Shown here: in pieces, positions 1 to 64,000 of the stretch | Layout: each line of letters begins with the position of its first letter | Position numbering within the stretch: position 1 is the first letter of the stretch | NCBI GenBank assembly: GCA_018902385.1 | Contig: JABSSW010000068.1 | Span: forward strand, 140,276 to 204,275 | Direction: 5' to 3' | Source of the DNA: Physcia stellaris | Taxonomy: Eukaryota; Ascomycota; Lecanoromycetes; Caliciales; Physciaceae | Length of the DNA stretch: 64,000 bases | The notes under the pieces: generated by a model | Database searches by the model: none | The model's input: only the letters and a program-made list of their open reading frames with translations | What the model was told of the DNA's origin: nothing | Translations under genes and position numbers: made by a program

Positions 1-385
1 ACACACATCCCAAATCAAAAGTCCAATTCAAACTCCAATTCAAAACTCGGCTCAACGGTTATTTTCACCGCTGTACTCGGTATAGAGATCCTTCAGATCG
101 TTGGTACGAGGTACAACTCATATGTCTTTCAATAGCGTATTTGTGTCGCGATTAATTTTGAGCTGACTTCCATTTGATGACAGGGGCTATTACACGGAGA
201 AATAGGTCAACATCAGCACATAGAATGAGATGACAAGCCGATCTTTGACCACAGCCTAGCTGTATTCGAAAAGATATATCTCGGCCCTCGCATATCAGCA
301 CATCAGTGGATCCGCTCTAACTCGTGTCTTCAGGTGTATCCGGCTCATGAAAAGAAAAAGATCCGTTGAGTCCATTTCATGATTA
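1..385. other. intergenic, no gene seen
   Basis: This is the 3' flank of the minus-strand synthetase gene that ends at 386. I see no convincing open frame, tRNA or repeat. The only notable short motif, a GATA-type palindrome at 383-393, overlaps the synthetase stop codon. Confidence 0.6.
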
Positions 386-3300
386 TCAGATAAATCCACA
401 TTCAGCCAACGATTTATCCCAATTATCAGCAGAAGTCACCCATCGCAGCGCATCCACAAACACATCCAAAGCCTGCTCAACCTCGCGCTTTCTGAGCTGT
501 GCATTATCCCATTTCGCATCGATGAAAATCGTCTCGTCATCTTGAAACCCACAAAACCATTGCAGTCCAATATCACTCCTGAATTCCATCTGCACTTGTT
601 CCACTCTTTTCAGGTTTTTCCCGACCCGCGACTTCGTGCCCGGAAGCCAATTGAAGCATTGACGGCGAAAGAGGCTGTCCAATACATCACCGCCGTCGAT
701 GTCGCGCGGGATGTGCTCCGACGCTAACATCGATCGGAGTCTGTAGATGGGAGCATGGGCATATCTGGTCAATTCCTGTTGTTCCTCGTACATTCGGCGT
801 ACGAGGTTGGACACTGAATCTCTTTTGTGCACTGTTATCTTACTCAGGACTAGCTCCACTGTTGGCCCAGGTATGTCCATCGGATGGGTGAAGGGCAACG
901 GTGAGTCGGCGCTGTGGTCCTCTACAAAGGGCCAAGAACGACCAGCCTCAAAACCTACAAAGACAGCCTCTTCGGCACCCGTAAAATGAATGTTCATCAG
1001 AGCGCAGGCTGCTTTAGTGAAGATAACAGATGGTACACCAACGTCAGCTCTGTGCTGGTTGAAGCTAGGAAGATGGATTGTTCGTAGGATGCCGGTTTGT
1101 CCGCAAGCATCTTCGCCATCAAGGATTGGACGCTCTTCTGGCCTGCCCGGAGTACCGTCAAGGTGTTTCCAGTCGATTTCATGGCCCCGAAACCAACCCG
1201 GGGCTCTGTGGGCGGGCCAAAATGCTTTCTGTGAACGACCTAGATCGCGCAAGCGGCGATAATGGAAATCGCAGGCAGCTTGAGCTGCATGACCGCTCCT
1301 GTGCAGGAAGTAAGTGTCTGCAAAGTCTTTGTAATTACCGCGATCCGAAGGCGGGGAGTGACCAAGGAGAATCGCGTCAAGGTCTTGGAGCCAGAGTGAG
1401 ATCGACAATGCGTCAAAGGTAGCATGCTGCCCGAGGAATGCAAATCCCGACCCCCCGGTAGATTTGACATCTGCGATCAAGAGCTTGAACAAAGGCCCGG
1501 GCACTGCCGCAAAATCATACTCCATGTTATCTCGCAAGAGTAAGCAAAGGTCTTCGGGTTTTTCCACGTCGAGGTTTTCCGTCACCGTAAGTGCATCCCA
1601 GTGGTTGCCTGGCCGAATGACCACGAATAACTGCAAATTGTCTTTGTACGAGATTATTAAGCTACGAAGTGTCGAGTAATGCACCAAGGACCTCTTTAGA
1701 GCCTCTTTGAGTTCAGTGGAGCTGGCCTTTGGGACACTAAAGGCTTGTCGATGATTGAATGATTGCGGCCTCAGACGTTGGCCGAGAAACATGTTGATGT
1801 CTGGTAGTGGGATTACATCTTCCACATGCTGGTCCCAATTCAGATTCATCTCAGCCAAGATTGGTTTCATAAGATTTCGTGTCTCTGCAGTCACTTCGGG
1901 ATCACCACAAGTATGTGCCATATCCTCTGTTTCTGGAGGCCCGTCACGGTTCATTACAGGAGATGACTGATCCTGCGGGCTGGCGGTATTTTGACTGAGG
2001 AGCTGGGCTTGTCCTCGTATGGTGGCTTTGTTGTCAAAATCCTCAAGGCCTAAACTGATGCCAAGTTCTCTTTTAATCAAAGCTGTGAATTGGAGTATCA
2101 TGATACTGTCAGCAAAGGTATGTATAGATTCATCTAGCGGCAGGGAATCTTCAGCGTAACCGGTAATTTGTGACCATGCCCGAATACTGATATCGAGGTA
2201 CGACCCATCCGCGATAGATTTCGCTGTGCTTTGCTGCTCAGCGAGAAAGCTGGTTACGCGCTCTTGAAGCTCAACTTTCCTGATTTTGCCAGAAGTGGTC
2301 GTTGGGAACCTCTCTAGTCCGAGATCACTGGTCATATCCAACACTTTTACAGGGGACAGCGTTGGCCCGAGTTCACTGTGAACAGCTTGTCGTAGGTCGT
2401 CATTGGATATACTGCAGGCTTCCGTCTTCTGAACGATAGCGACCGGCACTTCTCCTGCTACTTCGTCCGGGACAGCGACAACCCGTGCCTTTTGGGCGCG
2501 TGTCAATCAAATGCTCTGCGTTATTGGTATGAGACTCACTGTTACTCCGGCCACCCTTTCGAAGGAGCTTTCTATGCTAAACGGCGAGATATTAACACCT
2601 CCTCTGACTATCATATCTTTGTATCTTCCAAGCACATGTACGACGCCTACAGCATCTATGACTGCTCTATCACCGGTAGCTATCCAGAGTTCTTGGCTTC
2701 CTGGCTTCTCGTAGATCATGTCGTCTTCTACGCCAATGTATCCAGAGATGACTTGGTGACCACCAAGATGGAGTTCTCCTACTTGACCGCGTTTGAGTGG
2801 CGTCTTCGATCCAGGTTCGCAAATCGCCACTTTGGCCCCAGGTATTGGTCGACCTACACTGGAAGAGATCTCCTGGTTCTCAGGTATATCTGCATTATCC
2901 CAACCAATGGAAAAAGCGCTTTCGGTCATTCCGAAGTGTGTCGAAGCGCTCTTTGCCCCGAATTGATTTGGGTCAAGGCAAGCCCGTAGGGTTTCGGACT
3001 CAATAGTGGTACCAGCGAGATCGATGGAGAGGAGCGATCCAAGCATGCAGCTGTCAAACGAGGAGTGACTTCTGAGCGCATGTATCATACTTGGCACTGC
3101 GGCCATGTGTGTGCAGCGATGTCTCTTGATCGCGTCTAAGGTTGAGAGGGCGTCAAAAGTCCTACTTGGATACATAACACACGCACCAGCAAGCCAGAAT
3201 GCTAGTGTCACAGTCATACCGAGCGAATGGTGAGAGGGTAAGTGTTGTGCAGAGCATTTGTCTTCGTTTATGTGCCTCAGGCTGCGGTATGCGAGGGCCG

Positions 3301-3964
3301 GAAGGCATAGGGTCTTGCTGGTGTGTGGGCAAGCTTTGGGAGCAGCAGTAGTGCCACTGGTGAAGAGTATCAGCACGACATCACTGGCATGCTTTGGTGT
3401 AGGATCTCGTGTTGGGACTCTTGACAGTTTCGAGAATACCACCTGGAAGGATTGCCAGGACAGCGGTAGGCTCTCATTTCCATTCCTGATGGCGACCTTG
3501 AGCGGGACATCTCGTAAAAGGGCTGATGTTGTTTTCACTAGCGTCGCTGCTAGATGTGCATCGGCAGTCACGATGATACTTGGTTTGACGGTCGTGAGCA
3601 TATGATCCACCTCTGGTCGGCCAACACTCTGAGGGTCCAACGGTACAAATGTATAGCCAAGTCTTGCGGATGTCCAGAATAGTAGTGCGAACTCTACTTG
3701 GTTATGAAGAAAAGTCATAATTGAATGCTCTGAAACATCAACGAAGCTTTCTAAGCACGCCGCCAATATTTCAGACTTTTCGAAGAGCTCAATATAGGAC
3801 AGTTTTCCAGGGATTAGCTGTGCTTCAGATTGATGAAGCGAAATAACAGCGCTGTTATGGGGATGTTGATGAGCGGCCTGAGACAGAAGGGACCAAAGGC
3901 TTACAGCCTCAGCTGGAGGTTCTTCACCATGCAGCTCGGCCCTAAGCTCATTATCTGAAGACAT
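386..3964 (-). CDS. adenylation-carrier-condensation (A-T-C) NRPS-like synthetase
   Basis: Predicted enzyme that activates an acid as an adenylate, loads it on a phosphopantetheine arm and condenses it with a nucleophile. Two open stretches in the same frame are separated by one TGA. A GTGAGT...AAAAG intron at 2489-2539 (51 nt, in frame) removes the stop, giving exons 2540-3964 and 386-2488 and about 1,175 aa. Adenylation motifs seen: TSGTTAAPK (~202-210), HFGMTE (~343), TGD (~430), GRYKD (~446) with GGVNISP, and TTSGKIRK with the A10 lysine near 543. The carrier motif is ADSI with Ser near 603. The condensation domain starts near 680; its HHxxxDG motif reads QHATFDA (~829), so the first His and the Gly are replaced. 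The GRxKD...GGxNI form of A8 is typical of acyl-CoA synthetases rather than amino-acid NRPS A domains, so an acyl or aryl acid substrate is possible. The domain calls are firm; the substrate is unknown. Confidence 0.88.
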
Positions 3965-5729
3965 GCTTTACTGTCAATTCAGTAAAGCTGCGCTTATGTG
4001 TCTCACTGTATTAGTTGGAGGTTCGCAAGTACGTATCAGACCTCAAGAAACTGAAATGTAACGTCGGCCTGCTGGACAGGGACCTCGTATGGAAGCGGCT
4101 CTGAGAGACTAGAATCGTACTACTTACAGGTCTACAAAGAGGTATATATACAGGTCCAATCTGGCTTGTTGATCAGGATTCGAGTTACCAGCACGAGTAC
4201 GAAATACCTCGTGCTCTGGGGCTACCTTATGAGAGCTTCGTACCAGAAACTCTTATCTATAGGCCTCCCATTGGGCCGCCTGTACTGATGCTACTGTACC
4301 TGGCTTGGTGGTAGGATGGAACGTCCTTCCGAGTCAGGGGTGTTAATGCAGGAAAGACGCATCTATGCCCGACCGTCAGAGGAAATGCTCGGACATTGTG
4401 CTCATGAAATTGCAGGCGGCTACCCATTAACGCGCACCAACGAATTCTTACACACCTTCAAATTTAGTCGCCCAATGGAGTTTAGTATTCGTTCATATGT
4501 CCTCCTCAAGCTCTTGTCTCTCATCAAAGGATACAATTTAGACTCACATCCCGAAGTCCAGCACCGTTAAAGATTTGCAGGTCAAGCACAGATTAGAGAT
4601 CTCATCCTATTCCCATCCTAAACAAGACGTCAAGCCTCTGGCTCAGATCATCGCCTCAAAACCCGCTGAAGTCGACAACCGCCTTGTCCCGAATCGCGTG
4701 CCAACTCCTTCGTTCGTCTCCCGAAGATCCCCACAGACTTTCACCCTAAAGCTGACGAGAATGCTTGCATATCAGTACTCGTGGCACCAGACTCGTTCAA
4801 TACTTTAATGAAGAGCCCCGCCGAGTAACTGTTTATCGATAGCAGCTGCAACTCTACAACGATCAGCAAGCTCCGAGAGCATGCTGACCCAAGCACAGAT
4901 CAACCCAGTTGACCAGCTTGCACGCAATAGCGATTCAAAGCTTTCTTCTCGGACAGGGGGCAACCCATATGGCGATTGCTGACAAATGTGGCCTCACAGA
5001 GGGCCTCGGTACGGCACTCCATCAATTCCTATATCTCCAGAGAGCCTCGTATTGGAAAGGATCGTGGCTCATACTGCCGGCTCGAAGCTCCCGACAGACG
5101 GCGGTAGCATGCACGGGGCTTTGGCCTGCAGTAAAACGTGTTTAACTTATTACCTCATTGTTGTTTCCCCGAGGAGTTCTGAAGCTATTCAGGGTGTGGA
5201 TGCTTTAAAGGAAGATCCACCCGAGCCAAGCCATAATACCGTATGTCGGATGAATAACGCTTTTGTTTCTCTGTAGAATTGCACCACTGATTTATCTCGA
5301 TGATTGCAGGGTGGGAACGTTGTGAACGGGACAGGAAAATCATTTCTTTTCCCAGAAATAGATAATTACCCTAGGAGAGCCAACAGTATGTGTTTCATTT
5401 TACAAATTCGCCGGATTAGTGATCGACTTTAATGCGTTTTCGCCTCTAAGGATAAGGTTCTTTACATCTTCCGCAGCTTATCATGCCCAATATATTAGCA
5501 GACAGCTATCCTTGGAGCGATTTAGGTGGCGGTACCCCAGCAGATATCGAAGGATCTCACGGAGATGCCATTTTTCCAGTTGCCCGAGATCAGTTCACAG
5601 TCGACTTTTCTCCAAATTCAAATCCACAGTCTGCACCCGAGTGAGGGATGGGTAGAGAAATCAACCATGCTAGAACTCGATATTTGATCTCATGTCTATT
5701 GGCTCTGCCTTCATCTGCTTAAGTAAGCT
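3965..5729. other. intergenic, possible degraded coding sequence
   Basis: Composition is ordinary and no intact gene is visible. Short open frames (84 aa at 4316-4570, 96 aa at 4986-5276) overlap each other and match no family I recognise. Around 4,700-5,280 all three plus frames carry protein-like stretches broken by stops, which could be an eroded gene or a cluster regulator with unrecognised introns. There is no AT shift of the kind seen after 23,400, so the repeat mutator has not acted here. Confidence 0.35.
4143..4150 (-). promoter_or_regulatory. possible TATA box of the A-T-C synthetase
   Basis: An alternating TATATATA run lies about 180 bases upstream of the synthetase ATG. It is the best TATA-like element in the intergenic stretch. 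No transcript evidence is available. Confidence 0.25.
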
Positions 5730-7422
5730 TTATAAGCTACAATCTAAGTAGTATGCTATTTTACATCGCCACACCAGCACCTCCAAGTACATCAATAGAA
5801 TCTCAGCCCCTTGCCCACTCCCCAACATAGCCGTAACCCCAGTGAAAACAATCAACAACCCGTACCCAGTCCCATACGCGGCCGCCGCATCCCAACCTTT
5901 CCCACCCTTCAACAACTCATTGCTCAACGGCCCGCAGACCACACACCCGATGCCCCTCCCCGCCGCCAACAGTCCGAAGACCACCGTCTGTTCAGCTCGT
6001 GGGTCTCTGGACCTCACTTCGCGCACGATGGCGGCCCAGCAGCTCGAGAAGCCGCCGCCGAAGAGACCGTAGAGGATGGAGAAGACGTAGAGAGGTGCGA
6101 TGGAGGAGGAAAAGCCCCAGATGAGGAAGATGGAGATGGTGGATACGATTATGACGTTTGTGACGTCGTATTTGTCGGATGCTGCGCCGATTATGATGCT
6201 GTTTTGTGAAGATAAGTTATGAGTAAATATTCGAGAGCTTGTGGGAGCTGGGGCAGGGGAAGAGCTTACCCGCCTATTGTGGTCGCAGCGTTTAGGAGCG
6301 AGAGGGTGGAGGAGCCAGCAAGTTCGGAAAGCCCAATTTTATCGGCGAAAGCTAACATGTGTTGATTAGCAAAGGATAGGGATTGGAGATGGCAATGGCG
6401 GCTAGCAGAGACGAGTGCACGTACTAGGCAGGAAGATTGTCGGGATAAAGTATCCGACTCCCTGGATGATATTCCCAGTTTCCATGAACCAGAAGATGGG
6501 CTGCTTGAGGAATCCTAGATGGATTGGCTGTCTGCGGGCTGCCTTGGGAATGCGAGGCTTCATGTAGTAGACTAATGGTGCGGTGAAGACTACCTATTCT
6601 AAAGTCAACATAGTCGAGCGATTAGCACTGGCAAAGACCCTCACCAGCGAAACGGCCCATATCTGCAAGGCAGTTCTAGCGCTGTATGTTTGCAACGCCC
6701 AGTTCATGATCAACGGAATGACCAATCCGCCAATACCAGTGCCAGCGAAAGTCACGCCTTAAACGATCAGCATTGCTTCCAAATAGAATGGATAGAAAAG
6801 TTTCAGGTACCAAGGGCAAAGCCTTTTCTTTTCACGAACCATTCATCCAGATACTGAAGTGTCGGCATGTAGATCATGCAGCCGCCAATAGCGTAAAGTA
6901 CCCCTTGGGTTAGAATAAGTTGCCAGACTCTCTGTGCATAGGAGGAAGCAACGAGTGTCAAAGGAAGGAATGCCAGGCCGATAATGGTCAAGAGGCGTCG
7001 GCGGTGAGGGAAGCGCCTGCAGGTCTCCAGGACGAAGGGCGAGAGAAAGTACATGAGGCCCTACAAGCCTGATCAGTAAAGTGGTGGGCTACGGTTTCAC
7101 AGCCTTACCGCGGCCAGGGTGCCAATAATGGCAATTCCAGAACCATCGGATTGGAAAGGCTCATGAGTACTGTAGTATTGCTGGAAGACTCCGAAAGAGA
7201 ATGGAAATCCTAACACCATCAAAGCCGTAATCAGTCTGGCAGATTGATAGTGTACCTACCCCATACGAGCGCCTCGACGCTAAAGCATGCGCACAGAAAG
7301 AGCCATGCGTCTTTACCACCGTCCTGTGGAGGAAGTTTAGGTTCCAAGGAAGCGCTCACTCCTGACTGATGAAGCTCGAAAACATCGCCGTTGTGTAAAC
7401 TGTCGGTGCTGGCGGGTTCCAT
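5730..7422 (-). CDS. MFS transporter, monocarboxylate-transporter-like (MCT/SLC16 type)
   Basis: Plasma-membrane carrier of the major facilitator superfamily. I rebuilt seven exons on the minus strand: 7260-7422, 7109-7209, 6811-7060, 6645-6757, 6425-6593, 6270-6351 and 5730-6198. Each intron has GT..AG ends, is 48-73 nt long and keeps frame. The total is 1,347 nt, about 448 aa, a normal MFS length. The N-terminus is hydrophilic (~40 aa). The first membrane span contains WGFPFSFGVFQ, as in fungal MCT-like carriers. Later parts show GTGIGGLVIP and a C-terminal half rich in membrane segments (YGLFGGGFSSCWAAI). The last ~15 residues after the final span are poorly typical, and a further short 3' exon is possible. 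It lies between the synthetase and the N5-monooxygenase, so it may export their product or import a precursor. The substrate cannot be read from sequence; it is not an obvious siderophore-type (SIT) carrier. Confidence 0.85.
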
Positions 7423-9012
7423 TGTCGCGCGTTACACCAGATCTGTTGGCGTTTGGTTCTGTTATGATGCTTAGGAGGCTGTAAGGAGCATGAGTTGCCG
7501 GAAGCAAATGATGAAATCAGAGCGGATGGGAAGATGCCATGAGTGTGAGTCAGAAGTTTAAATGAGGATGCACCTCGGCACCCGACACCTTCCACTTCAC
7601 TACGCCTCATGAACAGGCACGGAAAGGCTACAACGAGACTCTCCGACAATGGGATTGAGGTGCAAAGGAATGTGGCGAGTCACGTGATGTACTTGCTCTT
7701 CCATTGCCGTTCCCTTACTCCAATCACATGTACATTACTCAGAGGAATCTGGGTTGCATTCGCTTAGCATACGATGATCGGACAAAGGAGGCTGGGTCAT
7801 CTCCGGAAAAAAGGATCCCGTGATACCCTCCATCGGGGGGGTTTCTTTTCGGAGTAATGACTCCGACGACGTTACACAAAGCCTTAGTAAGACTGAATGC
7901 TTACCTCAGCCTCATCTCCACAGGACGCTCTCATTACGCGATGGAAGGAAGAAATGGCCAACCTCGACGTCGTCTCACCGAGTACCTTTATGTCATGAAG
8001 AGAGCGTTTTAATCGAACCATTCAACCGTTTCATGCATACACCTCAAATTATCAGGTCCTACGCCCCTCCCAAGTCAATAAGAAAACATCGACAGGTGTA
8101 TCAATTAATACACATGCAGCATTTGACGAGAACTGTTTACCAAAGTCTCCGCTCTCACCAGAACCTCCAAGGTCGATACTGGCTCCACTATACACCGCTA
8201 GAAGCGTCCCAAAGATCCGAAACGAATTAGTGTACTGGGTAGAGTATCAGAAAAGGTGATTATCATGAGGAGATCACTAATCATGGCATGATTCGTCGTT
8301 CTCGCAAGAGGCCCAGAATCGATACTAGCATAATTGTGGGAAACGCAGGCTTGAGAACGGCCGTAGGTCTGAAGTGACGTTGCAGTCAGCATGGACAATC
8401 TTAAGACCAGGCTCCACTTCGACGCTTGACTCATGCACATGGCCTGTGCTCTATGCACATCAGCATGCTTACCAGCCCGGGTTACGACTTGTATGTTACA
8501 ACGACTGGTTGATATTGAAAATGATGGCACAAGAGTAGCGGACACAATGATCCAACCACCTCAACACGGCCTCATACTAGGACTTGTTCCACGATCCGGG
8601 GGTACGGCACAGTGACCGCTCATCCTCTGACACGGAACCTGTGCTGATTCACAATGCGTGTAAGATAATGGTCGCTCCATGAGGCATACAACGTATTACG
8701 TATTGTCGTCAGCCGAGTTCATGGATATACTAGACCATCTTCTTTCTTGTCAAAACAATATAGTGACTTCTCAACTTCGGCAGTGGTCGCAGCTTTCACA
8801 CTTCATCCCTTTTAAGACCGCAGTGCTCAGCACTGAACTTTCCTTTCCAGCCAGATTCCAGTATCTATAGACATTATGGTTCGGCGAGATATAAGCTCGG
8901 GCCCACTTAACGGCCATGTAGCGGCCAAGGGAGATCTACTACCCATTCGCAACGGTCATGGTTTTCCTTCACCTATTAATGCCACAGCAATGCAGTGGCC
9001 CCAGTCCTACCT
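7423..9012. other. divergent intergenic region, probable promoters of MFS and monooxygenase genes
   Basis: The MFS gene is read leftward and the monooxygenase rightward, so this 1.6-kb stretch should hold both promoters. No intact gene is seen. A 136-aa open frame at 7820-8230 has no recognisable domain and is probably spurious. I looked for the siderophore-repressor site ATCWGATAA here and found no exact copy. Confidence 0.5.
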
Positions 9013-10533
9013 ATGGCAGAAACTGGGGATCTATACGATCTCGTCTGTGTCGGATTTGGACCAGCTTCGATGGCGATAGCTACCGCAATCTATGACATGT
9101 TCGAGCATTCAGCCGTTCCTTTCGAGCGCCGACCAAAGGTAGCATTCTTGGAACGGCAACCAACATTTGGCTGGCACGTTGGAATGCAGCTACCGGGGGC
9201 AAAGATGCAGATCACTTTCGTCAAAGATTTCGCTACACAACGAAATCCTAGGAGCCGCTTCACCTTCCTCAACTATCTCTGGAGCAAGGATCGTCTGACT
9301 CAATTTACCAACCTCAGCACCTTCCGACCCGCAAGATTAGAATACCAGGATTACATGAGTTGGATCGCGGATTCTTTCAAAGGCTTGGTGCATTACGGAC
9401 GGGAAGTTACCGAAATCGCAGCTTCGCAGGAGTCCTCGGAACCGCGACCGGTCCGTTCTTTCTGCCTTTCGACAAGAGACGTACAGACTGGTCAGCTCAG
9501 GAACTATCGATCAAGACACATTGTCATTTCTGCAGGTGGCCGACCGAATATTCCCAAAAGCCTGATGCAGCAATGGGCGGCTCAAAGTTACACCATCCAT
9601 TCCTCGCAATGCATGACAGCGCTCCCGAACCTTTTACCTTTTCCAGACAGAGAATACAGGATCGCAGTCGTGGGCGGCGGCCAAAGTGGAGCCGAGATCT
9701 TCAATCACCTCCAAACAGCCTATCCCAACGCTCAAACCTCCCTGATCATCAAAGGCAGCGCTCTGCGCCCCTGCGACGATTCCCCATTGTACGTACCCCA
9801 TCTCCAATACCTACAGTACAAGCCAAGCGTGAAACCAAGCTAATCAACCCTACAGCGTCAACGAGATCTTCGACCCCTGGCAACCATCCATCTTCTACAA
9901 CCGCAAAGCTCCCATCCGCGAAGCCTCCATCCTCCTCGACCGAGCCACCAACTACGGCGTCGTCCGCCTCGAACTAATCAACGCCATCTACGAAAAACTC
10001 TACACCCAAGCCCTGGCCGCCGGCCCGGGCGCGCAGCCCCAGAACCGCATCCTCCGCTACCGCACCGTGACCGGTCTCACAGACCACGACCGCGGCGTAA
10101 CCATGCGGTGCACAAACGCAACAGCGCTCTACGAGCAGAGTGATGAGCCCGTGGAAGAGGTATTGGAGTTCGACGCCGTGATCCTGGCGACGGGGTATGT
10201 GCGCGACTTGCACGAATCGATGCTGAAACCGCTGCGGCATTTGCTGGGTTCTGCGCACGGGGATGGGGTGGGTAAGGCGGAGTGGATGGTTGATGAGAGG
10301 TATCGCGTTTTGTTCCCGGATGGGAATGTCGATGGGGGGGAGGCGGGGATTTGGCTTCAGGGGTGTAATGAGAAGACGCATGGGGTATGTTTATAATCCT
10401 TTTTCATTCTTATGCCCAGCTTTTTTTGACTGGTTCCCACTGACATTAACCGGCGCAGTTGAGCGATTCCATCTTATCAACCTTAGCGACCCGCGGAGGG
10501 CAGGTGGTGGAATCGATATTCGGACGGCTTTGA
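9013..10533 (+). CDS. sidA: L-ornithine N5-monooxygenase (SidA-like flavin monooxygenase)
   Basis: FAD- and NADPH-dependent N-hydroxylating monooxygenase. In characterised relatives it makes N5-hydroxyornithine, the first committed step to hydroxamate siderophores. Exons are 9013-9788, 9856-10384 and 10459-10533; introns of 67 and 74 nt have GT..AG ends and keep frame, giving about 459 aa. Motifs seen: FAD-binding VGFGPAS (~13-19), substrate-region KMQITFVKD (~64-72), NADPH-binding VVGGGQSGAE (~219-228), DDSPFVNEIF across the first splice junction, and ILATGY (~370). The C-terminal exon reads LSDSILSTLATRGGQ, matching the family end. The start is the first ATG after an in-frame stop. Family members often have a longer N-terminus, so an upstream exon (an out-of-frame ATG lies at 8876) cannot be excluded. 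The GC-rich body gives no sign of mutational decay. Family assignment is strong; that the product is a siderophore is inference. Confidence 0.92.
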
Positions 10534-12530
10534 TCGATCCTTTTCCGGGGGATTGGGGGCATAAGCGAGGAGAAGATGGGGGAAAGAGGTCCTTGATTAC
10601 CATATTACGCTATAGATTTCATTTGCTGTCCCCGGTTGATCTTTTCGTGCCTGGCTGAGATGGAAGGTCAGGGCTTTTATGAGGGGGGAGGGGGAGAGAC
10701 GAAAAGCGATTTTCCATTCCTTTTCCAAAGTCCTGAAGACTGACCTCCTTTTCTTCTGGTTGGAGTACTACCAACCGCCCCAACCGCCCCTCGCACATCT
10801 CCCACCGTCTCTCACTTCCATCTCTCTCTCGGCTTTCCTACATCTCACCCCCCACGCCCCACGCCCACAATCCCTCCCAATCCCACTCCAAAACGCACAC
10901 TATCCCCACACTATCTAAATCTCCCTTAGCTTCCTCCCCTCCCCGAAAACCCCTCTCCCCCTACGTACCCCGCTTCCCCATCCCGAGAAGAAAGCCGACT
11001 ATTAGAAAAAGAGGTCCCTGTGTCTTTCTAGCTAGCTCTAAACGGTGAACATGACGATGATGATGACGATGATGATGAAGGAATGGGGGTGTGGATAGAT
11101 ATAAAGCCCGTGATATGGGCATGGGCATGGGATAGGGTGGCTGAATATCGATGGCTATGGAGGGGTGTTGAATATACCGCCATGCCTACCTTGGGTATTA
11201 TTTTCGAAGCCCGAAAACCGCAGGGAGTTGCACTACCCCCGCGGGATGTTGCGTGGGAAGCTTTCAAAGTAGGGAAGGGGCCGGAAATATGGATTTTTGC
11301 CGGGAAAGAGAGAGGATGGGGGGGGGAGTGGTGCGATGAGACGTTAAAAAAAGGGGGAGGGGTCTTGGAGCTAGGGATGGCATTGTGTGGATTTGAAGCT
11401 AGTATTTGACGGGTTCTTGACGGGGAGGTGGTTGGTGAGAAGGAGGAATGGCTTGGTGAGGGTAATAGGAAAGGGGAGGGGGAGGGCGTCTTTGAAATTT
11501 CCCATGCTTAACGCTCTCGGTGCGGGATAAGGAGGAGAGGGATGCGAAGACGCGAGTGGGGGTCCCCATGCAGGTCTTCTGGATATGGGAGTCTTTCCAA
11601 TTGGATATGGCTGGAAGGCGATTCATTGGGTCTGAAGTTGTTGAACTGGGGGTTTTGAGGGGGTGGGGAAGGGTTGGTTGGGAAAGGGGATGACTTTTGG
11701 TTTGTAACTTTTCTGGGGTAGAGGAACGAGTAAGGATCACGCCAGAGGGGGAGGGTACGCATCGATTGATTGTTAGAGTGACGGTGGTAGACGGGATTAC
11801 TGTGCTTTCTGTGTCAGTCTTTCCGGGAGTATGCGTGGAGTACAGTAAGCACAATCGCTGAACCCCTACCAATGGAGCAACTCTCACCATGTCAAGTTTT
11901 AGACTGCTTATACGCTTCACCGCAAGTCAGTAGTCAGCCCCTTCATTCTGACTCAGGGCCTCTTTACTTTTTGGAGTTAGCAGCCCTATTACCAACGGGA
12001 AAGGGTATCCCCACGTTGCATTGACAATCAGTGTGGTCTGGAGGCCGCGCGTTCTCGTTTCCAGCTCATGTTGTATCACGGAACTAAGGCATGCGCGTCA
12101 AGAGAACCCGGTACGAGGCTCAGTCACACAACAGATAGCGTGCTGATGGTGGAAGCCGAACTCTTGCGATACCACCTCAGCCTTCTAAGGTATCTTGGCC
12201 GAAGATGCGAGAACGAGCTGCAGGTCGCTGCCTGACGATCTTGGTGCCACTGATGGCCTCTTGTTCGCGAAGCTGACGAACGATGTCACTCGAACGGCGG
12301 TCAAGGCGGGCCACGGCGTAGCATCGCCTTAAGTCTCACCGTCATGCTCGGGACCTCAGCTTGGAATATCAGGGTTCTCGATAGCCTTTGTTTTTTGTTC
12401 AAACCGCTTCTGCGCTTGTGTCTTTGTATGTAGGAAGCCGGGGTCTGGACTGCAACTCTTCATTTACTTAGATTTCCGCTCCCGGCCTTTAAAGAGAAAG
12501 CATCAGAATAGAGACGCATCCACTGCAAAC
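10534..12530. other. intergenic; pyrimidine-rich tract and short simple repeat
   Basis: The first part (about 10,680-10,990) is strongly C/T-rich on the plus strand, typical of fungal promoters. A (GAT)n-like simple repeat lies at 11051-11079. Between 11,083 and 11,920 there are overlapping frames on both strands (108 aa plus, 173 aa minus); the minus one is Pro/Ser-rich low complexity. I do not call a gene. The 3' end is presumably the promoter of the gene at 12531. Confidence 0.45.
11051..11079. repeat. GAT-type microsatellite
   Basis: Repeated GAT/GAC triplets, about nine units with two interruptions, in non-coding DNA upstream of the HODM-like gene. Confidence 0.8.
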
Positions 12531-13823
12531 ATGCTGCAGAGCTTGTTGATTGCCCTCGGGGCGCTGCTGGCTGCGGTATTGCTCTACTCGAACGTCTCTA
12601 TCCCGTGGCAGAAATGGGTCAATACCTGCAGACGAATCATGGGAGGCTCACGGCATCAGAAACCTCCGGTGCCAGCTCCCTCGACATCTGCAAGTGGGAA
12701 AGACAGTGCAGAACCAGTTGCAGAGCTCTCGAGGACAGCCACAGCCTTTGCTAATTTCGATCTTGGACAACTCGAACCTATTCCTTACAGGCCATTTTTA
12801 TCTCAGGGACATTATTCCATTGGTTAGTCTTTGCTGAACCCAGTACCGAGGGTCTTTATGGCTTTTGTTGTAGGTATCAAGGCAAGGATAACACTCAATA
12901 GGTCTCAAGAAAGTTGTCAAAGAAGACTGGATCCAGATGGACCAACTTTACCCCAGCCGCGTCAAAGACCGAAAGCGTAACCTCGAGCTATACCCTGAAA
13001 AATGCCACGCAATCAACAACGAAGAAGGCGCCCGAGCCATCAGCGAACTCTTCGAGAACATCGTCAAACACCTGCCAGCAAGATTCCCGACAATGTTCCA
13101 ACAAGAAGCTACGGGGAGTACGTTTCGTAATCTGGTCACCGGGGAATCATACGAACTAGAGCAGATCCGGACGGAGCCTCGACTGATGCTGAAATTCTTG
13201 TCAGAGAACGTCGAGGAGGATTTCTACCTCATGTGCCCTGATCAGAAGGGGGTGTATGTCCAGCAAGGATTCCTCTCTTGCTTCAGTAATGGATTCCTCG
13301 CACCTACAAAACTAGGGCTATCGATGCGGGACATCCACGGCCCTGTGCCGGGGCTTCAGGAGAATATCGGCAAGAGCATTGATCGTTTTATGGGAAGCAT
13401 GCGCGGAGGATCGATGTTCCAGAGGATGGGCGTAAGTTTTCAACCCGTATCCCACGAGCCATCCATCGCTCTAAGTCCTCTGTGTGATAGTGGAGCCTCC
13501 AATTTGCTGGCTCTGACCTCCTGCGTACTGGTGGCAACAACTTCTATCCCGACCCGGACCAAACGTTTTCCGATCTCTCGGAGCCCCAGGATCTCGACCA
13601 ATGTTACCTACGAGTCGAAAGGCAAACTTTGACGAAGTTACCAGAGACAGGAGCGATTGTTTTCGGAATCCACCACTATGTGACGTCTCTTGAGCAGGTT
13701 AGAAAGGAGGGCCATGGGAAGAAGCTGGCGGAGGAGATTCAAAGTATGCCCGAAAAGCTGGGCTACTACAAGAGGCGACCGTTCTGGCAACGAGACATCA
13801 ATGCTTTCCTGACAGAAGCTTGA
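12531..13823 (+). CDS. HODM alpha-subunit-like protein (DUF3445 family), membrane-anchored
   Basis: Member of the family related to the alpha subunit of bacterial heme-dependent oxidative N-demethylase; fungal members are largely uncharacterised. Exons are 12531-12822, 12902-13431 and 13491-13823. Introns of 79 and 59 nt have GT..AG ends, lengths fit the frame, and the product is about 384 aa. The N-terminus has one hydrophobic segment (~2-20), followed by a basic Pro/Ser-rich linker. Family features are HYSIGLKKV spanning the first junction, EDWIQMDQLYPSR, the RNLVTGESYEL core, and a C-terminal RVERQTLTKLPETGAIVFGIHHY segment. It lies next to the N5-monooxygenase in the same orientation, about 2 kb downstream. 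Since both families act on amine nitrogen chemistry, a shared pathway is possible but not shown. The heme ligand cannot be assigned from this sequence alone. Confidence 0.85.
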
Positions 13824-15323
13824 TAGTCATCCTTTGTAAAAGCTTTGATGCATAACTTTCATAGTAGGCAATGTCTGGGGTAGCGAATTTAGTCGTAGGC
13901 TGCTTAAGGTTCAGTGTTGAAGTGGAACTCTTGAAATCCTCGAAATCGCCCAAAAAGGGAAGAAAAGGACACTCAGCCTTGTAAAGTAGCATTGATCATT
14001 CAAGCAAGACCTATATTATCTTGATAGATTTCGCTAAGCGTGACCAATTTGCTAGGTTTAAGTGACACTTATGTGAATTAAATCATGAAGAACTGACCTT
14101 ATTGTGAGACCGCTGGGAGTTTGTTTCCAATGGACGAGTCAATCCAGACGACGTCTGAATAGGTATGGCGTCCCTTTCGTGTACTACCAAAGGAAATTAT
14201 CTCCTGTTTGGCCCAGCCGCCGTGACAGATGTGACGTTACAACCACGATGACAGCAGACAAGTCCCAGACCCATGGATTGAGAGTTTCTCATGCACGGTC
14301 TAGTCATGGATTATACCGGGTTGTCGGTGTCTTCCAGAGCCTGGGTTTCGGTGGAGCCGAGGACATGTGCCGTGACAGCCTTCTGCAAGTGCTGACGCAG
14401 TCATCATGACTCAGATACTTAGAAGAGACCTTCCAGAGCGGCGCGCTTGGACATACCTTAAGTAGTGATACTAGTCTTCTTCAACCACCCGATTTATCTC
14501 TCGCCGCACGTGCCCCGTTTGCGGCCGACTAACGGTGGCCTCGAGGCTGCCAAGCGATGTGGAGAACGCAGTCAGATTTCCTTGGCGATGCTGCAAGCGA
14601 CCGCAATTTCAGCACTGCATATTCCCCTTTTGCTCTTACCGCCAGTCTGGGTTGAATCCTACATACAGTTACGGTGACAGTGGCCTTGGGCAAGCCATGT
14701 GCTCACCGACACGGATGTATGCCGCCATTCGGCCAAGTGATTGCTAAGGTATCCACTTGTGGAGTGCTTCGGAGGTGTTCGCGTTCTCTTTTGGCGGTGG
14801 ATCGTCAGCTGTCTCCGACGACTAGGTCAGTATTTACTACTACTACTTTAGTCTAAGTGCGAGGTATTATGCCCGCCGAAGAATCAACCAGCGTATCCTT
14901 GTAATTTTAACCGGTGGCTCGGCCCGGACGAGGCGGTGCGTACCATAAGGCAGGCAAGGCAGTCTCCGCCCACACCCGTTGTCTCAGTTATCAGACCCTG
15001 GCTAGTTCGGCCAAGCCTTCATTGTGTAGGTAAGAAGCCCGAGCCCTGGCGACGCTATCGGCTACACGGCCCGAGACAACCACACCCGCCGAGAAATAAG
15101 CGAGACAATTATATATCATCAAGAACGAGGTAACGGACGCGACGTCAAGCGCGTTTCCCTTCCTTAGCGGAATCCATCACTCCGATCGATCCGACCAGGA
15201 GACGTGACAAATTTCTGTGTGATGATGCTCTTACAGCAACAATGCAAGACAGGAGAGTCTTCGATCTTGTAGTTGGTCTGCCGTTCTAAATCAAGCAAGC
15301 GTATCAATATGTAATATAAAGAT
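13824..15323. other. intergenic, nothing convincing
   Basis: This 1.5-kb stretch separates the convergent genes ending at 13823 and 15324. Open frames are short (60-101 aa), overlap on several frames and show no known motif. I saw no tRNA, repeat or AT-rich mutation signature. Confidence 0.5.
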
Positions 15324-18300
15324 TTAGTCCGAACTATAAGTCCCAAAGCTGTACTTCAAACATCCCGCCGTGATCGATCCTCCCCTACCTTTGTTCCCCG
15401 TACACGACTTCCAACAATGATACATGATATCTTCGCACTTGAGTCCCGTCAGCGGCTCACCGAGATTGTAATCACTGTGACATTCATCGACTGATAGAAT
15501 CGAGGCCAAGAATTGATCATCGCCCAAATCGTTGTTGTCGAACGGATTATCGCTTAGACCGTGATTCAGATATTGTGTCACGTTGACGGGACCATCGGAC
15601 GCAGCGATGATGGTCTGCGCGTAGTTGGCGGCAAAGTACTTCGTTGCTTGCTTGACAGCACTTTCGTGCGTGTCGAAGATATGTCCCTCCGGAATCGGGA
15701 AACAATCAGGAGAATCAGTGTTTGCGGGGTCAACTGGTGCCACTGTAGGGGATGGTTCAGGTGTCGTTGTAGTAGGGGACGGTGGTGATGACGTTGTCGG
15801 CGGAGGAGCTGACGTACTCGGTTGAGTAGCTGGTGGTGAAGTGGATATTGTCGTTGGTGAAGTTGGTGAGTTCGGCAGTATAGATGTTGTCGGCGATATT
15901 ATGGAAGTCTGTGGTGCTGTGGTCGTAGCGATGGTACTCGAAATCATCGGATTCGTTGCAGTGAACGATAAGGTTGGCTTACCTGAAACCACACTTGGGG
16001 GTAAACTCGATAGGCCGCCCACTGTTGCTACAGTACTCGCTGCTACTGTCGGGGCTATAGTTGATTTGTATTGCGACAATAAGCAAGCAGCAGCAGCGAT
16101 GTCACGTTTGCGATGTTGTGCAACTTGCTGATTGGGTTCGGCAAACCAAATATCTCTATAGAGCGGTTCCGGGTTATCCTCAAGCCATAGTTGGACCGCG
16201 GCAGCCTGTTTTGTGGGGCAGCCGGTATCGTCTGGATCCGACAAGAAGGCCTGTACGGGGTCATACTGAAACAGGACTTTCCCAGTAGCCGTGTTTTGTT
16301 GGTCCTCGGCTCGGTGCTTGGTCTCATAGTCGAAAATCCGGGGCTCCGAGCCAGGGATGAGTTGTCGGAGCTTGGTCTTAATTTGCGCTACCTCTGGGCC
16401 ATACAAGTAATTGCCAGGTCTAGGATCAATTCGAGATCGCGGAGTAACAATGAAAGTGACTGGGTCTTCTCCCAGACTGAATTGCCAGCCGGCACCTGTG
16501 TACTGTCGTATTCCTGGCATCTGATCGCTGCCATCACCAGCATCTAGGTTGTTGATGATGTCAGTCGCGAAGTCTGGCGATGTCGGATCGGTCGGGCCAC
16601 CCTCTTGAACGCTAGGCCTAAAACCTGGAATCTCCTGAATCAATCTCGTCAGCAATACGATAATTACAAGCTCAAGGAGAAACTAACCCAAAGATGTGAC
16701 ATGTATACTCCTTGATTGGAGACAACAATCACTGAAGTGCAGCCGTAAAGGCCTCTTACATACATTTCAAAGGCTTGATTGCTGTTTGTCAATCCAAAAT
16801 TAGCTCGCGGAACAGACCTGTCACAGGGGAAATACTTCATCACGTACCCTAGCTGACGTGCTAATGCTGATGAAAGGCCACCTCGAGGCCCACCAGTCCG
16901 AAGGGGAACCTGCATACCCCTCGCTCCTAGTTCGGGGGAGGTTCGACTAATCACAAAGCCACTGACATCTCCGTTCTGTGGATTCGCGAGCACCTATACC
17001 CGTGTCAGTCTGACAGATCCTAAATACAGAAAAGTTAAGGCGTCGATTGAAGTCGGGTAACAGTGACTTTATATATCTTCGGAAAAACGACTTACACGCT
17101 TGGCTACTCCAGTAGAGGCAGCAGAGCTACTGTCATCGCCAACACAAGCCGAGCACGATGCGCCACACATTACCACTGGCGCAGATGACTTTGCCGACGA
17201 TGTGGACGCTGATTGCGAGGTTGTGGAAGCAGGGGACGATGCTGGGGTAGAGGTTGGTGCATTGGATGTTGTCTCCTCGCCTTGCGTGGATTGAGGCTCA
17301 TCATCTTCTGGTTTAGGCGTTGGCACGATGTCGTTTCCAATGGTCATAGTCGGAAATTTTGGAAATGGTGGTGGGATTGGGGGCGGATAAATCCCTGGAT
17401 CCTTCATGCCCCACAACACTAGACCACCTAAATCGAGCCCAGGGGGACAGAAGAAACAGGAAGGACCACCTTTGATGACTGGGTACACTCCAGGTGGATG
17501 GCTGTCATCACTAGTTGTGACTGCGGTATTGCTGGTGATCTGTGCATTGGTATCAGTATTCCGTCCTTAGGTGCAGTTACTAGAGCGAGATACGCTCCCT
17601 GGCGGCGTGAGATATCCAGAGGGCTAAACGTACCTTAGGGTCAATAGAAGTAGAAGAGGAAGCCTCTGCATCGTAGGAGGTAGTCACGACAATGAGCGGT
17701 GATTCTCCGCTTGACGTGGTCACGGGTGCAGTGGTTGGATTTGCACTCGGCCCTGGGACTGCTGTACTGTCAGTCCCAGTGACAGTGGGACTGCTGGCGG
17801 ATGCGACCGTTGATGGAAGAAGCCCAGTGCTTGAGCTGACGGAGGATTTTCTTACGCTACTAACACTGGCCAGAACGCTACTGACAACCAGGCTCGAGAC
17901 TCCTGTTCCTGGTCCGCTGATACCAGCCGGGGTATTGCTCAATTGTGAGCTAGAAGTTCCAGATCCCGTAGCCCCACCCGTACCGATACTTGAAAGGATG
18001 GTGTCAGGTGTAGTGTTTGATACTATCCTGCTGGGAGTGCTGGCTGCCGAAATTGGGACGACGGAAAGCGAAGAGCTTGTTGTAAGCAAAGGAAGACCCG
18101 TTCCTATGCCACTTACACCTGAACCACTCGGGAACGCTGTTCCATTGTTACCGTCGCCCGAAACCGGGAAAGGGGGTTTTGAGCTCTGCGGTAGAATTCG
18201 GAGTTAGCATTGCTCAGTCAACAGGATCCAGGCTTCGGAAGATCCTGACAACCTCGAGTAGGTTGCAAGGTTTCCAGGCTCCTTCCTCCGATAAATGTGT

Positions 18301-18713
18301 CCTCTTCGCTTGAGAAGCTGACAGTTCGCCGAGAGAGTGAAGGGGTGACAAGCTCAGAGATCTACTTGATATGGTGTATGACTTCTGACGTGCTGCCGAT
18401 CACCACGGTGTACTCGTTGTGTTGCAGCAAAGTAGCCGATCCCATGCCATCCTCGTCGCAAGTTGAGTGCCTAGCAATGGATTTTACCGCAGTCCAAGAT
18501 TCCACTCGTAATTGAAGGTAGCCAGGAGGTCTTTTTCAGGCTGTCCCTTTACCCAAACGAGACAGCGTAGCGCGATCACCCGCTCGACTAATCGCGGGGA
18601 ACGAGACAATAAGAAGAAGAGTGGCTTACCGACGGTACTTGTGCTGAGCTGAATGACGATATATAAGCGACCAAGAGGCCGAAAGAGAAAGATTTTTGCG
18701 CAAAAGAGGCCAT
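15324..18713 (-). CDS. secreted Ser/Thr/Pro-rich (mucin-like) protein with a conserved C-terminal half; 5' gene model partly unresolved
   Basis: Exon 18630-18713 encodes a 28-residue signal-peptide-like start (charged, hydrophobic core, SSAQ cleavage region) followed by a GTAAGC donor. Supported downstream exons, all in phase, are 17634-18185, 17096-17539, 16688-16993 and 15324-16634; the introns are 94, 102 and 53 nt. Between 18,186 and 18,629 there is coding-like sequence (a stretch containing GSATLLQHNEYTVVIGS, and a probable 48-nt intron) whose exact splicing I could not fix. The protein then has a Ser/Thr-rich region (~180 aa), a Cys-rich turn, a globular domain with YGCTSVIVVSNQGVYMSHLW, a second S/T/P linker, and a Cys-bearing C-terminus ending GGSITAGCLKYSFG. 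It is likely extracellular or wall-associated and O-glycosylated. I have the impression that this C-terminal domain occurs in other secreted Pezizomycotina proteins, some chitinase-associated, but I see no catalytic motif and assign no enzyme activity. Confidence 0.72.
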
Positions 18714-19801
18714 GAATCAAGACCAGCAAGATTTAAATATTTAGATAGAAAAAATTATCAAGAAGTAGATAAATGGTTAGAAACATTGAATTTTGACAAG
18801 ACAGGATGACGTCGACCGCCAGGGTGGACGATGCTTTCTTATACCTATAGTTTGAAAGGGCGAACTGTCAATTTGCACTGCCAGCTGAGAGCGAGAACAT
18901 GACAAGATTCATGTCAAGAGTCGCACAGGCTGTGTGCCTGACGTACCATGTAATGCAACATTGGGTGAAACTTGATGGTCGCCTGCAATTAGCAACATAC
19001 TTCCACATTTTCACGGCTGAGGTTAGCGCGTTTCTGAAAACCGAGCCCTGTAGGGAGATTCTAGGACCAGCAGTGAAAGCTTCAAGAATGTTGGTAGTTT
19101 TGCAGAGTAGTGTCCCTCTTGCCTTGGGTGGGGCTATGAGATCCTTGGACCAAAGGCGGAGCCACTTGAGGTCAGCTGAGGATGTTTCAGCAATCAGGAT
19201 TGACGAACACCTGTTTCTGCATACTGCCAGAGACAGTGTAGCACACCTGATCAGCCAGACGGTTCTGTCTACCTGACAGCAACACGAAACTGTGTCAGCA
19301 ATGACGATGTGTTATTAAGTGAGGCACAATACTCGGAAAAGAGTACAGATGATAGATCGTGGATTCGTAACCTCGTGATGAGTGATTCCCTTTGACCAAA
19401 TTCTGCGTGACCGCTTCAGGTATCCATCCATGACCTCTCAAGGAAGACTCCGATACCGATATGGCTTCCAGCAATGCAGTCAACTTGTTACTTTCAGCGA
19501 GGTATATCATTGATCATGATGAAGACCCTAGATGGAAGGTAGTTGGTTCGAAGTGGCGGAGGATGAAACAAGGCGACGTGTTTCATACTTGACGGTGCTG
19601 CGGAATCAGTATCACGTGACTGTCTCGGCCCGTAGCCTGCTTGGTGGCAACGTAGCTGTTCTACAATGAAAACAATATTAATCATCGGTCTCACCTACAT
19701 CTCCGCTCAATCATGAAACAACAAACATTGACCACATTCTACAGACTTCGCAACACAAATCAATCTTGGAGTGTTGAGAGTGCAAAAGACCGAGAGCCGA
19801 C
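18714..19801. other. intergenic, weak open frame only
   Basis: A 125-aa plus-strand frame (18899-19276) begins with ATG but shows no known domain, signal peptide or splice partner, so I leave it uncalled. The region otherwise contains the divergent promoters of the secreted protein (minus) and the ankyrin protein (plus). Confidence 0.45.
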
Positions 19802-20908
19802 ATGGCGTCAAACTCTATGCCAGCTTTTCTCGCAAAGCTCGACGACGACACTAGAAACAGGTACATCAGAGCCAAAGCAGTCCAAGGCATCGATGTCACC
19901 AAGCCTAGAGTTCAAGTCCCTGCAGTGACTCTACCAAATTACCATGATGAAGCTCACGGATTCGACATCACTAGAGCGCCCACAATGGGCAATCCTGAGT
20001 CTCGACGTTTTCCATCATATCAGGCTTCGATTGCCCTGGAGAGCATCTACGACTGTACAGAGAAAGGCCAGTCAGAGCAAGTAAGAGCGCTTGTAGAAGA
20101 TGAAGCTTTTCATCCTACTCCACATTATTTATCCCAAGCACTACATAGAGCTATCATGGTTAAGAACGTTCCAATTGTACAGTATTTGCTTGAAAGTGGC
20201 GCCGAAATCGATGAGATGGTCGCGGCAGTAGCTGGAAGAGCCAAAAGCCTCCCTATATTTGAGGCCATGGTGCGAGCTGGGTGGGACGCCAATGCGCCTA
20301 TAGGTCACGGCCACACAGTCTTGGCGTAGGTTATTGCTCTCATTATATTCACCGAGTCTGACCGTCGATCGATCGCTAACTCTACAAGCATGCTCGTGGA
20401 AGACATAAACCTCGTCGAATGGTTTCTACAGCAGGGTGCTGATCCAAACCTCGGCGGACCGGGCCAGGGTAATGCTGATGCGGAAAACCCACTCACAAAC
20501 TCAGGTGCATGCCTGTATCAAGCGGCTGCAAAATCTACACCAGCTGTCATCGAACTGCTACTCCGAGGCGGCGCGAAAATGGAGAACAGTCGACCTCTAC
20601 ATGCTGCAGTACGACGTGGTAAAGAAGCGATACCCATGCTGGAATATCTTCTCGATCTTGGATGTGATATCGAAAGTCTCGCGGATCCGTGCGATCAATT
20701 TAGCGTTGGAACACCACTGGAAAGTGTTATCCGTCACGGTCTCCGCCATGATTCGCTTGCTATAGCTAAATTCTTGTTGGAAAAAGGTGCAGATCCACGT
20801 CCAAGTGGTCGCCGAGGGATCGATGTCTACGATGAGCCTATCCGATCCCAGCTACAGGAAATTCATGAACGAGCTACTGTCCAGAACCAATCGATGCATG
20901 ATCAGTAG
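19802..20908 (+). CDS. ankyrin-repeat protein
   Basis: Two exons, 19802-20325 and 20389-20908, with a 63-nt GT..AG intron in phase; about 347 aa. Ankyrin-type helices and loops are visible: ALHRAIMVKNVPIVQYLLESGAEID, then NLVEWFLQQGADPN, PAVIELLLRGGAKMENSRPLH, and LAIAKFLLEKGADPR, each spaced about 33-40 residues. The N-terminal ~75 residues are not repeats. There is no membrane segment, and no catalytic or NACHT domain appears within the frame. It is probably a cytosolic or nuclear protein-interaction scaffold, with unknown partners. It lies between the secreted-protein gene and the F-box gene, with no obvious link to the upstream cluster. Confidence 0.85.
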
Positions 20909-21252
20909 CAGTCTCCTACCACCTCCATGACCTTGGGGAATCTTGACTGCCCGCCGTAGTCTCAGAGACTAGCCTGCGGGCGTCGAATTTACGTGCATTC
21001 CTCAAACGAAAAGAATACCAGAAATGAAGCAATGATAAGTTTTTTGGCTGATCGGGGCGGAAGTATCGATAAGATCTTATTTCGAGCGGTTTTGGTGGAG
21101 CTTTATGCTATGCTAGGACCGATGTTCACGTGGGAACTTGCCCAGAGGCAATTGAGTCATTTTGAGAGAAATGCCAGTGGCCCCGAACGATTCAGGCACT
21201 ATCCCCACTATTGCTAGATGCCTGGGTTATCAGTTTATGTTAGTACGCCGTT
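20909..21252. other. short intergenic between convergent genes
   Basis: An open frame of 74 aa (20993-21217, plus) follows the ankyrin stop codon. It could be a missed 3' exon or a fragment; I see no known motif in it. Confidence 0.4.
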
Positions 21253-23160
21253 CTATGAACAGTCATAAGAAGTAGCGCATCCAAACATCTTTCTCAGCAG
21301 TGCCCAGTACCGGTTTCGGCCGTCGGGCCGTGTTGCATACACGGTTCTATTGCCCTGATGAGTGTTCCTGACAGCCATGGCCGTCTGTCCAAAGCACAAC
21401 CATTTCAGTGTTGGAATGACGTCCACATACTTCTGTCCTTCTTCCAACATGATTTGCCTGTGTTTATGCTCCCATTCGCTTCGTTCATCACTTGCATCAC
21501 CATAAGTTATTCCTTGGCTGTAGTACCACCCAGGCGAAATTGAATCGTCGGTGCCATAGGTATCTTGGCTAAATGCTACCTTTTCCAGCAGTGGAAGGGT
21601 GCGAAGATACTTCCGTAGAGTCGTGTGTTCGATTAACCAATCACAACGATAACCATATTGCTCTCCAGCGCTAATGTGGATTTGCTTTAACGTCTTTATT
21701 CGGCCAATCATCTCGACATCGGACTCCGGAATTGAAACGTCGTCCCAAACAAGGAAGAGTGAAGCTAATTTTGAAAATGACCTTGATATCAGAGGTATGA
21801 TTTCCAACCCAAGCGTACTGCTCGAAACACTAAAAGGCAAGGCTAATGTCGTGATTTGCGAATTAGCATGCAAAAAATCAACAGGTGGATTAGTTGATGA
21901 ATTGTCATTCCAGATGAGAGTCTCCAAGGACGGTACACAGCCTCGCCGCTGGAAGAAGTTCATAGACACAGCGCAGTTGGCCATGCCAACATCCAGATAG
22001 CGAAGCTTATCGTGTACCAAGCCTTCTAGAAGATTGAAATTGTTCAGACGAACGGCCGATCCAATTGTGAGAGAGCGAAGACATGGAAAATGCGCTACTG
22101 CATCTGTCGTATTACCTGTTCCTTACCCCACAGTCAGCACTCTGTTCCTATATGACCACTTTCTTTCAAGTAACGTTTTCAGGAAGTAAATGTTCTAATT
22201 GCGATGATACCAAACTTGAGATCCATAAAACATACCCACGCAACTAGTTTTTCTTTGCCCTCTGTGTGACATCTCTAGATGCAATGACTCCAGTGTACTC
22301 GCACAATGGCGTAGGATACTTGCAATCAGAGGGTAAGTGTTAACTTCTTGCCCGCCCTCATGCATATTTCCGAGAACCTCCAAATACAGTGTACGCAGAG
22401 GCCATACATTTGATCCGAGGCAGTTTGGAATCTCGACTTCAAATTCCCGGTCGACGCTTATGCAGAATAGTTTCAAATGTTTAAGAGAACTCTTTGGAAA
22501 GAGCCAGAAATTAGCAATGTTTCTTCTGGTAAAGGTCGGACGCTCAAGTTGCGCTTGTGGTAAATGAAGCATAGGCAATGATCAAGATCTCCAAAAACTC
22601 ACAAATAGGAGAGAAGTGAAGAACGAACGAGGTAGACAGTAGTCCTCATTCTCCCAGTCAAGCAGCTCCAGATTGGGCGTAATGGTAGGCTTGGTGAGAA
22701 GCTGTATACCCTGAGTGAATGCGTTCTCAGACTCTTCCGAACCAGAATACGAAAGAACAGTAATGTGTCGGATACAGGCGCCAAGTGCGGGGAGAGTCGA
22801 AGCCGCGCTCGCTAATCGCTGTTGACCTTCATGTAGGAGTTTCTGACCTTCATGTAGAAGTTTCAGAACCATCTGACAGCCGGTGAAATTGTAATCCAGC
22901 GTAATGCTGACGAATTGTCGCGAACGCGCCATTTGAAGGCAGTCACGACTAGCGAGTGCCAGAGAAGCCAATGAGTCCGACGCCAGATGCTGGATGATCA
23001 AATTCAAAACCTCTATTGGCAGCTTGAACAAAGTCGTATCAGACTCAGATGACCGGTCTTCCTTCACGCGGTCGAAGGAGACTGGCAGGGGTGGCATCCT
23101 CTCCCTGCCACGGTAATCCTTAGAGAAGATGGGCATCGTGTAATTGTTGATAAAGGCCAT
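21253..23160 (-). CDS. F-box protein with leucine-rich-like C-terminal region
   Basis: Substrate-receptor type protein, probably an adaptor for an SCF ubiquitin ligase. Minus-strand exons are 22603-23160, 22236-22542 and 21253-22097. Introns of 60 nt (GTGAGT..TTGAG) and 138 nt (GTATGT..TGCAG) keep frame, giving about 569 aa. The F-box is at residues ~44-76: LFKLPIEVLNLIIQHL followed by SLASLALASRDC. The remainder has spaced hydrophobic LxxL-type segments (LKHLKLFCISV, LRTLYLEVLG, LRYLDVGMA), as in fungal F-box/LRR-like proteins. A perfect-looking 7-residue tandem KLLHEGQ sits near residues 97-112. The first 3' splice site has an alternative (CACAAG) that would break phase, so I chose TTGAG. 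It is the last intact gene before the AT-rich isochore, and its start codon lies only ~240 bases from the boundary. Confidence 0.84.
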
Positions 23161-23420
23161 TTTCGTATCACCTTAGGCGACAATCAATGTCTCTTGGAAT
23201 CTCTCCAGGCCTTCTATGGGTTGGCGATGCCAAGCAAACGGTAAAGTCGCAAGCTGTTGGAGGGTAGTAGAAAATACAGGAAACCAGGTAAATGACAAAC
23301 GGGCTAATCAGAGCGTGCTTATGTAAACAACCCATAGACTTGGCATTTGATCGGGGTTTCAGCCAACCGGATAAGTTTTTCGTGATTTGTTCGACTAATT
23401 TTGCGTCTCAACATTTTGGC
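23161..23420. other. F-box gene promoter and composition boundary
   Basis: Ordinary composition continues to about 23,380 (a GGGGTTTCAGCCAACCGG stretch lies at 23,353-23,370). Within roughly 50 bases it changes to AT-rich DNA lacking CpC/GpG. The boundary is estimated by eye; I found no terminal inverted repeat or target duplication at the edge. Confidence 0.6.
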
Positions 23421-24680
23421 AATCAAAAAAACTGCGATTTTACATTATTAGTTTCGTTTTAAATTCAATATATTACATACATTATTGAACGTCATATTAA
23501 AATAATAAAAATCAAAAAATTCTTTTCGATGTTAATTCATTCGAAATTGAAATTTTGCGTTGATTCATGATACGTTTCAAATTTCGAACATTTTTGTCGT
23601 TTTTGTTTCGTTTTGTATTGAATGACTCGAACACAAATACATTTATTAAATTTTTCATTTAGATTTGAGATGCTCGAGAGTTTGCTCAAACAAATTGAAA
23701 AAACAAAAAATTATTTGTGAAATCAAATGTACTGAATTTTGTTAACATGTACGATGATTGAATCTCAAACGCATTTAAAATTTGAATTTGAGCGAAATTT
23801 GTTGCATAAATGTTCGATATGAAAATGAATTCATTGCGATTGTTTGTTTGAAAATATGTTTTTTTTTCTGTGTTCTCTACAAAAATATTCGAGATGATTT
23901 GAAATTTTTTCGACGAATAATTGATTTGTGAAAATTGCGATGATTCGTTCACAAAAATGATGTCGTTTTCGATTGATTTAGTTATCGAAAATTTTTTCAA
24001 CATCATTTTTTTTGTTATTGCGTTTTTAGTTTTTTTTGCTTTCACGAGTCGTTTTCGTGAAAAAATTTTGATTAAATTTTGTGCGTTGTTTTCGATTACA
24101 ATTTGTTTAATTTCAATCTCATCAAAAAATGACACGAAAAAATCAATAGCAATTGACACGATCGCGACGTTTTTATCGATTCATTTCGATAAAATTCGAT
24201 ATTTAATTTCTAATGTTGAAACAACATTCGTAATGATTGTGATAATTTGAAATTCATTTTCAATCGAAAAATTTTTCACATTCGAAGAAAATTTGCGATT
24301 CGAACGTTCGATAAATTTGTAAAAAATTTTTTTCATAAAATGTTTTTCGTATCAAATGATTTCTTGTTTTTTGAAACAATGAAATTTGAAAAGATTTAAT
24401 CATTTTTGATCATGACAACGATCAATTGATTTTTCAATTTTTTGACAAAATTAAACGAGATCAAATTTGTTGCGAGTCTACGATCGTTGAATTTTTTAAA
24501 AACATCATTTGCAACGAAATGTTGATTTCGCTCTTCGAAATTGAAAAATTATGAATGATGAAAAAAGATTTTCTTTGATTTTAATAATTGATGAATATTT
24601 GTTTTGATTTCGTTGTAAACGATAAATGCAAAACTCATCATTATCGACGTCACAATTTCAAACTTCTTCAAAATTTTTTT

Positions 24681-25204
24681 GATGTCGATAATGATTGTTT
24701 TTTTAACAAACGATTGTTTTCGATTGTCAAACGATTTTGATCAAATTACGATTTTTAATTTCATTTTCAATAATGATTTGAATCAAACGCATCAATGAAA
24801 TTCTCGATAGATATTTTGAATTGTGATTTACATCATATTGAAAAATAGAAATGATAAATAATTCAAACACTTTATGCGAATTGACAACAACAATAATTTT
24901 TTCTCAATCGTATTGAAAACAAAACGATCAATGCATTTCAAATTTTTGTATTATTGATGTCAAACATTGTTAACACGCTCGAAATCATTCAAAAACGTCT
25001 TGAATTTTTCGACAATTTTCACGATAACGAATTCGCGTGAGCATTTTGTAAATCGAAAATGATAAACGAAATAGTTTTGCTAAAATCAAAAATTGAAAAA
25101 CGTTCAAAAATGAATTTAGAAATAGAATTCAAAGTCATTGCAACAACTAGAACAATTTTGATTTGAAAACAAAAATACGCATATATCAATTAATCGTAAA
25201 TCGA
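24681..25204 (+). repeat. direct repeat family R1, copy a
   Basis: About 520 bp alignable with copies at 25577-26010 and 57151-57641, all in the same orientation. Differences are overwhelmingly C/T and G/A transitions. It carries a relic minus-strand frame (MRLIQITIENEIESRDL type) also present in the other copies. The element class is unknown. Confidence 0.85.
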
Positions 25205-25576
25205 CGCAAATCAATGTTATCGAGTTTAAATGAAATCGAGCATTTCGTGATTTGATTTACTCGTCGTATTGAATGAGCATCGAGATTGTTTATTCATTTT
25301 TCGACGATTTTTTCATCGACGAACAACGTTACGATCGAAATTTTTGATGACTCGTCGAAATCGCAATCGTTGTCGTCAATCATTGAAACGATGTTTTTCA
25401 ATTTTATGATGTTTGTCATCTAGTCAATTGAAACGTTTTAGTTCGAGATATGAAATACACAATCGACAATTGATTTTATGAAATTTCGTTTCATTTCGTT
25501 TTTGAAAATATATATATATATATTTAAAAATACAAATTCTTCACTCGAATTCAAAATATTGAATAGTACATTTCTC

Positions 25577-26010
25577 GATGTCGACAATAATTGCTTTTTT
25601 GACAAACGATCGTTTTCGATTGTCAAACGATTTTGATCAAATCACGACTCTCAATTTCATTTTCAATAGTGATTTGAATCAAACGCATCAATGAAACACT
25701 CGATAGATATTTTGAATTGTGATTTACATTATATTGAAAATTAGAAATGATAAATAATTCAAACATTTTGTGCGCATTGACAGCAACAATAACTTTTTTT
25801 TCAATCGTATTGAAAACAAAACGATCAATGCATTTCAAATTTTTGTATTGTTGATGTTAAACATTGTTAACACGCTCGAAGTCATTCAAAAACGTTTTGA
25901 ATTTCTCGACAATTTTCACGATAACGAACTCGCGTGAACATTCTGTGAATCGAAAATGATAAACGAAATAGATTTGTTAAAATCAAAAATTGAGAGAAAT
26001 TCGAAAATGA
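25577..26010 (+). repeat. direct repeat family R1, copy b
   Basis: Lies 896 bp downstream of copy a and runs into an (AT)n tract at ~26,018-26,034. A second (AT)n tract with the same flanking sequence lies at ~25,506-25,522, about 510 bp upstream, so a longer unit was duplicated locally. Confidence 0.85.
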
Positions 26011-26589
26011 ATTTAAATATATATATATATATATGTAAAAATACAAATTTTTCGTTCGAATTCAAAATACTGAATAATACATTCAAATGAGTTGAAATGA
26101 TAAAAAATTATTCGTGAAATCAAATATATATCGTACTTTGTTGACATGTACGATGATTGAATTTCAAACGCATTTGAAATTTAAATTTGAATTAAATTTT
26201 TCGCATAAATGACAAATATGAAGATGATTTTTTTGCGATTGTTAATTGTTAAACAAAATTCAATGTCAAATTCAATGAAACAAACTAAAAAGTTTTTTGA
26301 AACAAAAATAAAAAATATATCGATTGTACGTCGATTAACAAATGATTGAATTTGCGTCAAAAATTGAATCAAATTTTGTGCGCGTGTCGTTGATTCATTG
26401 AATGTAAAATGATAGAATTTGAGTCAAATTTGAATCAAAAATTGAGCGAAAGTCAATTATCAATCGATTGCTCATTAATTGTGAAATATTCGAATTTGAT
26501 TTAATTTGATTCAAATTCTGTGCACGTCTCACTGATTCATTGATTGTGAAATGATAGATTTTGAATCAGAATTTGAACAATTAATTCGT

Positions 26590-27887
26590 TGATTGTGAGA
26601 TGACGAGTTTTAAATCAAAATCTGAATCAAAAATTGAGCGAAAATCAATGATTAATCGATTGTTTATTAATTGTGAAATATTCGAATTTGATTTAATTTG
26701 ATTCAAATTTTGTGCACGTGTCAATGATTCATTAATTTCATTGTGAAAAAATAGAAACAAAATTTGCGAAATGAATCGCTTCGAGAATATAAAAATAAAT
26801 TAAAATTCAAATGTTTAAAACAAAAATTTGACAATGATTGTTTCGAGAAAATCATTGCGAATGTATATTCGAATAACGATTGACGACTAACGACGAGATA
26901 TAAAAATTGATGATGATGTTTCGAAATCTTTTCTGTTTAACGTAACAAATGTTCAAATGCGAAAAATAAAAGCATATTGAAAAACGTTCGAACGAAATTC
27001 TTTCAAATTTTCGATGTTCAAACATTTCGAAACAATATATTTACGAATTATTTTCATAAATTCGAATTTTTGTAAAATTTGTTGAAGCAAAAAGTTCTTG
27101 TTATGTATTTTGTCAATATCGATTAATTAGAGAATTTATAGATTGAAAACAATCAAAATCGAAAATGATAAAATTTGAATCAAAATTCGAACATAAATCA
27201 ATGAAAATTATATTATTTATTGATTGTGAAAAAACTGAATTTGATTCAAAATTTGAATTAAATTCTGTGCACGTTTCATTGATTCATTGATTGTGAAATA
27301 TAGAGTCTCGATCAAAATTTGAATCAAAAATTGAACATAAATCGATGATTAGTCGATTGCTCATCAATTGCGAAATATTCGAATTTGATTTAATCTGATT
27401 CAGATTCTGTGCACGTGTCAATGATTCATTAATTTCATTATGAGAAAATAGAAACAAAATTTGCGAAATGAATCGTTTCGAAAATATAAAAATAAATTGA
27501 AATTCAAATGTCTAAAACAGAAATTTGACAATGATTGTCTCGAGAAAATCATTGCGAATGTATATTCGAGCAACGACTAACGATTAGCGACGAAATATCA
27601 AAAAATGATGAATTTTCGAAATTTTTTCAATTTATTGTAACAGATGTTCAAACGCGAAAAATAAAAACATGTGAAAAAAAACTCGAATGAAAAAGAAAAT
27701 TCGAGCGAAATTTTTTCAAATTCTCAACGTTCAAACATTTCGAAACAATATATTGACGAAATATTTTGATAAATTCGATTTTTTGTAGAATTTGTTGAAA
27801 CAAAGATTTCGTGTTATGTATTTTGTTAGTATCGAGTCATTAAAGAATTCACAAATTGAAAACAATCAAAATCGAACATTGTAAATT
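26590..27887 (+). repeat. two-unit tandem repeat, period ~697 bp
   Basis: 26590-27190 aligns with 27287-27887 at an offset of 697 bases, with transitions and small indels. Each unit contains a GTGCACGTGTCAATGATTC motif. Shorter related segments with the same motif flank the units (26,388; 26,519; 27,269; 27,961), so the array grew from a smaller unit. No coding frame is recognised. Confidence 0.8.
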
Positions 27888-28276
27888 CTGAATAACATAA
27901 ATTAATGAATCTATTGACTGTGCGAGAATTGATTTTGAATCAAAATTTGAGTCAGAATTTGTGCACGTATCATTGATTTTTTGATTGAAATGAAAAAATT
28001 TGAATCGAAATCTGAATCGAAATCTGAATCAAAATTTGAATCAGAATTTGAATCAAAAGATTGAATACAAATCAACTGTTAATCGATTTTCAATTAATTG
28101 TGAAACGATAAAATTCAATTCAAATTCTAAAGCAAAAACTCAACACAATGAAAAAAACAATTAATTGCATGTTAATCATTAATTAACGCACAAAAATTGT
28201 CATGAATATCATGCAATAATGCAATTATGAATAAATAAATGATTGATTAATTAGAAAAATGTGTGTGAAAAAATAT

Positions 28277-28990
28277 TTACATGTTCGCGCTTAGCGAAGA
28301 TCGAAGACGTTTGAATAAAAAAAATTGTTCTAATTTGAAAACAATTTCGTTGTCATTGATTTCTCGACAAACATGATGTAAAATTCGATAATAGTAAAAT
28401 ATGATTTCGAAAATAGATTGCAAAGAATGTTGATTGCATAAATGCAAACTGTTGAAACGAAATTGACGATACATTTTTTGAACGTTTTGATACGAAATTT
28501 GATACAAAATTCGCGATAAATGAGTTTTTGAATGAAATGATTTGCTTCGATGTAAAAAAAAAAGAAAAAATGTTTTCGATTGCGATGCAGATTTCAAATT
28601 ATTAAATAAAAAAATTATCGATTGCGAAAATGTAATAAAAAAAATAAAATGATTCGAAACAACAAATTTCGATTTTTTCGCATGATAATCGCGAATATGT
28701 TCGTGTAATTTAATATTTCGTTGAATAATATTTGCATGCAAAAATCGTTAATCGAATTTTTTTTTGTTTTTTTGCAATTCGAATTTTTTCGATTTTTTTG
28801 TCGATTTGTTGTTGTTTTTTGAGCATACGTGTTTGCTCGTCACGCTCTCATTGTTTTTGACGAGTCAAACAGACTTTGTAAATTCGAATTTTTTCGATTT
28901 TTTGACACTTTTTGACTAGACGAATTTATTCGATTTGTTGTTGTTGTTTTGCGAAACGATTTTGCTCTATTTTTTGACGAGCGTAAAAAA
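28277..28990 (-). pseudogene. relic of C2H2-finger protein with Gln/Lys-rich coiled coil
   Basis: The minus strand shows a Gln-Ile-Lys-rich segment (~28,780-28,990). This is followed by the second half of a C2H2 finger (NIKLHEHIRDYH: Leu-x2-His-x4-His) and then ~130 residues of Phe/Ser-rich sequence. The upstream Cys pair is out of frame. Order and spacing match the better preserved relic at 43,813-45,370. This is probably the gag-like protein of an LTR element, mutated beyond function. Confidence 0.5.
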
Positions 28991-29906
28991 TTTGTTGATC
29001 AAAAATTTTGCGAATTTGTTGAATTTGCAAAACTCATCGACAATCAAAATTTCAATTTTGATGAATTTCGTAAAATCGTTGAAAAGCAATAGAATTAGAT
29101 ACGTCATCGAAAAAATGATTTAATGATAGAAATCAAAGCGATAATGAAATCATGACGTACGAATAATGAAAATAATGCGAAAAAAAAACTCGTGAACAGA
29201 TAGATAGATAAATGAATTTTGACTCAATGAGTGTAATTCAAATTGAATCAATCTGTTTCAAATTGATAATTAATGATATTTTTCTTGTTTAAATACGTCG
29301 TTTGTCTTTTTTGTCACAGTTTTTCATATCGAAAAATTGTGTAAAAAACGATTTTTTTTTTCATGAAATGTTTCGTGCGTGCGATAGTTCAAAGTTGCTG
29401 CATAATTTTTCGACGTAAAACGAAAATAAAAAAAATTCAATTATCGTGAACGCGATCACGCGACGAGATGAATATAAATATTCATTCGAAATTTCATGCG
29501 CGTTTCATATGTTCGAATTTTTTCTTTTGATGTTTTTGTTCTCGTCATTTTCAACATTGAAAGCAATTATCGATTCAAATTTCGATCGATCAATTTTTGA
29601 TTTTGTGAACATTTTTTTTGTTTTTCATTATTTTTTTCATTTTCATTCAAATTGCTTGATTGCTTTTTCAACATTCGATTTATCAATTTATCGTTTTCAA
29701 ACAATCATCTGTTTGTTATGTCAAAATTCATTTGATTTTTTGTTGATTTGCATTGAACACGACAATTCAACATTTTTTTAATTTTTTCAATTTGATTTTT
29801 TGTTGTCTCGAATCGTGTAGTCGAAACGTCGTAGAGCTCGAGCTTCTCTTCTACACGTCTGAATCAAAGATCGACTTTTTATTCGTATTTGGTTTCGCGA
29901 CATCAC

Positions 29907-30300
29907 TCAAATCAAACACTTTGCGAAGTTCATTATTCACACGAATATTGTGAATTTTGATAATGTAAAGCGACAAAATTGTTAATTCGATATCGAACTA
30001 CAACGCTCTAGCGAGATAATTGCATAATACATTGTGATTGTTGTGTAATTGAATTGTGCAACAATGTGAACGTTTTGTGAACGCAAATTTTCTTACATTT
30101 TCAAATTCAAAAATTGTCAAATCAAACACATTGCGCAATTCATTATTGCAACGAATATTTCGAAATTTAACAATGTAAAGCAACAAAATTGCTAATTCGA
30201 TATCGAATTACAATATTCTAACGAGATAAATGTATAATATGTAATGTTTGTTGCGCAATTGCATTGCGCATTGAACGTTCAATTGAACGTTCAATTGCGT
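29907..30300 (+). repeat. two-unit tandem repeat, period 210 bp
   Basis: The motif TCAAATCAAACAC recurs at 29907 and 30117. The following ~170 bases align between the units (both contain AATTCGATATCGAA and a GAGATAA..TGCATAATA-like segment). The right end has two adjacent TTGAACGTTCAA-type palindromes at ~30,273-30,297. Confidence 0.8.
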
Positions 30301-30312
30301 GACTTCAAGAAC

Positions 30313-30400
30313 TTCAATTCTGAAATAATTCTGATTATGCTGTTCAATTCTGAGATAACTCTGTTTATGCTGTTCAACTCTGAAATAACTCTGATTGCGT
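30313..30400 (+). repeat. 30-bp tandem repeat, three units
   Basis: Units begin with TTCAA(T/C)TCTGA at 30313, 30343 and 30373. The units still contain several CpT and ApG dinucleotides, unlike most of the isochore. Confidence 0.85.
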
Positions 30401-31079
30401 TCGAAATGTTTTGAGCTAAATCAATAATACTCGATAAAAACGCTAGTTATCAGTTTATCGTGCTGTTTTTGTGTAATATTGCAGTCGAAAACGTTCAAAA
30501 CAACGATTTACTCGATTTTCGACTCAGACTCTCTGGCGAGAAATGCTGACTTTTAGACTAGTCAGAGATTTGAGTAGCTGAGACAAATTTTTTGTTGTTT
30601 TTCGTTTGACATTCGATTTCACTCGTTTGATTTTTGATTGTTTCAAACTCGAAACGATTTCGCGACATTTTTTCATTTCAACGTTTGACGAATCGCGTTC
30701 AAAATTTAATCATGATTCATCAATCACAAAAAAATATCAATTATGTCACAAATTCATCGAAATCAAAAAATTGAATCAAAATTTACGTAAAAAACGTTTA
30801 TTCGCGTGATCATGAAAAGACAATCGATATTCTGTTCACGATCGTTAACAATTTGATCATTGAATACGATTTAACATCATTTAATTATACGCGTCACGAA
30901 ATAACATTCAAAAATATTTTAAAATAATATCGAAAATGAATGTATCAAAATGCGTTTTCGTTTAAATATGCAATTCAATTTTTTATCGCGAACGAATTCG
31001 AATGATTCGAGTTTTGAAATTAAACATTTTATTTTATCAAATCATTTTTGAATTGAATTCGAAAATGATCAATGTTTTT

Positions 31080-31920
31080 TGTTTGTTTCATCATGATTTG
31101 ATTTCGTGATGTTGATTTTCAATAAATTTTTTTCATTTCGTCTTTTTTGATTGTCAATTCGTTTTCTTTTCTCGTCAATTCGTTTTTTTTTTGTTTTTCG
31201 TTTGTGTTTTCACAAATCGTTTCGTTTTCGACGTTTTTTTTTGTTCAAACAACAATCGCGAATCAATTTTCAAACAAACTCGTTATACGAAAAAATGTAA
31301 ACGATTTTGTTATTTATTGTCAATCGATGCGACAAACTGTTCAAATATTTAACGCAATCGTGAAAAATTTGCAATTCGTGAATTTTTCAAATATGTTTGC
31401 TTTTAGCGTTGAACTATTTGTGAAATATTTGAAATATCATCAATTGTTTCGAATATTGAGAAATTCAAACGTCATGTCGAACGAAAATCATCAAAATTTA
31501 ATTTACGATTTGAATGACATTTGCGATATTAACATCACGAATGATGAATCGTTTCGTGTTGCAATAAAAATTCGTGTGAACAATGAATTATCATCGATGC
31601 GAATTCGAATCGTGATTAATGACGATTTCGATGCGCATTTTTTTCATCGATGAAAACAAAAAAATTCTCTAATGAATGCGCAGAAGTTTCATTTGACGAG
31701 AATTCATATCACGATATTTTTAGAAATTTTCAAACGAAAAATTTGACATCGCATGTCAAATTCAAAAACAACATTGCAACAAACGATACGTTTTTGTATT
31801 TTTTTCGAACATTATTTCAAATTTACGTCGTGACGTTGTTGAATTTCAAACAAACAAACGAAACAAATCAAACATTTTTTCGTCGTCAAATTCAAAAATC
31901 GTTTCACAATTTGACGTCAC
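31080..31920 (+). repeat. inverted repeat family R3, copy 1 (relic coding unit)
   Basis: Aligns with the reverse complement of 42,400-43,230. The plus strand carries a 168-aa open frame (31147-31653) and a following 116-aa frame (31650-32000). Their counterparts on the minus strand of copy 2 share long identical blocks, such as NVNDFVIYCQSMRQ and FKQTNETN. I do not recognise the protein. Similarity at the protein level is higher than expected for random decay (see findings). Confidence 0.8.
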
Positions 31921-32494
31921 AACGTCAAATTCATTCACAAACAAATCGTTTAAAAAAAAAACGAAAAATGATACGCAATTTTTCACGTTCGTCTCAATGA
32001 GCGATTTTTTGATCGATTCAAACGCATCAAAGCAATCTTTCGCGAAAATCGAAAAAAACGAAAAAAATGATATTCAACATGCGTTAATACACTATTCGCG
32101 ATGAACATTAAAAAAACTAATCGAAATTTAGCATTCAAATTTTTTCAAATTCGAAATTTATCGAGCACGTGCACGACAACACATGATCAAAAATTAAACA
32201 ATTTTTGAAATTAAACACGAACGACAATAACAAAAGCAAAATTCGAATTCATGATTTCAAAAAAAAAAATATTTTATTGACAATAAATTGCGATGTATTA
32301 TATGTTTAAATGCAATCAAAATCAAAATGATCAAATGAAAAATCTAATTGAAAATGAATTCGAATTGAACAAAATATGCGATGTTCGAAATCAATGTTGA
32401 ACATCATCATTAACATTGTAAATTTCAAACGATCATGACGATCGCGATAGCAATGTTTCGATATCAATGAATTCGAAAAAAAACGAAAATAAAA

Positions 32495-33513
32495 AAAAAT
32501 GAAAAATTTCATTACAACAATTTAAACATTGTTTTCTCGATGCGTCGTTAAATGTCAAATATTCAATTGTCGATATTTTTTTTTGCAAATGTTCGTGTCA
32601 ATCGAACAACGAATTCTATTATTGAAATTTTATCGATGAAATTACAATTTTTTTTGTTTTGAACAATTTTTTTGAACAATGAATTGAGTACATTCGAGAT
32701 TGAATTGATTTTCAAATCATTGACATTCATGTTTTCGTTTATCATTCGTCGACGAATCAAAATCTTTTCGAGCAAATCATGTCGTACAACAACGTTAAAC
32801 ATTTTGTTGAAATTAAAATCGACATTTTAAATTCGTTTCATAAATTGTCGTCGTTTCGATTTCGTTTGAATATTGATTTCGTTGAACAAATGAATTTGTT
32901 TGATTTAAAATCGAACAATTTTTGAATCGTCGACACATGACAAATTTTCAAAAAACGAAATGCAACATTGATTTTAACTCACAATTACAAATTTCAAAAA
33001 ATAAAAAAAAAAAAACATATCGAAAAATTTTATTTGAATCATTACGATTTGATCATCATGAATGAATGTCATTTTGTGAAAACGTCTCGCAAAAAATTTT
33101 GAAAAAATTTTAAAAACAATTCGATATGCGATCGACGTTGCGATTTTTGATGATAAAAATGTTTGAAACAATGATCGATCGCAATGTCGTCGTCGATTTG
33201 AACGAAACGATTTTTATGAAATCACGAAATTTGAAAAATTCAAAATCATCGATTTCATCAATTGCATTCGACGACGTTGATCAAAACAATCAAAAAAATA
33301 AAAACGATCAAAATGAAAAATGCGTTTGAAACGACACGAGATAAAACGATAACAACAATTCGAAAATTGTTTAATGTTTTTTCGCATGTTACAATAGTTC
33401 GTAACGATATTGCGCGATGAAAAAACGATAAATTATTATTTTTTTTTGAGTTCGTTGCTCAGTGAATTCAATTGAATTTTCTCGAAACATACGTCGTTGT
33501 TTTTCAAAATATG

Positions 33514-33550
<37 letters not shown>

Positions 33551-35017
33551 AAAATGTTGATTCAATTGCAAACAACGTGAAAACAAAATTGTAAACGAAA
33601 TACGCAATACAAAATCGTCAATTCGAATCGTTTTGAGAAATTCGATTTCAAACATTTATTCAATAGAATTCGTTTTGTGCGAGTGATAACGAATTTATCA
33701 ATCATAATTACATTGATTATCGATGTTCATCAGAAATGAATTAACGCGAAAATAAAAAAAATTTTCATGTCAACGAATGATGAATCGTTGATTCGTGAAA
33801 ACGTATTCGACGAAATGTATTCGCAAATTGTCGTTTGTTGTTTCAAATTTGATGTTTTGAAAAAATTATTGACGTATAAACATTCGAAAACGTTTGCGTT
33901 GATTATATCGCAATTTTCGAAAATTTGTTTAATAATTTTTGAAATAAATTCGTTTTCGAACAAATCGACATACATTTTTCTATTTTCTTTTTTTTAAATT
34001 TTTTTTAACGTATATTATGTATTGTGTCGCATGTAATATTAATTGCGATTTGTTGTTCAATATATACGAAAAGATTTCGCGTTCAAAAATCGATTGTTTT
34101 ATATATTTTTGATTTCGAACAAAAACGAAATTCAATTCGTCACGCTTTTCAAAAAAATATCGATGAAAATGACAAATCAATCGAGAAATATCAATCGAAT
34201 ATTTTGATAAACATCACAAACAAAATGAAAATTTCATTTAATTTCACAAGAACAATTGTAATAATTTTGATGAAATTCGTGTACAATTTTCAATTGATTG
34301 TTCAAATATTCAAACGAACACATCGTCAAAAACAATCGAATACGATGCATTTTTACGATTTTCACGAGCAAATTTGAATCGAAAATCTAATGAACAAAAC
34401 ACGTTTGTTCACAAAAATTTTAACGAAAAAAATTTTCGAAAATGCGAAAAACATCGCGAACGCTTTCATGATGATATGATGACATAAATATGATGATCGA
34501 AATTTGACAATTTTCAATGTAATATAATGAGCAATTAATTGAAAAATAATTTAACAATTCAATGACAATTCATGATGATTGTTTTCACACGCGCAAACAT
34601 CGAAATTTCAAAATTTTCGACGATTTCTATTTTTAGCACAAACTAAATTAAATTTCTTCGTTGTTAATCATTGTTGCAACGAGCATTGTTGTTTTTCAAC
34701 AACATCGAATCACACGATCGAAACAAAAAAAACGAACAAATTCAAAAACAACAACGCATGAACGACAATTCTAAACGAAAAAACGACGACAATAATACAC
34801 ACGTACGCGATCATGATTCATGAAATGAAAATTAAAACGTTTGATTTGTTTACAACAGAAAAAAAAGAAAAAACGAATCGCACGATCAAAAAGAAAAACG
34901 AAAATATAAAAAAATAAAAAAAAATGAAAACGTTTTATACGTCGTGCAAAATCAAATTTACAAACGTCGCACAATATCACACAATGATCATTGAAATTAC
35001 GATTTCAAAAATGAATA
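32495..35017 (+). repeat. inverted repeat family R4, copy 1 (~2.5 kb)
   Basis: Aligns over its full length with the reverse complement of 61,497-64,000. Shared frames include those at 33767-33997 and 34024-34377 (plus) and 32563-32802 (minus). The right edge is sharp, at AAAAATGAAT around 35,017. The left edge may extend further, because the partner copy runs off the window. It contains an uninterrupted run of 33 A at 33516-33548; the partner has a shorter interrupted T run. Element class not recognised. Confidence 0.85.
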
Positions 35018-37528
35018 ATGTTATGCTGAATAATTGCATCACGAATCGATGAAAAATTGAAAATTTGTTCGATATTCGACAAAACATGCAAAACGATACA
35101 ATGTTTTTAATGTCATTTTTATAAACACATTACGAATTAACGCACACAAAAAAAATCATACAATCATTGCGCAAATCAACACGTCACGAAATCAACGATT
35201 TGCGAATTATATCAAAGTCAAATATTGCGTTTGTGAAAAAATTTACAATTCACGAAAAAAAGAATGTTTCGAAAAAAAAAAAATATCGAACGATTTCGAT
35301 AACAACAATCGATCATTTTTGCGAAATTTACGATTCAACGACAACAATACATCATCACAATCAAAATCGTAATTTCGAAAAATCAAATCATAATGAACAT
35401 GATCATCGAATCGAAAAATTGCAATCGAACAAATCAATTAAATATCGACGAACACGCGATGCAAATTGAAAAAAACAAAACGACGAAACACGATTCGTGT
35501 CAATACAAACATCGTTCGACATTTTTTTCATTTCACAATTCACACAAAACATTCAATACATATCAAATTTACAAAAATCACGAATTCGAAAAATATTCAA
35601 ATCAACATCATCGAACAAACACAATCAACACAAAAGAAATGATAAACAATTTATGAATTTCGTTATAACGATTTCGTCGTCATGAAAATTTTAAAATACA
35701 CGATTTGATGTTATGTTTCATGATTTATATTATAACATCGTGATCATTCAATCATTTGATAATCGATACGTCGTCGTTATCGTCGTTTGAAACAACATTT
35801 TCATTTTCGCGAAAATAACGAGTTTGCTGTGTCGAATAGACGAAACATATAACGCATGACGAAAATTCAAATCATCGTGAATTTATATATAAATGACGAC
35901 GACGATATCAAAAGAAATAATTGAAAAAAAATCGACGAACGAGATTTTTACTTTCTCGTTTTGATTTTATTGACACACATTAATTTATTTATTTTTTGAT
36001 TTTTGCACTCGTTTGTTTATTTTGTAATCGCGTTCGTTATGTTTTGTTTTTTTCATTTCAATCGACGTATCATTTGAACTTTTTACATTCAAATTACATA
36101 AATATCGATTTTGAATATCGCGTCAAAAATTGAAAACGTTGAAAATACATTTGAAATCACGACGACGTCGTTTTTTTCGAAAATGTATAAACAAATCGAT
36201 AAAAATCGAAAAAAAAATTTCAAAATTCAAATTGATTGCAAAGACGATAATTAGATATTCATCTATTTGATCGATTCGTTTAAAATTTGAAATAAAATAG
36301 AAATGATCAATTAAAATTTCAAACGACGAGTTTGATTGTTTTTTATCATTGATGATCGACGTGAAAACGAAAACGAAACGAAAATGATTGATCGTATTGA
36401 AAAATTCAAATCATCAATTCAACGAAAATTAAAAATTTTTATGAAAATTGTTAAATTTGCGCATGAACGTTTGATTGAAACGTTCGATATAATCATTTAT
36501 TTGAAAATTGTTTGCAATGAACGATTCAATTTGAATGTCACGTTCGTTACGAAAATGACAAAATTTTTTTCATGAATTCGTTTTTCTTTTTTGTTGTCGA
36601 TGCGTATGCGAATTCATCGATTGAAATCATGCTCAATTATGTCGAGAAAAATTCTGAAAAAAATCATCACGTTTGAAATTTTTTTAAAGTAAAAAATTTG
36701 AACGTATGACATTTGAATTTTGTCGTTCAATCATCACATTGTTCATTTGACGTTGTTGTATTTTGTAAAAAACGAATTCATTAAAATGTCATGAATGAAA
36801 TCGTCAACTCAACGATTAAATTCGATTAACATTTTGTGAAATTCGATTTTGTCGACAGTTTTTTCACATGAACTGCACGAATCGACGAGAAAAAATATAA
36901 ATAAATCAATGTCAATTTCTCGCGCAATGACAATGATGTTGATTTTGTTAAAACGTTCAAAACACGTTCGTGTTACATTTGAAATATTTTTTTTTCAATA
37001 ATTAAACAAACGACGAGATTTTCGAATTGCAAAAAATACAAATCTTGATGTCGTATTGCGATTATGTCATGATTGTCGATGACAAATTTTTCAAAAAAAA
37101 GACAATCGTTTTTTTCGAATTTGAAATAAAACAAAAACTCAAAAAAAGAATTGAAAATGTAAAAAACGTTATGAATGATAATTTATCGATTTTTTATAAA
37201 AGTTTGACACAAAATGCGAAACGTGTCGTGTTCAAAAAAAATCAATTTTTTTTATTGTTTTTGTGAAAATATTGAAAATGATCGTGATGTCGATAAAAAA
37301 ATATCATCGTGAATTACGCGATAGAAAACGTCGATATCGAAAAATCAAATTTTGCGAAAATTCATTGTTTTGAAAAAAACAACGTTGACGTTGAAAAATT
37401 TGATGTCATCGAATTTGATTGATTTGAAAATGATTACATTGATAAAAACAAAATATGTAACAACGACGATTTTCGATTCACATGATTGTTTTTCAAAATT
37501 GTCGTTTTTTTCTCGTTTTGTTTTGTTT

Positions 37529-37532
<4 letters not shown>

Positions 37533-37559
<27 letters not shown>
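37533..37559 (+). repeat. poly-T tract (27 T)
   Basis: Uninterrupted run of 27 T. Long homopolymer runs here are expected where CpT and CpC are converted to TpT. Confidence 0.9.
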
Positions 37560-38031
37560 GTCATCACGTCGATTTTTCTTTTTCGCGTGACGTTTTTTAG
37601 CATCAGTTTTTTTTCTTTCAGCGACGATGTGTTTACTAGAAAGAAAATAATCGTAACGAAAGATGACGAATCGAAAAAAATGACGAATCGAAAATGTTTA
37701 ACGAGCGTAACAATCGATTGTTCGAAATTCATTGTGAATTGTGTATTTGACGTAAATAATCGTGCTTTTTGTAACGATTTTTTGTTTGATTTGATCAATC
37801 GATCATCGAAAATACGAAATTCGAATTTCACGATCAAATGAAACGTATTTTTTGTTATGTTCGAATTTACGTGTTTTTTGTCATCATCAAACGTTGTTAA
37901 AATTATTTCTTTTTCGTCGATGTGAAATTCTTCGATTTTGTTATAGTAAAATAACAAACTCATAATTAACATTTCGTACAGATGAATATCGTAACTGTTT
38001 TTGATTATTTAGAAAAATTTTGAACAAATGA

Positions 38032-38208
38032 TGTTACGAACGTGTTTTAGAAACATTGTCGCAAAATTGAAAAAAACACGTGATTAAAATTTTGACATTC
38101 GCAAATTTTACACAAAACATTTCGATTTTCATTTGTATTTACATATTTGCTTTTTAGATCAAATATTTTCGTTTTTGTTATTTATTGACTCAAACACGAC
38201 TTTTGACA
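38032..38208 (+). repeat. 5' LTR of the 38-kb element
   Basis: TGTTACG...TGACA, 177 bp; aligns with 39667-39838 and 56307-56475. Confidence 0.82.
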
Positions 38209-39666
38209 TAATATTTGATTTTTATCGTGACGAGCGATGTAAATTTCACACTCGTTACGAAACGATCAACGAGTAGAAAAAAACATAATCGTTTTCAATC
38301 AATAAATTTCGTGACGATTTCATTTTTTGCACGAAATCTCTTTATCAATTGCAATGACGATGACGAAATCATTTTTACGTTTTCAACACAACAAAATTTT
38401 TCGCTCAAAGTTTTGCGAGATTAATTGACACTCGTCAAATTCTTTGTCTCGAACAGATTGCTCGTCGAAATACACGAGTAAACAAAATAAAATCGTCAAA
38501 CAATTCGTAAAAATACGCGAAATTAAAGAAAAACGTCAATTGTTCGCATGAATACGCGAATTTAAACAAAATTCAATCGTTCGTAAAGATACGCGAGCGT
38601 TTAAAACAAAAACGTCAAAATGTGAAATTTTTTTGTTGAAAAATCACGAAACATGACGTTTTCGTGAATTGAATGAAATTTACATAAAACATATTCAAAT
38701 CAACGAAACGATTCAATTGCAAATTTTCTCGTTCGAAATCAATTAATCAATGAGTTTGTTTGAACGACATTCGATTCAATGTCGATTTTTTTGTTCTTGA
38801 TGTTGATCAATTCATCGTGATGAAAAATAAAAATTTTATCATTATTTCAATAGTCGATTTTTTTGCTTGAACATTTTCGACATTCAACAAATGATTTCTA
38901 CAATAATCATTTTTTTGAAACGTTGAAACAAGAAAGAAATAAAAATCACACACATCAAATCATTTATTTCTAACAAACAAATCAACATTCAAAACATCAA
39001 ACAAAAAATTCTGAATTTCGTTTCGTTTCGTTTATTTTAATGAGTTTATTTCAACGATTTCAAAAGCGCATGCGTTGTTTTGTTCGACTTTTTACATTTT
39101 CGCAATCAACATTATAGAAAATGAATTTTATTACATCACAATAACGATACGAGAACAAATGACATGAAAAAATGAAAAACAACAATCAATATGAATTTGT
39201 CACGCAGTCAATTCAACGATTTTTTTTTACAAATTTTTGTTTGTTTGTTTGTTTGTCGTCAACACGTCATATTTCAATATTTGCAATCAATCAAAACGCG
39301 TCGATTAATAAAAACACGAAAAATTCAAATTCGACGAATTTGAAACAACATACGTTCGCGAAATCAATATCGTTTTGATGTTTTTGTTTTTGTTTTGTTC
39401 GAAATATCGATCGTTTCATTATATTAATTTGCAGATATTTTCGCGATCAAAATTCTCGTTCTTGTCGAATATATCTATTTTTTTTCTTCTCGCAAATTTT
39501 TTGTTTTCGATTTTTTTTTACGTTTATCGCATTTGTTATGAAGTTTTCAACGTCGATCACGATTAAACAAATATTTGAATCACAAACAATGAATTTTTTC
39601 GCAATGTCGATCGATAGAAAAAATGAATAATCGTTTCGCAACGAAATTTGAAAAAAAAAAAAATAA

Positions 39667-39838
39667 TGTTACGAGCGTGTCTCGAAAACATTGTCGCAAA
39701 ATTGAAAAAAACACGTTTTAAAATTTTGACATTCGCAAATTCTACACAAAACATTTCGATTTTCATCTGTACATATTTGCTTTTTAAATCAAAAATTTTC
39801 GTTTTTGCTATTTATTGATTCAAACACGATTTTTAACA
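39667..39838 (+). repeat. 3' LTR of the 38-kb element
   Basis: TGTTACGAGCG...TTAACA, 172 bp; preceded by an A-rich polypurine tract and followed by the AATGA target duplication. Confidence 0.82.
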
Positions 39839-42399
39839 AATGAAAATTTTTCGACGATTTTGTTGATACGTTAATCGATGATAAATACGCTAATTATATT
39901 AATTATATTATTTTTAATGTTCATGCGACGTTGCAGTTTTTGTATCAAATATTCGTAACAAAAAACGTCGTCAAATGTGAAAAAATTTACAATAATGATT
40001 TTTATTTTACTTATATAGAATTTCAATTTTTTCATCGAGATTTTCAAACGAATTTATCGACACAATCGAGTTTGACGCATACATTTCTGTCAATTTAAAA
40101 AAATTGAAAACGAATTGAACGATGTGCATTTGAAGCGAATATGTTTAACATGATAATTTTTACATAATGACACGTTTATCAGATATTTTATTACTACAAA
40201 AACATTTAAAAATTTAAAAGCATCGTAAGTCGTTAAATTTGTTACATATTTGAAACAAATGTATAACATATTTTTACAAATGAATTTTTTTCAAAACATG
40301 TCGAATTATAGTGTACAAATACACAGAATTTTTTTCTGATTTTATTTTGACATAAATCTAGATTCTGTTTTCATTGTAAATTGTCAATAATCGAAATTTA
40401 TATAACGATATGAATTTATCGTTTTTGATGAATGAAGTTTTTCGAAATATAATAATAATGATTTATAATTTTAAATTTTTATTATTGACATTTTACTCGA
40501 TCAAACAAAAATATCGTCACGATTTCATTTTTCGTTTTTTTTCGAATCGTTTTTTCAACATTATTTTCATTTTTGACGAGACAAAGATTTTATCGAAAAA
40601 TAACACGCGTTAAAAATTCGCGTCAAACATCAAACGAAACATGTGTATTCAATTTATCGCGTCGTTTAATTGAACACAGAATTTACGAAATACGAACGTC
40701 GCGAAATTTCAAATCATGATGAATTATTTTCAACGCGTGAAGACTCGCGATCAACACGTACAAAAAAAATATTAACATATCAACATCATCGATCAATAAT
40801 TATTTCATTCGTATCGAGATTCGAAATTGTTTGCAATAATAACGAATGTCGTTTAATCATTTCATTCGCATTGAGTTTGTTGTTGCTCGTACAATGCACG
40901 TGATTGTCGATTTATTGATACAAAAAAAATAATAAAAGCATGAATATTTACATTGCGAATACGAATTTGAATACATGACTTTGACAAAACATGATCGATT
41001 TGTTATATGATTGTTTGACAACTGTTCGAGAGAAATCGCTACAAATAACGCGAAACGAGATAATTTTCGCGAAACGAAAAATGTAATGACAACGACAATT
41101 CGAATTACATTTTCAAAAGAAATTGTTGTCATGATTCGAAAAAACGAATACGCATGTCGTTGTGTTGTTACATGTTTAAAAAGCAAAATTCGATTGAATT
41201 TGAATAAAAAATATGTTTTCGTTTCAATAGTTCATCAACACGAATAAAACAAAAATAGAATTTTGTTCAAACAAATCACATCGAATCAAAAAACAATGAT
41301 TGCGTGATTGCTATATTCATAAAAAATAAAACGATCACGTCGTTTTTATTTATCGTCGTCATTTATTTTTCGTTATTCGTCATTTTTTATTGTCACAAGC
41401 GCACGAACTTTTTCAATTCATTTTTTTTTGATTAAATTTGTCGCGAAAATTCTGTTCAATTTCGATCGCGATATTTCAAACGACGATGTCATCATAAACG
41501 ATTATTGTTTTTGAAAATGACAACGACACATGTCGATCGAAACGATCGTGCGAGAAAATTTTCATCATTAAATGATTCGAGTTGTTAAAATTGTTATATA
41601 CGACATTCGTCGTTTTTCTGAAATTATTCATCAGAATCGCGTATTTGTCGAATGAAAATTGAACAAATTTCATTTTGATTTCATTTTGCAATTCATTTAC
41701 GATCTGTTTGATCATTCAAATCGATAATATTGAAGCGTTTTCAATATTGAAAATATCGTCAAAGAATTTCGATTTTGAAACATTTTTGTTTTTGTGAATC
41801 GAACTTTTGTATGCAATTGTTTTTGATTGTGTTTTCACAAATGTTTTTTTGTACGTGAAATTTGTTTCGATTACGTTTTCATTTTTTTTTTGTTTTCATG
41901 TATTTTTTGATCATTTTTTTCATTCGTTTGAAAAGTCATTCGCAGCAGTCTGTTTTGAAGCAATTTTTTTGAAATTGTTGATTTTTTTTGAAAAGATTTT
42001 CTTGTGTCTAGTGTCAAAGAAATTCGAATTGTGTAATTGAATTGAAATGTATAAACGACAAACGTTGTAAATCGTCGATCAAATTCAATTCGTAAATTGT
42101 AAATAATTTGTTTTATCGTTATAATTTTCAAAGAAACATTGTTTCATCATTTTCAATAATACGCTTTATGATTTGAAACGATTGATGTTATTGAAATCAC
42201 AATATGAATTTGCTTTTTTTTATTTTGTTTATGTTTGATCGTTTCAAAAAGCGCGATTTTGATTATTGAATTTTGCGAATTGATTGAAGTTTTGATTTTG
42301 TTGCAATCGATGAAATTTTCAAAATTGTTTTTGATGACGAACAAAAATGCAATTTTTTCATGATTTTGAATACATAATTGAATTGCGTGAACAAATGTG

Positions 42400-43230
42400 A
42401 AATCAAATTGTGAAACGATTTTTGAATTTGACGACGAAAAAATTTTTTGTTTGTTTCGTTTGTTTGTTTGAAATTTTGCAACATCACGACGTGAATTTGA
42501 AATGATGTTTGAAAAAAATGTAAATACGTATCGTTTGCAATAACGTTGTTTATAAATTTGATTCGCGATGTCAATTTTTTCGTTTGATGATTTCTAGAAA
42601 TATCGCGCAATGAATTCTCGTCAAACGAAATTTTTGCGCATTCATTAATTTTTTGTTTTTATCGATGAGAAAAATGCGTATCGAAATCGTCATTATTCAC
42701 GATTCGAATTCGCATCGATGATGATTCATTGTTTACACGAATTTCTATTGAAACACGAAACGATTCATTTTTCATGATGCTAATATCGCGAAAATCATTC
42801 AGATCGTAAATCAAATTTTGATTTTTTTTCGACATGATGTTTGAATTTTTCAATATTCGAAGCAATTGACGATATTTCAAATATTTTACAAATAGTTCAA
42901 CGTTAAAAACAAACATACTCGATGAATTTTCGAATTGTAAATTTCTCACGATTGCGTTAAATATTTGAACAATTTGTCGCATCGATTGACAATAAATAAC
43001 AAAATCGTTCACATTTTTTCGTGTAACGAATTTGCTCGAAAATTGATTCGCGATTGTTAATTGAGCAAAAAAAAACGTCGAAAACGAAACGATTTGTGAA
43101 AAAACAAACGAAAAAACAAAAAAAGAAAACGAATTGACAAAAAAAAAACGAATTGACGAAATAAAAAAACTAAACAATATTGAAAATGTAAATTTGACAC
43201 ATGAGCAGAAAAAATCAAACATTCAAATCA
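42400..43230 (-). repeat. inverted repeat family R3, copy 2 (relic coding unit)
   Basis: Opposite orientation to copy 1. A 187-aa frame (42659-43222) and a 115-aa frame (42263-42610) are the counterparts. A further minus frame (43215-43529) lies upstream. The stop of the 187-aa frame is TAA where copy 1 has TGA, a G-to-A change. Confidence 0.8.
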
Positions 43231-43687
43231 TTGATTTTGTTGACAAAATTTCGAAAAATGCTCGATGAAATTTCAACTGTTGACATTTTGAATGAGCACA
43301 ATTCAAACGCATCATTGACTCGTAAATCACATCGAATGTACAATTTAGAAATGATTTGAAATTTGCGTTTTCGTTTAAAATTTTGAAATTTGAATCGTTG
43401 CGATTGTTGCGTCATTTGTGATTGATCATCGTTTGAAAATAATACAACGATTTCGTTGTCATCAAAAATTTCTATCACACGATTGTCGAGATTGATTAAC
43501 AAACTACGCGAACGTCTAACATATTGCAATTGTTGTTTTTATAAATTCGTAAAAATTGATTATTTACAATCAATTGCGAAACTCATTTCAATTGAAAATG
43601 ATGTTTAAAAACATTTTAGCGTCGTTGAGTCGTTTAAAAGCATTGAAATCAATGAATCTAGAAAATTTTCTAATTCGTTGTCGATAT

Positions 43688-43859
43688 TGTTATGATAAAA
43701 CGTGTGATTTAATAATGTGATTGATAAAATGATTGAATTGTTACTATTTGAAAAACAAAAAACAAAATATAAATTCGTGTCGAAATTTTGCGAAAACGTT
43801 AATCTTTTTTGATCAAAATATTTTAATTTCAAATCTATGTGAAAATTTAAATCGTAACA
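43688..43859 (-). repeat. LTR, left copy
   Basis: 172 bp, aligns with 46084-46255 with about ten transitions, mostly at CpT/ApG, and one clear transversion. Confidence 0.78.
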
Positions 43860-45370
43860 AATATTCACGAAAAAGAAAAAAAATTGCGTTTTCGCAATCA
43901 ATGCATTGAATGATTCGTAAATGACGATGCAAATTATTGTTCGATTCGAAAATATCGTTGCAGATGCGACAAACATGCGAAAAATTTGAAAAATTGAATA
44001 GACGAGCAAAGAATTTGCAAAATGCGATCATTGATTGAAAACATGAAATATTTGACATTTTGTATGACAGAATGCTCGATATTTTCGAAATAAATGAAGT
44101 AAATAGACGATGAGAAAACGTCGATATTTTGTATAATAAAATGATCGATTTCTCAAATTATTTGTTGAAATTATTGAATTTGACGCGATTCGATTTCGCG
44201 AACGTATGTTGTTGAAAATTCATCGAATTTGAAATTTTCGAGTTTTGATTAATCGACTTGTTGTGATTGACTGCAAATCTGAAATAAAACGTAATTTTGA
44301 ATTGATGAAAAATTTTTGAAAAAAATTCAATTTTTTTGATGTGTAGTAGATTTGATTTCGTGCGTTTTTCAACAAACATTTCGAACAAATCATCGATAAT
44401 AAAATATGATTTTTGATGTTTTGATATTGATTTTTGAGAAAAAATATATTGCGAAACAGACGAGCAAATAGTTGATGCAATCTTCGCGATATTTGATATT
44501 CGTTTTGATGTCGAAATTGAAAAACGTGAAGATTTCGATGCAATGACTGAGCGTGAAACTATTTCGATTCAAAATATTGATTTTTTTGATGTTGTAATCG
44601 ATGCAATAAATGATGTATTTGAAAATGAAAATTTCGAAATCGAATTTGTTTCGCTAGAAAATGATGTGAACATCAATGTTGATTGACTCGATGATGAAAA
44701 TGTTATAAAAAATGTAAACATTGCGATTGTAATTTTGACGAACTTCGCTTTCAATGTGAAAAAGAAAATTATTGATGCAAATGTTGCAATTGATGTAAAT
44801 ATTGCGAATTCGTTTAATGTAAATTTCGCGATATCGTTTGCAAATTTCTTCTGATGATGATTTTGCATATGAATATGAAATTTGATATTGTTAAAAAATT
44901 TCGTTGCAACGTTTGCATGCAAATGTTTTTGCTCGTTTTTTGATCAAACGAGTTTTTTCGATTTGACGAATTTTCTCGATTTGTTGTTGTTTTGCACGTT
45001 TTTTGTCAAAACGAATTTGTTTTGCAAAACGTTTTGCATGTTTTTTGATCAAACAAATTTTTTTTGTTTGTCGAATTTCGATTTGTTGTTGTAGCAAACG
45101 TTTTACACGTTTTTTGATCACGCGAGTTTCGTTTGCAAAACGTGTTGTTTTGATTTGTTGTTTTGCACGTTTTTTGATCAAACGAGTTTTTTGTATTTGA
45201 CGAGTTTTTTCAACGAGACGTGCATTTTCGACGAAACGTGTTGTTTCGATTTGTTGTTGTTGCAATTTTGCAAAACGTCGTTTTTCGACAAAATATGTTG
45301 TTTGTTTTACGAAATCGAATGTTTTGAATAGATGAAAACAAAAATTATCGATGTTTTTTATCATTTTCAT
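43813..45370 (-). pseudogene. broken gene: Gln/Lys-rich coiled coil plus C2H2-type zinc fingers
   Basis: From 45,370 leftward the minus strand encodes tandem segments of the type QQQIE..RQIEKTRLIKKRAK (~22 residues each, 44,925-45,300), then FACKRC and, after a one-base frame shift, NNIKFHIHMQNHH. Joined by eye this has the C-x2-C-x12-H-x4-H spacing of a classical finger. A second finger-like motif lies at ~43,915-43,985: VCRICNDIF with SNNNLHRH and a later Cys, i.e. C-x2-C-x12-H-x5-C spacing. Frames at 44158-44388 and 44569-44922 fill the middle. It may be the gag-like product of the surrounding LTR element, and it is non-functional as it stands. Confidence 0.5.
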
Positions 45371-46083
45371 TTACATGAATTGCGAAAACTCGTAAAATCA
45401 TTCATTTGCGCAATTTGCAAAACAACATTGCATTATCAAATGTGAATGTATAATCGTACGATCGATTAAATGTTCTAAATTATCGAGAAACTCGTTGACG
45501 TCTCGATAAAATGTCATTTCTTCACGCAGAACGTGATTTTTTGAATTTTGTGTCGAAACAGAAAAATCGAAATGAAAAACGTCGAGTTCTTGTTGATATG
45601 TTTGAACTCAATGAAAATAATGAAATGAATATTGAAAATCGAAATATTTTGACGAGTTTGAATAACTCGAAAAAATTATGATGAAAAAATTAATGAATGC
45701 AAAAAATATTGATTTCGATGAACATGAAAAATTCGATGATTTTTTGAAAATGAAAAATGTTGACGAGTTGTAATTCGAATAAATAAATTTTATGAAAAAT
45801 TTTGATGTCATGCGACTAGATGTTGAATAATTAAATGTCATTATTGATTAAATGTTCGAAAATTAAATTGTTCGAAAATTAAATTGTTGCAAACAACTAA
45901 ATGTATTTAATAAATATTCATTTTGTCGTGTTATCGATTTCGCGCAATGTTTTCGATGCAATATGTGTTTCGTAATAAAATTTTCGCGTTCGAGCGAATT
46001 ATTTGTACTCGATTGTTTTTGCAAAAAATTAAATGATTTAACGATAAAAATTAAATAATCGAAAACATGATGATGCTATCATT

Positions 46084-46255
46084 TGTTACGATAAAACGTG
46101 TGAGTTAATAATGTGATTGATAAAATGATTGAATTGTTACTATTTGAAAAACAAAAAATAAAATATGAATTCGTGTCGAGATTTTGCGAAAACGCTAATT
46201 TTTTCTAATCAAAATATTTTAATTTCAAATTTATGTGAAGATTTAAATCGTAACA
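46084..46255 (-). repeat. LTR, right copy
   Basis: 172 bp; intact TGTTACGA and TCGTAACA ends. Confidence 0.78.
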
Positions 46256-48199
46256 AATACGCTTGACTCATTGTATCGAGACTAGATGAAAATTTGATTA
46301 TTTTCATTTTTAATAGTCGAAAAGAATCGAAAACAGATTTTTCTTGTACACAAATTGATTTGTTCGTGACGATTTCGTCGTTTGTCATTGTATCATTAAC
46401 AATAATCAACAAATATTTCATCGCGATTGCTACGCGATTGCGCAAACAATCGAGAAATGAAATGAACGTTTATCGAAATTAAATTGAAATGTTGATAAAA
46501 AGAATGATAATAACGAGACGAAAAAAAAAATGAAAACGAATAATTAATTGAATGAACGAATGAATCGATTTTGTGTAAATAATTTCAAAATCGTGTCGAA
46601 ATGAATTTGATCGCACATAAAAAAAATTTGTTTCGTATATATTAGTTTTTTTTTTTTTCGTGAATCACGTTTGTATTTGCAATACGTATTGATTGAACAA
46701 TTTTTCATTCTTTGTACGAAATTTTATTAATGTAAATTGATTTCTACATCAAATTTTGTTTTTACAACAAGTTTTTCAATTTTATGCATTCGCGAACGAT
46801 CGTTTCAATGTTCGCAATCAAAAAATTGCATTTTTCGTCAACAACGTTCATTTACGATTATCGTCGAGAAAATTGCATTTCATTGATCATCGTATCTCGA
46901 CGCGATTTTGATTCAATTTCGCGAAAAATCGCTCAATGTCGCGTTTTCGCGAGCAATCGTTTGTATTCAATGTCGAGTTTTGAAACAACGTCGTGACAAA
47001 AAAAATCTTTGAAAAATGCAAACATTTTTCGAATCATTTCGATGACTCGTGTGATAATTACAAATGAATCGATCACGACTTTTATTGCTTTGTACGAGAC
47101 AAAAACGACGAACAATCAAATTTTGCAAATGAAAAATTTGATGTTAACGATGACGAAAAAAACGACGAACGAATCATCGTGAAACGATTTTGAAAAAATT
47201 TCGATTGCGAAAAAAAAAAATTCGTCGAATCGTGCGACGCGATAAATTTCGACAATTCAAATGATTGTTGTCATTTTCTAAATAACGTGTTTGAACGTTT
47301 GAACGATTGACGTTATTTTAAAATATTTTTTTTGCGCATTGATCAAAACTAATAATTCGAATGTTGATAACGTTATTGATAAAATTCAATTTCGCATTAA
47401 TTTGATTAATAAACAAATCGTTTCGTTTTTTTTATTTCAAATTTTACATTTGTTTGCAATGATTTTTTCAATCGATTTCGTTGTCATTCAATGCGTAACA
47501 ATTTTTCATGTTTCAAATTTTCATCACGCGTTATAGACGTTTTCGCAAAACAACAAATTTGTTGTCGTCGTCGCGAACAAATCTATGTCGTCATTGTTAA
47601 ATTTCAAACGTCAATTATTCGTCGTGATCAACAATCTCGATAATCAATTTATTGTTGTCAAAAGTTTTTTCGTTTTTTTTTTTCGAGTTTTTCATTTTTT
47701 TACAATTTCAATCGATTACGAAACGTCTGCGAATTTGTTTTTTCGTTTTAAAAAAAAACGTCATTTTGTCGTTTTCGAAGTTGTCGCGTTGTAAATTCTT
47801 TTTTAACAACATGTGAATTCGCAAACAATGTTGTTTTTTTCATCAAAAATTCGAATTGTGTCAAAAATCGCGATTATTTCATCAATGAGAAATTTTTGCA
47901 TCAAATAAACGTTAATGCAAAAATTGTTTTAATCAATAATAAATTAAAAATTAAATTTTGATGTTGAAAAAAATCAACACAAAATTTAATCAAATTTGTC
48001 GTTATTTTGTCGATTTGAATTGCGCGAAAGTAAACAAACATTCGAAAACAAAAAAATATTAAAAATGTAAAATGATTCGCGTGCGTAAAAATGTTCGAAA
48101 TTCGCGTTTTCATTGATATGTACATTTATTGTTGAATATTCGATTTTGAAAATCGTTGTTCATCGAGAGCGAAAAAGATAATTATTGTCGTCAATGTTG

Positions 48200-48440
48200 T
48201 TTTTTGAAGATGAAATAAAACGATGCAACAAATGAATGAAATTTTTGAAAAACGACGTTTTTCACGTTAGAAAATCGATTGATGAATGAATACGAAACAA
48301 AAAAAATGATTTTAATCGTCGATGTCGATGTTCGAAAATAAAATGAAACGATGCAACAAATGAATGAAAACAATCAAAAACAACATTTATCACATTATGA
48401 AAACGATTGACGAAATGAATAAAAAACAAAAAACAATGCG
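48200..48440 (+). repeat. two-unit tandem repeat, period 128 bp
   Basis: CGATGCAACAAATGAATGAA occurs at 48221 and 48349, with alignable flanks on both sides. Non-coding. Confidence 0.8.
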
Positions 48441-48530
48441 ACGAAAAGAAAATATCGCGAATTCGCGAAAATTTTCAAAAAAATACGTTTTTATTTATAT
48501 CGAGTCAAATTCAAAATAGATATTGATGAT

Positions 48531-48692
48531 TTTGATCGCTCAATTCAATCGTTCTATTCAACGATCGACGAGTAAATATCGCGAATTTTGATCGCTCAAT
48601 ACAATCGTTCTATTCAAAAATCGACGAATAAATATCGCGAATTTTAATCGTTCAATACGATCATTTTGTCGAAATGTCGCAAATAAATAGTG
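48531..48692 (+). repeat. 56-bp tandem repeat, three units
   Basis: Units begin TTTGATCGCTCAAT or TTTAATCGTTCAAT at 48531, 48587 and 48643. Each contains a GACGA(G/A)TAAATATCGCGAA-type block except the more diverged third. Confidence 0.85.
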
Positions 48693-50500
48693 ATAACATC
48701 GTTTCGTTGCGCAAAAAAAAAATTTGTCGAAATTTACAAACGATATCGATATTATCGTTCGAATCACGAAAAGAAAAAATTGCATTTTAATTGAAATTAT
48801 GAATTTTGCGCAATGATTTCGTCACGTCTGAAACGTCAAAAAGAAAATAATAAAAATTTGTTTCGTAATACACATCAATTAAAAAAAAATTTATTGCAAA
48901 AAAAAAAATATCGCGTTGATACACAAATTCGATTTTAAAAATCGTTATAATTTGAAAATATCATTACGTCGATTGAATTTTTCAAAATACGATCAAAATT
49001 CAACAAATAGATGTGTAATTTACAAAAAAATCTGCATTTAAATTGAATTGTTTGAAAACAAAATGAAATATTTCAATTCGTAATTTCTGAAAATTTGTTT
49101 TTGTTTAAAATCAAAACAAACATCTTTTTCAATAAAATGTGTGTAAAGTATCAAATGAAATAAAAACAATAAACATTAACAATTGCGTGTCAAAAAATGA
49201 AAAACAACGATCGTGAAAATTTATTTGATTTAAATTAATAATCGACATGCAAATTCATTTCTTTTCAATGATTTCAATGTTTGTTTCGTTTTTTCGAGTT
49301 TAATTTTTTGAATTGTGAATATCATTTTCATCTCATTTGATATCTCATCGATTAATTTTTAGAAATCGTTTAGATTTGCAAAACGTTGATTTTTTTATTT
49401 CATATTTTATCGATCAATTTCTGAATTCTGTTTGAATTTGCAAAAAGAAATTGTTTGAATTTGCAAATTTTTGTTTTCATTTAATATTTCATAATTCAAT
49501 TTTCATAAATTGCGTAAATTTTCAGAATTTTGATTTGTTTATATTTCATTAATGAGTTTCAAATCAACAATGACATTCGTAAAAACATTCGTAAAATTAA
49601 CATTCGTAATGATTATCGAACGTCGTATCAACGTTCATTTGAAATGAATAAATCAACGTTTAATGATTCAATTCAATGTTTTCAAACATATCGACGAATT
49701 GAAATATTTTTTGAAATACAAAACACGCGACATAAATGTTGCAAATTTGATACGAAATATTAAAAATTTTGTCATGATTATGAGTCATGAAATAAAACGC
49801 TTTATGACGAATTTTTATGAATTGATTGAAAAATTATCAATGAATCGTTTGAAATTGCAAGACGATCGTTGAACACAAATGAAAAATAAAAAAACGATTT
49901 TTCGTTTTGAAAAAAAACGAAAATCTCGAACAAAAAAAGAAATTGAAACAATTTTGAAATTTCGACAACGTGAAACAAATGATGTTATCGCACGCATTTG
50001 CAAAAATTTTGAACGTTTTTAACAATGTCGTCAAAACATATTCGAATGTCGATCGAATACGATCAATAATGAAAAACGCAATAATGAACAAATTGAATGT
50101 TGAAAATTCAAAAAAACGAAAAAATTCAAATGTTACAATTGAAAATTTAACACAAATTTTGAAAAAAAAAATACGACAATGCAACATTTTTTACGACGAA
50201 TTTTTTGTCACAATTGAATTTGATACGAACAAATCGCGAACTAGAATATAGATTTAACGATTTTTTCATTACAAATCGTGCAAAAACATTGCTCAATATT
50301 TTTCACGTTTTTTCGAAATTTTTTTACGTTTCATCGAACGTTTCAATTCGATTGATCAACGAATCGACAATTTCAACATTTTTTTCTCGTCAACATATTT
50401 TATATTTCGACGTTTTTTCGAGCATTTCGATTTCATCGATCGAAAAACAAACAATTTCGACGTTTTTTCGTCGTTCACAAATTTCATTTTTTCAATTTTC

Positions 50501-50662
50501 GTGTTTTTCACGATTTTTCGTGTTTTCGTGTTTTTCGCGATTTTTCGTGTCTTTGTGCGTTTCGCGACTTCTCGTGTTTTTGTGCGTTTCGCGATTTCTC
50601 GTATTTTTGTGAATTTCGCGACTTCTCGTGTTTTTGTATTTTTCGCGATTTTTAGTGTTTTC
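50501..50662. repeat. 27-bp minisatellite, six units, open on both strands
   Basis: Six contiguous 27-bp units, consensus roughly GTGNNTTTCGCGANTTCTCGTGTTTTT. On the minus strand they read as a 9-residue repeat (K-T-R-E-V-A-K-R-T type) inside a 113-aa frame; on the plus strand as a hydrophobic 9-residue repeat. There are no unique spacers, so this is not a CRISPR array. The array is richer in CpG than its surroundings. Confidence 0.85.
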
Positions 50663-53600
50663 GCACAAACATCAACAACGAAAAATCTAATGAACATCGA
50701 TAAAAATGAAAAAAAAATCTCAATCGAGATCTAGAAAATCTAAACGAGATTTCACGTATAAAACGTTTCACAAATTCAACAAAATCAACATGAAAAAATC
50801 AAATCAATTATCAAATTTTTTCACATCGTTCACATCGATTGTAATGTCGAAAAATTCAATTACGAATTCGTCGTTATTTTTCAAATTTTCAATCATGATT
50901 TCAATGAAATTTGAAATAAATTTCGAAATTACTAAAATTTACGCGAGAGCGAAACGAATAAAAAACATGAAAAAAAAAAATTTGTGAACACAAATAACGC
51001 ATACAATTGATTTATGAATATTTTCGACGTTTGAAACATGCTTTTAAATGAGTTAAAAATGTATCGACATTATATATTTATCATCAAAATTAAATTCGAA
51101 CGCGAATGATTTGAAAATTGTATACATTCGACATTGCAACAAATTGTGCGCACGAATTTTTTGTTGTACAAAAAAATAATATGTTTACGATTGAATCGTA
51201 ATTATCGTTTAATGTTGTATTCAATGAATATACGTTTCGCGTTGCTCAATAATACGATTGAATTTCGAAATTTAAATCGAAATGCGCAATTGTTATTCGA
51301 TGCAAAAATTCGATATTGTTATTCGACATCAATAACATTCATTAATAAAAACGAAAATAATAATTTTTTTTGTTGACAAAAATTCAAAATCATTTTGAAA
51401 AATAATGCGATCGATTGAAAAATCGAAAATTGCTAAAAAAAAATCGTATCAATTTTTATAATCGTCAAAATTTTATCGACGAAAATATCAAAAATTTCGA
51501 AACAACGTGAACTTTTTGTCGTGCAAAGATTGAATTCATTCGATTTTTTTTTTCGAAATCTTATATGAATCAAAAAACTCAACGAACACGAAATTGATAA
51601 CAATGTATTTTATGTTGATAGTCGTAAACGACAAAAACGAATTGAAAATTTCGAATTGTAACAATGTCACAAAAATCGTTGATTGTCACATGTCGTTAAA
51701 AAAATCAATTAATTTCTTTGCAAATATGCGCAAAATATATTCATCAATTCACGAAAATTTTTTTGTTGCAATGTCGTTGAACGATGACATCGTCATTGAA
51801 CAAATTTTGTTCGAACGCATGAATTGAAACAATGCGAAAACGATGTTTGAATTACAAAAATTGTTCAATGAAAATTCGTTCGTTTTCGAGCAATATATTC
51901 AGTTTTGAAAATTTCTAATTCTGACTCGAATGAAACATTGTTATAAATATATCAAATTCGTCGAAATGAAAATGTTCAAAAAAATCGTATTGAAATAAAT
52001 TTAATTTCAATTTTTCGATTACGTCGAAAGTCATGTTTTCGACTTTTTCGACAATAACGAATATTGAAATAAAGAATTTGTTTTCAAAATTTGATTCAAA
52101 ATTTGAACATGAATAAAACATATCGTAAACACAATTGCAAAAATTTCATCGTTTTCTAAATTTCGTTTCATTTCGACATGAGAATTCGAAATTGAAAAGA
52201 ATAAAAATTTCGAGTTTTGAAAATCATGAAAAAATTTTCGAATTCAAATTGAACAAAAGAAAAACGAACAATAATTTAACTAATCATGAATGCAAATTTT
52301 ATTTCAATGATATTTTGATGTTCATGTTTATTTCGTGAAATCTGTTCAATGTTGTTTGATTATATTACAAAATGTGTTGTTGAAAAATAGAAAATTTATC
52401 ATGTTATTGAAAATTTCAATGTTTAAATGTTTGTTTATTGACATCGCAAATTCAAATTAAATTAAATTCGATAAACAAATTTTCGAAAACACATCAATTT
52501 TTCGCAATTCAAAACATTTTCGAATTCATTTTATTTTCAAAGACATTTTTTTCAATCGCTCGTTTTATTGAAAAAATATTGTTTTTTGTCGTCGTGAATC
52601 AAATTTCTGTGATTAAAAAAAGAAAAAAATTTGATTTTGCATTGAATAAATCTCGAAAATCTGTCATCGAAAAAAGAAATTTGTCATCGATGAAAAAAAT
52701 CTCGTCTAAAAAAAAAAAAATTTGTCATCAAAAAAGAAAATCTGCGAAATTGACTGTAAAAATGTCGAATTAATTTTTAATTTAAATTACATCGAGTCAA
52801 ATTTACATTCGTTCAAATCGTTAAATTTTCATGTTCATTTTGTTCACAAAATTTTTACTAATTCGTCAGAAAATCTTTTCAAACTCGTCAAAAAATTTTC
52901 ACAAATTTGTTTTCAAAATTTTTTCGATCGTTTTCTAAATTTTTTCACGTTTTTTTTTGACAAAATCGTCGATTCACTCGATTCGATTGACGAGTTAAAA
53001 ATTCGATCGTGTTAATTTTCAATTTTCATTCAATTTGATTCAATAACAAAAAACAATTATTAAAATCGAATTTAATGAATTCAAAACATTTACACATTTG
53101 TATTTTCTTTACGAATGACATTAACAATAATTTTTGATATATCATCAGACAACGCAAAAATTACGTATGAGAAACTCTGTTCTCGCGTCAGCGAAAAAAA
53201 AACGTTATTCATTTTATGATATTGAATGCGCGATCGATTTGAAAAAAAAAAATCGAAAAAATGAAATTTATATTTGCGCGAAAATGTTGAAACACGATTT
53301 TTTCAATCATAATAGATGTTGAAATATCATTGACGTAAATTGATTTTTCATTGACGTCGTTTTATCAAAATTGTTCGAATTTTGCGAGTTTGAATTAAAT
53401 GCGTTGTTGTCGCGTTTTCGAATATCATCGAAACGATACAATTGTCAAAAATCGCGACGATTTGATTAATGTCAAATCATTTTTGAAAAGATTTGATCGT
53501 AAATTTTTCTAGAATTTGAAAAAACATGAAAATGTAAATGATTATTGAACGACGTCGCGACACAATTGCGATGTCAAAATTCGTTGTTGTTTGAAATGTA

Positions 53601-54239
53601 TTGTCGAAATTGATCATTGCTTCGAAGAATTCGAGACAATTTGACAATGTTTGTAAAAAATGTATGTAAAATGAAAAAAACACGTGAAATGAAAAATGTA
53701 TGAAAACAAAAAAAAATATGTGAACAATGAACGAGAAAATGCTCGAAATTTGTTGACGCGTCTATTGAATTATGTGAATGTAATTGAAATTTTCGAAATA
53801 TGTGAATATTCATTGTTATTGATTAAAAGTTTCTTTTTGTCATTGCGTTTCATCTCGATTTTTTGTTATTGTTTATTTATTTGATTATCGAAATATGTTT
53901 TTTTTTTTGATTTTATTATTGATTGTTTGCATCAAATTTCTAATTTGTTTAAACAATAAACAATTTTCGCATTGAAATTTTGATGTCAAATTTTATCAAT
54001 ATGACAATTTCAAAATCAAATGCGAATGACAAAAGATCGAGTTTTGTGTTTTGAGAATTTTTGTATGTGCATTTTTTTTTTTGATAAATGTGATTTGTTA
54101 TAACATTGAATAATAAATTTCGATCAATAAATACAATTAATTTGATTTACAATTTGAAAAAATCGAATCAACACGTCGCGACGAGTTTCGCACAATCGAC
54201 GATTCGAACAATTTCAACAATGAAATTTCTAAAATAAAT

Positions 54240-55230
54240 ATTCATTGCATAAATTGTCGAATCGTGCTATTAAATCGCGATTGTTTTTTGTTTTCGAATT
54301 GTTGTTCGACAATTAACGTCGACAATGTTGAATTTTTTCAATTTTCAATTTTCACGTTTTTTGTTCGAGTGTTCTATTTCGTCGACATACATAACGACGA
54401 CGAAATCGAAAAAATGAAATTCACGTTCACGAATCATTTCAATGTTACGTTTTCGTTTTCGATTTCAATTCATAACATTGTTACGATGATTGAATTGAAT
54501 TCAAACTTTTTTCGTTTTAATTTCGACGAGAACGAATCATCGTTTTTTGTTCGTCGTCAATTTTTACAAACGTTTCTTTTCATCGACGTGATCGATCAAA
54601 AATCGTTTTTTTCTCGAACAAAACACGTTTTGAATTCAAATACGAAAATATTCAATTCGAAAGTCGCTCAACGACAACAAACTAAAAAATACTTCGTCGT
54701 GAAAATCGTGATTTCGATAAATCAATGACAAAACGAAAACATGTGACGAACGATTTTTGTTATAAAATTAGCGAAAAACGCAATAGATTTTCGAATGCTC
54801 AAAAAAACGATGATTTTTTTTTTCGCGACGCAACACAAAAAAAAAATTGATATTGAAACGAGATGTTTTGAAAAATTTAATGATAAGATGATTCATTGAT
54901 GAAATTGACAAATTGAATAGAGTTTGAAATCGTCATAAACATCAACATCAAAAATGAATCACGAAAAATATGTTACTAGCGCGAATTGATGAGTGACAAA
55001 GAAAATTGACGTGATTGAAAAAAGAAAAAAATCGAAAAACAAAGAAATGAAAATCGAAAATATGAAAAAAAAATTCGCTAAAAATTCGAAAAAGAACAAA
55101 AAAGAAAACAAAATGAAAAAAAGCGATTATCATAATTTCGATAGCGAAAAATTCAAAGATGATGACATGAAAAAAAATGAACGACGAAAATCGAAATTTA
55201 ACGTTCAACAATCGATAATGTTATAAAACA
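54240..55230 (+). repeat. direct repeat family R6, copy 1
   Basis: The part around 54,244-54,350 matches 57,885-57,990. The Lys-rich frame (54993-55226) matches 58,190-58,390, where one frame shift separates DYHNFD- and DYHDSR-like segments. The intervening sequence is longer here. It carries a 154-aa relic frame (54264-54728) of unknown family. Confidence 0.6.
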
Positions 55231-56306
55231 AATTTTGAAAATTGCGAATACAATTGAATAAATAAATAATTACAACATGAAAATATAAAATATTTAATAA
55301 TTTGCGTGCGTTTTGATTTGAATTTTTGACATCACAACGATTATTGTTTTTTCGAGAAATATATTGTTGCATGAACATCATGAATTTGAAATCGATTAAA
55401 AATCTTTGATGATAGATTTTGCAATCATGAAATTGATTCAAATATCGTGTAATTTGATTTAAACGATTAAAAGTTGATTCGAAATTTTTCAAACGTTTTA
55501 GTCAAAATCGACACGACTTTAAATCGAAAAACAATGAAACATTTTCTCGACGAAATTGCTCGAGTATATTAATTTTCACTCAATTAAATATATGAACGAA
55601 ATGTGTTGATATGTTTACGATGAATTTAACATCGTCGTCAACGAGTTCATTTTGTGTAGAATGTTGAAACGTCGAAAATGAATTCACAAAAAAAAAATTT
55701 TTTTCTTTTTTTTTTTACATCATTCTTTCTGTTTTACAGTTTGAATCGAAATTAATTCATTCGATAAACGTTTTTTCGTGTTTTACAACACGATCAAAAT
55801 CAACGTGATGTTTGATGTTTACGATTTTGTGATTGAAAAACTCATCAATTCATTTTTTTAAATGAAACGATCGTTTGCGAACGCATTGAAAATCGAAAAT
55901 ACGCATAAACACGATGAAATCGAAAAATCAACGTTGTTACGTTGTTCAAAAAAATGAAAAATGATTTATATTTTTTGCTTTACGTTGAAAAACTACATCG
56001 TTTGAAAAATACATCATGAATTTATATTTCGTTATACAAAAAGTCAAACTTTTTTTACATTTCGCTGAAATCAAAATTTTCAACAAGATTTTCATTCGCA
56101 TGATTTCGATTTACATTTTCGTTTACATTTTCGTCGTTTTTTGAATTTTCGCTTTCGAATATTCACGTTTGTTGCATTTGTTTCGATCATTTCAATTTTC
56201 GCAATGATTTATTCAATTATCGACGTTTCAATCAACGATATTTTTCGAATCGTCGATCGATGAGAAAAAAAATATAAAAGAAATAATCGTTTTGAAACGA
56301 AAATAG

Positions 56307-56475
56307 TGTTACGAGCGTGTTCGAAAACATTATCGCATAATTGAAAAAAACATTTAATTAAAATTTTGACACGCGCATGCAAAACATTTCGATTTTCATT
56401 TGCATATATTTTTTTTTTTTTTTAGTTTTAGAATTTTCGTTTAATGAATATCGATTATTATGCACGATTGTAACA
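56307..56475 (+). repeat. solo LTR of the 38-kb element family
   Basis: Begins TGTTACGAGCGTGTTCG and ends CACGATTGTAACA, 169 bp, alignable with 38032-38208 and 39667-39838. Flanks (AATAG / CACAT) do not match, so it is either a recombined solo LTR or the end of a broken element. Confidence 0.7.
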
Positions 56476-57150
56476 CACATAATCGTTCGAAATTTGAAAC
56501 GATAATTGCTTTTTGTGATGAAATTGTGCAAAAACATTGAGAAACAAAATTCGAAACTACGAAACGTGCATGAATTTTTGAATCAATGTTAATATACGTC
56601 TCGACGCGTGTTTGCGTTGTTAAAAAGATTTGATGTTCGTTGTTGAATCAATGATTTGACAAATGTGTCGAGCTCTGATATGACGTTCGTGTAATAAATT
56701 TTCTAATTAATTTATTTATCGAATGTATTGTATGTCACATTATAATTCAATCATTTTGTATTTCAACAAATTATGATTTCGATCGATTTCGAAACGATCA
56801 AAATAAAAACGTCGAATGTTGATGACATTACGACTCGACTTCTCGCGCAAAATATGATTTAAAAACGTTATAATCGATATCACGATTTCATTCATTTGAA
56901 TTTGATCGTCAAAATAGATTTGAAATTGATTGAATTGTAATGTCGCAATGCGTTTAATCGCAACACGATGAATGTTATCGACACGAAATTGTTGATTACG
57001 TTTTACGTCAAAATTTATCATAAAACGAAATTTTTCGTCGACATTTTTCATATGTTTACAAATTATGAGCATGAATTATCAAAATTGAAACATCATTTAT
57101 CATGCAAACTTGTTTTCATCAAAAAAATTTCAAAAGAAAATTTGATTTGC

Positions 57151-57641
57151 AACGTTTTCGATTGTTAAACGATTTTGATCAAATCACGACTCTCAATTTC
57201 ATTCTCAATAGTGATTTGAATCAAACGCATCAATGAAACACTCAATAAATATTTTGAATTGCGATTTACATCATATTGAAAAATAGAAATGATAAATAAT
57301 TTAAACATTTTGTGCGAATTGACAACAACAATAGTTTTTTTTTCAATCGTATTGAAAACAGAACGATCAATGCATTTCAAATCTTTGTATTGTTGATGTT
57401 AAACATTGTTAACACGTTCGAAATCATTCAAAAACGTTTTGAATTTTTCGACAATTTTCACGATAACGAACGCGTGAGCATTCTGTGAATCGAAAATGAT
57501 AAACGAAATAGATTTGTTAAAATCAAAGATTGAAAAAAATTCAAAAATGAATTTAAAAATAGAATTCAAAATCATTGCAACAACTAGAACAATTTTGATT
57601 TAAAAACAAAAATACGCATACATCAATTGATCGTAAATCGA
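57151..57641 (+). repeat. direct repeat family R1, copy c
   Basis: Distant copy of the R1 unit, about 32 kb from the other two, so the family is dispersed and not only a local tandem. It matches copy a to the shared right end (CGTAAATCGA). Confidence 0.85.
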
Positions 57642-57869
57642 ATGCATCGAAAATTGAAAAAATGTCGAATGTTGAATTGATCAATGATCATTTTCTAATG
57701 TTTATTTTTGTTTTTTTTCAATTTTTCTAGAGTTTTATGAAGAACAGAATTAAATTTTATTCATGAAACATTTTTTTCTATTGTAATTGAACTCTCGACA
57801 CGATTTTTTGAGCGATTTTTTCAAATTAATTTTTCGTTTCGCAACGTTCAATGATTTTCGTCGTTCGTT

Positions 57870-58400
57870 TTTAAAAATGAACACTCATTGCATACATTTG
57901 TGAATGATAACGATTTTTTATTTCGAATTTGTTGTTCATCAATTAATATCGACAATTTTATCAAATTTATTTTCGATCATGATCGTGATCGCGTCGTCGA
58001 TTTTGTAAAAATCATCGAAATCATCAATTTTTCGAAATCTTTTTCATCTTTTGCGTTATCGTGTTGTTTCATCTATCAATATTCGAGCGATAACGATCGA
58101 GTTTGATCAAATCAATAAAACGTACAATTCAATTGAATTGAATGAAAACACGTCGCAAATGATTTCGAAAGATTTTAATATGAAATGATTTGATGAAAAT
58201 GATTTTGTGTAAATTCAACAAAATATCAAACAAAAAAATAACAAAAATCAAAAAAAACGCATTCAAAAAAACATTCAAAAAGAAAAGCGATCGAGAGACT
58301 ATCATGATTCTCGATGTAAAAAATTCGATGAAGACGAAAACGAAAAGAAAAAAAAATTTGAAAAACGAGTATTTGATATTCAATTGAAATCAATTATTTT
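57870..58400 (+). repeat. direct repeat family R6, copy 2 (internally shorter)
   Basis: Shorter counterpart of 54240-55230 in the same orientation, lacking the middle part. Recognisable by shared CATTGCATA..TTCGAATTTGTTGTTC-like sequence and a Lys-rich frame. Confidence 0.6.
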
Positions 58401-61400
58401 GTGATGAACGATAATTGATGTAACGAAAATTGCGAAATGAAATGAACATAAAAGATATTGAAAAGAATTACGATAACATTATTTAGACGAGAATTTTTTT
58501 CGTTCAATCGCATTATTTTCAATCAAATAAAAATGTTGCAATTGATTGTTTACATATTTCAAACGTTTTTCATTTTGTCATTGATATTTTTCTGTTCGTT
58601 TTTACAAAAATGAATTTACAAAAAGATGCTGTAATTGCTATTTTATTCAGAACAAATTCGTAACTCGATGATTTACAATTGTGTGTAAATGAATCAAATA
58701 ACTAATATCAAACGACAACAAAATTTCTTCACAAAAATTTTTTCACAATTTTTATTATATTTATTTTTTCATAACAATTGCATTCATGACGATAACATCG
58801 AATCGACAGACGTGATGTCACGAATTGTGATCGTAAAATGATTGTTTTTCGAATTTGTTTGAACAACGATCGTTCGTTGATGTTATTTTCGAATTTGTTC
58901 ACGCGTTTTTTTCAATTTCTGTTTCAAATTGTTGATATGAATTTCAATCGTCTAGAAAACATCGCGAGAATTGATTTTCATTTTTTTTACAACAGTAGCA
59001 ATTTGAAATCGATGAAAAATGTCGAAATACAAATTTTTTTTTTCATCGTCGTTGACGATTGACTCAGTCGTGATGATGAAAAAAAATATAATGATTTGTC
59101 GTTTGTAACAATCGATCAAAATTTGAATTCGAATTTTCAAATCGATCGATTTCGACGAAACGTTTACACAAAGTCTAAACAAAAAAAACGATTGAAAAAA
59201 AAATCATTGACGACGAATCATTCATTTCGATTTGACATTAATTATCGATCGATTGTCGACAAATTCAAATATTAAAAAAAAATGTGAATATGAATTTTGA
59301 ATCGAAATTCATACATTGTAAATTATATGAATTGAAAATTGTCAAAAATCAACGATGCGACTTTTTTCGTTCTTGAAAAGTCGCGATTTTTGAGATGTAT
59401 TTTTATGAATTTCGCTATTTGCAATTTTTCGTTAAATCAAATCAAAATAAATCATCAATGCAAATCAAAAAAAAAATGTTAATTCAATCGTGTGTATCAA
59501 AAATTAACGTGACGAATTTTGAAAAAAATCAACGCATAATTTTTCAAAAATTCGATATTTTGCAATCAATTCGATCAAAAATATCAATTGCATTAACGTC
59601 AACATTTAAATACAAATCGTCGAAAAAACGACGTTTTTTCATCTTTTTTCACATTTCATTTTTTTCATTTTGTTTTTTTAATTCATTTTTCATTTTCAAT
59701 GCGCTTTTCAATCGATTTTTCAATTTTTTTTCATTTTTCATTTTTTTTTCACGATTTATTTCGTCTCTTTCGATTCATAGAAACGAAAAACGAAAATTGC
59801 AAAACGAAAAATATTCAAATAAAATCAGAAAATTCGACAAAAATTGAAAATATGACTAGAAACAAATCGAATTTAAAGCAAATTTAATTCAATATTAAAC
59901 AATATTTGATGCAAAACAATTAATTCAATTGCGAAAATTTTGAAAATTGCGTTCGAATGTAAAAAATTATCGCGATTACGCGATTCATAAATTGTATTCA
60001 AACATTTTCGATATTTATTTTTAACATCATTCAATTGTTGTCGAAATCATTCGACACGATCGAAAATAATTTATATATGTTCAAATCGATTCACATGCGA
60101 TTGAAAAATCACGTTGATTGATTTAATTTTATTTCGAATGTCATGTCATATTTCGAATTTTAGATTAACATCAAACACAATCGTGTTATCGACATATTTA
60201 TTTGTCGCGACAATTTTGATCATGTGTTCAAAATTTTTATCATCATAAATTAGCTGTGAGACAACGAAATGCGATTTAAAATTTGTTCAAATTTTTTAAA
60301 ATCGATTTTGAACGAATCAATATTGATTAAAAGCAATGCGAAACAATATTTTTGATTATATAATTAATCGACTCGAAATCGATTTTCGACGTCAAAATCA
60401 ATGAAACATTTTTTTCGTCGAATCGAAAATTTCAAATCAAATACAATATTTGTGTTCGAAACAACAAGTAAAATTCTATTCATCAAACGAAACATCAAAT
60501 CGATTGTATCATGAAACAAACAATTTCGTTATATTGATAAAATCATTACATTCACGATTATCGCATTGAGAATCGCGTATGTGCAATAATTTATATGTAC
60601 GTTGCATCAAACAAAACGTGTTTGTAAATTTTTTAACAAATTTGTAAATAGAACGTCAAACATTACAATTTTATTCATTTCACACTCGCTTTTTACGAAA
60701 TTTTGTTAACGAAAATGATTTCAATAATGATTATAAATTTTCATGCGTGTGCGAAAAAATTTAAATATTGAAATTTTGCGCGACTTTGCGACTATATTAT
60801 ACGAATAAATTACAACGTTAAAATCATAACATTAACGATTTCAACATCAAAAGTCGAACGTTAAAGTTGTGATGTTTTGTTACACATTTTAGCGTCATTT
60901 TGATTCACGTTCACATCAAAAAACTTATTATCAAAAAATAATGAATGCATTCATCTCGCATGTTGTTCGACAAATTCGAATTTTCGATGCATTGTTGAAA
61001 TTTAATTCAAATTCTAATCAAATTTTTTCAAAAATTTTCGCATCGATGACAAACTCGTCGTCGATATCAAATTTGATATTTTGTTGAATTTATCAAATTT
61101 CGATGTTCTTTTCAATTTGTATTTGACGAAAATTGAAATCGCGTTGAATTAAAATTTCATTTGCATTCGATAAACATTTAAATCGCGTTCAAATTATAAA
61201 CAGAAATTTTTTTGAATTTTTCATTTAATGAAACTTTGAATTTTTTTTTTCGAATTTTTTTTCAATTTGATTGAATTGTTAGACGAAATTTCATAAACGA
61301 ATTGAACGTCAAACAAGAAAAATATAATTCTTGATCGTGATATAAAAAAAATATATGACAATTTTGAAATTGCATGATTTGAAAAAATTGAAATTTTTTT

Positions 61401-61496
61401 TTGAAAATTTCATTTTTTTTTCTCGTTTTCAAACGACGATTTATTTCGAAAACGATCGTTGTTTTGATGACTTTTTACATTTTTATCGATCATTTC

Positions 61497-64000
61497 ATTC
61501 ATTTTTGAAATCGTAATTTCAATGATCATTGTGTGATATTGTGCGACGTTTATAAATTTAATTTTGTACGACGTGTAAAACGTTTTCATTTTTTTTAATT
61601 TTTTCATATTTTCGTTTTCTTTTTTGATCGTGCGATTCGTTTTTTTTTTGTGAACAAATCAAACGTTTTAATTTTCATTTTATGAATTATGATCGCGTAC
61701 GTGTGTATTATTATCGTCGTTTTTTCGTTTAAAATTGTCGTTCATGCGTTGTTGTTTTTGAATTTATTCGTTTTTTCTGTTTCGATCGTGTGATTCGATA
61801 TTGTTGAAAAACAACAATGCTTGTTGCAACGATGATTAGCAACGAAAAAATCTAATTTAATTTGTGTTAAAAATAAAAATCGTCGAAAATTTTGAAATTT
61901 CGATGTTTGCGCGTGTGAAAACAATCATCATGAATTGTCATTGAATTGTTAAATTATTTTTCAATTAATTGCTCATTATATTACATTGAAAATTGTCAAA
62001 TTTCGATTATCATATTTATGTCATTATATCATTATGAAAACGTTCGCGATGTTTTTCGCATTTTCGAAAAATTTTTTCGTCAAAATTTTTGTGAACAAAC
62101 GTGTTTTGTTCATTAGATTCTCGATTCAGATTTGCTCGTGAAAATCGTAAAAATACATCGAAAAATTCTGTTTTTGACGATATGTTCGTTTGAATATTTG
62201 AATAATCAATTGCGAATTGTACACGAATTTCATCAAAATTATTACAATTGTTTTTGTGAAATTCAATGACGTTTTCATTTTGTTTATGATGTTTATCAAA
62301 ATATTCGATTGATATTTCTCGATTGATTTATCATTTTCATCGATATCTTTTTGAAAAGCGCGACGAATTGAATTTCGTCTCTTTTCGAAATCGAAAAACA
62401 TGTAAAACAATCGATTTCTGAACGCGAAATTTTTTTGTATATATTGAACAACAAATTGCAATCAATATTACATGCGACACAATGAATAACATACGTTAAA
62501 AAAAATCTAAAAAAAAGAAAATAAAAAAATGTATGTCGATTTGTTCGAAAGCGAATTTATTTCAAAAATTATTAAACAAATTTTCGAAAATTGCGACATA
62601 ATCAACGTATGCGTTTTCGAATGTTTGTGCGTCAATATATTTTTCAAAACATTAAATTTGAAACAAAAAACAACAATTTGTCGATACATTTGATCGAATA
62701 CGCTTTTACGAATCAATGATTTATCATTTGTTGACATGAAATTTTTTTTTATTTTCGCGTTAATTCATTTTTGATCGACATCGATAATCAATATAATCAT
62801 GATTGACAAATTCGTCATCACTCGCACAAAACGAATTTTATCGAATAAATGTTTGAAATCGAATTTTTCAAAACGATTCGAATTGACGATTTTGTATTGC
62901 GTATTTCGTTTACAATTTTGTTTTCACGTTGTTTGCAATTGAATCAACATTTTAATTTTTTTTTTCTTTTTTTGTTCTATCATATTTTGAAAGACAACGA
63001 GATATGTCTCGAAAAAATTTAATTGAATTCACATAACAACGAGTTCGAAAAAAAAATAATAATTTTTTCAAATTTCATCGCGCAATATCGTCACGAACTA
63101 TTGCAACGAACGAAAAAACATTTTTCAATTTTCGAATTGTTGTTATCGTTTCATTTCGTGTCGTTTCAAACGCATTTTTCATTTTAATTGTTTTTATTTT
63201 TTTGATTATTTTGATCAACGTCGTCGAATGCAATTGACGAAATCGATGATTTTAAATTTTTCAATTTTCGTGATTTTATAAAAAAATCGTTTCGTTCAAA
63301 TCGACGACGATATTGCGATCGATCATTGTTTTAAATATTTTTATTATCATAGATCGCAACGTCGATCGCATGTCGAATTGTTTTTGAAATTATTTTCATG
63401 ATTTTTTATTACGCGTTTTTACATAATGACATTTATTTACGATGATCAAATCGTAATGATTCAAATAAAATTTTTCGATATGTTTTTTTGTTTTTTTATT
63501 TTTTTGAAATTTGTAATTGTGAATTAAAATCAATGTTGCATTTCGTTTTTTGAAAATTTGTCATGTATCGACGATTCAAAAATTGTTCGATTTTGAATCA
63601 AACAAATTCATTTGTTCAACGAAATCAATATTCAAACGAAATCGAAACGACGACAATTTATGAAACGAATTTGAAATATCGATTTTGATTTGTACAAAAT
63701 GTTTGATTTGATTGTACGACATTGTGTGTTTGAAAAAATTTTGATTCGTCGACGAATGACAAACGAAAATTTGAATATCAATGATTTCGAAATCAATTCA
63801 ATCTCGAATGTGCTCAATTCATTGCTCAAAAAAATTGTTCAAAACAAAAAAAATTGTAATTTCATCGATAAAATTTCAATCATAAAATTCGTTGTTCGAT
63901 TGACACGAACATTTGCAAAAAAAATTATCGACAATTAAATATTTGACATCGTCAAACGCATTAAAAACAATGTTTGAAATGTTGCGATGAAATTTTCATT
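61497..64000 (-). repeat. inverted repeat family R4, copy 2 (continues past window end)
   Basis: Reverse-orientation copy of 32495-35017. Frames at 62126-62461 and 62507-62737 (minus) and 63690-63938 (plus) match those of copy 1. Alignment still holds at base 64000, so the repeat is truncated by the window. Confidence 0.85.

Follow-up and report, generated by a model that had tools for sequence, protein, structure and literature searches.

How does a stretch of more than 40 kb lose practically every CC and GG dinucleotide while CpA and CpG survive, and why does the loss stop at a sharp line beside ordinary DNA? The question is raised by the AT-rich block that fills the right-hand part of the window, i.e., the whole 64,000-nucleotide stretch analysed here (Table 1). 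An earlier note, based on hand counts, had ascribed the block to a C-to-T process aimed at CpT and CpC and distinct from classical CpA RIP.

Composition and boundary of the block

Full-length counts over positions 23401-64000 define what was lost. On the plus strand, C is followed by A 2459 times, by G 2321 times, by T 504 times and by C not once, and the base before G is T 2732 times, C 2321 times, A 520 times and G three times. Zero CC and three GG compare with 1370-1530 CC plus GG expected by chance (100 mononucleotide shuffles), and the final 33,464 bases of the window hold neither dinucleotide, confirming the CpC/GpG depletion as stronger than the earlier note had stated. The loss is strand-symmetric, in CT and AG (504 and 520) as in CC and GG, and the block has a GC content of 0.267, against 50% in the adjoining DNA to the left. 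Over both strands, odds ratios are 0.002 for CC, 0.257 for CT, 1.305 for CA and 3.196 for CG, with 0.393 for TA, 1.433 for TpC and 1.338 for AA/TT. Among sub-blocks, the CT/CR ratio ranges from 0.053 to 0.164, a graded CpT remainder. CpG is thus the dinucleotide most in excess, slightly above the 2.9-fold estimated by hand; the 300-base hand count had the direction of the biases right but overstated CpA relative to CpG. Its conclusion that RIP indices point away from RIP holds at full length, where TpA/ApT is 0.41 (about 0.3 by hand) and (CpA+TpG)/(ApC+GpT) is 1.41 (about 1.7 by hand), and none of 80 scoring windows is positive by the standard RIP indices.

The left edge of the block is sharp. 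CC/GG falls from 51 per 500 bp in 23001-23500 to 0 in 23501-24000; the last CC/GG at normal density lies at 23369 and an isolated GG at 23418, placing the boundary within ~50-80 bp, next to three stop-to-stop ORFs on the minus strand (21253-23172). In the 23.4 kb to the left, CC/GG and CT/AG are normal in all seven stretches tested, six of which sit between listed ORFs of at least 120 aa; the profile that would have spoken against a repeat-directed mutator if found in single-copy intergenic DNA was absent from these seven stretches of one locus. The Pfam scan of this side covered 10 of the 52 listed ORFs.

Table 1. Positions of the block, its edge and the repeats within it
Feature	Position	Strand	Remarks
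Hypermutated AT-rich block	23420..64000	.	nearly without CC/GG, CpT-poor, CpA and CpG kept; continues past window end
Sharp block edge	23370..23420	.	drop in CC/GG density; 50-bp scan
R1 copy 1	24675..25124	+	repeat alignment
R1 copy 2	25571..26021	+	repeat alignment
Somewhat less mutated stretch	29500..31000	.	residual GG at 29891 and 30535 (two of three in block), extra CpT
Repeat overlapping open frames	31143..31921	+	87.5% identity with 42396-43169
2.5-kb repeat copy A	32498..35016	+	90.8% identity with copy B
E1, short LTR element	38032..39838	.	LTRs 38032-38208, 39667-39838
Inverted partner of 31143-31921	42396..43169	-	repeat alignment
E2, LTR element	43688..46255	.	LTRs 43688-43859, 46084-46255; ends TGTTAYGAT...ATCGTAACA
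R1 copy 3	57113..57561	+	similarity to copy 1 runs on to 57641
2.5-kb repeat copy B	61497..64000	-	inverted; window end truncates copy

Repeats and the divergence of their copies

Repeats and LTR elements lie inside the block, next to unaffected DNA on the left, and those demonstrable within the window cover only part of it. E1 combines paired LTRs, as expected of an LTR retrotransposon, with an exact 5-bp target-site duplication, AATGA (38027-38031 and 39839-39843). E2 also has paired LTRs, and its flanking 5-mers, GATAT and AATAC, match as a duplication only if context mutation is assumed; they would fit a single duplicated GATAC changed at CpT/ApG only, after insertion. Pfam gave no match at an E limit of 1, and so no gag-pol domain, in the six read-through frames spanning the two elements; both are short and heavily mutated, which suggests that they are non-autonomous or decayed. 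Likewise, no Pfam transposon domain was recognised in the read-through frames scanned across the block on the plus strand (23421-33422, 31001-37602, 37001-47002 and 48001-58001) and the minus strand (23421-33422, 38001-48001 and 54001-63999), with an E limit of 0.1 for one scan and 1 for the others. The single match in the block, to DUF6859, was below threshold (E 0.1; bit score 13.1, cut-off 27.1). In IMG/VR, 12 pattern matches to one block ORF yielded no confirmed relative, and the E1 LTR pattern had no match.

Repeat copies gave 21 alignments of at least 100 columns, nine at 84% identity or more and twelve below. Seven independent pairs were drawn from the nine (26347/27236 and 39264/44192 among them), and transitions whose 3' neighbour was unlike between the copies were set aside (45 in the nine pairs, 43 in the seven). 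In raw numbers CpA is not behind, with 116 transitions against 132 at CpT in the nine pairs and 103 against 100 in the seven, where CpT dominance appears only after normalisation to available sites: 100/126 at CpT, 103/581 at CpA and 36/492 at CpG, with no CpC sites available (CpT versus CpA, p ~6e-40, or 3e-25 leaving out the largest pair). CpA-to-TpA, which the earlier note had named as the change that would tell against its reading, is therefore not the commonest once normalised. The twelve pairs below 84% identity, which overlap one another, agree (CpT 86/103, CpA 54/296, CpG 46/188). The R1 trio (441 columns, with 6 mixed-context sites set aside and 17 columns showing other changes) has 24 transitions at CpT, 14 at CpA and 6 at CpG, and the two LTR pairs have 8/2/0 and 6/3/1 in the same order; this recount of 38/19/7 for the three repeat sets aligned by hand is close to the 40/17/6 given before. 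A higher mutability of CpA than of CpG was also considered and rejected, as it rests on one large pair; once that pair is removed, the rates no longer differ significantly (37/249 at CpA against 22/204 at CpG; p 0.21), and the twelve older pairs have, if anything, the higher rate at CpG.

The two LTRs of one element are identical at insertion. Those of E1 now differ by 12 transitions and 2 transversions and those of E2 by 10 and 1, so that mutation came after insertion, and the C:G-to-T:A transitions, as in RIP, affect both strands. The large repeat pair carries 48 transversions in 2489 columns, which points to a contribution of slow decay. Since no CpC remains in any copy, its standing as the prime target is hidden in the alignments, and the CC-to-TC change is read from composition.

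Mutation models and candidate mechanisms

With the adjacent gene-rich 23.4 kb (50% GC) as a stand-in for the ancestor, a four-rate 3'-neighbour model fitted to the trinucleotide profile gave rates of 1.0 for CC, 0.86 for CT, 0.05 for CA and 0 for CG, at a KL of 0.0068. The halves of the reference differ by 0.0065 and two parts of the block by 0.0029; thus, a single 3'-neighbour rule matches the block about as well as the reference halves match each other. Two preset 3' models reached 0.0084 and 0.0117. A model in which either C of CC changes, along with CpT, is excluded less strongly, its fit being poorer but not absurd (0.0207), and some CC-to-TT or second-C change may thus have taken place. 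CpA+CpT RIP, CpH, uniform C-to-T, second-C-of-CC and 5'-context models were ruled out by simulation. Counts, repeat pairs and simulation therefore give good support to the part of the earlier interpretation that posited C-to-T change favouring a 3' pyrimidine, in contrast to classical CpA RIP, whereas its CpT-first order gives way to CpC first and CpT second, CpA and CpG both being minor.

We consider a RIP-type process, with an enzyme preferring CpC over CpT and working in a cluster of dead repeats, to be the probable origin of the block (probability roughly 0.6). On this reading, the block consists of clustered dead repeats, LTR-type and other, in which a C-to-T mutator guided by the 3' neighbour (CpC > CpT >> CpA and CpG) has brought both strands close to saturation. 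In the simplest mechanism, duplicated DNA would be recognised and acted on by a cytosine methyltransferase, probably of the RID and/or DIM-2 kind, favouring a 3' pyrimidine over a 3' adenine; target cytosines would finally become thymines, presumably during the sexual cycle of what is likely a filamentous ascomycete. The near-total loss of CC/GG would arise because cytosines before a pyrimidine were turned into thymine. CpN signatures are described as differing among fungi, TE families or DNMT sets (PMC4352252, PMC6180176), and Neurospora DIM-2 has been reviewed as favouring CpT for methylation (PMC13297926), suggesting that enzymes of this class can differ in specificity. Zymoseptoria tritici Dim2 is reported to prefer CpA and hardly to methylate CpT (PMC8016269), and DIM-2 alone thus does not predict the context seen in the block.

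The same preference could also act slowly. If a CpC/CpT-preferring methyltransferase marked AT-rich heterochromatin each generation and 5-methylcytosine turned into T with no repeat-triggered burst, the saturation of the preferred context, the graded CpT remainder and the transversions in old copies would be accounted for, and the CpT preference of Neurospora DIM-2 as reviewed (PMC13297926) would agree. We regard slow decay as possible but rather improbable, given that the LTR pairs, with 10-12 transitions against 1-2 transversions, look nearer to directed mutation than to ageing, and that the block edge is sharp.

Because the two strands mirror each other, C-to-T at CpY cannot be told from G-to-A at RpG. 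The mutator might not be a CpA-type RIP methyltransferase at all: a compartment-targeted RpG/CpY mutator, perhaps guanine-acting in the manner of alkylation or else a new cytosine-editing enzyme, which would clear repeat DNA of almost all CC/GG and escape the TpA/ApT and CpA-substrate indices by which RIP is scored, is unlikely in our judgement. Guanine damage as such, i.e., RpG-directed G-to-A change through an O6-alkylguanine-like lesion or another modifying enzyme and confined to the compartment, predicts GG > AG >> TG and CG, the mirror of the observed CpC > CpT order, and methylating agents do give C>T at NpCpC and NpCpT in that same order (COSMIC SBS11). However, a diffuse chemical or a repair defect would have spread beyond one chromosome compartment and marked the left 23.4 kb, which is normal in both CC/GG and CT/AG; the sharp edge means that such a process would need targeting, and we know of no fungal RpG-directed G-to-A enzyme. 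Guanine damage accordingly seems quite unlikely.

The remaining explanations fare worse. CC is counted among the targets of AID/APOBEC-like deaminases and of UV, but a 5'-context deaminase or UV-type dipyrimidine mutation is very improbable, since TpC, one of the main targets expected of UV, is plentiful, and both the 5'-neighbour models (distances 0.16-0.17 versus 0.02) and the second-C-of-CC model (KL 0.102) fit badly. A dinucleotide almost wholly missing does look artificial; yet a sequencing, base-calling or assembly artefact is hard to credit when CC/GG is normal up to 23369 in the same contig, the strands are equally affected, abundant AA/TT speaks against homopolymer loss, and repeat copies differ by distinct substitutions in the same contexts. 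Classical CpA RIP or CpG methylation decay (DNMT1/DNMT5/Masc2), which an AT-rich block beside normal genes and C-to-T transitions between repeat copies would suit, has a negligible probability, as CpA, CpG and TpA contradict the CpA target, CpA+TpG depletion and TpA-rich product of the former and the CpG depletion of the latter, no scoring window is RIP-positive, and their simulated profiles fail (KL 0.76 and 1.39 versus 0.0068).

Implications and relation to known systems

If a RIP-type process with a CpC/CpT enzyme made the block, a genome defence of this type can change its target dinucleotide altogether, and a genome so defended would pass as free of RIP when scored by TpA/ApT and (CpA+TpG)/(ApC+GpT). 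Working with k-mers and not with those indices, a survey published in 2025 and covering 1,239 fungi describes a CpA preference as shared by RIP-like defences (PMC12543289); if this is taken to hold generally, the block would be a counter-example. The way in which the enzyme reads bases would also become directly testable, given two RID/DIM-2 proteins that choose opposite 3' neighbours. Additionally, as codons for Pro (CCN) and Gly (GGN) are unavailable in DNA devoid of CC/GG, genes trapped in such a block would be destroyed in a distinctive way.

In the literature on CpC-directed RIP within our reach, where coverage of subscription journals was thin and an earlier description may exist, no case with CpC as the main target and CpA spared was found. 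Prominent CpT-to-TpT change is reported for Magnaporthe, Botrytis, Sclerotinia, Anisogramma, Colletotrichum truncatum and RIP-positive control genomes (PMC4352252, PMC10998396, PMC6180176, PMC7882544). Unlike in the block, the CpT signal in these accounts accompanies a CpA signature or RIP-positive indices; specifically, the substrate index is 0.12 in C. truncatum Copia-1 and 1.41 in the block, where CpC is eliminated. Secondary CpC changes are shared with the block by Stagonospora nodorum, in whose repeats CpC is depleted beside CpA (PMC2621366), and by Monilinia, with CpC-to-TpT double changes (PMC8959702), but both are described as having CpA as the main target. Judged by spacing, SNPs in Rhizoctonia solani AG8 fall most often at CpC (one per 214 bp genome-wide); the counts are unnormalised, CpC SNPs lie further apart in repeats (301 bp) than in genes (185 bp), and the bias was termed CpG by the authors (PMC4014442). 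CpG-type C-to-T change in transposons is reported for Microbotryum and Tuber (PMC4352252). Such Masc2/DNMT1-class signatures share with the block the C-to-T change in transposons and differ in that CpG is over-represented in the block (3.2).

The O6-methylguanine signature SBS11 matches the block in its context order, NpCpC > NpCpT; SBS11 is genome-wide, of chemical origin and found in tumours, whereas the block is confined to one compartment. Neurospora crassa RIP (RID, DIM-2) comes close in other respects, with C:G-to-T:A change on both strands in repeats, dead LTR elements, and an AT-rich block with a sharp edge beside normal genes. A CpA preference is the hallmark of RIP; in the block, by contrast, the target is CpC before CpT, TpA is low, the indices are negative, and CpA and CpG survive.

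Composition of the AT-rich block

Beyond about 23,420 the window has a G+C content of 26.7%, and the plus strand of 23401-64000 holds no CC and three GG (at 23418, 29891 and 30535), compared with 1370-1530 CC+GG when the same bases are shuffled (n = 100) and about 4960 expected at the density of the left DNA (window 1 to about 23,400; G+C 49.9%, dinucleotide use ordinary). The last GG is followed by 33,464 bases without CC or GG up to the window end; the longest such gap in the left DNA is 81. Odds ratios in the block are 0.257 for CpT/ApG, 1.305 for CpA/TpG, 3.196 for CpG, 0.393 for TpA and 1.433 for TpC/GpA, and plus-strand C and G are equally affected (CT 504, AG 520). The composition switches within 50-80 bases, at 23370-23420. 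CC/GG and CT/AG counts are normal in the seven left-DNA stretches checked, six of them between listed ORFs of at least 120 aa and the seventh (22600-23370) mostly inside an ORF and enclosing another of the seven.

The common indices of repeat-induced point mutation (RIP) miss this mutation signal: none of 80 one-kilobase windows was RIP-positive at the thresholds of The RIPper, as quoted in PMC10998396 (product index maximum 0.61, substrate index minimum 1.03). A CpC index, (CpC+GpG)/(TpC+GpA), is defined in the RIPCAL paper among the indices excluded by default (PMC2621366); it stands at 0.0004 in the block vs 0.86 in the left DNA.

Several local features were also seen. The interval 29500-31000, where GC is about 0.30, is less mutated, being richer in CpT and containing two of the block's three remaining GG; it is perhaps single-copy or later-included DNA. 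CpT is more depleted in 31143-37500, 42396-43169 and 61497-64000 (CT/CR 0.053-0.068) than in 23420-31100 (0.164), an unevenness that may reflect element age or copy number. Over 23420-64000, CpT survival depends weakly on further neighbours, being lowest for CTG (0.09) and highest for CTA (0.29) relative to left density, and higher for GCT than for ACT. Tandem repeats of about 27 bp (50486-50661) coincide with an open frame on the plus strand (50163-50734) and another on the minus strand (50356-50730).

Neighbour dependence of the C-to-T changes

When the left DNA was mutated in silico on both strands and compared with the block, changing CpC always, CpT at 0.8 and nothing else gave a dinucleotide distance of 0.0205, vs 0.116 for uniform C-to-T change, 0.16-0.17 for 5'-context models and 0.196 for CpA RIP, all of which were rejected. 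Fitting to trinucleotides yielded rates of 1.0 for CpC, 0.86 for CpT, 0.05 for CpA and 0 for CpG, which are approximate because the left DNA is a mere stand-in for the block's ancestor; the KL of this fit, 0.0068, may be set against the 0.0065 that separates one half of the left DNA from the other. Survival logs of the block's contexts place the CpC rate at about three times that of CpT or more, and the CpT rate at roughly 9-40 times that of CpA. A single rule, C-to-T at CpC and CpT, thus explains the block's composition. Since composition cannot separate damage to C from damage to G, an RpG-directed mutator with G as the damaged base is conceivable, and we consider it improbable.

The CpC/CpT rule was also examined in 21 repeat alignments, nine of them at 84% identity or more (5245 columns, some overlapping). 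These nine gave C/T differences at 132/170 CpT, 116/702 CpA and 42/573 CpG sites, with 106 transversions; CpC sites were zero in every copy, and the alignments understate CpC, the true leader, because only unexhausted contexts can differ. The same exhaustion may lie behind CpT signals published for CpA-depleted repeats, such as those reported in PMC6180176 and PMC7882544. Seven independent pairs gave 100/126, 103/581 and 36/492, respectively (p for CpT vs CpA about 6e-40, or 3e-25 when the largest pair is left out), and twelve older, overlapping alignments 86/103, 54/296 and 46/188. In R1, a repeat with three copies (24675, 25571 and 57113), the numbers of sites retaining C in all three, in two and in one of the copies are 3, 7 and 17 before T, 49, 11 and 3 before A, and 34, 3 and 3 before G. 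CpA and CpG are minor targets, and the difference between them is carried solely by the largest pair (the 2.5-kb inverted repeat 32498-35016/61497-64000). Several older short pairs (48172-48438, 26319-27434) differ at CpG at least as often as at CpA (for example 7/13 vs 3/13 in 48172/48300), so CpG is incompletely spared in places.

LTR elements and neighbouring genes

The LTR elements E1 and E2 were mutated after insertion; the LTR pair of E1 shows 12 transitions against 2 transversions, that of E2 10 against 1. Both flanks of E2 can be derived from one duplicated GATAC under two assumptions. If GATAC was duplicated and the LTR ends at ATCGTAACA, an end suggested by the mirror-image start TGTTACGAT, the flanks display the CpC/CpT rule at single sites: on the left, the C before the LTR's T is now T and the G after C is kept, and on the right, the G after the LTR's A is now A and the C before G is kept. 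The three bases after the proposed end, AAT, are likewise the same in both copies. A diverged single relative of the E1 LTR at 56229-56442 (73-77% identity) is possibly a solo LTR. No transposon protein domain was recognised by Pfam in the read-through frames scanned in the block.

Features of the block and the left DNA
Feature	Position	Strand	Basis or detail
E1	38032-39838		exact 5-bp flanking duplication AATGA
E2	43688-46255		flanks GATAT (left), AATAC (right)
Carrier-protein ORF, next after AMP-binding ORF	386-2506	minus	Pfam; weak condensation match below cut-off
AMP-binding ORF	2507-3967	minus	Pfam
ORF with MFS match	5730-6338	minus	Pfam, below cut-off
L-ornithine N5-monooxygenase, split over two ORFs	8980-10396	plus	Pfam
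Haem-dependent N-demethylase-like ORF	12892-13632		Pfam
Ankyrin-repeat match	19778-20329		Pfam, weak
Three stop-to-stop ORFs adjoining block edge	21253-23172	minus	

The genes of the left DNA are normal-looking, and as a set they suggest that the host is a filamentous ascomycete. The SidA-like monooxygenase, the first of whose two ORFs has top-scoring solved relatives named L-ornithine N(5)-monooxygenase, lies within the same 10 kb as the AMP-binding and carrier ORFs and the weak MFS match, with which it possibly forms a siderophore-type cluster. The one edge ORF tested of the three (21253-22122) had no Pfam match.

Relation to RIP

As in RIP, both strands of the block carry transitions, its LTR elements are dead, mutation is saturated and the edge towards intact genes is sharp, but its signature falls outside the CpA criterion and is therefore not to be classed as canonical RIP. 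We can only infer that the mutator targets repeats, since parts of the block are unrepeated within the 64-kb window. The most economical reading would be a cytosine methyltransferase of the RID/DIM-2 type with an altered choice of 3' neighbour. RID-bearing species have been linked to both CpA and CpT signatures by Amselem and co-workers (PMC4352252), and the DIM-2 of Neurospora is described in a review as preferring CpT (PMC13297926), but that of Zymoseptoria as preferring CpA, with nearly no CpT methylation (PMC8016269). CpC changes are described as a side effect in Stagonospora (PMC2621366) and Monilinia (PMC8959702), and CpC is given as the commonest SNP class, un-normalised and without repeat enrichment, in Rhizoctonia AG8 (PMC4014442).
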